Shown here piece after piece: positions 1 through 64,000 of a stretch of 64,000 nucleotides of DNA; position 1 is the stretch's first letter; every line of letters begins with the position of its first letter. Under the pieces are notes generated by a model. The model was given only the letters and a program-made list of their open reading frames with translations, was not told the origin of the DNA and made no database searches. Source of the DNA: Liolophura sinensis (lineage: Eukaryota; Mollusca; Polyplacophora; Chitonida; Chitonidae); the NCBI RefSeq assembly GCF_032854445.1, contig NC_088297.1, positions 9,041,375-9,105,374 of the forward strand, read 5' to 3'. The translations under genes and the position numbers were made by a program.

Positions 1-1917
1 GCGGCTTTCAATTTGCCATTAGACATTTTCTGCGGTTTCAACTATTCACAGCTTTAAACGCGCCCTTTAAAGGGGAGAGTGGCCTGAAGGGAGGTAATTC
101 AGCACGGTCCTACAGAACTATATTCTGGGATACACAACATATAAAGATGGATGACACACGATTTCACTTTAGATGCTGATTAAATATACACGCCGAAACC
201 TTTATTTGTATCTTTAAGGCATCATTGTAACCTACTGACTGCTTCTAAATCCGTCCTAATAATCTGCTTGATCTACTTGCTAAGTTCTCCGATGGTTTGC
301 GTTGCACGTTATCTGGAAATCGGTCTCCCGACTGTTGACTTGGAACTTCGATTACTGTTGACGACTGGTAAGCGAATGTCAATTTAGAGGCCTTGAATTA
401 TAGATCCATTTAGTTTGTTTATTAATTCTTAGCTGTTATTTGAATCGCCTCGGTACGTTACTGACACTCACAGGAGTATATTCATTTATTTGATTACACA
501 GAGTGAAAACCCTAGACAGGATGGCTGTGAAGATTCTAAATGTGAGTGGAGAAACCCCATCTTCATGTAATCAAGACAACATTATCTACGTTGATTTATT
601 GAGCCATACATGAGAAGTAGTGTACTGAGATACGGTGTCAGGAATAAATTTATTTGACACCCAACGTGGAAGTGCCAGCGCCAAAAAAAAAAAAAAAAAA
701 AAACTCCATGCACATCGACTTGTTAAAGTTATCGAGGGGACTGTCATTTGGCTGTTTGGCTACGATTGGCTGTTGAAAGGGTAGGTTTCTGAAGACTTTT
801 ATATGTACAGTAACGCAAGCGTGATTACGAAGCTTATATAACGGTTTTATGACAGCTAATGTTAAAGCTCTTTCCTCTCGCTGAAAAGCAATTATAATGC
901 AATAGACTACAGTACGGAGAGGAGAACGAGAGCAAGCGACAACAGTAACTAGCGTAACTAAGATTTTGCTCTATTTCTGTAACTGCGTAAAAGAAAAATC
1001 AACGAGTTCCAAACTCACACTAAAAGTTAATCTGTGGATTCCTTCAACCTGAATGACTATGGGAGAATGACAGATTCCCCCATCAACATCAAAAGGACAT
1101 AGTAGCAGACTTGTATTAGAAAAACACCGTTTAATTTCCACTGAAACTGTTCCAAATATTCGGCACTACTGCACACATCTACATATCACAAAGAGTACAG
1201 AATCGTTTATTTGACGGTAAACCTCTTACCGAAAGGCACATAACTGTACACTAGTCACAAGACTTACAGCAGCATATTTTTCCCGACATAATACCGATAT
1301 ATTTGAAATTGTGTAGTTCACAATTTTTAGGTGTTATAGTATCCAAGCAAATATTATATACTTACAGAACTTCACAAAATCAAAACTATCCATAAACATA
1401 TCAACATTAAAATTAGTAATTTAGCTTAGTTAAATTATCAAAGCCTATAACGAAACAAGGATATCGTAAAGGGTACTGTATCCAACAGAATTCACCACAT
1501 TTCTCCCTAGTCTGTCTGACGATGGGATAAATTAACTGAACAATGAACTTCATACACTTCAAACGTTGTATTAGCCATCAGGCTGCGACATTTTCGATTC
1601 AATACTGAATCGTGAAAACCCAAGATATAATTAAAGGCGTACAGAAAAGAACTTAAAACCAGATCATCGACGACAGTGTGATATCTGGGAAATGGTCACA
1701 CGTAAGATAATTTTTTTCACATTTTTTTTGTTCGAAGCAACAAAATACATGTGTAAACAAAGTGGACGTCAGTAATTTGGGAACTTGAAGGGCAACACCG
1801 TGACACAACTCGTAATATTTTTCTTGTGTTACTTCGTCAACGTCACATACAAGCAGTTGCAAGAAGAAGGCAATCGAATACATCCCACGGATACGCCATG
1901 GATTAAAAACCAAGTCA
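1..1917. other. Left flank without recognisable gene
   Basis: AT-rich sequence downstream of the last variable exon on the minus strand. It may hold the 3' UTR of V15. A poly(A) run lies at about 684-702 and an AATAAATTTATT palindrome, usable as a poly(A) signal on either strand, at about 643-654. The open frame on the minus strand at 1653-1985 overlaps V15 in another frame and has no domain. Nothing else is seen. Confidence 0.5.
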
Positions 1918-2408
1918 TTACGTCTTCCTGAACAGATCAACCAGCTCTTGATACCGGCGCTTGAAGGCTTGCCGACTCCCTTCAAACATGGACGACGTCA
2001 CCAGACAGTGAGCGTAGCCGTTCTCTTTCAGAAACCGTCCTATGCAAAACCGATATTTCTTCAGGGTAGGCGGCTCATAGTCTCGACCAGATCCCTTTTT
2101 TAGGACTTGATAAAATTCCTGGAGATACTGGTCCAACTCTGCCGGGGGTATCTTCTCCACTTGCCGCAGCTCGTTGTATTTGCTCCACGTCCACCGTTCA
2201 AGCATAGACACAGCCTTCACCATGTCCAGCACGGTACTCGTAGCCTTTGGTCCTCCCGCGCCCTCTACTCTGCCCTTGATAACAGTTGTATGAAGCCTGG
2301 GTGGAAACAGTGATGGGTAGAGGTGTACCAACTCCTGGAGGTCCTCAGAAACAAAATCCAGGTTTCTTTGAGAAGAAAATCCAGCCGTACGTTCAGTATT
2401 AGGCAGTC
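1918..2408 (-). CDS. Variable terminal exon V15: Crypton-like N-terminal domain
   Basis: The acceptor TTGTTTTTGTCAG precedes 2408; phase 1 entry (G-L-P-N-T-E), about 163 residues, then stop. The domain reads VIKGRVEGAGG, VKAVSMLERWTWSKYNELRQ, VEKIPPAELDQYLQEFYQVL, GRDYEP, YRFCIGRFLKENGYAH, then F-GSRQAFKRRYQEL. The usual LRK before G is KKGSG. It is the last unit seen on the left; the array may continue beyond 1, but no further domain is visible in the first 1.9 kb. A possible AATAAA on this strand is at 649-654. Confidence 0.82.
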
Positions 2409-2561
2409 CTGACAAAAACAAAAGAAAACGGACTACATTACTTTTGACCTAAATTCACGGTCTCATCAACGTCCGGTGTTATGAAACTGGAAATGGAAGA
2501 GGCGTTAAGGCCCTGAAAGTCCGTAAGTCATGTAATCGTAAGTCATGTAATTTCGCGAAGA

Positions 2562-2812
2562 TTTATTATTTATTTGATGGAAGTTTTACGTCGTACTCAA
2601 GAATATTTCATTTACACGACGGCGGCCAGCATTATGGGGGGAAGAAACCGGGCAACCACGACCATCCGCAAGTTGCTGGAAAACCTTCCCCGTACGGCCG
2701 GAGAGGAAGCCAGCATGAGCTGGACTTGAACTCACAGCGACCGCATTGGTGAGAGGCGCCTGGGCCATTACGCTGCTCTAGCGCGGTAACCAACTGGGCC
2801 ACGGAGGCCCCA
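2562..2812 (-). mobile_element. tRNA-headed SINE, full copy with target-site duplication
   Basis: Read on the minus strand it begins GGGGCCTCCGTGGCCCAGTT, a tRNA-like head with A-box and B-box (GAGTTCAAGTCC) motifs, then a body and a tail of AAATA repeats. A 13-base direct repeat, AATTTCGCGAAGA, flanks it (2549-2561 and 2813-2825), which shows target-site duplication on insertion. This is the best preserved minus-strand copy of the window's main SINE family. It lies between V15 and V14. Confidence 0.85.
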
Positions 2813-3480
2813 AATTTCGCGAAGAGGTAACGGTAATAGGAATTCATGCCACCCGAGAGCCGTTGCAATTATGGTAATAGGAAGACCCAAAGTGTCATCA
2901 ATGATGCATTTGAATGCAAATTTGAATGTTAAATTTAAATCATGGTCATCTAGTAGTCATCGTCAAACAAGCTTCAGTTCTACTAAACAATGCATCTGGA
3001 ATACTATATTATTTATAGTACAGTATTAATATTATAATATTTTGCTAAAGGAATACTTAATCATATACCTAGGACAATACAAATCGAGACGTAATTATCC
3101 AGAAACGGTGTAAATTATGTATCTATAATGGAGATAACAGTAAACAAATTCTATAGTCACTTCAACAGCTAGTTGTACCAATACAGCTGACCGACGCCAT
3201 ACAAGTTAAAATTTCTTCACGCACAGCAAAGCGCTGAATGAGCATCAGTCAAATAAATAAATAAATAAATAAATAACGAAAGTTACCATAAAACTTAAGC
3301 CTATACAACACACAAGACACGATAGCTGGAACGATATAAAGAAACCAGCATAATCCATTTCTAACTGAATACTTGGCAACCCACCAGTTGCTTCCTGATC
3401 TCATCGAAACTTGCGACGTGACTCAGTATGTGATTTACGATCTCTTACACCTGGGACTTCAACGTGTACTTTATTGTCTC

Positions 3481-3989
3481 TTACATTAGCTTTACACGAA
3501 GATGTAGTGCACGTCGACTTCGTGCGAACTCCCTGGAAGACGTTATTCGCACTGGATAGCCATTCTTCGTCAAAAACTGGTCCAGACAATGTCTCATCTT
3601 GAAGAGTGTCTGGTGGCCGAAGTCTACTCCGTTCTGACGGACGAGAATTTGCCAGTACTCCTCAAGGTACCGATCCAACTCTGCAGGCGGAATGGCCTCG
3701 ACCTGGCGGTTCTCGTCATGTTTGCTCCACAGCCAACGCTCAAGCGTGGACACGGCACGGATGATGTAGGATGTGTTCTTCGCATCCATCTCATCCGCGC
3801 CAGGAATCCGAGCTCGTATTTCCTGTGCGTGGAACCGCTGAGGACTTGTGGCTGGATATAGATGGCGCAGTTCGGCTCCACTGTACACATCAGAAAGCAT
3901 TGGAAAACCTCTCCCGCTAACGACGGTCCTGATGGCACCAATACCTGCACAGGGCAAATAAGACGAGTTATACGGTGTAACTGTACCTG
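3481..3989 (-). CDS. Variable terminal exon V14: Crypton-like N-terminal domain
   Basis: A tandem acceptor, CAGCAG after TTGTGATTT, precedes or begins the exon (3987-3992); either AG keeps phase 1. About 169 residues, then stop. The domain reads AQEIRARIPGADEMD, IRAVSTLERWLWSKHDENRQ, VEAIPPAELDRYLEEYWQIL, NGVDFG, MRHCLDQFLTKNGYPVRI, then SREFARSRRAL. It pairs with V15 (both have SK-NRQ/LRQVE-IPPAELD-YL and KNGY), so these two form a separate clade. An AATAAA on this strand sits only a few bases after the stop (3470-3475), a ready poly(A) signal for a terminal exon. Confidence 0.82.
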
Positions 3990-5393
3990 CTGAAATCACA
4001 ATAAGCACTAAACAGTACTATCATATCTAACTGGGCGATTCTTAATTTTCATTGGCCAATACAGAACCACAAGGATTGTGATATTTCGCAATGACTGGTG
4101 TACAATGATAACCAAGCGGTTCAAGCAATTCCATGCCACTCACAAAATAATATCCCACGTTCGTAAGGCAAAGGCCAAGGATGTTTTACACCTATTTACA
4201 CGGTTATAGAAAATCTGAATCTATTCATTTGATTTATTTTTCTTTCCTTATATCCTGGGCCTGTTCGACGTGCCTAGTTGGAAACGTACTCTTCCACTAC
4301 TTGGGTGATTAAGGTTTAACAAGGGCTTACAGGTGCCAATAAGAAATCTGAACTCAAGCATTTTCAAGCAACAGGTATACGTTCATAAGGTTTATTGATT
4401 TCTCCCTATAATGTCTTCTCGGTTTGAAACGTAATCTGATTAGATTTTTACTCCCGGTAAGTGTGCTGTTTGTCCAGTGCAAAGCTCATTTCGGTGTTTT
4501 CGGAAAATAAGTTGGCCCCGTTCACATGTGTATATCGGAACGAGAGATCTCATTGTTACTTAGGTTTCATCTCACCAATCAACAGAGCGTTATTGGACGG
4601 GCTGGAACCAGATCTTTCTTCAGACAATCTAAAAGTCCACACCATACAGAGCAAAACCAGAGCAGGGCCGACAGATTGACAGCTGGCAAATGGTCGCACA
4701 TAACCAGTGAAATACGGTCGCTTCACGATTTACCTTGGTTGGAGTCTTATTTTGCCAGCTCATGTAATGATTAAATAGTAGCAAGTTACACGCCCCCTAG
4801 CACCTAGGCAGAAATAGGTGAAAACACTTGCTCCGCTGTTAAATGTAATTTATTAGATGTCACTGGTCCAGTTGTTATTACATGGAGTGCCTACTACATG
4901 TAGACCTGGCTTTAGTGAGAATAAAACCTTATAAAGATGTTTCAGTCAGAGAGACTTGTACCACCGTATAGATTACATTGTGAACACATATAGACAGATG
5001 GTATCACATAACATGGTATAAGTACATTTGTGACGCGAAGAATAAAATAGCCTATAAAAAACACGTTATTCAGAAAAAAAATTAATTCCAGAGCAAGAAT
5101 TAAAGTCTTTCCACGCGAATATTTATAATTACACTGGTGCTCCAAAAATGTTTTACCGAAGTCATGAACTTCTCACGTCTATACGTCACCTTTGACGTGA
5201 GCCTCGAGTCTGTTATACACAAAACACATAAAACATACATGTATATTTCAAGATCAGAAGACCTTTTACTGCCATCTTACAAAGCCATATAGATTGTACG
5301 GTTTCGAAGGAAAACGTGCACATGTCTGTCTATCTAGGAAGACGGTTGATGTTGAATCCACGACTGAAACAATTCAAAATGCGAAAAAGACTG

Positions 5394-5909
5394 TCATACA
5401 GTCCCAAAAGACTGTTGTGACAGCACCGCTTTTCTGAGACGCGAAAACACAGCCTGACTGTTGGCAAAAGCGGCAGATTTGCTAATGGAGAAAGGGTAAT
5501 TCAGCTCCCTCAGGAATCTCTCCAGGTACGACCGTAGCTTGGACAGCCGATGGGCGTCATAATTCTCCCCGTTCGTCTTCTTCACTACCGGGTAGAACTC
5601 GGCCAAATGCTTGTCCAAAATAGCCGGTGGTATGTTCTCCATGAGTTGGTGGACGCCAGGACTGTTGCCAAAGCAGTGCTCGAAGCTATACACGGAGGCA
5701 GCGATTTGTTGAACAGTCTGGATCGGCTTGGTCACTCGGTCCACAATCCTCTCCCTGATGGCCCCGTGTGGTGAGGCTTGTCGGGGGCGGAAGCGGTCCA
5801 GACATGATGTTTATTGGCGCGAGTCTTACCGCTGGCCCTGTAGTAACTTTACCATCTAAACTGTTTGCTGAGGGCTGGTCCCGTATGTTCTCCAGGAATT
5901 GAGTATCAC
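5394..5909 (-). pseudogene. Variable exon V13: Crypton-like domain with a frameshift
   Basis: The acceptor TTTTGTGTTTAG precedes 5909 and entry in phase 1 gives GDTQFLENIRDQPS and on to SGPLPPP. The domain itself continues in another frame: REERIV-like start (RERIVDRVTKP), VYSFEHCF, ENIPPAILDKHLAEFYPVV, NGENYD, LRSYLERFLRELNYPFSI, then FANSQAVF, ending in a stop at 5394. The length from acceptor to stop (516) does not fit the phase, unlike its intact neighbours. The switch falls near a run of five C/G around 5790-5810, so a single indel there is the likely cause. It could be a true inactivating mutation or a sequencing error in a homopolymer. The W of the usual LERW is also replaced by C. Confidence 0.65.
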
Positions 5910-7335
5910 CTAAACACAAAACAGAAGTGCGTGGGAGTTTAACTGGAAGCTTTAATGGCGTCCTGAAGTGGTGGATATCGTCAAGGGTGGAGCCAGTTTA
6001 CATTGCCATGCACGCACGGGATTTAGTCACTGATCGCAAAAAACTATTTTCACAAATTGATCAACATGACAACAAAAACTACATGCACTGAGATTACTGA
6101 CAGATCTGATATGAAGATATTAAAGCATACGATCGTGGTAATACTCTCCTTAGTTTTCTAAACACAGAAGTTAAAAAGAAAACTTGCTGAACACAACATA
6201 TTTCCAGCCTTTCCCACACTTAATATTAGATGGTCACACTGGGTTCGACAAAGCCAAGTCTCATGTGCAACTTTGGTCGCAGCAATTTAAGCACAGGCTC
6301 ATTAACATTCACCAGAGGCCATCTGCTTTAACTTCGCAGGCCTATTTAGTCTACAAACTGCAGAAAGCACTGCTCAAAGTCAGCGATGGGTACAAAGGAA
6401 TGATTGCTTTTATTATTTAAAACACGTGGGACACCAAATGTAAACGTTTCAACCATACATATGAAAATAACAACGACGGAAAATAAAACAACTTTGAAAT
6501 GGATTTTTTTTTTAAAATCACAATGAGTGCAAATCCTTGCCAGGGGAAACAACAATGCAACAGCATACGAACAAAAAAATAAAAATACAAAAAACACGAT
6601 TGTGTCCCCTGAAGAGCAGTTCGAATGCAACATTTGCTGACATGAAAACATTTATAGTTCATAAGTTGAAATTACTCTTGCTATAAAGTGGAGTGGAGTA
6701 CGGAATGTTCAGAATACAACTAGTCATCTAAATTCATGTACACTTAACATAATCATACAGCAAACAAAGGACTGGGAGTAATGAAATACATTACACACTG
6801 CATTTGTCAACATCACGCTGCCTGAAGTTCCAAATGCAGAACTGTGGAAATAGTGTACGGTACCATCATGTTTCCTCACAGAGTCCAAAGGTATGCAACA
6901 CGTGGTTTTAACGAAGCTGTATAAAGAAATTTCCAGTACACGTAAACGGAGAATTTGTAATAAGGGAATGAGTAAAACACACAGCTGAAATCTGCTAACA
7001 ACGCACATAACATGCCCGCCTTCAGTGTGAACCACATGTAACATAAAATAGAATGTCTCTTCCGTTGGACGTATCCAAGAGCTTATACACAAGGAAGTAA
7101 ACTATCAACGTCATTATTACTGAGCTATAGGCCATATATTAACGAAAATACGTAACGATCACGAGCCTCATAAGCCATCCAACATGATATACCATCTTAT
7201 ACAGAAAAAATACAGATTTTAGCATGTATAAACGCACTGAAACTGTATTACAAGAGTTCCACCGGCATATCAGGTTAAAGCACCGGATCGCTGAGACTAC
7301 CAGGCCTACTCACCAATAACTTTGAACGTTCGTAT

Positions 7336-7505
7336 TTATTTAGTGATTTATTTGATTGGTGTTTTATGCCGTGCTCAAGAATATTTCACTTATATGACCG
7401 TGGGCAGCATTATGGCAGGAGGAAACATGGCAGAGCCAGGGGGAAACCCATGACCAGGTTGCAGACGGACCTTTCCACCTACGGTCTGAGAGGAAGCCAG
7501 CATGA
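7336..7505 (-). mobile_element. SINE fragment, same family, head missing
   Basis: Tail and body of the tRNA-headed SINE in reverse orientation (TTTATTTGATTGGTGTTTTA, then the AAGAATATTTCACTTAT core and the AGGAAGCCAGCATGAG motif). The tRNA-like head is absent. It lies in the intron between V13 and V12 of the left gene. Confidence 0.75.
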
Positions 7506-7882
7506 GCAGAAGTTCGTGTGCAGCTCTCTTTATTTCCGCTCAAACATCAAGGGGTTCTTCAAGTACCTTGGGAAGACCGGAGATACTCCTTTATCGTCTA
7601 TCGATAAACCTGTCGGCCGTCATATATTAAAAGATGAATTCTTCCTCACGGCGGTAAGCAACATTCACACAATCAATAAATAAAATAAAAACAAAACATT
7701 GTTATATTTTATGCTGATAGATCCACTGATTTGCTTTACTTAGTAGAATATACGCGTAACTCCCCCCAAAAATCAAGGCTCGCATTTAGTTTTACTACAA
7801 CACAGATACCAAAATGAAAGCCCTGACTTGAATGGAGGTTACGCGTATGCCCTATTATATTCTACCCCACAAGTATTCACAA

Positions 7883-8415
7883 CTAGGATTGTTTTGCGGA
7901 TTCAAAAGACTGCTTTTCCTGGAGGGTTTTCTTACTGAGCGTCAATGCTGCCTGACTAACACGGAACTCCGGAGACCGGGTAATGGACAGAGGGTAGCCG
8001 AGTTCTCTGAGAAATCGCTCTATGTAGGAGCGAGACTTGGCCAAATGTGGCCACTCGTATTCACTACCATCAGATTTACGTAAGTTCGGAAAGTATGTGG
8101 CCAAGTGGGCGTCCAACTCCGCGGGTGGCAAAGTCTCGATGTGTTTATGGCTGCCTGTCTGGGAGGCGATCCAGCGTTCCAGAGACGACACGGCAGTAGC
8201 CATATGCGTAACTGTCTGCGGTGGCTTGTCGTAAATGTTCACAATTCTAGATCGCACATTCGCCAAAATGGACGTTTGTAGCGGCGGGTTTTTCTTCGAC
8301 GCTGAAATTCCTCCGATGGTGTCTGGGATTTGTGAGGTGCCCCAAGCCATCCGAGTCGTCCGCTTTCGGTTCCACTGTCCGCGGTCAGAAGAAGTCGTGC
8401 CCACGATAAACAGAT
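7883..8415 (-). CDS. Variable terminal exon V12: Crypton-like N-terminal domain
   Basis: The acceptor TTTTATGTTTAG precedes 8415; phase 1 entry (D-L-F-I-V), about 177 residues, then stop. The domain occupies roughly residues 52-168: ANVRSRIVNIYDKP, ATAVSSLERWIASQTGSHK, IETLPPAELDAHLATYF, NLRKSDGSEYEW, KSRSYIERFLRELGYPLSI, TRSPEFRVSQAAL, then SKKTLQEK. The lead has a basic cluster (NRKRTTR) that may serve nuclear import. The closest relatives are V11 and V10. The complete reading frame and consensus acceptor suggest a live exon. Confidence 0.84.
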
Positions 8416-9702
8416 CTAAACATAAAATTAGAAGTAGCGTTGTCAGAATCTGCCCTCAACATATGCGTGTAATCGTCAACACTGATCTCAACACTGGGTG
8501 ACTGTAAGAGCTACGTCATAGTTATAACATGTCACTCGAAACGAATCGTGGCTATTTCACGCACTTGACAAAACACCAATATCTTCTTGTCAAATCATGT
8601 GTGTACAACAACGACTGTTAATTGATGCAACGAAGAGGAAGAAATACTAAGAATTTGTGGGCTATCACTTGAACCAATGTCTTGTTTCCTGTTATAGAAT
8701 ACATACACGGGTAACAAATATACGTATCTAATCATATAAATGTACCCAAAACATCAAAAGTTCACGGTGAACTTTATTCGTCACCTTGAAGGTATTGCAT
8801 CGAAACAATTCCTTCCAAGATTTGAAACTCCCAACCCAGTATTTCTATCACAAAATCCACCTAAGTAATAAATGTTGTTCTCCCTGGTGAAACTGTCGAA
8901 ATGCATTAAGCAAAGTTTTGGGCAAGATTCCAAATCTTGCACAAATTATTAAATGCAAACGAGGAAAACTTGTGTTCCACCACTAGCACAGATTTCCGTC
9001 TTATTAAATCATATGCTTAAATACGTTCGTTTCACTGGTGCTATACTTAAAATAAATGAAGTCTGTTCATCGACGTTACCATGCATCCAGCTTGCATGAA
9101 CCAATTCAAAATATATTATAAGCCTCACAATCATTCTTCTATTCACTCTGATGAAAACAAAATAACAGTTCAGTTTATGACACATAATTTCCCTTTCATG
9201 CACCGCTGAGCTTTAAAACAACACATAATCGTACAAATTAAATAACGTCAATGTAGAAAAAAGAAAACAAATGTTACCTTTAAATTATATTTTGGATACT
9301 GCTAAGATCCTCAGTCAGATTCAAATAGGTGTGAATGCTTGAGTACCGGATACTTTGCAAGAAATTCCTTGTAATCGTTTGAAGACAATAACACGTTCAT
9401 GTTGTAGACCGCCATCATTATGCGCGAAACGTGCATTATGAAGTGCGTCATCACCCAACCTGAGGCACTGTTATGTTATGTAACAGAAATGAAGCCCTAG
9501 CTCTTTATGGACACGAAATTTCACCTGTACAGAGAGAAGGAATTTGCAACTGAATTCTCATCCACACTTGGAAATAGTTCATAGCAAACAGGAATCCACT
9601 ATGTGAGTTTGGATGAAGATCTGGATTTTTCGGCTAAATTTTCACTTTGTACAGTTCAGGAACAATCACGAAGAAACACAATGGTAAATTCCACACCCTG
9701 AA

Positions 9703-10238
9703 TCACTTTGTCATGCCGTCGTGTTTCGATGACTGTTTTTCACGCAGTCTGGTCCTGGTGACATTGAAAGCCAAGTGACTGCGGCGGAACAACGGAGATC
9801 TTGTGATAGACACGGGATACCCTACTTCTCGCAAGAACCTCTCTATGTATGATCGACACTTGCACAGGTGAGCCCATTCATATTCACTACCGTCCGGCTT
9901 TCGGAGGTTTGGGAAAAACGTCAAGAGATGTCTATCTAGTTCCTCAGGGGTCAATGTCTCGATGTTTGTCTGAGAACCCGTCTGAGACCAGATCCAACGT
10001 TCCAGAGCAGAGACAGCGGAGACTATGTGGGACACGGTCAGGGTAGGTTTGCCGTCGTCTTTCCGTACTCGACCGCGCACGCTTTCACGTATACAGCGGT
10101 GCATGGCTACCATGTCCTTTCTAGTGGTTGTCCTACCACCGTGGTTCCAAGACCTGTCCAAGTTTTGCGTAGGCACATCGAGAGATGAGCGATGTCCAGA
10201 CAGATCACGGGATGTCACCACGTCCATATTATACAGAT
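9703..10238 (-). CDS. Variable terminal exon V11: Crypton-like N-terminal domain
   Basis: The acceptor TTTTATGTTTAG precedes 10238; phase 1 entry (D-L-Y-N-M-D), about 178 residues, then stop. The domain reads SVRGRVRKDDGKP, VSAVSALERWIWSQTGSQTN, IETLTPEELDRHLLTFF, NLRKPDGSEYEW, CKCRSYIERFLREVGYPVSI, TRSPLFRRSHLAF, then TRTRLREK. The lead holds several Arg-rich stretches. It is one of the best matches to the consensus of the whole array and shows no defects. A possible AATAAA on this strand lies about 0.9 kb downstream (8773-8778). Confidence 0.84.
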
Positions 10239-12338
10239 CTAAACATAAAATTAAAAGTTGTCAGACTAAATTGTAGGTTTCTGTGGTGCAGTAGTTTGAG
10301 TAAACCAGCAAAGCCCATCGATTTGATACATGTTGTATTCCCAAGCTTTCGGATTACATCTTATCAGTTCAAGGTGTTACAGCGGTAAGTGCAAAGGGAA
10401 TTGTGTTGCATAATGGCTCATATACTCCTCAATGAACACATGTCCATCATCAATGAGTTGTGACCCAAACCACGGGCTGAAGGTTTTGATTGCTTTGGTT
10501 GCAGCCAGGTATACTGCCATTGCTCCTTTTGCAAATTATTTTACCAGTGCTAGTTAACATACCATCACACAATATTCCAATTTGTTTGAGCTGGAAGAGA
10601 TTATGGCAAATAATGATGTGAAAACAAAAAATGCTGCATTTGTGTAGAATTATGCCAATGGTTGCATATTAACTAAACGGAATACCTGAAGATATCTATA
10701 CATCAAACCTACCAAAAAACCCTATCCTCTGATATTGTACGCCCGAAGTAAACATTTTTTCAGACTGTTCCTGTCGTTTCACTGTGACGTATAATATGTA
10801 TCCAATCCTATAATTATGTCCTTACCAACTTTCAATCACTAATCCGTACAAATGCACGCCAATGTGATTAAGCCACCGTGCTTGGCGGCGTGTAATTTGT
10901 TGCTATTTAGACATTTACATGGAATAAAACTCTTACTGTGGTGACCTGACAAGAAACTTGATTTCACCGGTTACGTGAGACCACTTGCCAATTATCACAC
11001 TGCCGTCACTGTTCTGGTTTTACTCTCTACGTTGTAGTCTTTTTAAACAATCATGCGGGGTGAAGAGGATTCACATAATCGTGACGTCAAACATTACACT
11101 GGCGATGAGGAGTCTCACACATTTACCACTGATAAATATGGTGTACTTACACCCGATGAAAATCCACGAGATCGCGGGCTGCCTCTTAGCGAATATACTC
11201 GATTTAAATAGTATACATGTGTATGTGTACAATTGCAACACTGCTGCATCAGTACCGCAAAATTCAACAGTCGACTGCGTTCAGACACTCGTCCGTAATT
11301 CTTCCTGCTTTTTCCACACTTTGGATTTAAAAGCTCAACAAATGCCCTTCCATTATACAAACAATATAGGATCACATCTGTATATTAAACTCTTCACTCC
11401 ATGGGTTTCTGAGCTGTTCTTCATTATTTATATAGGATTGTTCCCCTTAGAGACAATGATTCAGGCGACAGTACAACTATACAGTAGGCACCTCTCCAAA
11501 ATAGACTGAAACAATCACAATGTTAAACATCTGAACACTCATTTTATTATGCCATCTTGCCAATGCAATTATGACTGCTAAAGTACATTAGACACTGAAA
11601 AATGTCTAGGTTTGTATTCTTTGAAATCGCAAAGGCAGAACTGTTCAATATTTGACACTGTATTTATATAAAAGAGAAATCTGTTAGTACAGAATATGCA
11701 TAAATGTATTAAAAAAGCATCAAAACGAAGCCTTATTTTAAGTCAAAAGTCTGCAGCGCTTCAATGATGTAAACATGTAAGACGGGTTTTTTTTAAATTT
11801 AAAAAGAAATTACGCTAGACAAATTAACGATCTGTTTAAGCTAATGACAGCGCAACAATGGCAGCAAAAATTTAACTTCATGTTTAAAAATGACACCAAC
11901 GTTAAATTCTTCATATAAAAAATAAAAATACGGCTTACCACGAAGAATTATATATAGCTTGCAAAAGATTAAAACAAAGTCGAACGCAATGGTAACGAAA
12001 GATCTTTTGCAAAAATCAAGTCATGTACAAATTCAGAATTCCAAACACTACATGATCCACAATTTTTCAGAAACACAATGTCAGACAGACAATCGGATTA
12101 AAAAAAAAAGAGGGAATGTGACTTATGAACACCTTATCATTCTGTCACTTTTAGCACTTTTCGGCTAAATCCATAATTATCACCTTTTGTACCCAAATAA
12201 AAAGAATAAATTTCTACAAGAAAAAGGAAAATTCTGATTTTGAACACTTTTTAACACGCAGACTCGACAAATATGCGCTTCTCAACCCTAAATTCAACAA
12301 CTTCAGCAAGAAAATGTTCACCACAAAAAAAAAAATCT

Positions 12339-12865
12339 TCAAGCTGTTCTTTTGTTGGGATCAGATGACAATTTTCCCATTAAGTTTTTCTTGCTCATGT
12401 TGAACGCCAGTTGACTTTTCTGGAACTCTGGTGACCTCGTAATAGACCAGGGGTACTCTTTCTCTCTGAGAAACCTTTCTATGTACGACCGAGTCTTCGA
12501 CAAGTGAGCCAGGTCATACTCGCTGCCGTTCGGCTTACGGAGGTTACAGAAGAAAGTCGTGAGATGGTCGTCTAGTTCCGTTGGCTGCATTTTCTCGATC
12601 TGCTTATGTGAACTGGTCATAGACCACACCCAGCGCTCCAGAGCAGAAACGGCGCTTGTGATTTGAATAACGGTTTGGCGAGGTTTTTGTTGAATATCTG
12701 CGATCCTAGAGCGGACATTTGAAATGAAGAAACTTCGCATTTCAGCCGGTACTGTCGAGTTGGAGCTGCCCAGGGATTGGGGTACGTTCCCATGCCATAG
12801 TCCACATGCCGACTGCTGGGCTCCCCGAAATTCCAGCCTTGTTGCTGAGTCCGTATTAAACAGAT
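12339..12865 (-). CDS. Variable terminal exon V10: Crypton-like N-terminal domain
   Basis: The acceptor TTCTATCTTTAG precedes 12865; phase 1 entry (D-L-F-N), about 175 residues, then stop. The domain reads NVRSRIADIQQKP, TSAVSALERWVWSMTSSHK, IEKMQPTELDDHLTTFF, LRKPNGSEYDL, TRSYIERFLREKEYPWSI, TRSPEFQKSQLAF, then MSKKNL. The lead of about 55 residues is Ser, Gly and Gln rich. It is a member of the V9-V12 clade, and its first residues DLFNTD resemble DLYNMD of V11. An AATAAA on this strand lies about 0.8 kb downstream (11543-11548). Confidence 0.83.
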
Positions 12866-13221
12866 CTAAAGATAGAACCAAAAGTCGTCAGTGATTTTAC
12901 AGTTTACTCCGGCTTACATACTACACACAGACATTCGACTGATCTTGGAACATGAGCAGTAGACGAGTCAAACGAAACCCGTCTTACATCCTTAAATATT
13001 CTCTGACCCCTAATAAGTACCTAAACGTTGATATATCTATGAAGCGTTGGCCCATCGAACATTAGGTTTGCCAAATTTCCAGAAGATGACTAGTACAAAT
13101 GATGACAGCATGCTCTTAAAAGACAAGACACTCCTCAAATCAGTTAATGAAAACGATCATTATAAAACCAAAAGCTGTTCAATATCGTTTGAGAGTTCCT
13201 TTTCTTTTAAAACAGAACGTC

Positions 13222-13360
13222 TCAATTTATTTATTTATTTGACTAGTGTACTCAAGAATATTTTACTTATACGACGGCGGTAAGCATTATGGTGGGAGGA
13301 AACCCGGTAGAGCCCGGGGGAAACCTACAACCATCCGCGGATTGCTGGAAGACCCGCCTC
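13222..13360 (-). mobile_element. SINE fragment, same family
   Basis: Reverse-orientation tail and body of the tRNA-headed SINE, with the core CTCAAGAATATTTTACTTAT and the CCCGGGGGAAACC motif; head missing. Intronic, between V10 and V9. Confidence 0.75.
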
Positions 13361-14018
13361 AAGTTGTTGCACCGATGTCAAATACGCAGGGGTCATTTGC
13401 AAGTTTTTGAAGTAAATACAGCATGATTTTACGCAAACTTCAATGATTGTCAGGATTCATTCAGTTATACACGGAAACAACTTTAGTAATAACTGTCCTT
13501 CATGGGAAAAATATACCTTGTTCAGCGGCTGTAAAAAACATACTAGTCGAAAACATGACGAGCTTAGCGGACCGTGATGTTGTCATTACGTGTCCACACC
13601 ATATATAAACCTTCACAAAAGCTCCTTTTTCGCATATTTCTACGTGCATTTTGAGCTATCTAAATTTGTGGTATTCACACCCGATAGCACTTCAAGCAAA
13701 ATGATACCTGATTACAGTTCAACATGGCTGACGTGATCAAACAGGCGCTTCCGCACTTGTAGTTAACTTCTGGCATAACACAAATACAGTGATCGCGACC
13801 TTGGCTTAACGCACGGCAACCGCCGCCGGATTTTACCATACATAACAGAACATTCATATAGGAGTTGTTTTACACGCCGTAACTGCTGTGCCAGTCCTAA
13901 AGAACTTCATCAAACAAAGACCTTTAGTCTTGCTTATAACCGTCTAAAAGCCATAACCGTTGTATTTTTTGCTCGTGTTCAAAATTCAGAAATATATTTA
14001 ATCGATGTACTTGTACCT

Positions 14019-14494
14019 TTACAAACTGCTCTTCCGTTGCTGCCTTTCCCTATTGTTTGCAAATGCCTGTTGACTTGTGAAGAATTCCGGGGACCTGGTG
14101 ATGGACAAAGGATAGCCACTCTCTCTAAGAAAGCGGTCTATGTAGGACCGACACTTACAAAGATAATGCCAGTCATATTCGCTACCATCAGCTTTACGAA
14201 GGCAGGGAAAGAACGAGGCCAAGTGACCGTCCAGTTCTGCAGCAGACATGGTCTCAATTAGCTTGTGAGATTGCGTTTTTGTCCAAATCCAGTTTTCAAG
14301 GGAGGAAACAGCCGTGGTCAAATCGCTGACAGACTTGCCCGATACCGTGCAACTTTTTTGAATTCTGCAGCGCACGCTTGCAGTGAAGAAACTTCGGTGT
14401 GGTACGTTGACCCTGGGTGATGCAGATGTCCACGGGTTCCATTGCTCACCTTCGTCCTGTGTATGCACTAATAGAGATTTCTTCACTACCAGAT
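14019..14494 (-). CDS. Variable terminal exon V9: Crypton-like N-terminal domain
   Basis: The acceptor TTTTATGTTTAG precedes 14494; phase 1 entry (D-L-V-V-K-K), about 158 residues, then stop. The domain reads VRCRIQKS, LTTAVSSLENWIWTKTQSHK, IETMSAAELDGHL, FFPCLRKADGSEYDW, CKCRSYIDRFLRESGYPLSI, then SPEFFTSQQAF, and a short basic tail. It belongs to the tight group V9-V12, which share the IET, GSEY and SITRSPEF motifs and a near-identical acceptor. CKCRSYI is shared with V11 (9703-10238). No defects are visible. Confidence 0.82.
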
Positions 14495-15313
14495 CTAAAC
14501 ATAAAACGAAAAGTTGTGTTGTCAGATACTAGATTAGACCCACAGTAAATTATACACTCAATTGTTTTACCTTTTGAATAGCTGTGAGAGGATATTAAGT
14601 CGACTCTTTCCCTACAACGCACGAGTCTTGCAATAAACAAGCAAGTCTTGAAATATGCGCTTTGTGAATGTCATCATAATCTGGTACGTTATGTCAATAT
14701 GCCGTAAGGCAAAGAACGCACGACCTTTAATATGAACTGCATGCAAATGCCATCGGGGCCTAGCTGGGTATTGTTTGTTACATGGCACTTGTTAAAATGC
14801 AGTTGGAATTGTTGGTCAGATAGGCACCATGCATTTAACATGATATAGTTATCTTGGGTAAAAAGTGAGAAATAAATGTGATCGTACGAATGCATACTGT
14901 CATACTGTTCCGACAAGCAGGGGATGGGTAACATGCAACACTTATCTCTCATTAACAAATGACCTTAAAAATTTAATGACGACTGCGCCACAGGTGGCAT
15001 TTTGTCGAAGCTCATTGATCATTACAAATCTCATGATTAATCATCACTGTGCCGGGATAAAACGAAAATATGAAATACTACAGCTTGAAGAGTAAAATAA
15101 GAGCTGCAACGACAATATGAGAATATGCAAATGGTCACAAGTTAGGAACTCAACCACGGTACAAGTCGCAGCTACAGTATAATATACGTGAGGTCTGGCA
15201 GTGGTTTCAGATATAGGAAAGCTTGACTTCTATAGTTTAGGATGATGGGTGTTCAACAGACGAGCTAATGTCAATAACGACTTGCATGTTTAATAAAAAA
15301 TCTAAACGCAACA

Positions 15314-15697
15314 CTAATCCTCCATGATTTTAATCTGGTTTTTGTTGCTGTTGTTTTTTTGTTGTTGTTGTTGTTTTGGGGGGGGGGGGGGGGTCACGAA
15401 CTGCATTTTTTTACAGCCTTTCTTTACGGCATTCAAATGGCTATTGGAGAGTTCTGCAGAGTTGGTAATGGACACCAGGTAGCCAGTTCCTCTTAGAAAT
15501 TGATCTATGCAGGACCGACACTCACTGACACTAAGCGAATTGTACCCTACCATAAGCTTTACCATTTTCGCGGGAGTACACGCTGGTCCCAGTGCGTCCT
15601 AATCCAAATTCGGTTCCCAGACCGCGGTCACTTCGTGGATGGACCTGTCCGTCACCTTGCAACTAATATGAATATTTTTCTACATAGGAATGCAGTT
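15314..15697 (-). pseudogene. Pseudoexon V8: decayed Crypton-like domain
   Basis: The acceptor region (TTTTATGTTCAG before 15697) and the bases upstream match those of V9-V12, so this arose from the same duplications. Reading in phase 1 meets a TAG after about a dozen codons, and a further stop lies in the middle (near PNLD). The second half of the domain is still readable as CRSCIDQFLRGTGYLVSITN, then SAELSNSHLNAVKK, ending near a run of 15 G and a GTT/GTTGTT repeat that have replaced the normal end. The first half keeps only TAV and a few positions. The closest live relative is V9 (14019-14494). Not expected to give a working protein. Confidence 0.75.
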
Positions 15698-17891
15698 CTG
15701 AACATAAAACTAAAAGTTGTATCGTCAGATACCAAAAGATATCCAAGCAACAGAGGAGATACAACTTCAATTCGTGCCTTACAATTCCAGAATCTCGCAC
15801 AGTATACATGCACTTCGAGAACATATGCAACGCCATGAGTTCTAATACCATCTGATCTGAGGGTATCAACGTCAAAATGATTGAATTTTCAACGACTGAG
15901 ACAAGCCCCAGAACGAATCCACAAATTTAATACGTCCCTCACTGCATAGTACATGGGATGAGAACGCGTTATTGCTTGCTACGAACACTTGAACTGTTGG
16001 TCAAATAGACCTTTCCGAACCGTTAATGGAGAACTGTTGGCAGTAGGTCAACCGGGTGTCCCCACACTTTGCATACACTGTTCAATCTTTCTTGCTTTCA
16101 CTGGGAAGGGAATGAAAAGTAACGAGAATGGGTGGTGGAACATTAGATGTTTTGGATTGTTCCACTGGCATCATCTACCACGATTTCTTCCTCAACGCAT
16201 GCTTTAAACCAGCTGCAGACACAGAGAATTACGTGTTTTCCAGTCCGTCGGCGTGAACTTCGCGACATTCCTGGACATTATCTGTGGATCTGAAAGATTT
16301 ACCGGATGGAAGCGAAACTGAAACTGACCGATATTGTGCCAACGGAAACGATTATTGCCAGCTTTCTTTCACTTTTATGATTGTCGCGTTATTTGGTATA
16401 TGGAATTTGTGAACAGTGCATGGATTCCCAAAGGTGATAAAACAACATTCCATTTGTACACTACACCACGAATTCCTGTGGTATCAGTTTAAACCGTCTT
16501 CACGTCCTAGTTAGCTTTGCTCTTCATGCACAGAGTAAAATGCACGTAAACAAGAGGGCTGGTGATATCATCGCCGTGACCCCGGAGAGCAGGATGTCAA
16601 TAAATCCATTCCGTGTGCTAAATTCTTGGTTTTACACTTCAACAGATCCATACATCTATAGATCACTTGGAAAATGTGGTAGTATTTGTCAGTCTTGCCA
16701 CTCTGAAGAATAACATAATAATGCCGCACCTTCTCCATAAATACTAATACACAAGAAAAGAAACACAAATCGACTTTGTTTCTGTCAATGTCTGATCAGT
16801 TTTGAAGACATGGTATTGTTTATTTGTAACTGCTTCTCGAGTCCAAGCCGCATTATATACTTACAAGTAAAGAAAAACAATGCATATGACGAACATCTTG
16901 TCTTGAAAATTAAAACGGAAGGCCTGTGTTACAATGTATGAGATCCTGAATAGACTATGAAGGGCCATGTGACTTGTACATGTCAGTAATAATTACCTAA
17001 CTTAACAGGACTTTAGCCGCATATTGCACAGCAAACGAAGATATATATAACGCTGACGTGAGCATAAGAAAGACGGGGAAACACTGACAGCAACATAGTC
17101 TACAGGAACAGTAAATGGGAACAGTCGATGGAAATCCAATGAATTTAAACGTCAGATAACATGATGTACATGTAAACTATTGAAAAATTACGTCAACAGG
17201 ACTTGACGCCAACGCCTTACAAGCCATATTTAAGGAGTACTGAAATGAGCATTCAAATGTAGTGCCATTCTTTAAATCTGGCGCCCACACGTAAATGATG
17301 AAATTCAATTGTAAGCTGAATACAATTACGCTTTTATACACAAAAAAAGCATGACCGCAAGATCAAACAGCAGTGTGCTAAACAATGAGCCGTTGGATGT
17401 AAATTAGGTCAACACTATAGCAAAATTTCAGGTACTTTCGACGTGAAGGATGTGCATCTTACAAAATCAATATATTGGTTTGCACTGGATCTGGCAGTAA
17501 AGATGTTGTGATTAAGACAGGATATATTTTAGCCAGAGCGGGCTTGAAGCACAACCAAGTAATGAGTGCCCCCTACAAAGAGCGTTCTAATGTTCTCAGG
17601 TAGTGAGGTACTCGGCTGGATTACATTATCTGTAGACCTGTGTAGAATTATATGAATTACAATTAATCTTCACAAGAATCAAAGCCAGCTGCTTCTATAA
17701 ACAAACGTGTAACTCAATACGGTTTTAGTTTTGTCCAAAGCAAGCTGATGTCTCTAAATCATTCAGAAATTCAAAATGACTTACGCTTTGCATCAGCTTT
17801 AGTGATGGCTAATATAGCATTTGATTTCCCTTTTAATTAGAGAGGTAATAACATTTCAATCTGACTTCATTTAATATACTATTAAACCACA

Positions 17892-18050
17892 GGCCCCGGG
17901 ATCACGACGCAACAAGACTTGGGTCAAAATTTCAAATCACTTTAAAATTGTTATTTCTTACGTAACAAGGGCGAAATATTGCTTGACAGCATAAATTCTG
18001 GGTAAGTTATTGTACAATTAAATTTCAGCTAAAATAACGGAAAGGAAGAT
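17892..18050 (+). repeat. Dispersed repeat, copy 1
   Basis: Begins GGCCCCGGGATCACG and shares long similar stretches with 41417-41572, such as TTATTTCTTA-GT-ACAAGG, ATTGCTTGACA-CAT, AATTCTGGG-AAGTTATTGT and CAGCTAAAATAAC-GAAAGG. No coding capacity. Probably a short transposon-derived element; its ends are not defined. Confidence 0.6.
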
Positions 18051-19239
18051 ACCAAATTTAATGACTGAAACTTTGACTTAAGTCTTAGATCGCTTGAAAA
18101 TCTCGGCGCCTAATCATTATTGAAAGCACCGCGCTGCAAAACGTTGCGAATGGAAGATCACATGCTGCATTTATGTACAATCATAATTAACATCAGTTAA
18201 AGCGACAAATATCACGTATTTTTGCATCATTACAGAATGACAGGAGTATCGGGCATTTTTCTCAAAAAACAACCAACAAGCTATTCGTTAATACCACACC
18301 CAGCATTGTACGTTAAGTGTATTTTTGAAAATAACGAAAAGCCCGAAAAGTCTGCCAGAATATTTAAATGAGGTGTTGACAATTCAGTGGAAATGGAGCA
18401 TCTGCACAGTCTTCGGTAAACTTCATATGTAAACAAACATGACTGACTACACGCGTAAAAGAAGGACTTGCGGCTTCCTCGTGACAGCATCGGCCAAAAA
18501 ACGGCGTAAAAAAGAGCTCGACAGGTTGACAAGAAAGAGTTGTAATTGGTGGTCAGTTTGAACGGTGGAGTACACTGAAGAAACAAAAGGGTTTCACGAC
18601 GCACGAAGACGTCGTTTAGTTACTAGTCAGTGTTTGTTGAACTTGCGACTTAACTGCAGCTTCCTTCGTGGACAACCGCGTTCGGCCTTAAAACTCTATT
18701 TTAAGTAGGATTTTTAGCCAAACTTCCTTTTTTTTAATTACATGTCAGTTATGGTACAATATGTATATCTTCGGTATAATGCTTAGATAGAGCAATGTGG
18801 ATGGAGCAGAAAAGACAGTAAAATCAGTGTCACTGTCACCCACACGTACCTCGCTCGACATGTTTGCCTTGATCGGAACTTTCCCAACGCTGCACATACG
18901 CTTCGAGTCCTTCCGGCTGAATATTAATGAGGCAAAAAGGCAAGCCCTCTTTAAGCTGAATTCGAATAACAGCAGGACTTCTACAGGCTCCTAAAGCTAC
19001 ATACTCAATGAACATGTTTTATTTCAGCGTGAGTGGATTGGTTTATGAAGGAACTTAAAACTTCGTTAAGACGTCGCAATCAAAATTTGTTTAAAAATCC
19101 AAATTTTGTACCTTCATGTCACTAATGTTTCTTTCTTTCAATAAAACCTAAATTTTGGCCGGGATATAAGTTAGGTCACAGAATAAAAACACATTTCACA
19201 CAGGCCGGGATATTATCCATGTAACCTATAAAACAAACG

Positions 19240-19345
19240 GGTTCAGTCCAGTTTCTCCACCATAATGCTGACCGCTGTCCTCTAAGTGAAATATTCTTGA
19301 ATACAGCGTAAAACAGCAATCAAATAAATAAATAAATAAATAAAT
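19240..19345 (+). mobile_element. SINE tail fragment, plus orientation
   Basis: The 3' body of the tRNA-headed SINE (CTCCACCATAATGCTGACCG) ends in CAATCAAATAAATAAATAAA. The head and first half are missing. Intronic in the left gene. Confidence 0.7.
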
Positions 19346-20505
19346 ATAAAACAATTAATTTATGTATTGATATGAAACGTTGTACTTTCTAGTTCACATT
19401 TTGTTAAGGGTAATGTATCCTTCATGGAAATGACGATGTGTACAAACTAGTGTGTATGTGACTATACGAAATATTGCGGTTATGCATCTGTCATATTTAT
19501 GAAAACTTCCGGCTATCAAATAATCATTTCTATGCTCAGTCTGGAAAGAATTAATATAATTTGTTTTCCAACACGTACGTCCCATACAACATACACGATT
19601 TATCGGTGAATAGGTCAATCTCATAATGTAAATCATGGAACTATAATTTATATAATATAATTATATATATATATTTATATAATAATACTAAACGACTTAA
19701 ATGTAAAACCTGCAGTCTTAAAGTAAGAAACGTTACCTATATAAGTATCAATGCCCATAAAAAATGTATTTTATCGATCCACCAACTATCAAAATGACTA
19801 ACAAGGCAAATGCATAGCAAAAACAACAGCACAAATGCTTCAATGCCATTCTACATAATAAACAATAACAGTACGCGTTTTTAAAAAAATATGCGCTCAA
19901 TACAAGAAAAATAAACTTTGAAGAAAGGGTCGTTTCTGACACGCAGCCAAAACGAGATAAAATGCTGTATGTTCCCACATACATATATGCATAAACATGT
20001 AACGTCATGAATTCTTCTTGTCTTGTTATCAGAGGAAGAAAACGGAAGCTCGTCTGTTAGAAAAGTACCCATCTGCTAGAAAAGTATCCATCTCTCTCAG
20101 CTGGGTAGCAAGCAAAACGTTAACTATAAGTCTCAGTTACATTTCGGTGGATTTCAAATTATGCATGCAGGTCACCGGAAGAAGAAATCCAAGCTATCCA
20201 GACCAGAGGCACAAGGACATCAATCTTCGAATACATACATGGTGGGAATAATGTCACCAGTTCACATCGTAACGCTCATTTCTAGACTAGTATTAGGAAC
20301 TAGTATTTCTCATTAATGCCAGTTATTGAGGAACTCAATGAATACCAATGTCCTTATTTCACATGATTAAAAGGTAGACGGATTCCGCGCAGTATTATCG
20401 AACTGGCAATATCAACTGTTTGTTCTCTACTTCCCAAGTTATGCATCTATCAGCATGGGAAACGTGTGTCCTCAAGACAACACAGCCGAGAATCATTCGG
20501 TCTCT

Positions 20506-20984
20506 TTACAGTTCTAACTTGGACAGACGTTGTTTCACAACAGAAAAGGCGCATTGACTAACCGTGAAGAGATCGGAAGTTTCTATTGAATGAGGATAGG
20601 ATTTTTCCTTTAGGAAACGATCGATACAACATCTGAGCTTGGACACATAACGGATATCGTAATCACTGCCGTCAGCCTTCTTCAGGGCAGGGAAGAAATC
20701 TGCCAGGTAGCTGTCCAGCTCTTCCGGTTCCAGCTCCTCAATCCGGATCGTTTTCTGGGTGCGGTCCTTGATCCAGCGTTCCAGCGTCAGAACGGCGTAT
20801 GCCAGATCGTTCATCGTCTTAGGTCTTTTTTTAGTCCCACCATGGATCCTAATGTGCACGTCAGACGTCTCTTCAACCTGAGGAAACACGGGTACGTAAA
20901 TCCGTTTGGATCCACTACTGCGCCGGCGTTTTCCGACTTCCTGACAGGGCTTATCAACACATGGAATCCACAAGACGTCTGGCC
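20506..20984 (-). CDS. Variable terminal exon V7: Crypton-like N-terminal domain
   Basis: The acceptor TTGTTCATTCAG precedes 20984; phase 1 entry, about 159 residues, then stop. The lead carries a basic cluster GKRRRSSGSKR, a plausible nuclear localisation signal. The domain reads AVLTLERWI, IRIEELEPEELDSYLADFF, LKKADGSDYD, LRCCIDRFLKEKSYPHSI, then F-VSQCAFSVVKQRL. The spacing of the landmarks equals that of the other units. It is the most acidic in its central helix. It is probably intact and functional as a coding exon; the DNA target is unknown. Confidence 0.8.
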
Positions 20985-22570
20985 CTGAATGAACAACCAA
21001 AAGCCAGTGAAGTTTGTGATATCCAGTTTGTGATACGTCTCAAAATCGTAACATTTCAAGCAATGGACATGCACAAGAAGCAGCACAACGGACAATACAA
21101 TGACACAGTATTGTAGATGTGCGTGTGTGTGTTTGTGTATTGTTGTTATTGCTTGCCTAAAACTCGGTTGTGGTATCAAACTTTTCCTGGCCTGAATATG
21201 CATTCTGAATTGCATCATGGCCTAGACATGGATATCTTGTGAAACACCAACTCAACACTGTACCCGATTCACGGAGAAGACGTTAAGATCCTTTAGTGCA
21301 GCTAACAACTGACCGCAACATGAATACTCTATTCTTACAGGCTGAACTGATGATGAAAACAGCGTAACATCACCAAGGCTTCATGATTTTAAGACTGTGT
21401 GAGTTACCCTTAAGAAATGCCCTATAGTTCCGAAGCTATACATTTAAGAATGAATTACCAGAAACAAAACTTGATGCATGTTATTCCACGGCCCCACAGC
21501 CCGAGGGTGAGTTTTGGTTGAATTTTGTGAATTGGGAAATAATAGCATCACAATAAACAGTCTGGATTTTGAAAGTCCTGCATATGACACCACAATTTTA
21601 CCACAAGTTCCCAGAGGGAATCATTCCAGCAAGCTTGGAAATAAGCAGCAGGGCAACGTCACTGCCCGGCATCAAATAGTATATTCACACGAGTTAATTG
21701 TTGGTACTGGATAAGATGCTTGTAAACAACACCGTAATTTCTAAATGTTGTGCATAGCTGGAAAATTTCAGAGTGAGGCTAAACTAATTATGCTTCGATA
21801 CAGCTAAATCGACAATAATAACCTTTCAACGGTATCTGCAAAGAAAAAAATAGGGGTCTTCACTTTAATCTACTAAATCAAGCTTATCCAGACAGTGGAA
21901 CTTTGGCACAATTCGACGATTAACCCATACAAGTGATATTTGAAAATAAACGGGTGTTTATTATCGTCAGACTTATTGCACACATCTGAAGGTATAAGCG
22001 AAGGCATGACTTTAAAAAGCAGGTAGTGAATAAAAAACATAGATATACATATAAAACATCAGGGCACGATGTCCAATACATATATGTAACTGCAGCGGAC
22101 AAATGATTAAGCGTTAAAATAACTTTTAGTACTACAATGAGAGTTTGCTACATACATAATGAGTAGTCAGTGTATGGAAATTTTACTGACGAAATGTAGT
22201 GGAGCCCTGAATCGTGTTTAATGAAATCATGTCTGATAGTAAGTACCATATGTGGACACCGATATAATTAGCCAGTCTTTGAAATCTGATGGTCCCATTG
22301 GCACGATCATTTCACCAGAATATAGGATGTCTTAGCATAGAGACACTGAAACCACCCCAAAACAACGGTTTAGCCAGAGTGAGTATCCAGTTGGAATGGT
22401 ACGATCAGGCGGGTGTAAATTTCTTAGAGGACAAGCATTTTTGATCGGAAGATTCAGTACACTGCTTTTCCTTTTTTTTTTACATGTTGCCTTTGACAAA
22501 TAAAGCTTTAAAGTCCAGCAGTGTTCCTACATCATTATCATATGAATCCGAACAAAGCATTCAACGCAGT

Positions 22571-22757
22571 CAGTTATTATTTTACTGTTGTTTAACGCCA
22601 TACTCAAGAATATTTCACTTATACGACGGCGTCCAGCGCTTTGGTGAGATGAACCCAGACAGAGCCAGGGGGAAACCCATGGCCACAGGAGAGAGGCTCC
22701 TGGGACATTGCGCAGCACTGGGGCGCTAACCACCTCGGCCATGCCACGGAGGATCCA
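22571..22757 (-). mobile_element. SINE copy with internal deletion
   Basis: Reverse-orientation copy of the tRNA-headed SINE. Tail, core (CTCAAGAATATTTCACTTAT) and head (ending CCTCGGCCATGCCACGGAGG) are present. The middle, between the GGGGAAACCCATGGCCA motif and GAGAGGCTCCTGGG, is deleted. Intronic between V7 and V6. Confidence 0.75.
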
Positions 22758-23195
22758 TTAACACAATCAGTAGCCAATACCTTGTCTTGGCTTCACTCGA
22801 ACTTAGCCACTGTCTAAAACATTGTATACATTCAGTGTGTAAATTGTTAGCATAATGAGCTGTATAACTATGTCGTGCTTGAACGTATAAGTAATAAACA
22901 AGAGGAGCTGTTCTTGATAACTCAAGTTCAAATGCCATCAGAGAAAAGCTCTAAATACGCATGTAAGGTTTAATTTCATAGCTGAATTGAAGCGATTTCA
23001 TGTGGTATGCATGCGTGTTCAGACGCCTAGGAAAAAATCAGAAGGGACAGGGCGCAGTGTAAAATTCTCAAAAATGAGTCTGGGTGACAATGTCCACAGC
23101 TTATATGTCAATACTATGACAAAAAGGGTAGGGTGCACATTCTTTTTTTTAAAAAAGCGTATCGAAGGGTATGGAATCTAATGAAAAATGCCGGT

Positions 23196-23689
23196 TCATG
23201 GACAATGTTCATCTCTGGCATTGTTCCTGAGAAGCTCCTGTTTCCTCTTAGAAAACGCCAAACGGCTTTTGGAAAACTCATTTGAGCGTGTTATAGATAG
23301 GGGGTAGTCGTGTTCTCGGAGAAAGCGCTCGATGTAGGAGCGAAACTTCATCAAGTACCCTGCGTCGTAAAAGCTCCCGTCCTGTTTCCGAAGGTCGTAG
23401 TAAATTTCAGATAAGTGCGTGTCCAAATCCGAAGGTGCGAGTTCCTCTAGCTTTAGATGGATGCCATACTTATGGAACAACCACCGTTCCATCGTTCGCA
23501 CGGCGGTAGAAATGTCGGTGATTGTCTGAGAGGGTTTGCGCTCACCCACGACCACTCGCGCCTTGATACGGGACATGTGAAGCCCCTCGGGCAGCTCTCT
23601 CCCCGTCCGGTCGGGCAGCCAGCGTGAGGGTCTTCTGGGAACTCGACCCTCACTAGTTAGGGTACCGGAGGATCGGGCAACCGAAATAT
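23196..23689 (-). CDS. Variable terminal exon V6: Crypton-like N-terminal domain
   Basis: The acceptor TTTTGCATTCAG precedes 23689; phase 1 entry, about 164 residues, then stop. The lead is rich in Arg, Pro and Gly. The domain reads SRIKARV, ISTAVRTMERWL, LEELAPSDLDTHL, DLRKQDGSFYD, FRSYIERFLREHDYPLSITR, and then F-KSRLAF-KRKQELL. It shares SITRS with the 14.5 to 8.4 kb group but differs in the first half, so it is an outlier of that clade. No in-frame stop or loss of a landmark residue is seen. The longer open frame to 23795 runs through the intron and is not used. Confidence 0.8.
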
Positions 23690-25262
23690 CTGAATGCAAA
23701 ACCAAATATGAAACTATCACACAGCGTTCTGAAACTTTTTTCCCCTTAATTTCAGTCGTATATATCACGAAGCAGAGGCTTCTCATCAGAGACAAAAATG
23801 GAAATGCAACTGGTAGTTAAATAATTATAACATGGCAGTCAGCCAAAACCTACAACAGCACTTATCTAAGGTAAAACATATACTGTGAATCTCAACGACG
23901 TATTAGTGAAAAGGTGAGGGAGGCTTATTTTTCTCAAACGTGCAACACATGTTTTCATGTATCAAATTTCATGCAATGTATATACATGCGTTCGTTAATG
24001 CTAACAAAAATATTCAACTAACAACACAGCTTAAATGAAGTTTTCATAACTTCGCTCAGGCAAACCTGGAAATCTTATATTTCAATAAACGATGATGAAC
24101 AAAAGTCACACATGTATAATCTTTAACCTTCAACATTGGGCAATGAGGCCAATAAACATAAAGGACACCCGCGTGCCGGCTTACTTCTTAGATTTCTTTT
24201 ATAATTTAGTTCACATCAAGCAGACCGGTATCAATGCATACGCATATATAAGGTTGCCTCACTGGAAAGTACAGAAGCTTGGTTTCTGAAAGGTTGCTGG
24301 AATGTGTTGGAAAAGCCATTCCCCCGACACCAGACATGATGCCCCATCCAGTCACCTAATACTGACACCAGAAAATAACACTGCGGATCGGAAGAAAAAA
24401 CATTGCAAAGAATGTCCACTGCAGCATGCGACTGCATATCAGCAATACGTACACTGAAAACTTCTCAATGTCGCATATCACGGATAACCAAAAATAACAA
24501 TACACGTACAGCTCGATATAAAATGACGGAAACAAGATATTGTAGCAGTATGCTGTATTATGCTTGTAACGTTGTGACATGTGCTGACGCTATAATTGAA
24601 AAGGACGTGGGAAATTTCAAAAAGCTTATAATGTCGCAGCCTACCATGGCTTGGCATATTTATCAACAGAAGAAAATATCAAAGAAATTACCAACCTTTC
24701 AACGCTCAATTCAGCAAAACACGACCTCCCATTTCAATCTTAAGCTCGAACTGCGAACGATTTACTTTTATACATATTTTAACGTTAGAAAAGCTATATG
24801 TATCTTATATTTAGAATATTGCAATCTGGACATTAAAGACGTCCTGGTGAAAAACCATCAGTGGTAGTGAATTCAATAACACAAAGAAAAAATTCATTAA
24901 AACGCATTAGATGCCTAAATATTTTTTATGGCTTTCTGCAGTGCCTACACATAAGCACTAAATCATACAAGATTCCAAGTCAATCTCACTGACTTTGTAA
25001 GTAGGTTTTGTAGTCTTTGTCACACACGTTTTGCTGTCCTTGTCGCTATTCCTGTCGTTGACAAATATGACGGGTGGTTAACACAAACTTCCATTCCATC
25101 TTCATTTTTACCTTAATATTCTGCCCGGAAGCTGTGCTGTTCACTAAGCACTACCTGAAATGCGCATGCCTATTCCACCTGGCGTTAAGCGACTGTAACC
25201 TACAGAGCACTTACTCTCTTTTCTTTCACAGATTTACCCCGAAAAATCTCTGAATCGAAGCT

Positions 25263-25585
25263 TTACTCAGGTTTGGTTTCTAGTCCACAAGGTGACAGAG
25301 AATCGTTTGCGTTAGGCTGAGGCTCTTCTTCCGCCGGACTGTTTAAAGGGTAATTGCACCCCACTGATATTAAGGCTTTTTTCCTAGCCACCAAGCGGTG
25401 GAATATGGAAGTTTTTGGTACTCCAAAGGCTCGGCTGGCCGCCTGTCTCGACATACGTCCCTCCAACACTGCCGACACAGCTTGATTCATGTCCGCCTCG
25501 GACCACGAGCGATATCCTCGTCGCGCCCCCTGGTGGTTACTTCGTGAATAATTCATGGTTGTGTAGCCAGGAAAGTTAACTCCGA
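25263..25585 (-). CDS. Variable terminal exon V5: Pipsqueak HTH
   Basis: The acceptor TTTACTTTCCAG precedes 25585; phase 1 entry, about 107 residues, then stop. After a lead of about 26 residues the domain begins GYRSWSEADMNQAVSAVL, continues EGRMSRQAASRAFGVP, then KTSIFHRLVARKK. It is more diverged from V2/V3 than they are from each other, and closer to the right-gene exon at 63654 (QRAASRM, TTIHRRL against RQAASRAF, TSIFHRL). A 40-residue acidic and Pro-rich tail follows (AEEEPQPN), which could act as a regulatory tail; that is inference. Confidence 0.82.
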
Positions 25586-26100
25586 CTGGAAAGTAAAGCA
25601 AACTTCCATTGTACAACGCCGACACCTTTTCCCATTTATAGTGTCATCAATTCATGATTAAAATAGGCCCCAAATACCTTGTTCAAACTTCAATGTTAAT
25701 GTTCTCCTAGAATGCGTCTCAGACCAAAGAAAAAGGCAAAAGCAGATATCGGAAGATTGCGCGAATTTTTATTCCAATATCGTATACATTTAACCAAGCC
25801 TAATGATATATTCATCAATGAAAGACAATACCAGAGAGATTATCGGTATTTTGATACTTAACTCATTACAAAACAATATCTTCCAGTCCATTAAACCTTT
25901 CAACCATTCACGAAATACTACTAACAGTAAAACTGGTACAAATGTTAATACCTAGTGAACCTGCGCCACATAAACCTGGCATCAATGAGCACAAATATAA
26001 CTCATAACATGAAGATGATTTCGAAATGAGCACACTTCGCAAGTCCATAACAAACAAGAGCTCATTTCAACACATCCAATTTACAGTACATATAGATCTT

Positions 26101-26392
26101 AGAAAACTGGCCTATGCCCGAAAACCTGTACTTTAGAGTAGTTAAAGCGCAGTTTCACAAAGCGGCATACGATAGAAAACTAATCCTATGCCCGAAAATC
26201 TGTACTTTAGAGTAGTTTAAGCGCAGTTTCACAAAGCGGCATACGATAGAAAACTGTCCTATGCCCGAAAATCTGTACTTTAGAGTAGTTTAAGCGCAGT
26301 TTCACAAAGCGGCATACGATAGAAAACTGTCCTATGCCCGAAAATCTGTACTTTAGAGTAGTTCAAGCGCAGTTTCACAAAGCGGCATACGA
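26101..26392. repeat. Tandem repeat, 4 copies of about 74 bp
   Basis: Four units begin CCTATGCCCGAAAA (26111, 26185, 26258, 26331) and end AAGCGGCATACGA. Copies 2 to 4 are almost identical. The last motif, TTTCACAAAGCGGCATACGA, runs directly into the next array, which carries ATTCACAAAGCGGCATACGA at the same place in its unit. Confidence 0.85.
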
Positions 26393-27045
26393 CATTTTTA
26401 TCGTACATTTGTCACTATTACCGTATCAATGTCCTACATGTACGGCATCTGTGTAAAACTGGGCCCAGATTCACAAAGCGGCATACGACATTTTTACCGT
26501 ACATTCGTCACTATACCGTACCACTGTTCTACATGTACGGCATCTGTGTACAAACTGGGCCCAGATTCACAAAGTGGCGTATATATTTACCCTACATTCG
26601 TCACTATTACCGTACCACTCTCCTAAATGTACGGCATCTGTGTAACACTGGGCCCAGATTCACAAAGCGGCGTACGACATTTTTATCGTACATTTGTCAC
26701 TATTACCGTATCAATGTCCTACATGTACGGCATCTGTGTAAAACTGGGCCCAGATTCACAAAGCGGCATACGACATTTTTACCGTACATTCGTCACTATA
26801 CCGTACCACTGTTCTACATGTACGGCATCTGTGTACAAACTGGGCCCAGATTCACAAAGTGGCGTATATATTTACCCTACATTCGTCACTATTACCGTAC
26901 CACTCTCCTAAATGTACGGCATCTGTGTAACACTGGGCCCAGATTCACAAAGCGGCGTACGACATTTTTATCGTACATTCGTCACTATTACCGTACCACT
27001 GTCCTACATGTACGGCATCTGTGTACAAACTGGGCCCAGATTCCC
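26390..27045. repeat. Tandem repeat, 7 copies of about 95 bp with a 285-bp higher-order unit
   Basis: Each unit has TACATGTACGGCATCTGTGT, then CTGGGCCCAGATTCACAAAG. Unit starts at about 26390, 26486, 26578, 26675, 26771, 26863 and 26960 show that copies 1-3 recur as copies 4-6 at an exact 285-base offset. The open frames across it are by-products of the repeat. It lies in the intron between V5 and V4. Confidence 0.85.
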
Positions 27046-27374
27046 GAAACTTAAATTAACACCACACTAGTGTTGTAAATAAATGAAAAATGCTGGTTCC
27101 AATATGGCTCAACTCTGGTTCTACTAAACGGATACACGAGGTCCATTCTTAGACATATTGGCTGTTGCAACAAATTCTATAATTAAGAAAATGGCATACT
27201 GAACAGACTCGATATCATGATCGACTCTACTTCCAACCACTGTACAAATATCTCAGCGGGGACACATGGCCTTACTCAAGAGTATACCTCGTCTTCGGGG
27301 ACACAAACCTTAACTTTCACTCATGAAAAGCACTTTCTAAAAATTTCTGGCAAAATCTGATTCGTCTGTGAAAA

Positions 27375-27601
27375 TTACTCCAATGCCGTTTTAGCTTTCG
27401 CAAATCGACTTCGAAGGGACGACGGAGGCAAATCTGTACTGATAAGCGGTCTGATTGTCATTTTCACGGCTAAGACGGCCTCCATTGCTTGGACCATGTC
27501 TTCCTCTGCCCAGTTGCGATAGAACGCCGGTCTCCCTAATGGGATCCCTTTACGTGCCGGGGGAACGTCATGCAAGGGAGATTCTTCACGTGTGGAACGA
27601 T
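27375..27601 (-). CDS. Variable terminal exon V4: degenerate Pipsqueak HTH
   Basis: The frame is open from about 27601 to a stop at 27375. The first half is a good Pipsqueak match (AFYRNWAEEDMVQAMEAVL). The centre is unusual: the SGK-AA stretch is replaced by AVKMTIRPLISTDLPPSS, and only SSL-R-AKAK at the end is recognisable. No gap is needed to align it with V3, so this is substitution rather than a frameshift. The acceptor is weak. A TGTAG gives the phase-1 entry used here, while a CAG 12 bases upstream would enter in phase 0. It may be a decaying exon or one with altered binding. No premature stop is seen. Confidence 0.5.
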
Positions 27602-27989
27602 CTACATGCTGCGTAACATATGATGGCGATTAATTGTTTTATCGTTAATACACATGAGGAACAATCATACTGTGCCTTCCTGCAGTTACCGTAAGGAATT
27701 GTTACTTAGGACGGACAAAGACACAACCTTAACACACCCCATCTCGCCTCACATGGGGAAAAGCCTATTGTACAAAATGCTGTGTGCGTGGTGTATGTAC
27801 AGCGTCCCGTTATGGCCTTAAAAGGACTTTTCATAAAAAAAAAAAATAAATAATAATAATAATAATAAAAATATAAAAAAAATAAATAAATAAACACTTT
27901 AAGCTGTGATTAATTTTCTTCCTGAGGATCATTTTCTCTTTAGCAACGGGTGCATGTCTCAAGGTTACTGCATTAAGAGGTTCTGATAT

Positions 27990-28098
27990 ATCACGATTTC
28001 CCGGGCTCTTCCCAGGTTTCCCCCCACCATAACGCTGGCAGCCATCATATAAATGAAACAGTCTTAAATACGGCGTAAAACACCAATCAAATAAATTT
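27990..28098 (+). mobile_element. SINE fragment, plus orientation
   Basis: Body and tail of the tRNA-headed SINE (CCCGGGCTCTTCCCAGGTTT, then ACGGCGTAAAACACCAATCA and AATAAAT). The head is missing. It lies between V4 and V3. Confidence 0.7.
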
Positions 28099-28631
28099 AT
28101 CACAACTTCTTCCAAACTGAAGGAAATTTTTGGGCAACTTCTACGAGGCCTTCTAAGCATTAATGTACCGGCACGTAACTATACGAAGGTAAAATAGGCA
28201 TAACATCTCAACGGTAAAAGACCTTGAACCTTAGCCGTAGTAAATTGGAAGCTCTTGTGTTTCTTTCTTCAGAAATTTGAAATGGCGACAAGTTCGATGT
28301 TAACAATTCAAGTATACATACAAGCATCTTATCCGGTCAGCCGAGACAAACAAAATACTCGGATATATAGACATTTTCGTGGTCAATCACCGTCCAGGTG
28401 AAAGTTTGAAGCAATTCAACCAGAAGATGTAAACCACGATCAACCCCAAAGCTTATGAAGGACTTCCGCTTGATAGGATTATCCTCCTGATAACTTCACA
28501 TGGCATAAATCTGTTTCTGAATCTGTACCTCGGCGTCGCTTAGGTGAATCACAGAACAAACTGGAGAGTTACAAGATGCCATTAACAATATATTCACATT
28601 TGGTTTCCCAGCTGACAAGGACGAAGGGGGT

Positions 28632-28948
28632 TTACTTCGAGTTTTTCTCTGTCAGCCTAGCCTTCGCCACACGGTTCTGCACAGAGGATTTGGGCACTTT
28701 AAAGGCACGTGCTGCTTCGGAAACTTTCAACTTGCCCGACAAAACAGACTCCACGGCCTGAACCATGTCCTTTTCCGACCAGTTACGGTAAAAGGAAGGT
28801 CTATTGGAGGGCATAAGTGCATACAGACGATCAGAGGCCGCCGCGAAGTCATTGTTGGGGGCTTTGCTCTCACGTTCAGCTACACCAGGGTTAACAGACG
28901 AAGGACATTCGGACAGATTGCCTGGCGATTCCAGGTGGCGAAGAAAAA
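28632..28948 (-). CDS. Variable terminal exon V3: Pipsqueak HTH
   Basis: The acceptor TTCTCCATTGCAG precedes 28948; phase 1 entry, about 105 residues, then stop. The lead (about 50 residues) contains Ser, Pro and acidic residues and runs open in frame through to PSNRPSFYRNWSEKDM. The HTH reads VQAVESVLSGKLKVSEAARAF, then VPKSSVQNRVAKAR, keeping every landmark of the Pipsqueak domain. The in-frame ATG just before the domain would give only about 60 residues; the phase-1 acceptor further up is preferred because it matches the donor of constant exon 2. Role inferred: sequence-specific DNA binding in one protein isoform. Confidence 0.82.
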
Positions 28949-29482
28949 CTGCAATGGAGAATAAAATCTAGGCTTAGCGACCTTTAGATACCTTATGACC
29001 CTGAGTGTACATAAATAACTACCGTGCTTAGACACTCACATGGGGAAGAAACAGGAGTTAAATCCCTTAACAATGCGAAGTGACGACACTACACAAGACC
29101 AACCTAGGCTTATCTTTCAACCCGAACGAATTTCCATTTTGCTTTCTTAGATTAATACCGTGCATCTTTAAATGTCGGACTTGACGCTTATATTTACAGA
29201 CCCATCAGAAAACAAAAAACTTCCAGCTTGCAGGATAGAACACGACGCAATTCAGTTCAACCAATAATACCGCCTACAACAACAGAAGCTAAGCTTCCAT
29301 GTCCATTGCACAGTACCAAGCAGACAAAAATCTGGTATTGAAAGGTCTGAAGTTGGTTAGAACTGTCAAAGAAATTGTCCCAACGCACTGTCCCATTTGA
29401 TCTTGTACTGGACAGCAATGTTTGTATGAAGATCAGTGGTCAATCAACAGTTTTCACAACATAAAACACCAATCTGTGTATT

Positions 29483-29733
29483 CTATGGTTTCCCCGTCGA
29501 TTTCTTCTTTGCTACTCGATCCTGAACAGATGATCTGGGTACTCTGAATAGTTTAGCGGCCTGTGATGTTTTTAGTTTTCCTGACACAACGGCTTCAACT
29601 GCCAGATCCATATCTCTTTGTGACCAGTTACGGTAATACGCTGGTCTATTCGGGCGATCCAGTGTGAGGGTTTCGCCTTTAAAGGTAGTCAGTATATCAG
29701 AGAGGTCAGATGAGGTGGGGAAGTGGGCAGAAA
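29483..29733 (-). CDS. Variable terminal exon V2: Pipsqueak HTH
   Basis: The acceptor TTTTTCGTTGCAG precedes 29733; phase 1 entry, about 83 residues, then stop. A lead of about 30 residues precedes a Pipsqueak-type helix-turn-helix: YYRNWSQRDMDLAVEAV, SGKLKTSQAAKLF, then VPRSSVQDRVAKKK. The aromatic-RNW start, DM, GK, AA and VP-SS-R landmarks of the family are all present, so it should be able to bind DNA. The exon ends soon after a basic tail. Its closest neighbour is V3 (28632-28948), with the same RNWS-DM and SGKLK pattern, suggesting local duplication. Confidence 0.82.
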
Positions 29734-30397
29734 CTGCAACGAAAAACAAAATGGGGGCTTAGCCAGAATATCTTACTGGATAATCGCTATATGTGTTCAG
29801 GGAAGAGAATCGTTTTCATTAAAATCAGCTCAAATTTCTTTTATTTCTTCTTTTGGCCCTTTTGGTTAAAGACAAGAGGGAAATCCTGATTTCCCTGTGC
29901 ATGTGGTTAGAGTTTTCGTTTTTGTTAATCCGCACTTCAACCAGCTGTTACAGTGGACTCAATTGGCTCAAGAAAAATTGCGCATCATTAAAATATTTGA
30001 GAGTCGTTTCAATACATCCGTCTAAAAATCTGTTTTCTTGTGCATTTCTGGTCAAAAATCTCAGAAATTTGGAAGTAAATGTATCTTCCAGATCAGATCT
30101 GTACAATCTACTGCTCTGATTCATCCACAACTTGGTGGAGGTACACTGGAAGTACAAAGTAGGTACACTGGAGGTACAATATACATGTAGGCCGAGAGTC
30201 AATTCAGCATCCTTCCTTCTCTATACTACTGTGTTAAGCTAAGCAGATATTCACGCCAACTTTTTGTGTCTGACCTAAAAGGCATCTACATGAAGTACAT
30301 TATCTGATGTGAGCCCAAGATACATATATACATCTTTCATTCTGTGTGATCTATGTTAATCCATAATAAGAGGCCTTTTTGTACATAAGCTCAAGTC

Positions 30398-30545
30398 CTT
30401 TATTTATTTATTTGATTGGTGTTTTACGCCGTCCTCAAGAATATTCCACTTATACAACGGCGGCTAGCATTATGGTGGGAGGAAACCGGGCAAACCTCAC
30501 GGGAAACCCACGACCATCAACAGGTTGCTGGGAGACCTTCCCATG
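30398..30545 (-). mobile_element. SINE fragment, head missing
   Basis: Reverse-orientation tail (TTTATTTATTTATTTGATTG), core and GGTTGCTGGGAGACCTTCCC motif; the tRNA-like head is absent. It lies in the intron between V2 and V1. Confidence 0.78.
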
Positions 30546-31287
30546 CACTAAGGTCGGTTTTAAAGCTTTATTTATTTAATATTATGACTTAGTACATGCC
30601 ATGATTGTAGAAGGTGGATCCTTCAATGTGAATGATGAAGTACATGTAAATGTTTGCATTTTTATACATGTAAGTTTATATTATACCACTAATTAGGCTC
30701 ATCAACTAACATGTAAGGGACAGAATGAAGACATTCTAAGACTTCATAAAGTCAACTACATGCTGTAAGCCAAAGAAATTTATTTGTTTTACCCCTGTCT
30801 TTTTTTTTTTTGGTTTGGCTTTAGTAAGCACAACAGTACCCTATCCCACTTTATACTGTTTTATAGAAGGTATTTGATGCCAGCCATAATCCCTGGCAAA
30901 GCTCTTGTTCAACGATACATGGACTTGTACACAAGATGAGGACAAGAAAATTACACAATCGTCAGATTTTAACTGGTATATTATAAAGTTTTATTGGGCG
31001 ATATAATCAGTAAATTTAAAAACATATATTGGTAACAAGGGGGTTTCCTAATAATAACACACATCTACAACTTTACAACTGTGCTCACTCAGGCATAAAG
31101 CATTCTGGGCGTAATTTCCCCGTCTTGGTCTAAGTCTGTACATTTTCCTGCAGTTAAATGGCATTTTCATATACTCCACACACTGGACTAAAATTTTGCA
31201 ATGTTTTCACCATAAAACCTATGCATGTAAAAATTACTTCTCTACATAGGAATTGGATTATTGCTGAACAACAGGCAATAGCCAGAT

Positions 31288-31424
31288 TTATTTATTTGTT
31301 TGTTTCATTGGTGTTTTACGCAGCACTCAAAAATATTTCACTTATAGGACAGCGGCAAGCATTATGATGGGAGGAAACCGGGCACAGTCCGTGGGAAACC
31401 CACGACCATCCGCAGGTTCAATAG
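31288..31424 (-). mobile_element. SINE fragment, head missing
   Basis: Reverse-orientation tail, core (CTCAAAAATATTTCACTTAT) and CCACGACCATCCGCAGGTT motif, then it stops. Intronic between V2 and V1. Confidence 0.78.
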
Positions 31425-32096
31425 CCAGATACCTTTACAGTAACAAAACGCCGTAACCCTTATTTATCTTGTTAAATCAGCCCAGATCAAATATGGCACT
31501 AAAATTCTATAATTACCCTTTGCCAGGTAAATATCTTGAGACCAGATTTACCTCAGCTTTATAACTGCAATGTACACCACTGGCACTTGTATGTGTTTTA
31601 GCTACCAAACTAAACTAAGCTACCGTATGGAAGGATCAAGCATGAAATGGTCTGCATAAAATTCAACCAATGGCCTTAGATAACTAAGCAAAGAGGAATA
31701 CATGTGATTGTAAACTAAATGTAAAAAAAAAAAAAAAAAACAAAGTGTAAATTACTTTGGACAAAAAAAAGTCTGCAATAAAACAACAGACTGATATTCT
31801 ATATGGCATTCTGTAGTAAAAGATCCATATGATATGTCTTTGGTAAAGTTTGTAAAAGAATCCTGTGCTCAGTAAAAATCCGAGGTCACAGTCTTTACAA
31901 TGATATAAACTGTGAGTCCTGTAAAATGTAGATTTCCACAGCACTCAAGACAAGAGTGATTAACTGAATACCATGATTATCATATTGATACTACATAGCT
32001 ATTTTGTCTTAAGTGATACTTAAAACAGTCAGTCTTGTTTGGTAGAATTTGACCGAGCCTCCCAATGACTGACTGATTATGGTTTAATGCCACACC

Positions 32097-32200
32097 GGCA
32101 ATGTTTCAGCCATATTGGCAATGTTTCAGCCATATCGCCAATGTTTCAGCCATATCGGCAATGTTTCAGCCACATCAGCACTGTTTCAGCCATATCATGG
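32097..32200. repeat. 20-bp tandem repeat, 5 copies
   Basis: Five copies of GCAATGTTTCAGCCATATCG, mostly exact, directly after a GACTGACTGATTATGGTTTA motif that looks like part of another dispersed element. Downstream of V1 on the minus strand. Confidence 0.8.
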
Positions 32201-32821
32201 TGAAGTACTCCCAATGATCAATGCCAGTAACCTGCACTGATACTGCATACTTTGCATTTATTCAACATCATAAGAATCAGCAGTATGCCATAGTCATAAG
32301 CACTAAATCCATGTACCAAATCCTTCAGCAGTCTGGCGTTTAGCTGTAGGCTGCATGTACATTCGATTATAAGTGTAATATACCTCCATGTGTAGATACC
32401 TTTAACCTTCACAGGCCCTGCAATGCTAATGGTACTAAAGCCATCTTTCTTTGTCTTTACTGTTCTATCTAATCCTGCAGACTGCTGTGTGTATGGGCCG
32501 TTAATTGTAAGATAAGTCACACAATGAATCTCAGTGTACTGATATCTAATGTACCATGTATACAGGGACTCAGGTATAGCTTCAATGTTTCTATTTGGTG
32601 ACGCAGCTCAATGTCAGAAGTTAACTGTTTAGTTAACACAGATTCTTACTTTCTGACATGATAATTACAACGAACAGGCCAAGGTACCAACTGTCCACAG
32701 AATATACTGAGGGATAGCTCACCTCAAGCTTGCTATGCACTCAAGAATAAAATATTTCAGACATAAACTCTGCAAATGGTACAGCTTTTCTAGACAGCAC
32801 ACAACATGCTACGTCTACTCA

Positions 32822-33423
32822 TTATGAACTTTTGGACAAGTTCTGGGGTTCATCGCTGTACTCCTGAGCAGCATTACGCTGGGCGAGGGCAGCTGCTAGC
32901 TGGAGATTCAGAAAGTAATGGCGGTGCCGTGCACGCCTTCGCTCCACTGAAGCCTTCGCAAGCGCCTTCCGCTTGTCATTGTAGATGGCCTGGCTTTGGG
33001 AAAACACAGAAGAACTGCTCAGGGAAGCTGGATAGCCACGCTCTTTCAAAAACCGCTCCAAGAACGAACGAAAGTTTGAGAAAGACTCTGGGTCATAGTC
33101 ACAGCCATGGCGATTTTTGAGAATTGAAAAGAAGGAGACCAGGTAGCTGTCCAGTTCAGCGGGAGGGATTTCTTCTATGTTCCGGAAGTCCTGGTGATTT
33201 GCGGCTAGCCAGTTCTCCAGTTTACTGACTGCCCCGACCAAGTTCCCAACAGTCGTAGATGACTTGCTCTCAATGTTTGCAATGCGCGCTTTCACACTCC
33301 CGCTGGGCGCATTCCTTTTAGCAGGGACAGGTAACTGAGCTCTTCCCCTGGGCTGGACAGTGGCGTTTTCAAAGTTTTGCGGGAATGCTGGGGAGGAGAC
33401 CGATGTGGGTGGACACTCTGGAA
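32822..33423 (-). CDS. Variable terminal exon V1: Crypton-like N-terminal domain
   Basis: First variable unit after constant exon 2. The acceptor TTTCAG precedes 33423; it enters in phase 1 and ends in TAA after about 200 residues. A Pro/Ser-rich lead of about 43 residues is followed by the domain: KARIANIES, KLENWL, IEEIPPAELDSYL, then FRSFLERFLKERGYP and a final helix rich in K and R. The motif order resembles the SAM-like DNA-binding half of Crypton-type tyrosine recombinases (ZMYM2/QRICH1 type). No catalytic half follows. The C-terminal tail is longer than in the other units, has a basic cluster RRRARHRH, an Ala/Gln-rich helix, and ends EPQNLSKSS, a possible CtBP-binding motif of the PxNLS kind. 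An AATAAA lies on this strand at 32257-32262. Confidence 0.78.
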
Positions 33424-36005
33424 CTGAAACGAAATGTCGTTGGAGTTAACAGAATCGGACGTGAAGAAGGAATACAGGTTTGTAAGATTCAGGGACATGC
33501 ATCAGTGGGAAAGCGAAGAGACAGGCTGTAGGCTTGCTGGATCAGGGAGGAAAAATGACTATCTCTAGCATCGAGTGTAGATTATCATGGACAGTTGGTA
33601 ACCTGGGAAAAATAACCACACAAGGCACTAGCTGTTAAAGTGCTGATCACCTGCACATGGTTTTCGAGTAGAAACTTGAGACAATATGAAATATCACATG
33701 TCCTTATGTACCCTGTACATTTAAGTGAAAAGACAGTTTTGCTGACTTTTCACATAAAAGTTTACAGACATGTTAAGTTACTAGCAAGAATACAAGACTT
33801 ACATGTAGGCATTAAATGTCTTTTTTTTTCAGCCCAAATGACAGCCTGAATATGCGTGAAACGATTTGATTATCCATAAACTGTAGATGAAAGATAATCC
33901 ATAAATTGTACATACGAACAAATAAAGCACCTAGCTTTCCAACCACAAAAATTGTGTTTTAAGCTCAAACTGAATATTGGTTCGTAACTACGACGTGTAT
34001 GAATCCCCGAATAAGAATATGGTTGTCCAGCCTCTGATTTTACAGAGGACATTAAAAGATTTCAAGCTGTTTTTTTTCTATACAATACATTTTTTTTACA
34101 TTGCAGATGCCTCAAAGACTGCGCAACACTAGAAGTTCATAAAACTACTAAAACACTATATCTATTTAGTTTACTGAACACTATGTACAAAGTTACCTCC
34201 CCCTTGATACACTGGGGAAAATCGGGGCATTGAAAAGGTGAACTACATGTTCAGTATATCCATCCACTATCAACTACAGAAAAACAGTGCAAATTTGGTC
34301 TCCCTCTTTCACCCCTATTAACATGGGTGAGAGAAAAGATGAAATGTCCAGTAACCTTGGTCCAATATTATATAACATGGACATTAGGGACTTACCACTT
34401 TCTCCAAAGGGGTGTTTTAAAATCTACATATATCCATACAGTGGACAGAGTTTTATTCATATACGTACATGTGTGTAGATTTGTGACCTTCCGACATTGG
34501 TACAGGCGTTTCCGCTCAAAACGCTAAATTCTGCATCACAGAGAAGAACGAACAACATGAAACTAGCTCCACGGAATTTTTTCTCTTTTTTTTTGTTAAC
34601 TAAGCTTTATAGAACATACATAAATATGTTAGGCCTACATACATGTATATTGTACTATTTGGAGATGGCATTCACATCGTACCTATTCAGTATACTGAGG
34701 ACACACCGAGTTCTGAGTCGACAGGAACGAGTATAAGAAAACTTACTTACAACTTAATAACAGATGTGAGGAATCTATGTTGAAGATGAAGTACTAAATC
34801 AGTTTTAAGGTACAGGTACAAGCAATGTTTACCCTACACTGACTTTATTTGACAAATGTATCAATAAGACTACAAAAATTCAAGCATTAACAGCTAGATG
34901 TACTATTATGATAGATTGAGGCCAGATGGTCCCAGTACACAAGCAGAAAAGTGTATATGCCCCATCTTGCATACTGAGCAACAGTCATGTTCCTTCTATA
35001 AACTGTGTGATATCCACACATAAGAAAATAACAACTCCTGTTTTTTATGACAATAAAAATCTACGTGCAATATTCTTCATGCAAATTTAAAGATCTACTT
35101 CATGAAGCACCGAAGTTCATGTTTAATACTGTCTGCTCAATCATCAAATCCGAAGTTGAACATAGGAAGCGGAGACCACATAACATTCAGGGTGTTTTTC
35201 CCAAGTATATATAGCGGTACAATATATGCATAACATTTAATTGTGACAATATTACAAATATCACAAAGCATTTCTATCCTGATGAAAGGACTACAGAATT
35301 AATAATTTCATGTCCAATGCTTAAGAGTTATACAGAAATACGGAAGGAAAAAGTGAACACTCAAAATATTTCCAAATTTATTGAAGTGTACATATGGTGA
35401 ATTCTGTACAAATTAAAAACTATACAACATCAAACAGAAATGCTTTACCATAAAATAGCTTACACATACATTAATAATGAAGACCTACCACACGAATCAC
35501 TACACAGAAGGGCACAATCCTGTCTTATGATACGTCTCTCTGTACCAGCTGTCAATCATAACATCTCTGGAGTGATACTATCCACAAACTAGAGTACAGT
35601 GTAGCAACTCTATACATGTCAAAAAGTTGCCAAATACCTCCAATAATATTAACTAAGAACTGTGCTTAACTCTGAACACATCATGTATGCTATGCTGATT
35701 GACAACAGGTTTGAAGCTTAAGTGCATGGGTTCTGATGTAGTCGAAGAATCATATACCTATGAAATCGCATCACACATATGTACACGACAGAAGAAAAGC
35801 ATGAGGAATTCTAAAACTGCAATGTTGTACATTTACAATTCATGTAGATGTACAAAAACACCAATGAAAGCAATATTGATATAGAGTATGTATCATCATG
35901 TCTACAACCATTCAGTGTGTTCAGGAAAGAGTGTGTGGTGAGAAAATATTCTACGTTTGTGGTAAGAAAATGTAATCTCATAACTTACACAGTATATACA
36001 GTTCA

Positions 36006-36178
36006 TATGTACAAACTAACCAAGCCTGAAATTACAACCAATGCTCATGTATAAAACTAACCAAGCCTGAAATTACGACCAATGCTCATGTACAAAACTA
36101 ACCAAGCCTGAAATTACGACCAATGCTCATGTACAAAACTAACCAAGCCTGAAATTACGATCAATTCTCATGTATAAA
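36006..36178. repeat. 41-bp tandem repeat, 4 copies
   Basis: AACCAAGCCTGAAATTACGA recurs at 36018, 36059, 36100 and 36141. In the long intron between constant exon 2 and V1 of the left gene. Confidence 0.85.
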
Positions 36179-37718
36179 ATACAATATGATCTTCTTCTAC
36201 CCTGTAATGCTTATTTCATACTTTCATCAATATTTTTCTGTTTGAATCTGACACAACCAATAGATGTAGGCATCAAGGAAATCAGAGATGGGGTGATTTG
36301 GTGATTTTTCTCCATACATCTACAATGTCGATCTAGAAAATTGGAAAGGCCTTGTAGCAATTATTTTCTGTCTACTTCCACATTTATAGTACACCTCAAA
36401 GCTGATTGGTTTTTTTTTTTTTTTTTTTTTTGCTCCTCAGATGTATCAAGCCATGTGTAAATTTGTACACGAAATTTTGTATTGATCGTTTTCAGGCTTG
36501 GATTTCCATACAATGTGCAGTAGATAAATTCAAATATATGCAAAAATCTTTCTCCGATTGTTTTTAGTGTACATGTACCCAGCTCTACAACCTTTACACA
36601 CACCATCCATGTTTGTCTCATGATCTGTAAATAATTACACAGATCACATGTACATATCCATGCATCTATGAAAACAATAAATAAAAACCAATTTACAGGT
36701 GCAAATTAAATTCTTTAAAAATTTTGTGAGACAGAAAACATGACCAAGTGTCTTTATGTAGAACACATTCAAAATTGTATAAACATGTAACTGTATATGT
36801 AAAGGTTGAAGAAATCAGCAGAAGACACCAAACCATAATTCTGTTAATCAACAAAAAAAAACACAGTACATGGATCCAGTGGATGTTTGCATCAGATGCA
36901 CAGATCCACAGGTTCCCTAAATCCCACATGTCAGCCCTGGGCAGCCATGACATGTGAACACATGGACAATTGCAAAAAAATTTGAAGGTTTTGATAAAAA
37001 AAACCTTGCAACTGCACACAAAGAAAAATTTATAAAATGAAGCTTTTAAGTCTACAAATGAAAGAAATTGTTAAGAAAATTAATCTTTTTTATTGGTAAA
37101 CTGTCATCTTGATTCTTGTTAGTTTTAATACAGCTTGAGTTTGGGCACCACATACTTTCCAGAAGTAAAATGGTTCTGATAATACATTAGACATCTCAAA
37201 GTCACTTTCAAACCAACCCCCAAATTGGTATCATGTACATGTATGTTTTACCACTGCCTTTTTTTCAAATTTTGCCAAACATTATGAACAGAATGTGTGC
37301 ATGTCACAGCTTGCTTATCCAGAGCTGAAAATGGGAACACTTTGGGGTAATCCAGGCCACAATAAGAAAACACATGCAATGGGATAGGGAAGTGTAATTG
37401 AAAGGAATGCGAATTCTACACTGACTGTGTGCTTCAATGAGACATTTGGCTGAAATTCAGGTGTTTGACAGGAAATGCTCAGAATTCGTGTGCAGCAGTT
37501 TGAACGTGACATCACCTGTCTGCATGGCTGCTGATTAACAATGATCAAGTTTATCTTTATAAGCGATGAACGTTCATGTGCACTGGAATTTACAAATGTT
37601 ATCCAAATAATGACACTGTGTAACATGGTCATAGGGCCTACAAGGATTGCATGTATGTGTCACAGCTCCCACCTTTCAGTTAGACCTCTAATGGCCATCA
37701 GTCTGCGCTAATATTTCC

Positions 37719-38004
37719 CCTATGTCCTTATGTAAACAATGTACTTTGTCAGTAAAAAGGCTAAAAAGATTTCTAGTTTGAATTAGTGCTGTCTGTGTCA
37801 TTATGTAAACAATGTACTTCTGTCAGTAAAAAGGCTAAAAGGTTTCTAGTTTGAATTACTGGTGCCTATGTCATTATGTAAACAATGTACCTTTGTCAGT
37901 AAAAAGGTTCAAAAGATTTCTAATTTGAATTACTGCTGCCTATGTCATTATGTAAACAATGTACTTCTGTCAGTAAAAAGGTTTCTAGTTTGAATTACTG
38001 CTGA
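37719..38004. repeat. Tandem repeat, 4 copies of about 74 bp
   Basis: TTATGTAAACAATGTAC recurs at about 37729, 37803, 37876 and 37949, each followed by GTCAGTAAAAAGG and TTTCTAGTTTGAATT. The last copy is shortened. Confidence 0.85.
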
Positions 38005-38724
38005 TGTCTTCATTCACAAACCCACAAGTGTCATGACAACAAAGGGTGCATAACTCTTCCATCTTTGCGAGTGATGAGATGGCTGGGTTAGGGTAGCAGT
38101 TCTAGAGATTTATTCACATCCTTTAATTAAATGTTATAAATATAGCCTAATGAATACATGGTGCATTCAAACCAGCTTATCTATCTGGCAACAAAATCCA
38201 TTTTTAAAGGAAAAGACAGTATACCCCAAAAGAAAGCCAGTCTTAATAACTTTTAGCTATGAAATTCATTTGAGTCATAGTTTGAAGCGTCCGGGTTCCA
38301 TGAAACGAGCAGGGAGCAACATGTACAAGTAGCTAAATGTGCTAAGTGCTGATTTTCACCGAATCCTAAACAGTTACATGTAAGTACTGCAGAACACCGA
38401 AACCAGGACATCTTAGCGTTAGGCACACTCTGGTTACTTTTCCTGCATGTCTTGAAGGACAATAACTTAAAAGCTATATTTTTGGTTTTTTTTTTTTTTT
38501 TGTCAAATCTTATGCAATGCCTATTTTGCCTTGGTTAAATTCATTTTGTTTTCAGCTCGAGTGCTCTAGTCACATGACCAAAGAGTGTGCTGGTGACAGG
38601 CTCAATCACTGCAAACCTGACTAAATGACTAAATTTCATAGAAGCTTTAATAAGGCATTTAAACATAGAATGCCACAGACATGTAAGATTAGAGAGTGAC
38701 ATTAGGGGGGAACTTAGTATGTCA

Positions 38725-38841
38725 ACACTATTACGCATCTACCACATTTGACCTAACAACTCGTCCCCACTATTACCCACCTACCACATTTGGCCTAACT
38801 CCTCATCCCCACTATTATGCACCTAACACATTTGGCCTAAC
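38725..38841. repeat. 42-bp tandem repeat, 3 copies
   Basis: CACTATTA at 38727, 38769 and 38811 begins each unit, followed by CACCTACCACATTTGGCCTA with small changes. Confidence 0.8.
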
Positions 38842-39311
38842 TGACAGTTGCTCATTTTGCCTGATTCTGAGAGTTCTATTGATTAAAGAAACTTGCTTTG
38901 AGTTTTTTGGTTTTTGTTTTGTTTTGTTTCGTTTTGTGTTATCAAAGCGCAGGATATCCTACAGAAACTTGAAAATTTCAATGTCACAAGTAATGTTTAT
39001 TTGTCTCAACAAATGCACTTTTTCATGCAAATTTCTGGGCCAACCAAATGGCCTGCTTATGCCTGCATTCATCCCGCCCGCTGATCCGCTGAATTGGTGC
39101 CTTGAGAAGGACTGTAGAGTGGAAATCAAGACAACCTTTACGGACTAGCTGTACCAATCTTCTGTTAGGGTACTGGCTTACAGTTTGACGAATGTTGTGC
39201 TATGGCAAAAGGCCTGATGAACCTTGTACTGTTTCTGTACACCTACAAAAACATAAACATGTGTCCTGGATCCCCCCAAAGAGGTGAGTAAAGAAGAAAA
39301 AAAGCACCCAC

Positions 39312-39920
39312 CTGTGCTGCTGCTATCCTGCTGATCAGCCGAGTCTCCGCTTGAGGTGGAGGGCACAGGCTGGGACTGAAACAATGATGCAGCATTTTCC
39401 TCGTTGCTCGGGTCAAGGCTGCTATAGTCTAATGTAAAGTTTGCGCTGGAGTCGCCAGACTCCTCCAAAGCGCTTTCACTGATTATGGACATGAGGCTCT
39501 GGTTGACAGGCTCTATGTGTAATGCTGGTGATGAAGAGGATGATGAAACTTTTCTGAGCTTGGAGGGTGAATGACTCCCGTCGGACGGACCGACGGATTC
39601 TGAAGTCCTTTTTCTAGGAGTGTTCCTTGAAACAGTGGAATCGTCGTGCCTATGCAAACTCACAGGGAAAACCGACTCATCTTCCTGAGGCTCCTCCTTT
39701 ATCACAACAATGTCAGGCGACAGCCTGGCTGCCACCTCTTCCGACTGGTCCAAATGTGAAAGAATAGGGTGAGATAATGAATCGCTGTGTGGCCTTTGGA
39801 TAGAGTTGTCTCCCATCCTCCGGCCATGGTGGTGGATGGGAGTTGTGTCCCTATTCACTGTAGGTGGAGCTGGTTTGTGACCTTTTAACCAGACTGGATC
39901 AGGATCTTCCCCTGAGCATT
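39312..39920 (-). CDS. Constant exon 2 of left gene (Ser-rich linker with candidate SUMO site)
   Basis: The acceptor TTTCAG lies just above 39920 and the donor GTGGGTG begins at 39311. The exon is phase 1 in and phase 1 out, about 202 codons. The segment begins with C-SGEDPDPVWLKGHKP, then a low-complexity region, RLSPDIVVIKEEP (IKEE fits the psi-K-x-E sumoylation motif), FPVSLH, a basic patch PRKR, a serine run SSSSSSPA, QSLMSIIS, and an acidic Ser-rich tail. The same blocks in the same order occur in the right gene (54603-55229), while the spacers have diverged. This looks like a disordered regulatory linker of a nuclear protein; that role is inferred. The reading frame stays open past the donor for about 45 codons, but the constant splice phase shared with the paralogue argues for the donor. 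Confidence 0.8.
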
Positions 39921-40029
39921 CTGAAATATTTCACAAAAGCAATTTCTATATGTCTTGAGTTGTCTAGTTACTGCACAGTGCACTGAGCATCTCGCCGTGT
40001 AAAAGCCTTGTAAAAATATCTTATTCTAA

Positions 40030-41420
40030 CCTACTCACAGTACTGCCTCAGTGGAATCCCATACAATAGACGCCAGGCCTACTCACAGTACTGCCTCAGT
40101 GGAATCCTATACAACAGACGCCAGGCCTACTCACAGAACTGCCTCAATGGAATCCCATACAACAAACACCAGGCCTACTCACAGCACTGCCTCAGTGGAA
40201 TCCCATACAACATATGCCAGGCCTACTCACAGCACTGCCTCAGTGGAATCATATACAATAGACACCAGGCCTACTCACAGTACTGCCTCAGTGGAATCCT
40301 ATACAACAGACGCCAGGCAACAGACGCCAGGCCTACTCACAGTACTGCCTCAGTGGAATCCCACACGATAGACACCAGGCCTACTCACAGAGCTGCCTCA
40401 GTGGAATCCCATACAACAGACACCACGCCTACTCGCAGTACTGCCTCAGTGGAATCCCATACAACAGACACCACGCCTACTCACAGTACTGCCTCAGTGG
40501 AATCACATACAACAGACACCACGCCTACTCACAGTACTGCCTCAGTGGAATCACTCACAATAAACACCAGGCCTACTCACAGTACTGCCTCAGTGGAATC
40601 CCATACAACAGACACCAGGCATACCCACAGTACTGCCTCAGTGGAATCCCATAAAATAGACACCAGGCCTACTCACAGAGCTGCCTCAGTGGAATCACAT
40701 ACAACAGACACCAGGCCTACTCACAGTACTGCCTCAGTGGAATCCCACACGATAGACACCAGGCCTACTCACAGTACTGCCTCAGTGGAATCCCATACAA
40801 TAGACACCAGGCCTACTCACAGAGCTGCCTCAGTGGAATCCCATACAACAGACACCACGCCTACTCGCAGTACTGCCTCAGTGGAATCCCTTACAATAGA
40901 CACCAGGCCTACTCACAGTACTGCCTCAGTGGAATCCCATACAATAGACACCAGGCCTACTCACAGAGCTGCCTCAGTGGAATCACATACAACAGACACC
41001 AGGCCTACTCACAGTACTGCCTCAGTGGAATCCCATACAATAGACATCAGGCCTGCTCACAGTACTGCCTCAGTGGAATCACATACTATGGACACCAGGC
41101 CTACTCACAGTACTGCCTCAGTGGAATTACATACAACAGACGCCAGGCCTACTCACAGCACTGCCTCAGTGGAATCATATACAATAGACACCAGGCCTAC
41201 CCACAGTACTGCCTCAGTGGAATCACATACAACAGACGCCAGGCCTACTCACAGTACTGCCTCAGTGGAATCACATACACCCACAGTACTGCCTCAGTGG
41301 AATCACATACAACAGACGCCAGGCCTACTCACAGTACTGCCTCAGTGGAATCACATACAATAGACACCAGGCCTACTCACAGAGCTGCCTCAGTGGAATC
41401 CCATACAATAGACACCAGGC
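40030..41420. repeat. 48-bp minisatellite, about 29 copies, in intron 1 of left gene
   Basis: The unit contains ACTGCCTCAGTGGAATCCCA and GACACCAGGCCTACTCACAG. Because 48 is a multiple of 3, the plus strand reads as long Thr/Ser/His-rich open frames (106 and 336 codons) with no start context, no domain and the wrong strand for the host gene. I treat it as noncoding. It ends against a dispersed repeat at 41417. Confidence 0.88.
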
Positions 41421-41572
41421 CCGGGATCAGGAGGGGATATTACACTTACGTCAACATTTGAAATCACTTTAACTTAGTTATTTCTTATGTGACAAGGTTA
41501 AAACATTGCTTGACAACATCAATTCTGGGAAAGTTATTGTTCAACAAAATTCAGCTAAAATAACCGAAAGGT
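41417..41572 (+). repeat. Dispersed repeat, copy 2
   Basis: Similar to 17892-18050 over most of its length (ATTTGAAATCACTTTAA, ATTGCTTGACAACAT, TTCAGCTAAAATAACCGAAA). It directly abuts the 48-bp minisatellite, which may have started next to it. Confidence 0.6.
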
Positions 41573-42300
41573 CTATGATGGTTTTATGGTCTCAGGGCCA
41601 GTAATGACACCCCACTCAGCCACAAAAAAAAAAAGCATAGAATCAGCCAATGCTTGGCATGTTGGCCATATTACGACATACTATTTATTTACTTCATTAA
41701 TGTGAATACAGTACTGTACTAATACTGCACATTAAAAATTTGAATATCATAAGTAAACTACTGTTCTTCACCGGCATATAATTTAGCCAGAATTTGAAAT
41801 CTGGTCATCGCATTTCCAATTTTCTCCTATTTTCTCTATCGCTCCCATGTTAATTTGGTCAGAATGGGGCGTCTCAGAGACACTGAGACACCCCTCTGAC
41901 TACACTTATGTTGACAGGGTACAAGTGTCTCATGAACACATGACAAAATACCACAGCACCTTACACTGAAATGACATGCCTCTCACATTTTGATCAATAT
42001 GACTACAAAGGCGCAAGCTGATATATGCCTGAACATTACAAAAAGAGACAACAAATTTAATGTGTGTATGCTCATGGTTTTATGTAATATTCAGCAATTA
42101 GCAGTGGTTGGAATTGAAAAGAGCAACTTTCAACGCAATATATGCACTTTCTCAATTTTCATTTTGGAGACAGAAGTACACTGGTTCAGGTTGCCCAGTT
42201 TCAGGTCTTCATAAAAGTATAATTTTATTAGATTTTATACAATAATGCTCTCAGAATATGCTTGAATAAACATTTTGAAAACATATAAAGAGGTGGAAGA

Positions 42301-42600
42301 ATTACAGCAGATTTACTTTTGACACTTGTACTTATGAAAAATGGAGACGTACGTTTCATTTTTATTTCTACGGTGATTTATCTAAGGAGTCCCTCCCTGG
42401 TTCCATTTTGTTTATGTTTCATAAATTATACATCTACATATTAAAATAAAATAAAAAAGTTGGTACATGTATATATATATTTAAAGAAAGGTTGAAGATT
42501 TACAGCAGCTTTACTTTTGACCTTTGTACCTGTGAAAAATGGAGATGTACATTTTATGTTTATTTCTATGGTGATTTTTTCAGTTTTTTTAGCTTATATG
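42301..42600. repeat. Imperfect tandem duplication of about 190 bp
   Basis: Two stretches share ATTTACTTTTGACACTTGTA-like sequence, then GAAAAATGGAGA-GTAC and TTTATTTCTA-GGTGATTT (about 42301-42380 and 42490-42585). The intervening GTTCCATTTTGTTTATGTTT stretch and AAAGTTGGTAC motif recur again at about 44848-44945. Confidence 0.6.
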
Positions 42601-42861
42601 ATCAATGAAGTATGCTCATCGTTTAAGTTCACTCATAACACAATAACACGCTAGAAGGTGCATACAGGTGTACACACATGAATCATCCACTAGCTAATGA
42701 GGGGGCTGGAAATGACTGTTTTCAACTAGGGAGCCAATGATCTATTTGATACCTAATCTGGCTCCTAGGGATAAGGAATTGATGTGGTAACATCACATTT
42801 TCCAGGAGCCAAACTAGAAATTTACGGACATTTGACTCCTACAATGCTTTCATTTCAAAAC

Positions 42862-42900
42862 CATAATGATACAGTTCCTTTAGCCTTGCACTCTGCTATT
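42862..42900 (-). repeat. Single relic copy of the exon 1 end inside intron 1, left gene
   Basis: On the minus strand, just after the exon 1 donor, the sequence AATAGCAGAGTGCAAGGCTA and AAGGAACTGTATCATTATGG repeats the last 40 bases of exon 1 with several changes. The splice-site GT is not kept (ATTATGG in place of ATTAGGT). It corresponds to the unit that has multiplied on the right side at 52114-52688. Confidence 0.75.
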
Positions 42901-42912
42901 TTTATTCATTAC

Positions 42913-43106
42913 CTAATGATATAGCTCCTTTCGCCTTGTACTCTGCTATCCTCAGGTCCACCCATATTGCAAACTGTGACAAGATGACAGGCTCACTGCA
43001 GAGTTCTCCAATAATACAGGCAAACTTGTTCTGCACTCTCTCCAGCGTCACTCCCATTGTGTTAAAATATAAAAACTTTCAGGACTAGAACTTTTAAAAC
43101 TACAAT
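42913..43106 (-). CDS. Constant exon 1 of left gene (48-residue N-terminus)
   Basis: The start codon is at 43055-43057 and 48 codons follow, beginning MGVTLERVQNKF and ending KAKGAISL. The exon ends at 42913 with one base of a split codon and a GTAATG donor. A CAG acceptor after a T-rich stretch (43107-43109) suggests a short 5' UTR of about 49 bases in this exon and a further upstream noncoding exon. The peptide is mixed hydrophobic and charged and probably helical, with no signal peptide; I do not recognise its family. It matches the right-gene exon 1 (52009-52153) at every residue with three synonymous changes, which strongly supports it as coding. Start choice: first ATG after the acceptor, conserved in both copies. 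Confidence 0.85.
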
Positions 43107-43594
43107 CTGAAAAATACAAGATATCAAAGAAATGAAAAAGAAAACCATTGAAATGGGTGCAAAATGTAAATAAGTAAATGTCTGTTATTTTTTGTTTGTT
43201 CTTTTGTTCGTTTTTTTTTTTTAAGTTTTTTTCAAAATCATAGGCTTCTCATTAAATTTTTCTATCTGTGTCCCATTTAACAGATGCCGCCAGACCTAAA
43301 TTTAATTTCACAATGGGAATATCAGAAAGCTTTGCATGATCAAAAGCCTCACAATATTTCCTGTCGACTCTTAATTTGGGTTAGGCTTTTGTATCAACTT
43401 ACAAGCGGGAAAGGGTCAAGGACGTTTGAGATACGCGCGTGGTTACATTTGCAGTCGACGAACACAATTTCAATCGTTATAGGCTTGTGCTGTTTACATT
43501 CTTAAGGCATAAACGCGCAGTTAGAAGTTATCTTACATGTCTACATACTTACATATCCGATTATTCCAGATAAGCGGGATAATTTGCAATTTAT

Positions 43595-43720
43595 CTGGCG
43601 ACCAAATCGGCCCACCTGCATTATCTTTCCTTCTCGTCTACTAATCCTAATGTACCTCCGAACATTAGAGAGCTCTTTGTAGGGAGCACTCATTATTTGG
43701 TAGTGCTGGAGCACCTTTTG
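43595..43720 (-). repeat. Dispersed element copy
   Basis: Read on the minus strand, AATGAGTGCTCCCTACAAAG and the following CTCTAATGTTC-AGGTA match the plus-strand stretch near 17565-17612 (AATGAGTGCCCCCTACAAAG). Ends are not defined. Noncoding. Confidence 0.5.
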
Positions 43721-45751
43721 ACAAAAATATGACGGAATAAAACACGATGAAAGTTGAACGCAGCAAAACGATTTTCTATTCTGAAAGGTTTAACTATTAT
43801 CCAAGATTAAGTCGCAGACGATTAAAGTCTAATACGTTCCATGGATAGTGAACAAACGATCATGTTATAATAGCATATGTAAACATTCATTATTAACACA
43901 GCAAGGAACCTCACATGTCGACAATTCCGCCAGCAGGTGAAAAAACGCTCTCCCGAGAAAAGTCGCTTTTGCTCCATAAGTCGAGGACTTAGGTCCGTTT
44001 TGACACATGAGATATTTTACACGTAACTCTGCACTGGTATTACACTTTTTATTCTTTTTGTTTTAATGAGGTGAACAAACGATGTGTAAAATGATATAGA
44101 TAACTGTACAACAGCGATGGTAGGCTTACACACGCATACTATCGTGAAAAAGGCACAAATACTTATTCTTTCAATTCTACATGCAAATTGTTTTCAATAA
44201 CATTTTTTTCACATTTCATTAGCGGATGGATTTTAAACATAAAGCATACTCGATTTTAACGTATAAGATAACAGTTGTCAGAAAGCATTAGATGGACTTC
44301 AATAGACAATAAATTCAGTTTGTTACATCACTAGATTTGCCTGCTTTTATGTACACCAAGTCATGAAAGTATGCTGAATAACACATAGGCCTGAACACCA
44401 TCCCGGGCTGGAGTTGAAATGCATTTGTCCCATAACTAAAACATAAACACAAGGATGTCTAATGTTTGTTTTAACTGTTTTAATTTTGAAAATGTAGGCC
44501 TATAACTTTAATTTCGAATGTATTTTTCAGTTTAAAAGTAAAATATATAAGAAGCCTTTATATGAATTTTAATATGATTTCAGACCAACCTTTTCAACGA
44601 CTAAAGCATTTTTCAGTGCAATTTATGCATACAATTATTATGTAAATGAAGCTAAAAAAGATTTGCTTGGGTCATTAAACATGCAAGCTTCATAAAACTC
44701 TCTGAATTGTTTCTCTACACTCCAGAGTTTTCCCAGAACGTTTCAAAACATTGGTTGCAGAGGTGGTTGTAAAGGTTGAAGAATTAAGGTACATTTCATC
44801 AATAATACAACTTTCTAGAAAACGTAAATTTTCAGTACCCATTAATCTAAGGAGCCCCTCCTTGGTTCCGTTTCGTTTTGATTTCAAAAATTATACATAT
44901 ATATTTTAAAATAAAATAACAAAAGTTGGTACAAGTATATATACATAAAGACAATTAAAATGTGTTTATATGTAAAATAAAATATGTATATCTGTCTAAA
45001 TATCAATATGCACCTGTAAACGAATCATACAAGGACCATCCACGTGGTCAATAAGGTCAGAGGTTGCAACATAGCCTAGATCATAACAAACTCTTTCGTT
45101 AAATGAAGGTATTGCATATACTTGTTTTGGTACCTTTTCCTTCAATGTCTTTCATCTGTACTGTTTTTTGTTGAATAAAATGTTTCTGTGTGCATGTTAT
45201 TGTGGTTAAGCAACTTGTCAAGCGCCAATATAAGATAGAAACGTCGGAATGTTTCATTGTTTACTAGCTTTCCAGTGGCTGAATACATTGCGCTTAAGTC
45301 CTTGCTCTTCATTTTATTACATGCAGAGAATATTAGAATGAGAGGTCCAATGTAAGCCAGATTAGAATATCTGCGTTCCACGTTTAAAAGGTTAGTGAAA
45401 CATTATGTTTTCTAGTGGGCCTAAATTTTATATTTAGGCGCATAGTTCATGACATTATTTCATCTTGGATAATTTACAATAATTACAATTGTAATGAGGA
45501 CAAATAATATATAAAGGACTGGGAGCTTAATTTTGTCATCGTAAACTACCATTTCAGGCATGAAAGTGTATACATTATAATCTCTTAATATATTGTAAAC
45601 ATCGTAAATCATATATGTTTATATAAATAACGGGTATCCCCATATTTTTTCTGATATATTGTGATTGTACTTTTTAAAATGGTATTTTTCCGTTAATAGA
45701 CTGGAGAGTCTTGTTCTAATTTATGGTATTTAATTGAGCAAATATAAGGTA

Positions 45752-46186
45752 AGGGGATTGGGGCAAAACGGACTGGTGTGCCGTTTTGCCCCTACCCACT
45801 GCGGTCCGTTTTGCCCCAAGTTTTGAATTAGCTTTAACGTTGACACCTTTCAAAAGTAGCTCACCAATCGCTCACCACGTGGTCATTTTTTTAGCTTAAT
45901 GATATGGTCGTGAAAACTTGTTCAACATTGCAATTATAGGTACCCACAAAATCTTTGAGCACTGGGGGGTAAAATCATGCTTACCATAGATCCAAGGTGA
46001 TCGAAATGTTGTCCGGACTCTAGGACAACTATTTGTCGACATTTGTCAGCGACAGCAACGTTTATGTTGTACAAATAGTTATATCTAACACTAGAAATGA
46101 CAATACAGATGGTAGCACAAGTCGCGTAAGCTGTGGAGTTAAAGTCCCGTTTTGCCCCACGGATCCGTTATGCTCCAGTCTCCCCT
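45752..46186. mobile_element. MITE-like element of 435 bp with terminal inverted repeats
   Basis: Starts AGGGGATTGGGGCAAAACGG and ends, on the opposite strand, AGGGGAGACTGGAGCATAAC, giving imperfect inverted ends of about 22 bases. Further GCAAAACGG / CCGTTTTGCCCC repeats lie inside each end and can fold on themselves. No coding capacity. It looks like a nonautonomous DNA transposon; the target-site duplication is unclear. Confidence 0.7.
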
Positions 46187-47039
46187 ACATGTAAATGTGT
46201 GCATGTTGGCCTATGCAAGAAAACGCCGGAGAGTCTGGAATAAACCACGTACCGAGCTTTTGGCAAGTGACACGAACTTTCACACGTGTGACATACAGAC
46301 TTGAACTCCACACTGCAGTAGAGAATGAAGGAGCGCAAGGCTGTGTAAACGAGCTTATGAACAACGTCAGCGTCTTAATTATTGTCACCAAGGATCGCCA
46401 CGTTCCAGATCGTGGTAGTCTATAAGGGTATGCACAGCCTATTTACTTTCGATCATGTTTTGTTTTATGTAATAAACATAGCCAAACAATAAAAGGAAGA
46501 AAGTAATCGTAATCAAACATTGGCTATCTACAACACATATAAAACCACCGGTATGGCATGGACTAAAACTTGCACATCTCTTTGTATTTTTCATGTATGA
46601 ACTATTTCGTAAAACAACATGTATTCATGCAGGGCACTCCAGCGGTGTTTTTTGAAAATATCCTATTTTATATAACTAAACATCTAAAGAAATGTAATTG
46701 ACATGAATCATAAACGTTGGGTGCTTAATTTGACAGTATATATTGTTGTCAAATATTTCCGAAAATGTGGATAATGTGCCTTATAGGGATGTAGAAAGTT
46801 CTGCGCTTTCTTGTCCACTCCATTGTCTTACAAGATAATGCCACATAGTTAGAAAATACTTAATTATAGTGTATAATCTTGACATGGTCTGTAGCCGATA
46901 TACTCTATATGATCTGAGGATTAGTTTGATGCCTTGGAAGTTGTGCTGTGTAAAATAGGGACAAAGATATACAGCCAAATATAGATATGTGAATTTTCTG
47001 ACACATGCCACATCATGATACCCATATAATTACCTCTCC

Positions 47040-47265
47040 AAAGCCATGGGGTGGTAGGGTGTCCGCTTCGGGAGCGGTAGATCCAGGGTCAATCCGGGAT
47101 CGAGTCAGGATGAAGGGGATAGTGCAATGACTGGTTGAACCGTATCAGTAAAACGTTCTGCAACAAGAAGGCACATTACATGCACTCTAAGGGCTCCTTC
47201 GTCGTCATACGACTGAAAAAATAGTTAAGTTACAACGTTAAACCCAAAGCACTCACTTACTCTCC
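47040..47265 (+). mobile_element. Second SINE family, copy 1
   Basis: A tRNA-like head (GGTGGTAGGGTGTCCGCTTC, B-box-like GTAGATCCAGGGTCAATCC), then GGGGATAGTGCAATGACTGG, a body with GGCACATTACATG and a tail ACGTTAAACCCAAAGCACTC. The same modules recur at 63150-63425, and the tail recurs at 49330. Confidence 0.7.
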
Positions 47266-47489
47266 AATGCCATGATAGGACACAAATAAAGCTCCTTGCA
47301 CCACGGTCAACTAGGCCTATAACTCTCCAAAACGATATAATTATAGCCACGATTCTTGAACTTAGTTATGACTTTAACTTAAACAGAAAAAGAAATGTTC
47401 GACGTAGGCATATATATATATAGAGAGTTAGGATTAAATCAGACATGGATTGGTGAACTCCGTTTAGGTCTCAGTTAGAAACTCTAATA

Positions 47490-47774
47490 ATGGGTGCTGT
47501 TTTTGTTCTTTTTTTTCCTTTTACACTTTTTACTTATTACATAGATCCATGCACTGAAAAATTGGCCGAGATCCCTCCGGGTTTCGAGCTTATAACTGAC
47601 AGCAAGGCATGTCAGTTGATGACTGCATTCGACCAACCCATGAAACATAGTCCAGAGGCATATATAGCGACTGATTTTTCATTTCCAGATTCTGTGCATT
47701 TAAGCCTTCTCCATAGAAAATGTAGCTCTCTCCCCGCACCCAAAAAGACACACCGTATATCAGTTTTATGTTAA
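47490..47774 (+). CDS. Open frame of 94 codons, unknown, doubtful
   Basis: An ATG-initiated frame with a hydrophobic start (VFVLFFPFTLFTYYI) that could be a signal peptide or membrane segment, then a polar part with three Cys (EIPPGFELITDSKACQLMTA). Composition after the first 20 residues is more protein-like than the other stray frames here, but no domain is recognised and no splice evidence is visible. It may be chance or a stray exon of the region between the genes. Confidence 0.15.
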   Translation: MGAVFVLFFPFTLFTYYIDPCTEKLAEIPPGFELITDSKACQLMTAFDQPMKHSPEAYIATDFSFPDSVHLSLLHRKCSSLPAPKKTHRISVLC

Positions 47775-47828
47775 AACTGACATTGACGTGTACAAATTAA
47801 TATTTATTAATTGTGTTATTCACCTATA

Positions 47829-47830
<2 letters not shown>

Positions 47831-47903
<73 letters not shown>
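47831..47903. repeat. TA microsatellite
   Basis: About 70 bases of almost pure TA dinucleotides. It is likely variable in length between individuals and difficult to assemble. Confidence 0.9.
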
Positions 47904-47904
<1 letters not shown>

Positions 47905-48044
47905 TATAAGGACTCTCGCTATGTCAGTTGCTATGCTATATATACCGTATAGACCTACTCAAAACATCACACCCCTACAGTATAAAGAAAGTTATTAGGT
48001 TATACACCATGCTTAAATGTAATGCAAATTTCTCTTAATTTAGA

Positions 48045-48286
48045 TTTTTTTTTTGGATTGGTGTTTTACGCTGTTCTCAAGAATATTTCACTTGTACGAC
48101 GGCGGCCTGCATTATGGTGGGTGGAAAACGGGCACAGCCCGGGGGAAACCCACGACCATCCGCAGGTTGCTGTTAGACCTACCCACGTGCGGCCGGAGAG
48201 GACGCCAACATGAGCTGGCCTTGAACTCACAGCGACCGCATTGGTAAGAGGCTTCTGGGTCACTACGCTGCGCTAGCGCGCTAACC
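48045..48286 (-). mobile_element. tRNA-headed SINE, nearly full copy
   Basis: Reverse-orientation copy with T-rich tail, core CTCAAGAATATTTCACTTGT, CCCGGGGGAAACCCACGACC, the GGACGCCAACATGAGCTGGC stretch and the B-box complement. It stops within the tRNA-like head at GCGCGCTAACC. It lies between the two genes. Confidence 0.82.
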
Positions 48287-49114
48287 TTATAGCAAGGCCA
48301 TAACGTAGGGTTTGTCGTGGAGAGAGTAAATTGTTATCCAAGGGAGAGAATTTTGGCGAATATACCAAAACTCGAATGGAGGATAGATTAATTACAATAC
48401 AACTCGTCATTACAGTGCGAATTATTCGCAGCGTTGACAATATTTAATATGTAGACGCCGGATGATCTAGACGCACGTATAGATGAATACCTAGCCATAC
48501 CCATTCAAGATATAATCTATATACTTTCCAGGGATTTCATCAACAATTGGAAGAATACGTAAGTTCTTGCTCGAGGATGTCGTCAGTAGGCCTATGGACT
48601 AAAACTATGAACTATACTTTAAATACAAAAGTCACAAAATATAAAAAGTTTTTTTTTCCAACCTGTGAATGTAAATTGAATGAATGATTATGATTTACTA
48701 ATGCTACGTCGGCAGGAATCTAAACTGAAGAAAAATACATAAAAAAGGTTGATACATACATTCTCTCAATCCATTCAGAGTCAAGAGGTTATGGTACTTT
48801 AAGTAAATTTTGAAGAAGTAAAGTTATTACGAACTGCAACGCCTTGAGTTGAGTGATTACGTGAGCGTTGCATTCTGTATAATTAACTTTGCAATTTATT
48901 GAAAAAGTACAGACTCAAAAAAACTGACTCGGAAAAAGCTTCTTATATTTTTGGAATCCGTTGGTGCATGATGCATGATGGTATATTTATTACGCTATGC
49001 ATGCAACTTTTATTACAAAACCAGTTATTACCCATGAGTTTGTACAGTAGGCTACATGTATATGTAATGCATAGACTTCATGTTCCGTGGTTGACTTTAT
49101 TAATCCTCTTAACC

Positions 49115-49350
49115 TCGCCATAGGACAGCACTGGGAGGTTAGAGCAAGGAAACATGACTGGTTGGCAAGGTATCAGTATAATGTGATTGGGTGGGGTGTC
49201 ATGTCTGGTGTCGTCTGCATGATAGTTTGGAAGCACAAACTCGCCCTGCCACAAGAGGACACGGTGTATAAGCCACACAATAACTCCTCGTCGCCGTATG
49301 GTTGAAAAACTGTAAAGCATTAGACGTTAAACCCCATGTATATATTCATA
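49115..49350 (+). mobile_element. Second SINE family, diverged copy
   Basis: It contains GACTGGTTGGCAAGGTATCA, GTATAATGTGATTGGGTGGG, GCACAAACTCGCCCTGCCAC, then TCGTCGCCGTATGGTTGAAA and a tail GACGTTAAACCCC. These modules match the elements at 47040 and 63150. The head is weak. Confidence 0.6.
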
Positions 49351-51974
49351 TATGTACACAAATATGATTAGTTACCATATATAGGTTAAATTTGAGTTTG
49401 TTTCAGGCCTTTTCGTGTGTTTTCGTCGACAACCATGTTTCCGTTTTTGCTCTGCTGTTGACTCTGACATGACCATTATATTTGAAAGCTGAACAGCTGA
49501 AAACAGTGTAGACGAGATGGATTGCGAAAGGAGTACTTCCAGAATACTTGTTAATCCAGTCGGCTGTGAACAGCTCCTGGAGTGGAAACTTTCCAAACCA
49601 GTGTACACAGATTATAAGTTGTTGAAGTTACTGAAGAATTTATCACCCGATCCCTTAAAGGAACACGTGACTGTGAGGTGAAGCATTAAGGTGAATCATT
49701 GTTGAAATTTTAACACACTTTGTTGCAAAGAATCTAAGATTACTCTCGTCTTTCTCTAGTTATCTGGTTATTAGGTGGAGAAAAGCTAAAAATTACATCT
49801 GAAAAGAGTTTGAAAAGTTAGTTACCGAGGGTATTTATATTTTTTTCTTTATGGAGATAAAGACATATGACAATCATGATTGTATGGCAGGTATTTCGGA
49901 CCAAATATAAAAGATAAAATCGAAGAAAAAACATTTAACTAATAAATATCGAAAGACCATGTTTGCAAATAACTTTTCACGCTCCTTCAACTTAAATTTG
50001 CGTCATTTCTATGTGTTCGTCTCATTTAAAACTTATCGCCCTATACGTCAGAAATCTGAAAAAAAAATTTGTATGTGATTAGGCTTTCGTGTGTAATTAA
50101 CGGTTTAATTGAACAATCTAAGATCATTTATTCGCGATTTTCATGTAATGTTTTTTGTTCTGACAAGCAACATCTTCCAAGCATGTATTATCTTGAATAT
50201 TAAAGAATTTTAATACACACGCGCCTCAAACTTGTACAATTTGTACCTATACACTCTTAATTCATTAATCCGATGCATATCACAGGAAGAAAGACTGTTT
50301 TAACAATTAAGGCATTAGTATTTATTCTTTTGCGTAGGCCTATGTACATTATAATATTTACAGGGTACTATCTGGCGGAGTGAATTGCATGAGTCCATTG
50401 TGTGGCTTCTAATGTGAAAGTCAACTATAGTCTGAACATGACCTCAGTTTGATCAATGGGCGAAAAGTTCAAATCCATGCATATCCCGTTTTGATGACTG
50501 TTATACCCACATGGTTTTATTAAATCAGGAGATTTGCCTGATCTGTCTGCACTCAGAAAGCAAATATATAAGCTTATATACTGTTTTGTTCACATATGGA
50601 CATAACTGTGATTTGTGTATATGAATAAGTGGGGTTTTTTTGTACATAGGCCTATACATTTGAATGTAAAATTCTGTGCGGGTACGCAGGCCTATATATC
50701 TCTTCATGTGGTACAGATACGTATATCTTTCTGTGCTCTGTCAGATATTTTTGAGCACAACGTAAAATTAACACAACTTATGCCATCAAGCCCATGCAAG
50801 CTTGTATTAATTTCTTAAAAAACGCCTTAATCGTGTCAAATTTGCATGGCTGCAACCTTGTGTACGCCAGGAGTTGGCTGGCGAGGTGATGCGGTACATA
50901 ATTAGTTTCCTCTGCCGGTTTTACAAAATCTATAAAGCTTTATTAATATGTACATATTAAACATCTGTAAGCAAACAGAAATAAACAAACAAACAAACAA
51001 ATAAACAATCAAATAAATTTAAATTAACAGAGTACAACATAGCATATAATTAATACAACATATACATATCTATGTGCCCTAACGTTATAATGTAGTATCA
51101 TTTAATGTTTCAACATAATTGGTTACAATCGTTACATGTGTATATGTGTTTATTATTTGCTACAAACAAGAATGGAGAAAGATTTTTGATTCAAGCCGGG
51201 ACTGAGACAAACGTCTATATCTTAATGCCACATTCAGGACAATCTTTTTAAACTATTATTTGTTACAATCATGCAGAAGTAGACTTTTTTGTAGGTAAAA
51301 AGAAGGTTTTATTTATGGAACAGCACTATATTTACACAGAGAGTTGTTACCAATTGAAAGACAGCCAGTTAAAAATCTTTCTTAAAGTTTAAGTGCTTCA
51401 TCCGAAATCGTCTCACATGCATCTGTGATCGTGTCATTTAATAAAAACCACTCAGCCGGGCAAACAATCGACCGGTAATCACGTAGGTCAACCACTGGAT
51501 CAGTCAGTCTGAAAAGTACATATATGTATGCTTATGTTAGCCCTATATGTGAGGTTTCAAGCGTGATATCGCCACGGTGTGTCTGAAATATTACCGATGT
51601 GGCGCTTAGCCATAATCGTTCATTCACACACTGAACAGGTAAGTCCGTTTCCGACATTTATGCCTCTCCATATATTTTAACCTACCCTAATCAGGCTTCG
51701 GGGCTTTGTGCGATTTTGCCTCAGAAAGGTTCGTAGTTTGTCGTTCTAGAAACTAATCAGCTAATATGAAACATTGCCTGTCACAGACAGTTATACAAAC
51801 GTACACCAGATCATGACAAATTTGGTATTAATATCCTGCGATGAATTTAATTTGACAACGAAAGTAGCCTAGCGAAAATTGGCCCTTTAATATTATGTAG
51901 GCCATATTTATTGTTGATTTTTTTCCCCCGAAAATTCAAAATGCTGTTAAATTAGGTATCTTTTGTGATTTCAG

Positions 51975-52153
51975 TGCGTATACTGAGAGTCCAGGACTAG
52001 ATACAACCATGGGAGTGACACTGGAGAGAGTACAGAACAAGTTTGCCTGTATTATTGGAGAACTCTGCAGTGAGCCTGTCATCTTGTCACAGTTCGCAAT
52101 ATGGGTGGACCTGAGGATAGCAGAGTACAAGGCGAAAGGAGCTATATCATTAG
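51975..52153 (+). CDS. Constant exon 1 of right gene (48-residue N-terminus)
   Basis: The acceptor TTTTGTGATTTCAG ends at 51974, a 34-base 5' UTR follows, then ATG at 52009 and 48 codons ending SL, one base of a split codon and the donor GTAATGT at 52154. The protein is identical to the left exon 1. The nucleotide sequence differs at three third positions (ACA/ACG, GTA/GTG, TTC/TTT). The last 40 bases of the exon and the donor are the seed unit of a tandem array that fills the start of intron 1 (52114-52688). Family unknown; the perfect conservation implies strong constraint, perhaps a partner-binding helix. Confidence 0.87.
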
Positions 52154-52688
52154 GTAATGTGTAAGGATAGCAGAGTACAAGGCTAAAGGAGCTATATCAT
52201 TAGGTAATGTGTAAGGATAGCAGAGTACAAGGCTAAAGGAGCTATATCACTAGGTAATGTACAAGGATAGCTGAGTACATGGCTAAAGGAGCTATATCAT
52301 TAAATAATGTATGAGGATAGTACAGGGTAGTAAAAGGAGCTATGTCATGAGGTAATGTGCAAGGATAGCAGAGTATCAGCCTAAAGGAGCTATATCATTA
52401 GGTAATGTGTAAGAATAGCAGAGCACATGGCTAAAGGGGTATTATTAGGTAATGTGTAAGGATAGCTGAGTACATGGCTAAAGGGGTATTATTAGGTAAT
52501 GTGTAAGGATAGCAGAGTACAAGGCTAAAGGAGCTATATCATTAGGTAATGTGCAAGGATAGCAGAGTATCAGCCTAAAGGAGCTATATCATTAGGTAAT
52601 GTGTGAGGATAGCAGAGCACATGGCTAAAGGGGTATTATTAGGTAATGTGTAAGGATAACAGAGTACAAGGCTTAAGGAGCAATGAGG
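52114..52688 (+). repeat. 50-bp tandem array derived from the exon 1 end and its donor site
   Basis: About 12 units, the first being the real end of exon 1 (AGGATAGCAGAGTACAAGGC, then AAAGGAGCTATATCATTAG) with its donor GTAATGTGTA. Each following unit repeats the exon end plus the donor, with changes such as AAGGCTAAAG (an in-frame stop, TAA) and shortened GGGGTATTATTAGGTAATG forms. Most units keep TTAGGTAATGT, so the array offers a series of copies of the natural 5' splice site. Confidence 0.88.
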
Positions 52689-53654
52689 GGTTCACGTTCT
52701 TGTGGGGCGCTTACGAATATACCGGAAATTTGGGTTAGATTGCATGGTTGACCCATGTAGCCTATTTTAGGCCTACAGTAACCTTACATTGTGACACGTG
52801 CTCATTGATATGTAATTTTGCGGTGGAATTTCTAATACTATCCTCTTATTTCACCGTCCTCACCTATGAAACTAACTCCTATGAAACTGTGTGGTGGTCA
52901 CATTGACTGCTAGAGTTTTGGTGGTACCGAGAGCCTCGTCGTCGATGGACATTTTGAAGTGTCACATGACCTGCTTCTGGGATTGAAATGCAACTGAGTT
53001 TTGGCATTGAAATCCCTGAGAAAACTACTTCAACCTTCTTAATTCAGTCCAAATTTGGGTGCTGTCAGCGCGGATTTCACTGAAATCGGTTCCATCGAGT
53101 TGGAGTTCGCAGACTTTCGACGATTTCTTTTACAGTCGGCAGTTCTAGATTGACTAATGCTTAGTGGGATCTAAATAAACTACTGACCCATATGGATATC
53201 GCCACAAAAGACAGGAAAACAAATAAGTCCTAATCAAAGGTAGAGTGTAGAGATAATTGAGAACATGCTCCAGTCACCCAGCAATATGTATGCGAAGGCC
53301 ATGCACCACCAGGATGCTAACCCCAATATCCAGTATAAACACGAGCGCCTCCACGCGGAACTCCAGAGAACGTGAATCCCTCATAGGCCCTATAAAAGGA
53401 GCTATATCATATGCGTTTCTTACATACATGTACTTGTCCCGAGCAACTTTAAAACTGTCCTTGGGGTGCGAATTTGTGGATTCCCCTGCTCTCACTGTTT
53501 TTTAGGCCTTACTGAAGTTAATGTCAAGGGCCGATGATGTCCCTATGACCGTTCGCACAGTCTGATGTTCTTTGAACATGTGTCGTCTTCCGTCAGTATG
53601 GTGCGCATATCTGTACCTCACATGTAGGGAAGTTTGTCAATGACTTGCTCAAGC

Positions 53655-53745
53655 TTGGTGGTTTACCCCAGGCACTCTGGTTTCATCCGTCCATAAAACT
53701 GAATGCCTGGCATCAAACAACAATCAAATAAATTAATAAATATAT
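53655..53745 (+). mobile_element. Short SINE-like tail
   Basis: A stretch with GGTTTACCCCAGGCACTCTG, CCATAAAACTGAATGCCTGG and a tail CAATCAAATAAATTAATAAA. The AAATAAAT tail is like that of the main SINE family, but the body differs. In intron 1 of the right gene. Confidence 0.45.
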
Positions 53746-54182
53746 GGCTTTTTTTTTGTTTAATTTTGAGTGAAGAAATAAGCATACTGAATTAAGACAG
53801 AACTAAAGTGTATATATTTTATTTTAACTGGATCAGTATTGTAAAATCTTATTCATCCGGAATAAAACTAAATGTGCCAATGTTGGTTTCAGCTGATTGA
53901 TATATATAGCACTTATATAAAAAATGTCATCAAGATGACAATCCAAACAGCACAAGCCAAGCCTACTAACCTCAATTTGGTACTGAAATCTAGACGTAGA
54001 GGGCACAAGTACATGAGTGCCCAGCTGCATGGACAGTATACTTGATTTTGATATGTGTACATGTGAAAATCAATAAAAGTAAATACTTTAGTGGCCCTTA
54101 CAAATATTACCTCAAAAGTGCAAGTTCAGATGTAAATAAAAGTCATAAAATGTTATCTTTGGCATTTTCCTAGTGGGACATA

Positions 54183-54441
54183 TTTATTTGATTGTTGTTT
54201 TACGTTGTACTCAAGAATATTTCACTTATACGTCGGCGGCCAGCATTAGGGTGGGAGGAAACTGGGCAGAACCCGGGGAAAACCCACAACCATCGGCATG
54301 TTGCCGCCAGACCTCCGGACTTGCAGTCGGAGAGGAAGCCAGCATGAGCTGGACTTGAACTCACAGTGGCCGCATTGGTGATAGGCTACTGGGTCATTAT
54401 GCTGTGCTAGCGAGCTAACCAACTGAGTCACGGAGGCCCCT
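54183..54441 (-). mobile_element. tRNA-headed SINE, full copy with target-site duplication
   Basis: Complete reverse-orientation copy, ending CTGAGTCACGGAGGCCCC at the tRNA-like head. The flanking repeats GTGGGACATA (about 54173) and GTGGGGCATA (about 54444) differ at one base, consistent with target-site duplication. It lies in intron 1 of the right gene, about 160 bases before exon 2. Confidence 0.85.
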
Positions 54442-54602
54442 TGGTGGGGCATACAATGTGCATGAACCTTACAATAGGAGTTTACGAAGATCATCAGAAT
54501 CTGATAAAAATAAAGTCCCTGTCCATAACTTACCTGTCGTCACGGATGAAATTTTAGGTTATATACATTAACTTTGCATTAAATTAAAATTATCCTCCAC
54601 AG

Positions 54603-55229
54603 AAATATCTGGAGAAGACCCTGATCCCAGCTGGCTGAGAGGTCATAAACCATCAGTGCCTCCTGTTGAGTCAAGGGACAGAACTCCTGACATGTATGAT
54701 CCCACAGGAGGCAGTGATTCAAACTTCAATTCAGACATTGGTCATGCTCATCTGGTTGAAGACAGGCTATCACCAGAGGTCGTCATGGTGAAGGATGAAC
54801 CGGCTGATTCCGAACACAGGGAAGTCTTCCCGGTCAGTTTACACGGAAACTCCAGTCTTGTCAGCAATCCTCAACATAAACGAAAGCATTCAGGAACTCT
54901 CACATCCGGTTCAAGTATTCACCACTCGTCATCATTATTATCGTCATCCTCGTCACCGGCAAAAATCCATCGATTATCGCAATCTTCAAATCTTAGCACT
55001 CCTGGCACCCAGTCTCTCATGTCTATAATTAGTGATATACCAGGCAGCAGCAACAACAACAGTGCAAATCAGAACCTGGACAGTTCCAGGTTATCAGACA
55101 CTTCCCAATCCAAGGGAGATAACTTCTTGTCAGGGTATATGGTGTCGAACCCTGGAAGTCATTCAGCTCATTTACAAAACAACTCAAGTGTGCGGATTCC
55201 AGAGGGCCATGGAACATCTGACAATGCAG
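54603..55229 (+). CDS. Constant exon 2 of right gene (Ser-rich linker with candidate SUMO site)
   Basis: The acceptor (ATTATCCTCCACAG) ends at 54602 and the donor GTAAGC begins at 55230; phase 1 in and out, about 208 codons. Blocks shared with the left gene, in order: ISGEDPDPSWLRGHKP, RLSPEVVMVKDEP (VKDE fits psi-K-x-E), VFPVSLH, a basic patch HKRKH, SSSSSPAKIHR, QSLMSIIS. Between them the sequence is Ser/Asn/Gln rich and not alignable by eye. The exon ends EGHGTSDNA plus the split codon. Probably a disordered linker in a nuclear protein. The frame stays open 16 codons past the donor, but the conserved phase supports splicing here. Confidence 0.82.
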
Positions 55230-58200
55230 GTAAGCTCATCATTTTTCTTCACACTATTTCAGAAAAAGGCCATCGTTGAAAAAATCTTTGTTGGGCGTAA
55301 TCTGACCCTATCAGAAAAAACAGGATTGTAGAGTGGAGAAGTCTCACACTCTTTTTATTCTGGGCGATGAAAGAGAAAAAAGCAAAATATAAACGGAACA
55401 GATTTGATCCAGCTTACAGTGTAGGAATTTAAGATAAATCAACACTGAGAGAGAAGAAAGCATATTTACTAAAAAGACTTAAAAAAAAAAAAAAAAGATC
55501 CAAAGGCCAATATAACCTGTAGATTTGAACTCTTTTTTCGTGGGTTGATTGGGTTGCGTCCAGTAAACATATTTTTATTGATGACTGTTGTTGTGTTCCA
55601 AGGGCCATTGACTTCATCTGTCTTTTTTTGGAATTTGTGAAATTTTGCATTTTTGAAAATGTGTACTTGTAAGTTTAGCTAAGGCAAATTCTCCTACATA
55701 TTTTGCCCTATATATACATTAAGCTCTGAGGATACAAACAGGGCAAAAAGTACAGGTAAATTTTTGTGTTTTAATGTGAGAAAAAAATGTTTCAGTTCGC
55801 AAGAATGAGCACTGGATGCTTCACATGTGTGTTGAATTTATCAGACAGTTCTGATATTATAAATGATAATGACACCACATACAAAGGAAAATACTGACTA
55901 CTATATTGAATTGTAGGGAAGTGAAAATAGTCGTTGGTGCTACAAATACTTAGATATTTGTGTAAACTTGTATGTATATATATATTTTTTCTGTTTCCTA
56001 TCTTAAATAAGTTGAATGAAACCTTGTGTAAAATCTTCAGCCTTGGTCACTCTACAAAGTGAAAGGTCCATCAAAAAGATGGACTTACATGTATGTTCAA
56101 AGCAGTATATTTCAGGAACATGTTAAATATGCACATAACGTTACAAGGTGTTAATGATTTAGAAAGTTTCACTAACCATTGTATAAATTGATCCCTTATG
56201 CGCCCTCCCACCTGCTTCACATACAACATCAAGACGATAGTTGAATTCATCCGAAACACCTCTGCGATTGTCTTCATTCATTTCAAGTTGTAAAGGGTTT
56301 TATTCATGCGCTGTTTGTGGTTGCAGAACTCTAGCGATTTCAAATCAGATAAATCATTTTGAACAACCTGTTTCTCTGCAATCTATAGTTCCATCAGGTT
56401 GCCAGGAGACATTGCAACATTAGACTGACTCGGTCTGAGAGATTTCCTCCCTTGACATGCTTGATGTCATCTAGATTGAGAAGCTGTTTATTATAAATAC
56501 ACATACAGCTGTGTTTCCATGGAGTCTGACAGCCATCTGTTGGATACTGGACACCAGTACAAACTGAAAGTTTGTTCTCAGAAGCAAGGATGTGAGATAT
56601 TTCCATGAGTGGGTGTGGCTAATATGTTTTGGGATAAAGCGTTGCATTTGGTTGATGTGGTTGAAGCCTTGAATCCAGCCCTCTCTAGGCTGCGGCCTAA
56701 GCCAGGACACTGGTCAGATACTTCATTTTCTTCCCGATGGCCATTGGTCTGCAGGTAAAATATGACCACCATTTACTTAAGTCTATGAATCAAATAAATA
56801 AAGTGAAAAATACATGCTGTGGAGTCCTTTGTCAGTTGGAGCAAAAAAGAAAAAAGGATCAAAACTGGCTTTCTTGTCACACCTTAGTCAACACCTAAAC
56901 TTGAAGGAAAAGAGCCTAGCTATGATCCTGATGTGAGGTATGTCAGGACACCAATTATGTGGGGCTGTAAGCCTGGGGTTGTTTGGAGGCATCATTGCAC
57001 ACATACATCTGTATTTCTCAAGTTTTTCCTCGCAAATTTAGTTAATAGAAAGTTACTAAATTTTTGTGGAAACACCATGCAGAGCCCAATCTGGCATCAG
57101 AAGGGCAGGGGGTGGAACCACTGGTGAAGGGCACCTCATGGTTGAATGTTTCGATTCTCATACATTTTTAAGGGCGTCCGTTCCTACGGTTGACCTCTGC
57201 ATAATCCGAATGCTAATTGAATTATCACGGGTCCAATTTTCGTCATGTGCTTCAGGGCATACATTTCCGATTTTAGATGCTCTTTAAAAATTTTGTTGTT
57301 TTCATAACCATTCTTTCACACCGACTACAAATATTCCTTCTTGATTCTGGACCCAACATTAAATTTGAGTAAATTTACGAACTTTAAACCTAAACAATTG
57401 AAGCTGAAAGGCATCCATTGCTTTCGCCACTGTGGCGAAGAGACGCCAATTTTCTTTCGCCACACACAAATCATATTCTCCAAAACTAATGTGGCGAATG
57501 GCTAGCCGAAGCCTAGCGACAAAGTAGATAATCCAAGTCTTTATAATGAATTCGGGCAGTTTCTTTTTTTTTTCTTTTTGTTTTGTTTGTTTATTTCTTT
57601 TTGACGCAAAGGGCACTTTGAGTGAACGCCAGCGTCCGGTAATCGGACGCTGAGACGGGCTGGATTACGCCCTGCCGTAAGTGTATGTACACGAGGTACA
57701 TACAAAAATGATATTTTAAGGGAATCTGAGGGAGGGCCCAGGTACATGTAGATGACTCTTTATGACCTCTTAGGACCACAATGGAACGCATATTAGTGAA
57801 ACTATGTGTGTTATTGAGCTAAAAATTTACAGGCAGAATTAGAAGATTACTGGAATTGGTATTTATGGAGATTTTTCAATTCATTAATTAAGTACTGCCA
57901 CCAGTAGTGTACTATACTGGTACATACACTTTATACGGCCATCAGCATTTTAACACTGTGCATAGCCTCCCCTAATGTTGTTCACGTATGTACGGAAGTT
58001 TCTGTGTATACATACATATATATATAGATATATATATGGACACACAGCAGATCACACGTTAGCTGTTGCAGTCCTCACAGGATTTGGAAAATGCCCAGAT
58101 TTTTTTCTTTGATGTTGTAGATGTATGTGTTTAGACATTTGTTGAAAGGCCGGCAGAATACAATTTATAATGTTTTTATGTGATACATTGCCATTGTTTT
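55230..58200. other. Intron 2 of right gene, first part, no exon seen
   Basis: About 3 kb of AT-rich sequence. No Pipsqueak or Crypton-like motif in either strand. Contains poly-A near 55480, a T-rich tract near 57565-57600 and short unrelated open frames only. Confidence 0.55.
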
Positions 58201-58237
58201 GCGGGGGAGAATATCATAAACATCACGTATATGAACA

Positions 58238-60180
58238 CAGTATTAAGTACAGAATAGGGCAGACACGTGTGGATGTATCTACTGAGTGTAGTATTAAGTA
58301 CAGAATAGGGCAGACACGTGTGGATGTATCTACTGAGTGTAGTATTAAGTACAGAACAGGACAGACCCGTGTGGATGTATCTACTGAGTGTAGTATTAAG
58401 TACAGAACAGGGCAGACACGTGTGGATGTATATCTACTGAGTGTAGTATTAAGTACAGAACAGGGCAGACACGTGTGGATGTATCTGCTGAGTGCAGTAT
58501 TAAGTACAGAACAGGGCAGACACACGTGTGGATGTATCTGCTGAGTGTAGTATTAAGTACAGAACAGGGCAGACGTGTGGATGTATCTACTGAGTGTAGT
58601 ATTAAGTACAAAACAGGACAGACCCGTGTGGATGTATCTACTGAGTGTAGTATTAAGTACAGAACAGGGCAGACACGTGTGGAGGTATCTACTGAGTGTA
58701 GTATTAAGTACAGAACAGGGCAGACACGTGTGGAGGTATCTGCTGAGTGCAGTATTAAGTACAAAACAGGACAGACCCGTGTGGATGTATCTACTGAGTG
58801 TAGTATTAAGTACAGAACAGGGCAGACACGTGTGGATGTATCTACTGAGTGTAGTATTAAGTACAGAACAGGGCAGACACGTGTGGATGTATCTACTGAG
58901 TGCAGTATTAAGTACAGAACAGGGCAGACTTGTGGATGTACCTAATGAGTGTAGTATTAAGTACAGAACAGGGCAGACCCGTGTGGAGGTATCTACTGAG
59001 TGTAGTATTAAGTACAGAACAGGGCAGACACGTGTGGAGGTATCTGCTGAATGCAGTATTAAGTACAGAACAGGGCAGACGTGTGGATGTATCTACTGAG
59101 TGTAGTATTAAGTACAGAACAGGGCAGACACGTGTGGAGGTATCTGCTGAGTGCCGTATTAAGTACAGAACAGGGCAGACACGTGTGGAGGTATCTACTG
59201 ACTGTAGTATTAAGTACAAAACAGGACAGACCCGTGTGGATGTATCTACTGAGTGTAGTATTAAGTACAGAACAGGGCAGACACGTGTGGATGTATCTAC
59301 TGAGTGTAGTATTAAGTACAGAACAGGGCAGACATGTGTGGAGGTATCTGCTGAGTGCAGTATTAAGTACAGAACAGGGCAGACGTGTGGATGTATCTAC
59401 TGAGTGTAGTATTAAGTATAGAACAGGGCAGACGTGTGGATGTATCTACTGAGTGTAGTATTAAGTACAGAACAGGGCAGACACGTGTGGAGGTATCTGC
59501 TGAGTGCAGTATTAAGTACAGAACAGGGCAGACGTGTGGATGTATCTACTGAGTGTAGTATTAAGTACAGAACAGGGCAGACGTGTGGATGTATCTACTG
59601 AGTGTAGTATTAAGTACAGAACAGGGCAGACACGTGTGGAGGTATCTGCTGAGTGCAGTATTAAGTACAGGACAGGGCAGACACGTGTGGATGTATCTAC
59701 TGAGTGTAGTATTAAGTACAAAACAGGACAGACCCGTGTGGATGTATCTACTGAGTGTAGTATTAAGTACAGAACAGGGCAGACACGTGTGGAGGTATCT
59801 GCTGAGTGCAGTATTAAGTACAGAACAGGGCAGACGTGTGGATGTATCTACTGAGTGTAGTATTAAGTACAGAACAGGGCAGACGTGTGGATGTATCTAC
59901 TGAGTGTAGTATTAAGTACAGAACAGGGCAGACACGTGTGGAGGTATCTGCTGAGTGCAGTATTAAGTACAGGACAGGGCAGACACGTGTGGATGTATCT
60001 ACTGAGTGTAGTATTAAGTACAGAACAGGGCAGACGTGTGGATGTATCTGCTGAGTGCAGTATTAAGTAAAAAACAGGGTAGACCCGTGTGGAGGTATAT
60101 ACTGAGTGCAGTATTAAGTACAGGACAGGGCAGACACGTGTGGATGTATCTGCTGAGTGCAGTATTAAATACAGAACACT
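58238..60180. repeat. 51-bp minisatellite, about 38 copies
   Basis: The unit contains GTGTAGTATTAAGTACAGAA and CAGGGCAGACACGTGTGGAT, then GTATCTACTGA. Several units are 49 bases (GACGTGTGG in place of GACACGTGTGG), which breaks the frame of the open reading frames that cross it on both strands. Variants alternate (ATGTATCTACTGAGTGTAG against AGGTATCTGCTGAGTGCAG), hinting at a higher-order pattern. In intron 2 of the right gene. Confidence 0.9.
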
Positions 60181-60336
60181 GAGTGCACCTGTCCTGTGCT
60201 TAATCATCCCCAAATAACATTTTTTGTTTATGTCCATTTGTACACTGTGTGACTTTATCGTCCTCATTGTGTTGATTTGCAGAATTACAGTAGTTAGCGA
60301 ATGATATTACATGTAATTTGCTCACGTAGGATAGAT

Positions 60337-60602
60337 GGGACCTCCATGACTCAGGTGGTTAGTGCGCTAGCGCAGCGTAATGACCCAGGAGGCTCTCACC
60401 AATGCAGTCGCGGTGAGTTCAAGTCCAGCTCATGCTGGCGTCCTCTCTGGGCGTACGTGGGAAGGTTTTCCAGCAACCTGCAGATGCTCGTGTGTTTCCC
60501 CCGGGCTCTGCTCTGTTTCCTCACACCATAATGCTAGCAGCTGTCGTATAAGTGAAATATTCTCGAGTACGGCATAAAACACCTATCAAATAAATAAATA
60601 AA
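60337..60602 (+). mobile_element. tRNA-headed SINE, full copy, plus orientation
   Basis: Starts GGGACCTCCATGACTCAGGT (tRNA-like head with A box), B box GTGAGTTCAAGTCC, body with ACGTGGGAAGGTTTTCCAGC, and tail ACACCTATCAAATAAATAAA. Flanked by GGATAGATG and GGATAGAGATG, a probable target-site duplication. It is the clearest plus-strand copy and can serve as reference for the others. In intron 2 of the right gene. Confidence 0.85.
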
Positions 60603-60887
60603 GGATAGAGATGAAAGTCACAATTTAAATACTTGAGTGATATAGAAGTCATGATACCATATTACACGCACATGTTTAATTCGTATCATGGACATCACAA
60701 TATTGGAATGGTGTGGAAGTCGCAGTATTAGGATGATACATGTGCAGTGTATATGGAAATCATGATACTTTGACTGATATGGAAGTCATGATTTATATCA
60801 TGGACGTCACAATAATAGGATTGATTTTAGAAGTCATCATATATGTAATACAGTACTTACAAGGTTGATATTGAAATCATCATTAGG

Positions 60888-62290
60888 ATTGATATTATGG
60901 GGTTATGATGCTACATGTACCAAGGATTGATATTATGGGGTCATGATGCTACATGTACTAAGGATTAGTATTATGAGGTCATGATGCTACATGTACCAAG
61001 GATTGATATTATGGGGTCATGATGCTACATGTACCAAGGATTGATATTATGGGGTCATGATGCTACATGTACCAAGGATTAATATTATGAGGTCATGATG
61101 CTACATGTACTAAGGATTGATATTATGAGGTCATGATGCTACATGTACTAAGGATTGATATTATGGGGTCATGATGCTACATGTACTAAGGATTGATATT
61201 ATGGGGTCATGATGCTTCATGTACTTAGGATTGATATTATGGGGTGATGATGCTTCATGTACTTAGGATTGATATTATGGGGTCATGATGCTTCATGTAC
61301 TAAGGATTGATATTATGGGGTCATGATGCTACATGTACCAAGGATTGATATTATGGGGTCATGATGCTACATGTACTTAGGATTGATATTATGAGGTCAT
61401 GATGCTTCATGTACTAAGGATTGATATTATGAGGTCATGATGCTACATGTACCAAGGATTGATATTATGGGGTCATGATGCTACATGTACTTAGGATTGA
61501 TATTATGGGGTCATGATGCTACATGTACTAAGGATTAATATTATGGGGTCATGATGCTACATGTACTAAGGATTGATATTATGAGGTCATGATGCTTCAT
61601 GTACCAAGGATTGATATTATGGGGTCATGATGCTACATGTACTAAGGATTAATATTATGGGGTCATGATGCTACATGTACTAAGGATTAATATTATGGGG
61701 TCATGATGCTACATGTACTAAGGATTAATATTATGGGGTCATGATGCTACATGTACTAAGGATTAATATTATGGGGTCATGATGCTACATGTACTAAGGA
61801 TTGATATTATGAGGTCATGATGCTTCATGTACCAAGGATTGATATTATGGGGTCATGATGCTACATGTACTAAGGATTAATATTATGGGGTCATGATGCT
61901 ACATGTACTAAGGATTAATATTATGGGGTCATGATGCTACATGTACTAAGGATTAATATTATGGGGTCATGATGCTACATGTACTAAGGATTGATATTAT
62001 GAGGTCATGATGCTTCATGTACCAAGGATTGATATTATGGGGTCATGATGCTACATGTACTAAGGATTAATATTATGGGGTCATGATGCTACATGTACTA
62101 AGGATTAATATTATGGGGTCATGATGCTACATGTACTAAGGATTAATATTATGGGGTCATGATGCTACATGTACTAAGGATTAATATTATGGGGTCATGA
62201 TGCTACATGTACTAAGGATTGATATTATGGGGTCATGATGCTACTTGTACTAAGGATTGATATTATGAGGTCAGGATGCTACATGTAGAA
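60888..62290. repeat. 38-bp minisatellite, about 36 copies
   Basis: The unit contains GGATTGATATTATGGGGTCA, then TGATGCTACATGTACTAA. Variants GATTAATA/GATTGATA, GAGGTC/GGGGTC and GCTTCATG/GCTACATG alternate in blocks; a run of about six units near 61570-61800 recurs near 61810-62040, showing block duplication. The flanks (60610-60890) contain more degenerate copies of GATATGGAAGTCATGAT. In intron 2 of the right gene. Confidence 0.9.
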
Positions 62291-62895
62291 TTGATATTAG
62301 GGTGACGTGGAAGTTCTAATATTCACACTAATGTGACCCAGTGTATAGACATGACAAAGGGTGTGTGGTTTACACATCACATGTCTGTTGGGTTGACAGT
62401 ATTCGGTGGCCAGGGTATGTCCTGGATAAATGTGTGCTGAATGTGGACTTTAATAAAAGTTTTGTGTTTACACCCTAAAAAACATTGACAAAGTACTGCA
62501 TACACAAACTGTATTCTGGAAAATATTGTTAACCTGGGTGCATGTATGTGAAAATTCCTGATCTACATGTAGCTAACCTGATTTGCCACAAGAAACAGTG
62601 TCAGAAAAGTGTTATTGCCACTTATGTAGAAGTTGAGCTGGCAACGTGCCGAGATGTATGCAAAATGCATAACTATCCCTCTTGTGTGAAACAGCCACAG
62701 GACAATCATGATAGATGATTTTGTTCACTCTTAGGATGTGCTATATCAAGATTCTTCAGAGGTTTTTTTGCTGATAATTTTAGTATTTCTTTGCTTGTAA
62801 CTTTGCCTGACATTGAAATCACATAGTCTCCATATATTTGGCTAGTAAGAGTAGGGTAGGCTTAAATGTACGTGTCAAAGACATGGAGACACCCC

Positions 62896-62950
62896 ATCCC
62901 CCCTCACACTCCCCCCCCCCCCCCCGTCCTCCCTTCACCCCCCCACCCTC
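62896..62950. repeat. C-rich tract
   Basis: Runs of C, the longest about 17 bases, interrupted by T and A, followed by CATACATACATA repeats to about 62985. On the minus strand it is G-rich and could form stacked-guanine structures. Confidence 0.8.
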
Positions 62951-63149
62951 CATCTACATACATACATACATGTACATACATATGTATGGATGATCATGAC
63001 ACAACCTAAATGTGTGTTGTGTATGAATTCTATGTCCAATACTTCCAAGGCAGTGCCATTGCCTGTCATGTACCTGTGGAGATTGAACTCACTTTGTGTC
63101 ATTTGTGTGCAGCCATTTTTGTCGACAGGGAGAGTATAGTTTCATTAAT

Positions 63150-63425
63150 TTAGTTCGGGAGCGGTAGATCCAGGGTCAATCCTGGGTTGAGTCACACCTA
63201 AGACTTTCAAAGAGGAAGTTGTAACTTCCTCGCTTTGCACTCAGCTTGAAGGGGATAGTGCAAAGACTGGTTGAGCAGTATCAGTATAATGGGTCGGGCG
63301 GGGCGGCTTACTTGCCTTCGGTATGTCGTCTCAGTGAAGCAGCACTAGATAAAAGAGCAGTGGAAATCTGTCCTGTAGCAAGGAGGCACATTACATGGCC
63401 TCGCAAGCACTCACTCACTCATTAC
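63150..63425 (+). mobile_element. Second SINE family, copy 2
   Basis: Shares TTCGGGAGCGGTAGATCCAG and GGGTCAATCC with the copy at 47040, then GGGGATAGTGCAAAGACTGG, GTATCAGTATAATGGGTCGG and GGAGGCACATTACATG, and ends in CACTCACTCACTC. It lies about 230 bases before the first variable exon of the right gene. The 80-codon open frame across it is an artefact. Confidence 0.72.
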
Positions 63426-63653
63426 CTAAGCTTTAGACCTGAATGCAATGATGCCGTTTCCACTGTGGGCTTTACGGAAAGGGAATAGGTAGTGTGGGAA
63501 GACTCGTGAAGTTCAGTAAGAGATATGCAGTGTTGAAACACTCCGGACGCTTTCACAGTGTTGTGAGAACAGCAAGCAGAGCTTTCTTTATGGTTGTGAG
63601 CTGTTCGTATTTGAGAGCCGCCCTTTGTTGAATTATCTCCCTTTATCTTGCAG

Positions 63654-64000
63654 CCATGTTGGATTTGGACTCCTCACTAGACCGAGTTCCGCTCCCTAGT
63701 AAAACCTGCAACGATATCTTCAGTTCTTTCCTTCGCATTCGTCCCTCGTCTCGTAACTGGACCCAGGAAGACATGGAGAAAGCGATTGAGGCGGTACAGA
63801 GCGGGAAGCTCAGCCAACGAGCTGCTAGCCGAATGTACAATATTCCCCAAACAACCATACACAGGCGGCTTTCTGGGAAAGTTAAACCTCAGTTTTACCC
63901 AACTCAATCCCGCACAGCTGCACACACGTGCGTTTTGACAGACAGTGTCTCACAGTCAGAGAACATGCAGGTTTCCCTCAAGGGAGATAGTTCAGGCAGA
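63654..64000 (+). CDS. Right gene variable exon: Pipsqueak HTH, cut by window end
   Basis: The acceptor CTCCCTTTATCTTGCAG ends at 63653; phase 1 entry (A-M-L-D-L-D) and the frame is open to the window end (about 116 residues, no stop yet). The domain spans roughly residues 33-80: SSRNWTQEDMEKAIEAVQ, SGKLSQRAASRMYNIP, QTTIHRRLSGK. All Pipsqueak landmarks are kept. After it comes a Ser/Gln/Thr-rich stretch. The phase equals that of constant exon 2 of this gene (55229), so it can be joined to it directly. It may be a terminal exon like its left-side counterparts, or continue; the window ends first. Confidence 0.82.

Follow-up and report, generated by a model that had tools for sequence, protein, structure and literature searches.

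The window, by which we mean the whole 64-kb stretch of DNA analysed here (C3:9041375-9105374), comes from the chiton Liolophura sinensis, a marine mollusc, and contains the gene LOC135463292, to which the constant region described below is identical. This region lies on the minus strand and comprises the coding part of exon 1 (42913..43057), which encodes 48 amino acids modelled as a two-helix hairpin, and exon 2 (39312..39920); together they encode 251 amino acids ending in DSSST plus one base. The junction between the two exons is in phase 1, as is the exit from exon 2, where exon joins reproduce the phase-1 donor at 39312 that a preliminary description of this DNA had placed there. The hairpin with which the constant part starts probably serves self-association. 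Exon 2 is predicted to be disordered and carries conserved VIKEEP and RKR motifs, which may represent a SUMO-site-like and a nuclear-signal-like element. No BTB domain was matched by Pfam in the constant exons of LOC135463292 or among 70 family members. Head to head with this gene, on the plus strand, lies a second family gene, LOC135463294, whose first coding exon (52009..52153, an exact match to the gene model) and exon 2 (54603..55229, also matching), when joined to an end at window position 82953 (+), reproduce the LOC135463294 protein exactly. A Pipsqueak unit of its own array lies at 63654..64000 on the plus strand (52.5 bits), with an open reading frame that continues beyond the end of the window.

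Downstream of the donor at 39312, the minus strand carries an array of alternative terminal units, ten of them recombinase-type and four Pipsqueak within the window, with two of these 14 broken. Four recombinase-type units correspond to NCBI isoforms of LOC135463292: 23196..23689 to X3 (415 of 415 residues exact), 20506..20984 to X5 (410 of 410), 1918..2408 to X4 (414 of 414), and 3481..3944 to X6, which fits at 405 of 407 residues from the acceptor at 3944, in place of the 3989 first suggested, and has a likely donor after 3485 leading to a further exon. Five other recombinase-type units, at 32822..33423 (acceptor 33423 or 33387), 14019..14494, 12339..12865, 9703..10238 and 7883..8415, were seen in no NCBI model, nor were the Pipsqueak helix-turn-helix units at 29483..29733 (34.5 bits, cutoff 20.4), 28632..28948 (32.0 bits) and 25263..25585 (33.1 bits). 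These three and the 63654 unit exceed the cutoff for HTH_psq (PF05225). The broken pair consists of a decayed Pipsqueak unit at 27375..27601, which has a weak acceptor and no Pfam match, and a recombinase-type unit at 5394..5909, whose acceptor opens into a short frame and whose domain lies in another frame (5397-5810). A domain fragment at 15434..15544 (28 bits) is a relic of a further recombinase-type unit. Seven more recombinase-type units of LOC135463292 lie left of the window, and the array thus extends past 1918, where its limit had been drawn; it totals 21 units (17 recombinase-type and four Pipsqueak, the two broken ones counted) instead of the 13 to 15 ends originally estimated.

The common end has a predicted fold resembling that of QRICH1 and of the Cre recombinase core-binding domain, and by this prediction the end belongs to the core-binding domains with a tyrosine-recombinase fold (Crypton/QRICH1 type). 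Searching the sequences of the ends against solved structures gave no convincing match. Pfam QRICH1 was matched in 31 of the 70 family members at E values up to 0.01, with the window units below cutoff, and a precomputed QRICH1 hit is present on some family members. A general Pfam comparison matched no recombinase catalytic domain in the ends of the window units or the 70 members. The ends may recognise DNA, with the many specificities first proposed for them. Alternatively, the ends may be spliced to a constant start as proposed, with the recombinase-type end being a domain that could bind protein instead of DNA, so that the ends would act as adaptors choosing partner proteins rather than DNA sites. 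QRICH1, among the best structural matches of the recombinase-type end, binds zinc-finger factors in Zincore, and according to its title one structure entry shows QRICH1 complexed with a DNA-bound zinc-finger protein. Against such adaptors speak the basic character of the ends, whose net charge averages +4.8 across 97 domains, and the classical DNA-binding types found at other ends in family genes, namely C2H2 fingers, CENP-B/Tc5 helix-turn-helix domains and Pipsqueak. We consider adaptor function a plausible reading that on balance we do not favor.

Gene models join the one donor to several of these ends, as had been predicted for a shared N-terminus with many alternative terminal exons. Joined to 39312, the acceptors at 23689, 20984 and 2408 give X3, X5 and X4 of LOC135463292 letter for letter, and a unit at window position -4772, 4.8 kb past the window start, gives X2 exactly. 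The evidence for joining consists of NCBI gene models and not of reads; proteins named "isoform X" are, we presume, models of the RefSeq pipeline, and such pipeline isoforms normally rest on RNA reads. Of the two end types foreseen by the preliminary description, the Crypton-like one is borne out by X2 to X6, and no listed protein has a Pipsqueak end. In the protein searches, the four Pipsqueak ends and those at 33423, 14494, 12865, 10238 and 8415 were in no NCBI protein listed; since the 12865 and 29733 ends were part of the search queries, full-length matches to these two would have appeared.

The design recurs across the family. At least 19 family genes have several isoforms, which account for 105 of 123 listed proteins (representatives of 90%-identity clusters, grouped into genes by names and common prefixes), and the isoforms of these genes share a prefix of 228-316 residues and then differ in their ends; LOC135463552 alone has 24 isoforms among the listed proteins. 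Public names for family proteins are mostly "uncharacterized" or follow one end, as in "zinc finger protein 16-like", and the common design is therefore hidden in the annotation. One family member carries the source name KIAA1958 homolog.

LOC135463292 is one of about 45 related chiton genes. The 48-residue first exon has 45 matches in the 609-Mb assembly, 35 on C3, the 27.5 Mb contig that holds most family genes, seven on C7, two on C1 and one on C6. A single recombinase-type end used as query gave at least 150 matches genome-wide, a lower bound set by scoring 150 of 281 candidates. Each of these 150 scored units has its nearest upstream family first exon on its own strand and within 70.1 kb, compared with a mean of 110.5 and a maximum of 123 of 150 in 1000 trials with randomised strands. 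Thirty-one first exons serve the 150 ends, with up to 17 ends each. Locally, 44 of 44 units share the strand of the nearest upstream first exon, as judged from coordinates. These orientations bear on whether exon 2 is instead joined in trans to ends from separate transcripts, the mode used by Drosophila mod(mdg4) and lola. Distances of up to about 61 kb from the donor at 39312 to the last unit would allow it, as would the near-identical first exons of several genes. However, each gene keeps one constant prefix across its isoforms, and every unit among the local 44 and the 150 scored follows a first exon in sense orientation, so that cis-splicing suffices; we regard trans-splicing as improbable.

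An AG precedes all 14 acceptor positions proposed earlier, and 12 of them (33423, 29733, 28948, 25585, 23689, 20984, 14494, 12865, 10238, 8415, 3989 and 2408) lead in phase 1 into a frame that holds a single complete domain and then a stop. The expectation that intact units enter in phase 1 and end in their own stop thus holds for these 12 and fails for the frame-broken 5909 unit and the decayed 27601 unit. An acceptor score blind to phase made the proposed position its top choice in ten of the 14 units. It preferred 33387 to 33423, which ranked second, and 3944 to 3989, which fell outside the top three; it found no strong site for the 5909 unit and placed a phase-0 site at 27608 above the weak 27601. 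Across a 294-kb stretch spanning the window, 40 of 44 units had their best acceptor in phase 1 (binomial P 2e-15), a count from which recombinase matches below 80 bits (four in the first 264 kb) and Pipsqueak matches below 25 bits were excluded; this probability and similar counts overstate the evidence because the units are duplicates and not independent. Among control open reading frames, which may contain other real family exons, the best acceptor was in phase 1 in 85 of 201, and the mean best score was 3.48 vs 4.30 for the units.

This regularity argues against a tandem row of independent genes, each with its own promoter, in which the NCBI isoforms would be chimeras made by the annotation pipeline. 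An in-frame ATG does stand upstream of the domain in 25 of the 44 units, and for most LOC135463292 units no model makes the join to exon 2. Yet 19 of the 44 lack such an ATG, the acceptors are overwhelmingly in phase 1, X2 to X5 join exon 2 exactly, multiple isoforms recur in 19 genes, and none of the 150 scored units is found apart from a family first exon. We therefore judge independent genes to be very unlikely.

Comparison of the units with one another indicates that the ends are kept as coding sequence, since differences fall mainly at third codon positions (0.55-0.71, vs 0.29-0.39 at second positions, in nine pairs); the excess holds too for ends without an NCBI model. That the arrays are mobile-element debris, with Crypton or pogo copies inserted near one gene, is hardly credible: in other animals both kinds of domain descend from transposons (PMC3212892, PMC10027918), but none of the 150 scored matches among 281 candidates lies outside the arrays, only 6 of the 150 units contain a stop, the constraint follows codon positions, and the ends are without a Pfam match to the catalytic recombinase domain.

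In all likelihood, then, LOC135463292 is a constant/variable gene in which one start is cis-spliced to one of about 20 last exons. Transcription would begin at a single start, with exons 1 and 2, and run on through the array of approximately 65 kb. From the phase-1 donor at 39312, cis-splicing would reach a single exon out of about 20 alternative last exons, all with a stop of their own, and the last exon picked would determine the C-terminal domain. The exchangeable end would be either a recombinase-fold core-binding domain or a Pipsqueak helix-turn-helix, and the products would presumably function in the nucleus. Each unit would have a poly(A) site of its own; no enrichment of poly(A) signals was found. 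Some means of choosing the end would also be part of this mechanism. The introns before the acceptors yielded no strong common 6-mer, the best, CGATAT, occurring in 8 of 44 units vs 1.3 expected, uncorrected for multiple tests. More speculatively, and in our estimate improbably, the family could form a repertoire on the scale of a chromosome, in which approximately 45 starts drive at least 150, and perhaps upward of 250, exchangeable ends of nuclear proteins. Through the shared hairpin, products of different genes could co-assemble, and cells could then combine ends as a combinatorial code for identity or genome defence. Such a code, evolved out of a transposon recombinase fragment, would be of similar scale to clustered protocadherins or KRAB zinc fingers.

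The arrays appear to have grown at least largely through tandem duplication, since ends group by gene on a tree of 97 ends (28 gene-label changes vs 67.0 when shuffled). The tree, built from domains cut out by HMM with the four Pipsqueak units and the 5909 unit left out, is poorly resolved: stars mark 12 of its 94 inner branches, and clustering fails for four small groups of genes (C7a, 852, 764 and 658). The first exons of LOC135463292 and LOC135463294 are identical at 141 of 144 bases, and at about 94% over 197 bp into the intron, compared with only about 43% protein identity between their second exons. Near-identical first exons beside divergent second exons suggest that exon 1 was recently copied or underwent gene conversion. 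Older members of the family may be marked by the two first exons on C1, which diverge to 45-50% identity; an open reading frame near one of these exons has a weak Tc5-type helix-turn-helix match. Relatives found in two protein searches were all from Liolophura, together with two short unnamed pieces, P0084 (86% identical to LOC135463325) and P0085. A further protein search listed 120 of 121 hits, all from Liolophura; only 8000 candidates were scored, and matches confined to Liolophura therefore cannot show absence from other taxa.

Among the papers searched by title and opening of the abstract, a collection with few subscription papers and no bioRxiv preprints, no description of such a locus was found. 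The terms "zinc finger" and "transcription factor" are absent from the main text of the chiton genome papers PMC11068029 and PMC12005716 by term search, and the passages with "isoform" examined in the latter concern methods. The seven molluscs covered in PMC10027918 include no chiton.

By domain, the nearest precedent is vertebrate KIAA1958, which has two isoforms whose Crypton-derived (DUF3504) domains differ and come from separate exons (PMC3212892). Unlike KIAA1958 with its two ends, LOC135463292 has about 20, and 24 are listed for LOC135463552. The chiton ends share their fold with QRICH1 and show weak to clear Pfam QRICH1 matches, but unlike the Crypton-derived QRICH1, WOC and ZMYM proteins, most of them terminate shortly past the core-binding part, and each exon encodes a single domain, with many such exons in a gene. 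We know of no alternative-exon array in the plant ALOG family. ALOG proteins recruited a recombinase N-terminal DNA-binding domain as a regulator and, unlike the chiton ends, have an inserted zinc ribbon (PMC3537659).

By architecture, the closest counterparts are Drosophila lola and mod(mdg4), BTB-domain loci with 20 and at least 30 isoforms, respectively (PMC11426971). The likeness first drawn to these genes stands for the joining of constant N-terminal exons to a large set of alternative terminal exons of DNA-binding type, which in the chiton is known from gene models, and does not extend to the BTB domain, in place of which the chiton constant part has its helical hairpin. Moreover, most chiton ends are of the recombinase core-binding type where the fly genes have C2H2 or FLYWCH, first exons number about 45 as against two loci, and all chiton units seen are on the sense strand, where trans-splicing is not needed. 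To our knowledge, large constant/variable regulator loci are familiar from insects only. A mollusc now shows the same architecture with an unrelated constant domain, another type of end and dozens of genes, providing a second system for asking how one donor picks among many last exons and why such loci arise. The family also shows a transposon recombinase domain turned into a large repertoire, and how this came about is a question that it opens. Taken together, these dozens of genes have the look of an extensive build-your-own regulator toolkit beyond the insects.

The 5' splice site of LOC135463294 exon 1 is present in repeated copies, since a tandem array that spans the boundary of this exon with intron 1 (52114-52681; about 11.6 copies of a 50 bp unit) carries in each unit the 3' end of the exon together with its GT donor. 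An effect of this repetition on splicing is possible. The window also contains minisatellites with units of 96 bp (26370-27043), 48 bp (40030-41421), 51 bp (58239-60178), and 38 bp (60885-62287); by position, the 48 bp repeat is intronic, as it falls between LOC135463292 exons 1 and 2.

Within the LOC135463292 array, the recombinase-type end with its acceptor at 3944 is not strictly terminal, as a likely donor at 3485, immediately ahead of its stop, takes NCBI isoform X6 into a further small exon. A terminal unit of LOC135463764 (the tail of protein P0073), located left of the window on the same contig, C3 (window coordinates -49320 to -49045), returned no match in a Pfam search at E up to 0.1 and thus perhaps represents another type of end.

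On contig C1, at L033:1173-1706 and L033:4607-4747, both on the minus strand, a divergent family first exon neighbors an ORF that has a weak match to a Tc5-type HTH domain. This locus may be an older family member with a single end. Two further proteins, P0084 and P0085, are pieces of the family constant exons that are not identical to those of Liolophura (86% for P0084 versus LOC135463325) and perhaps derive from another chiton.
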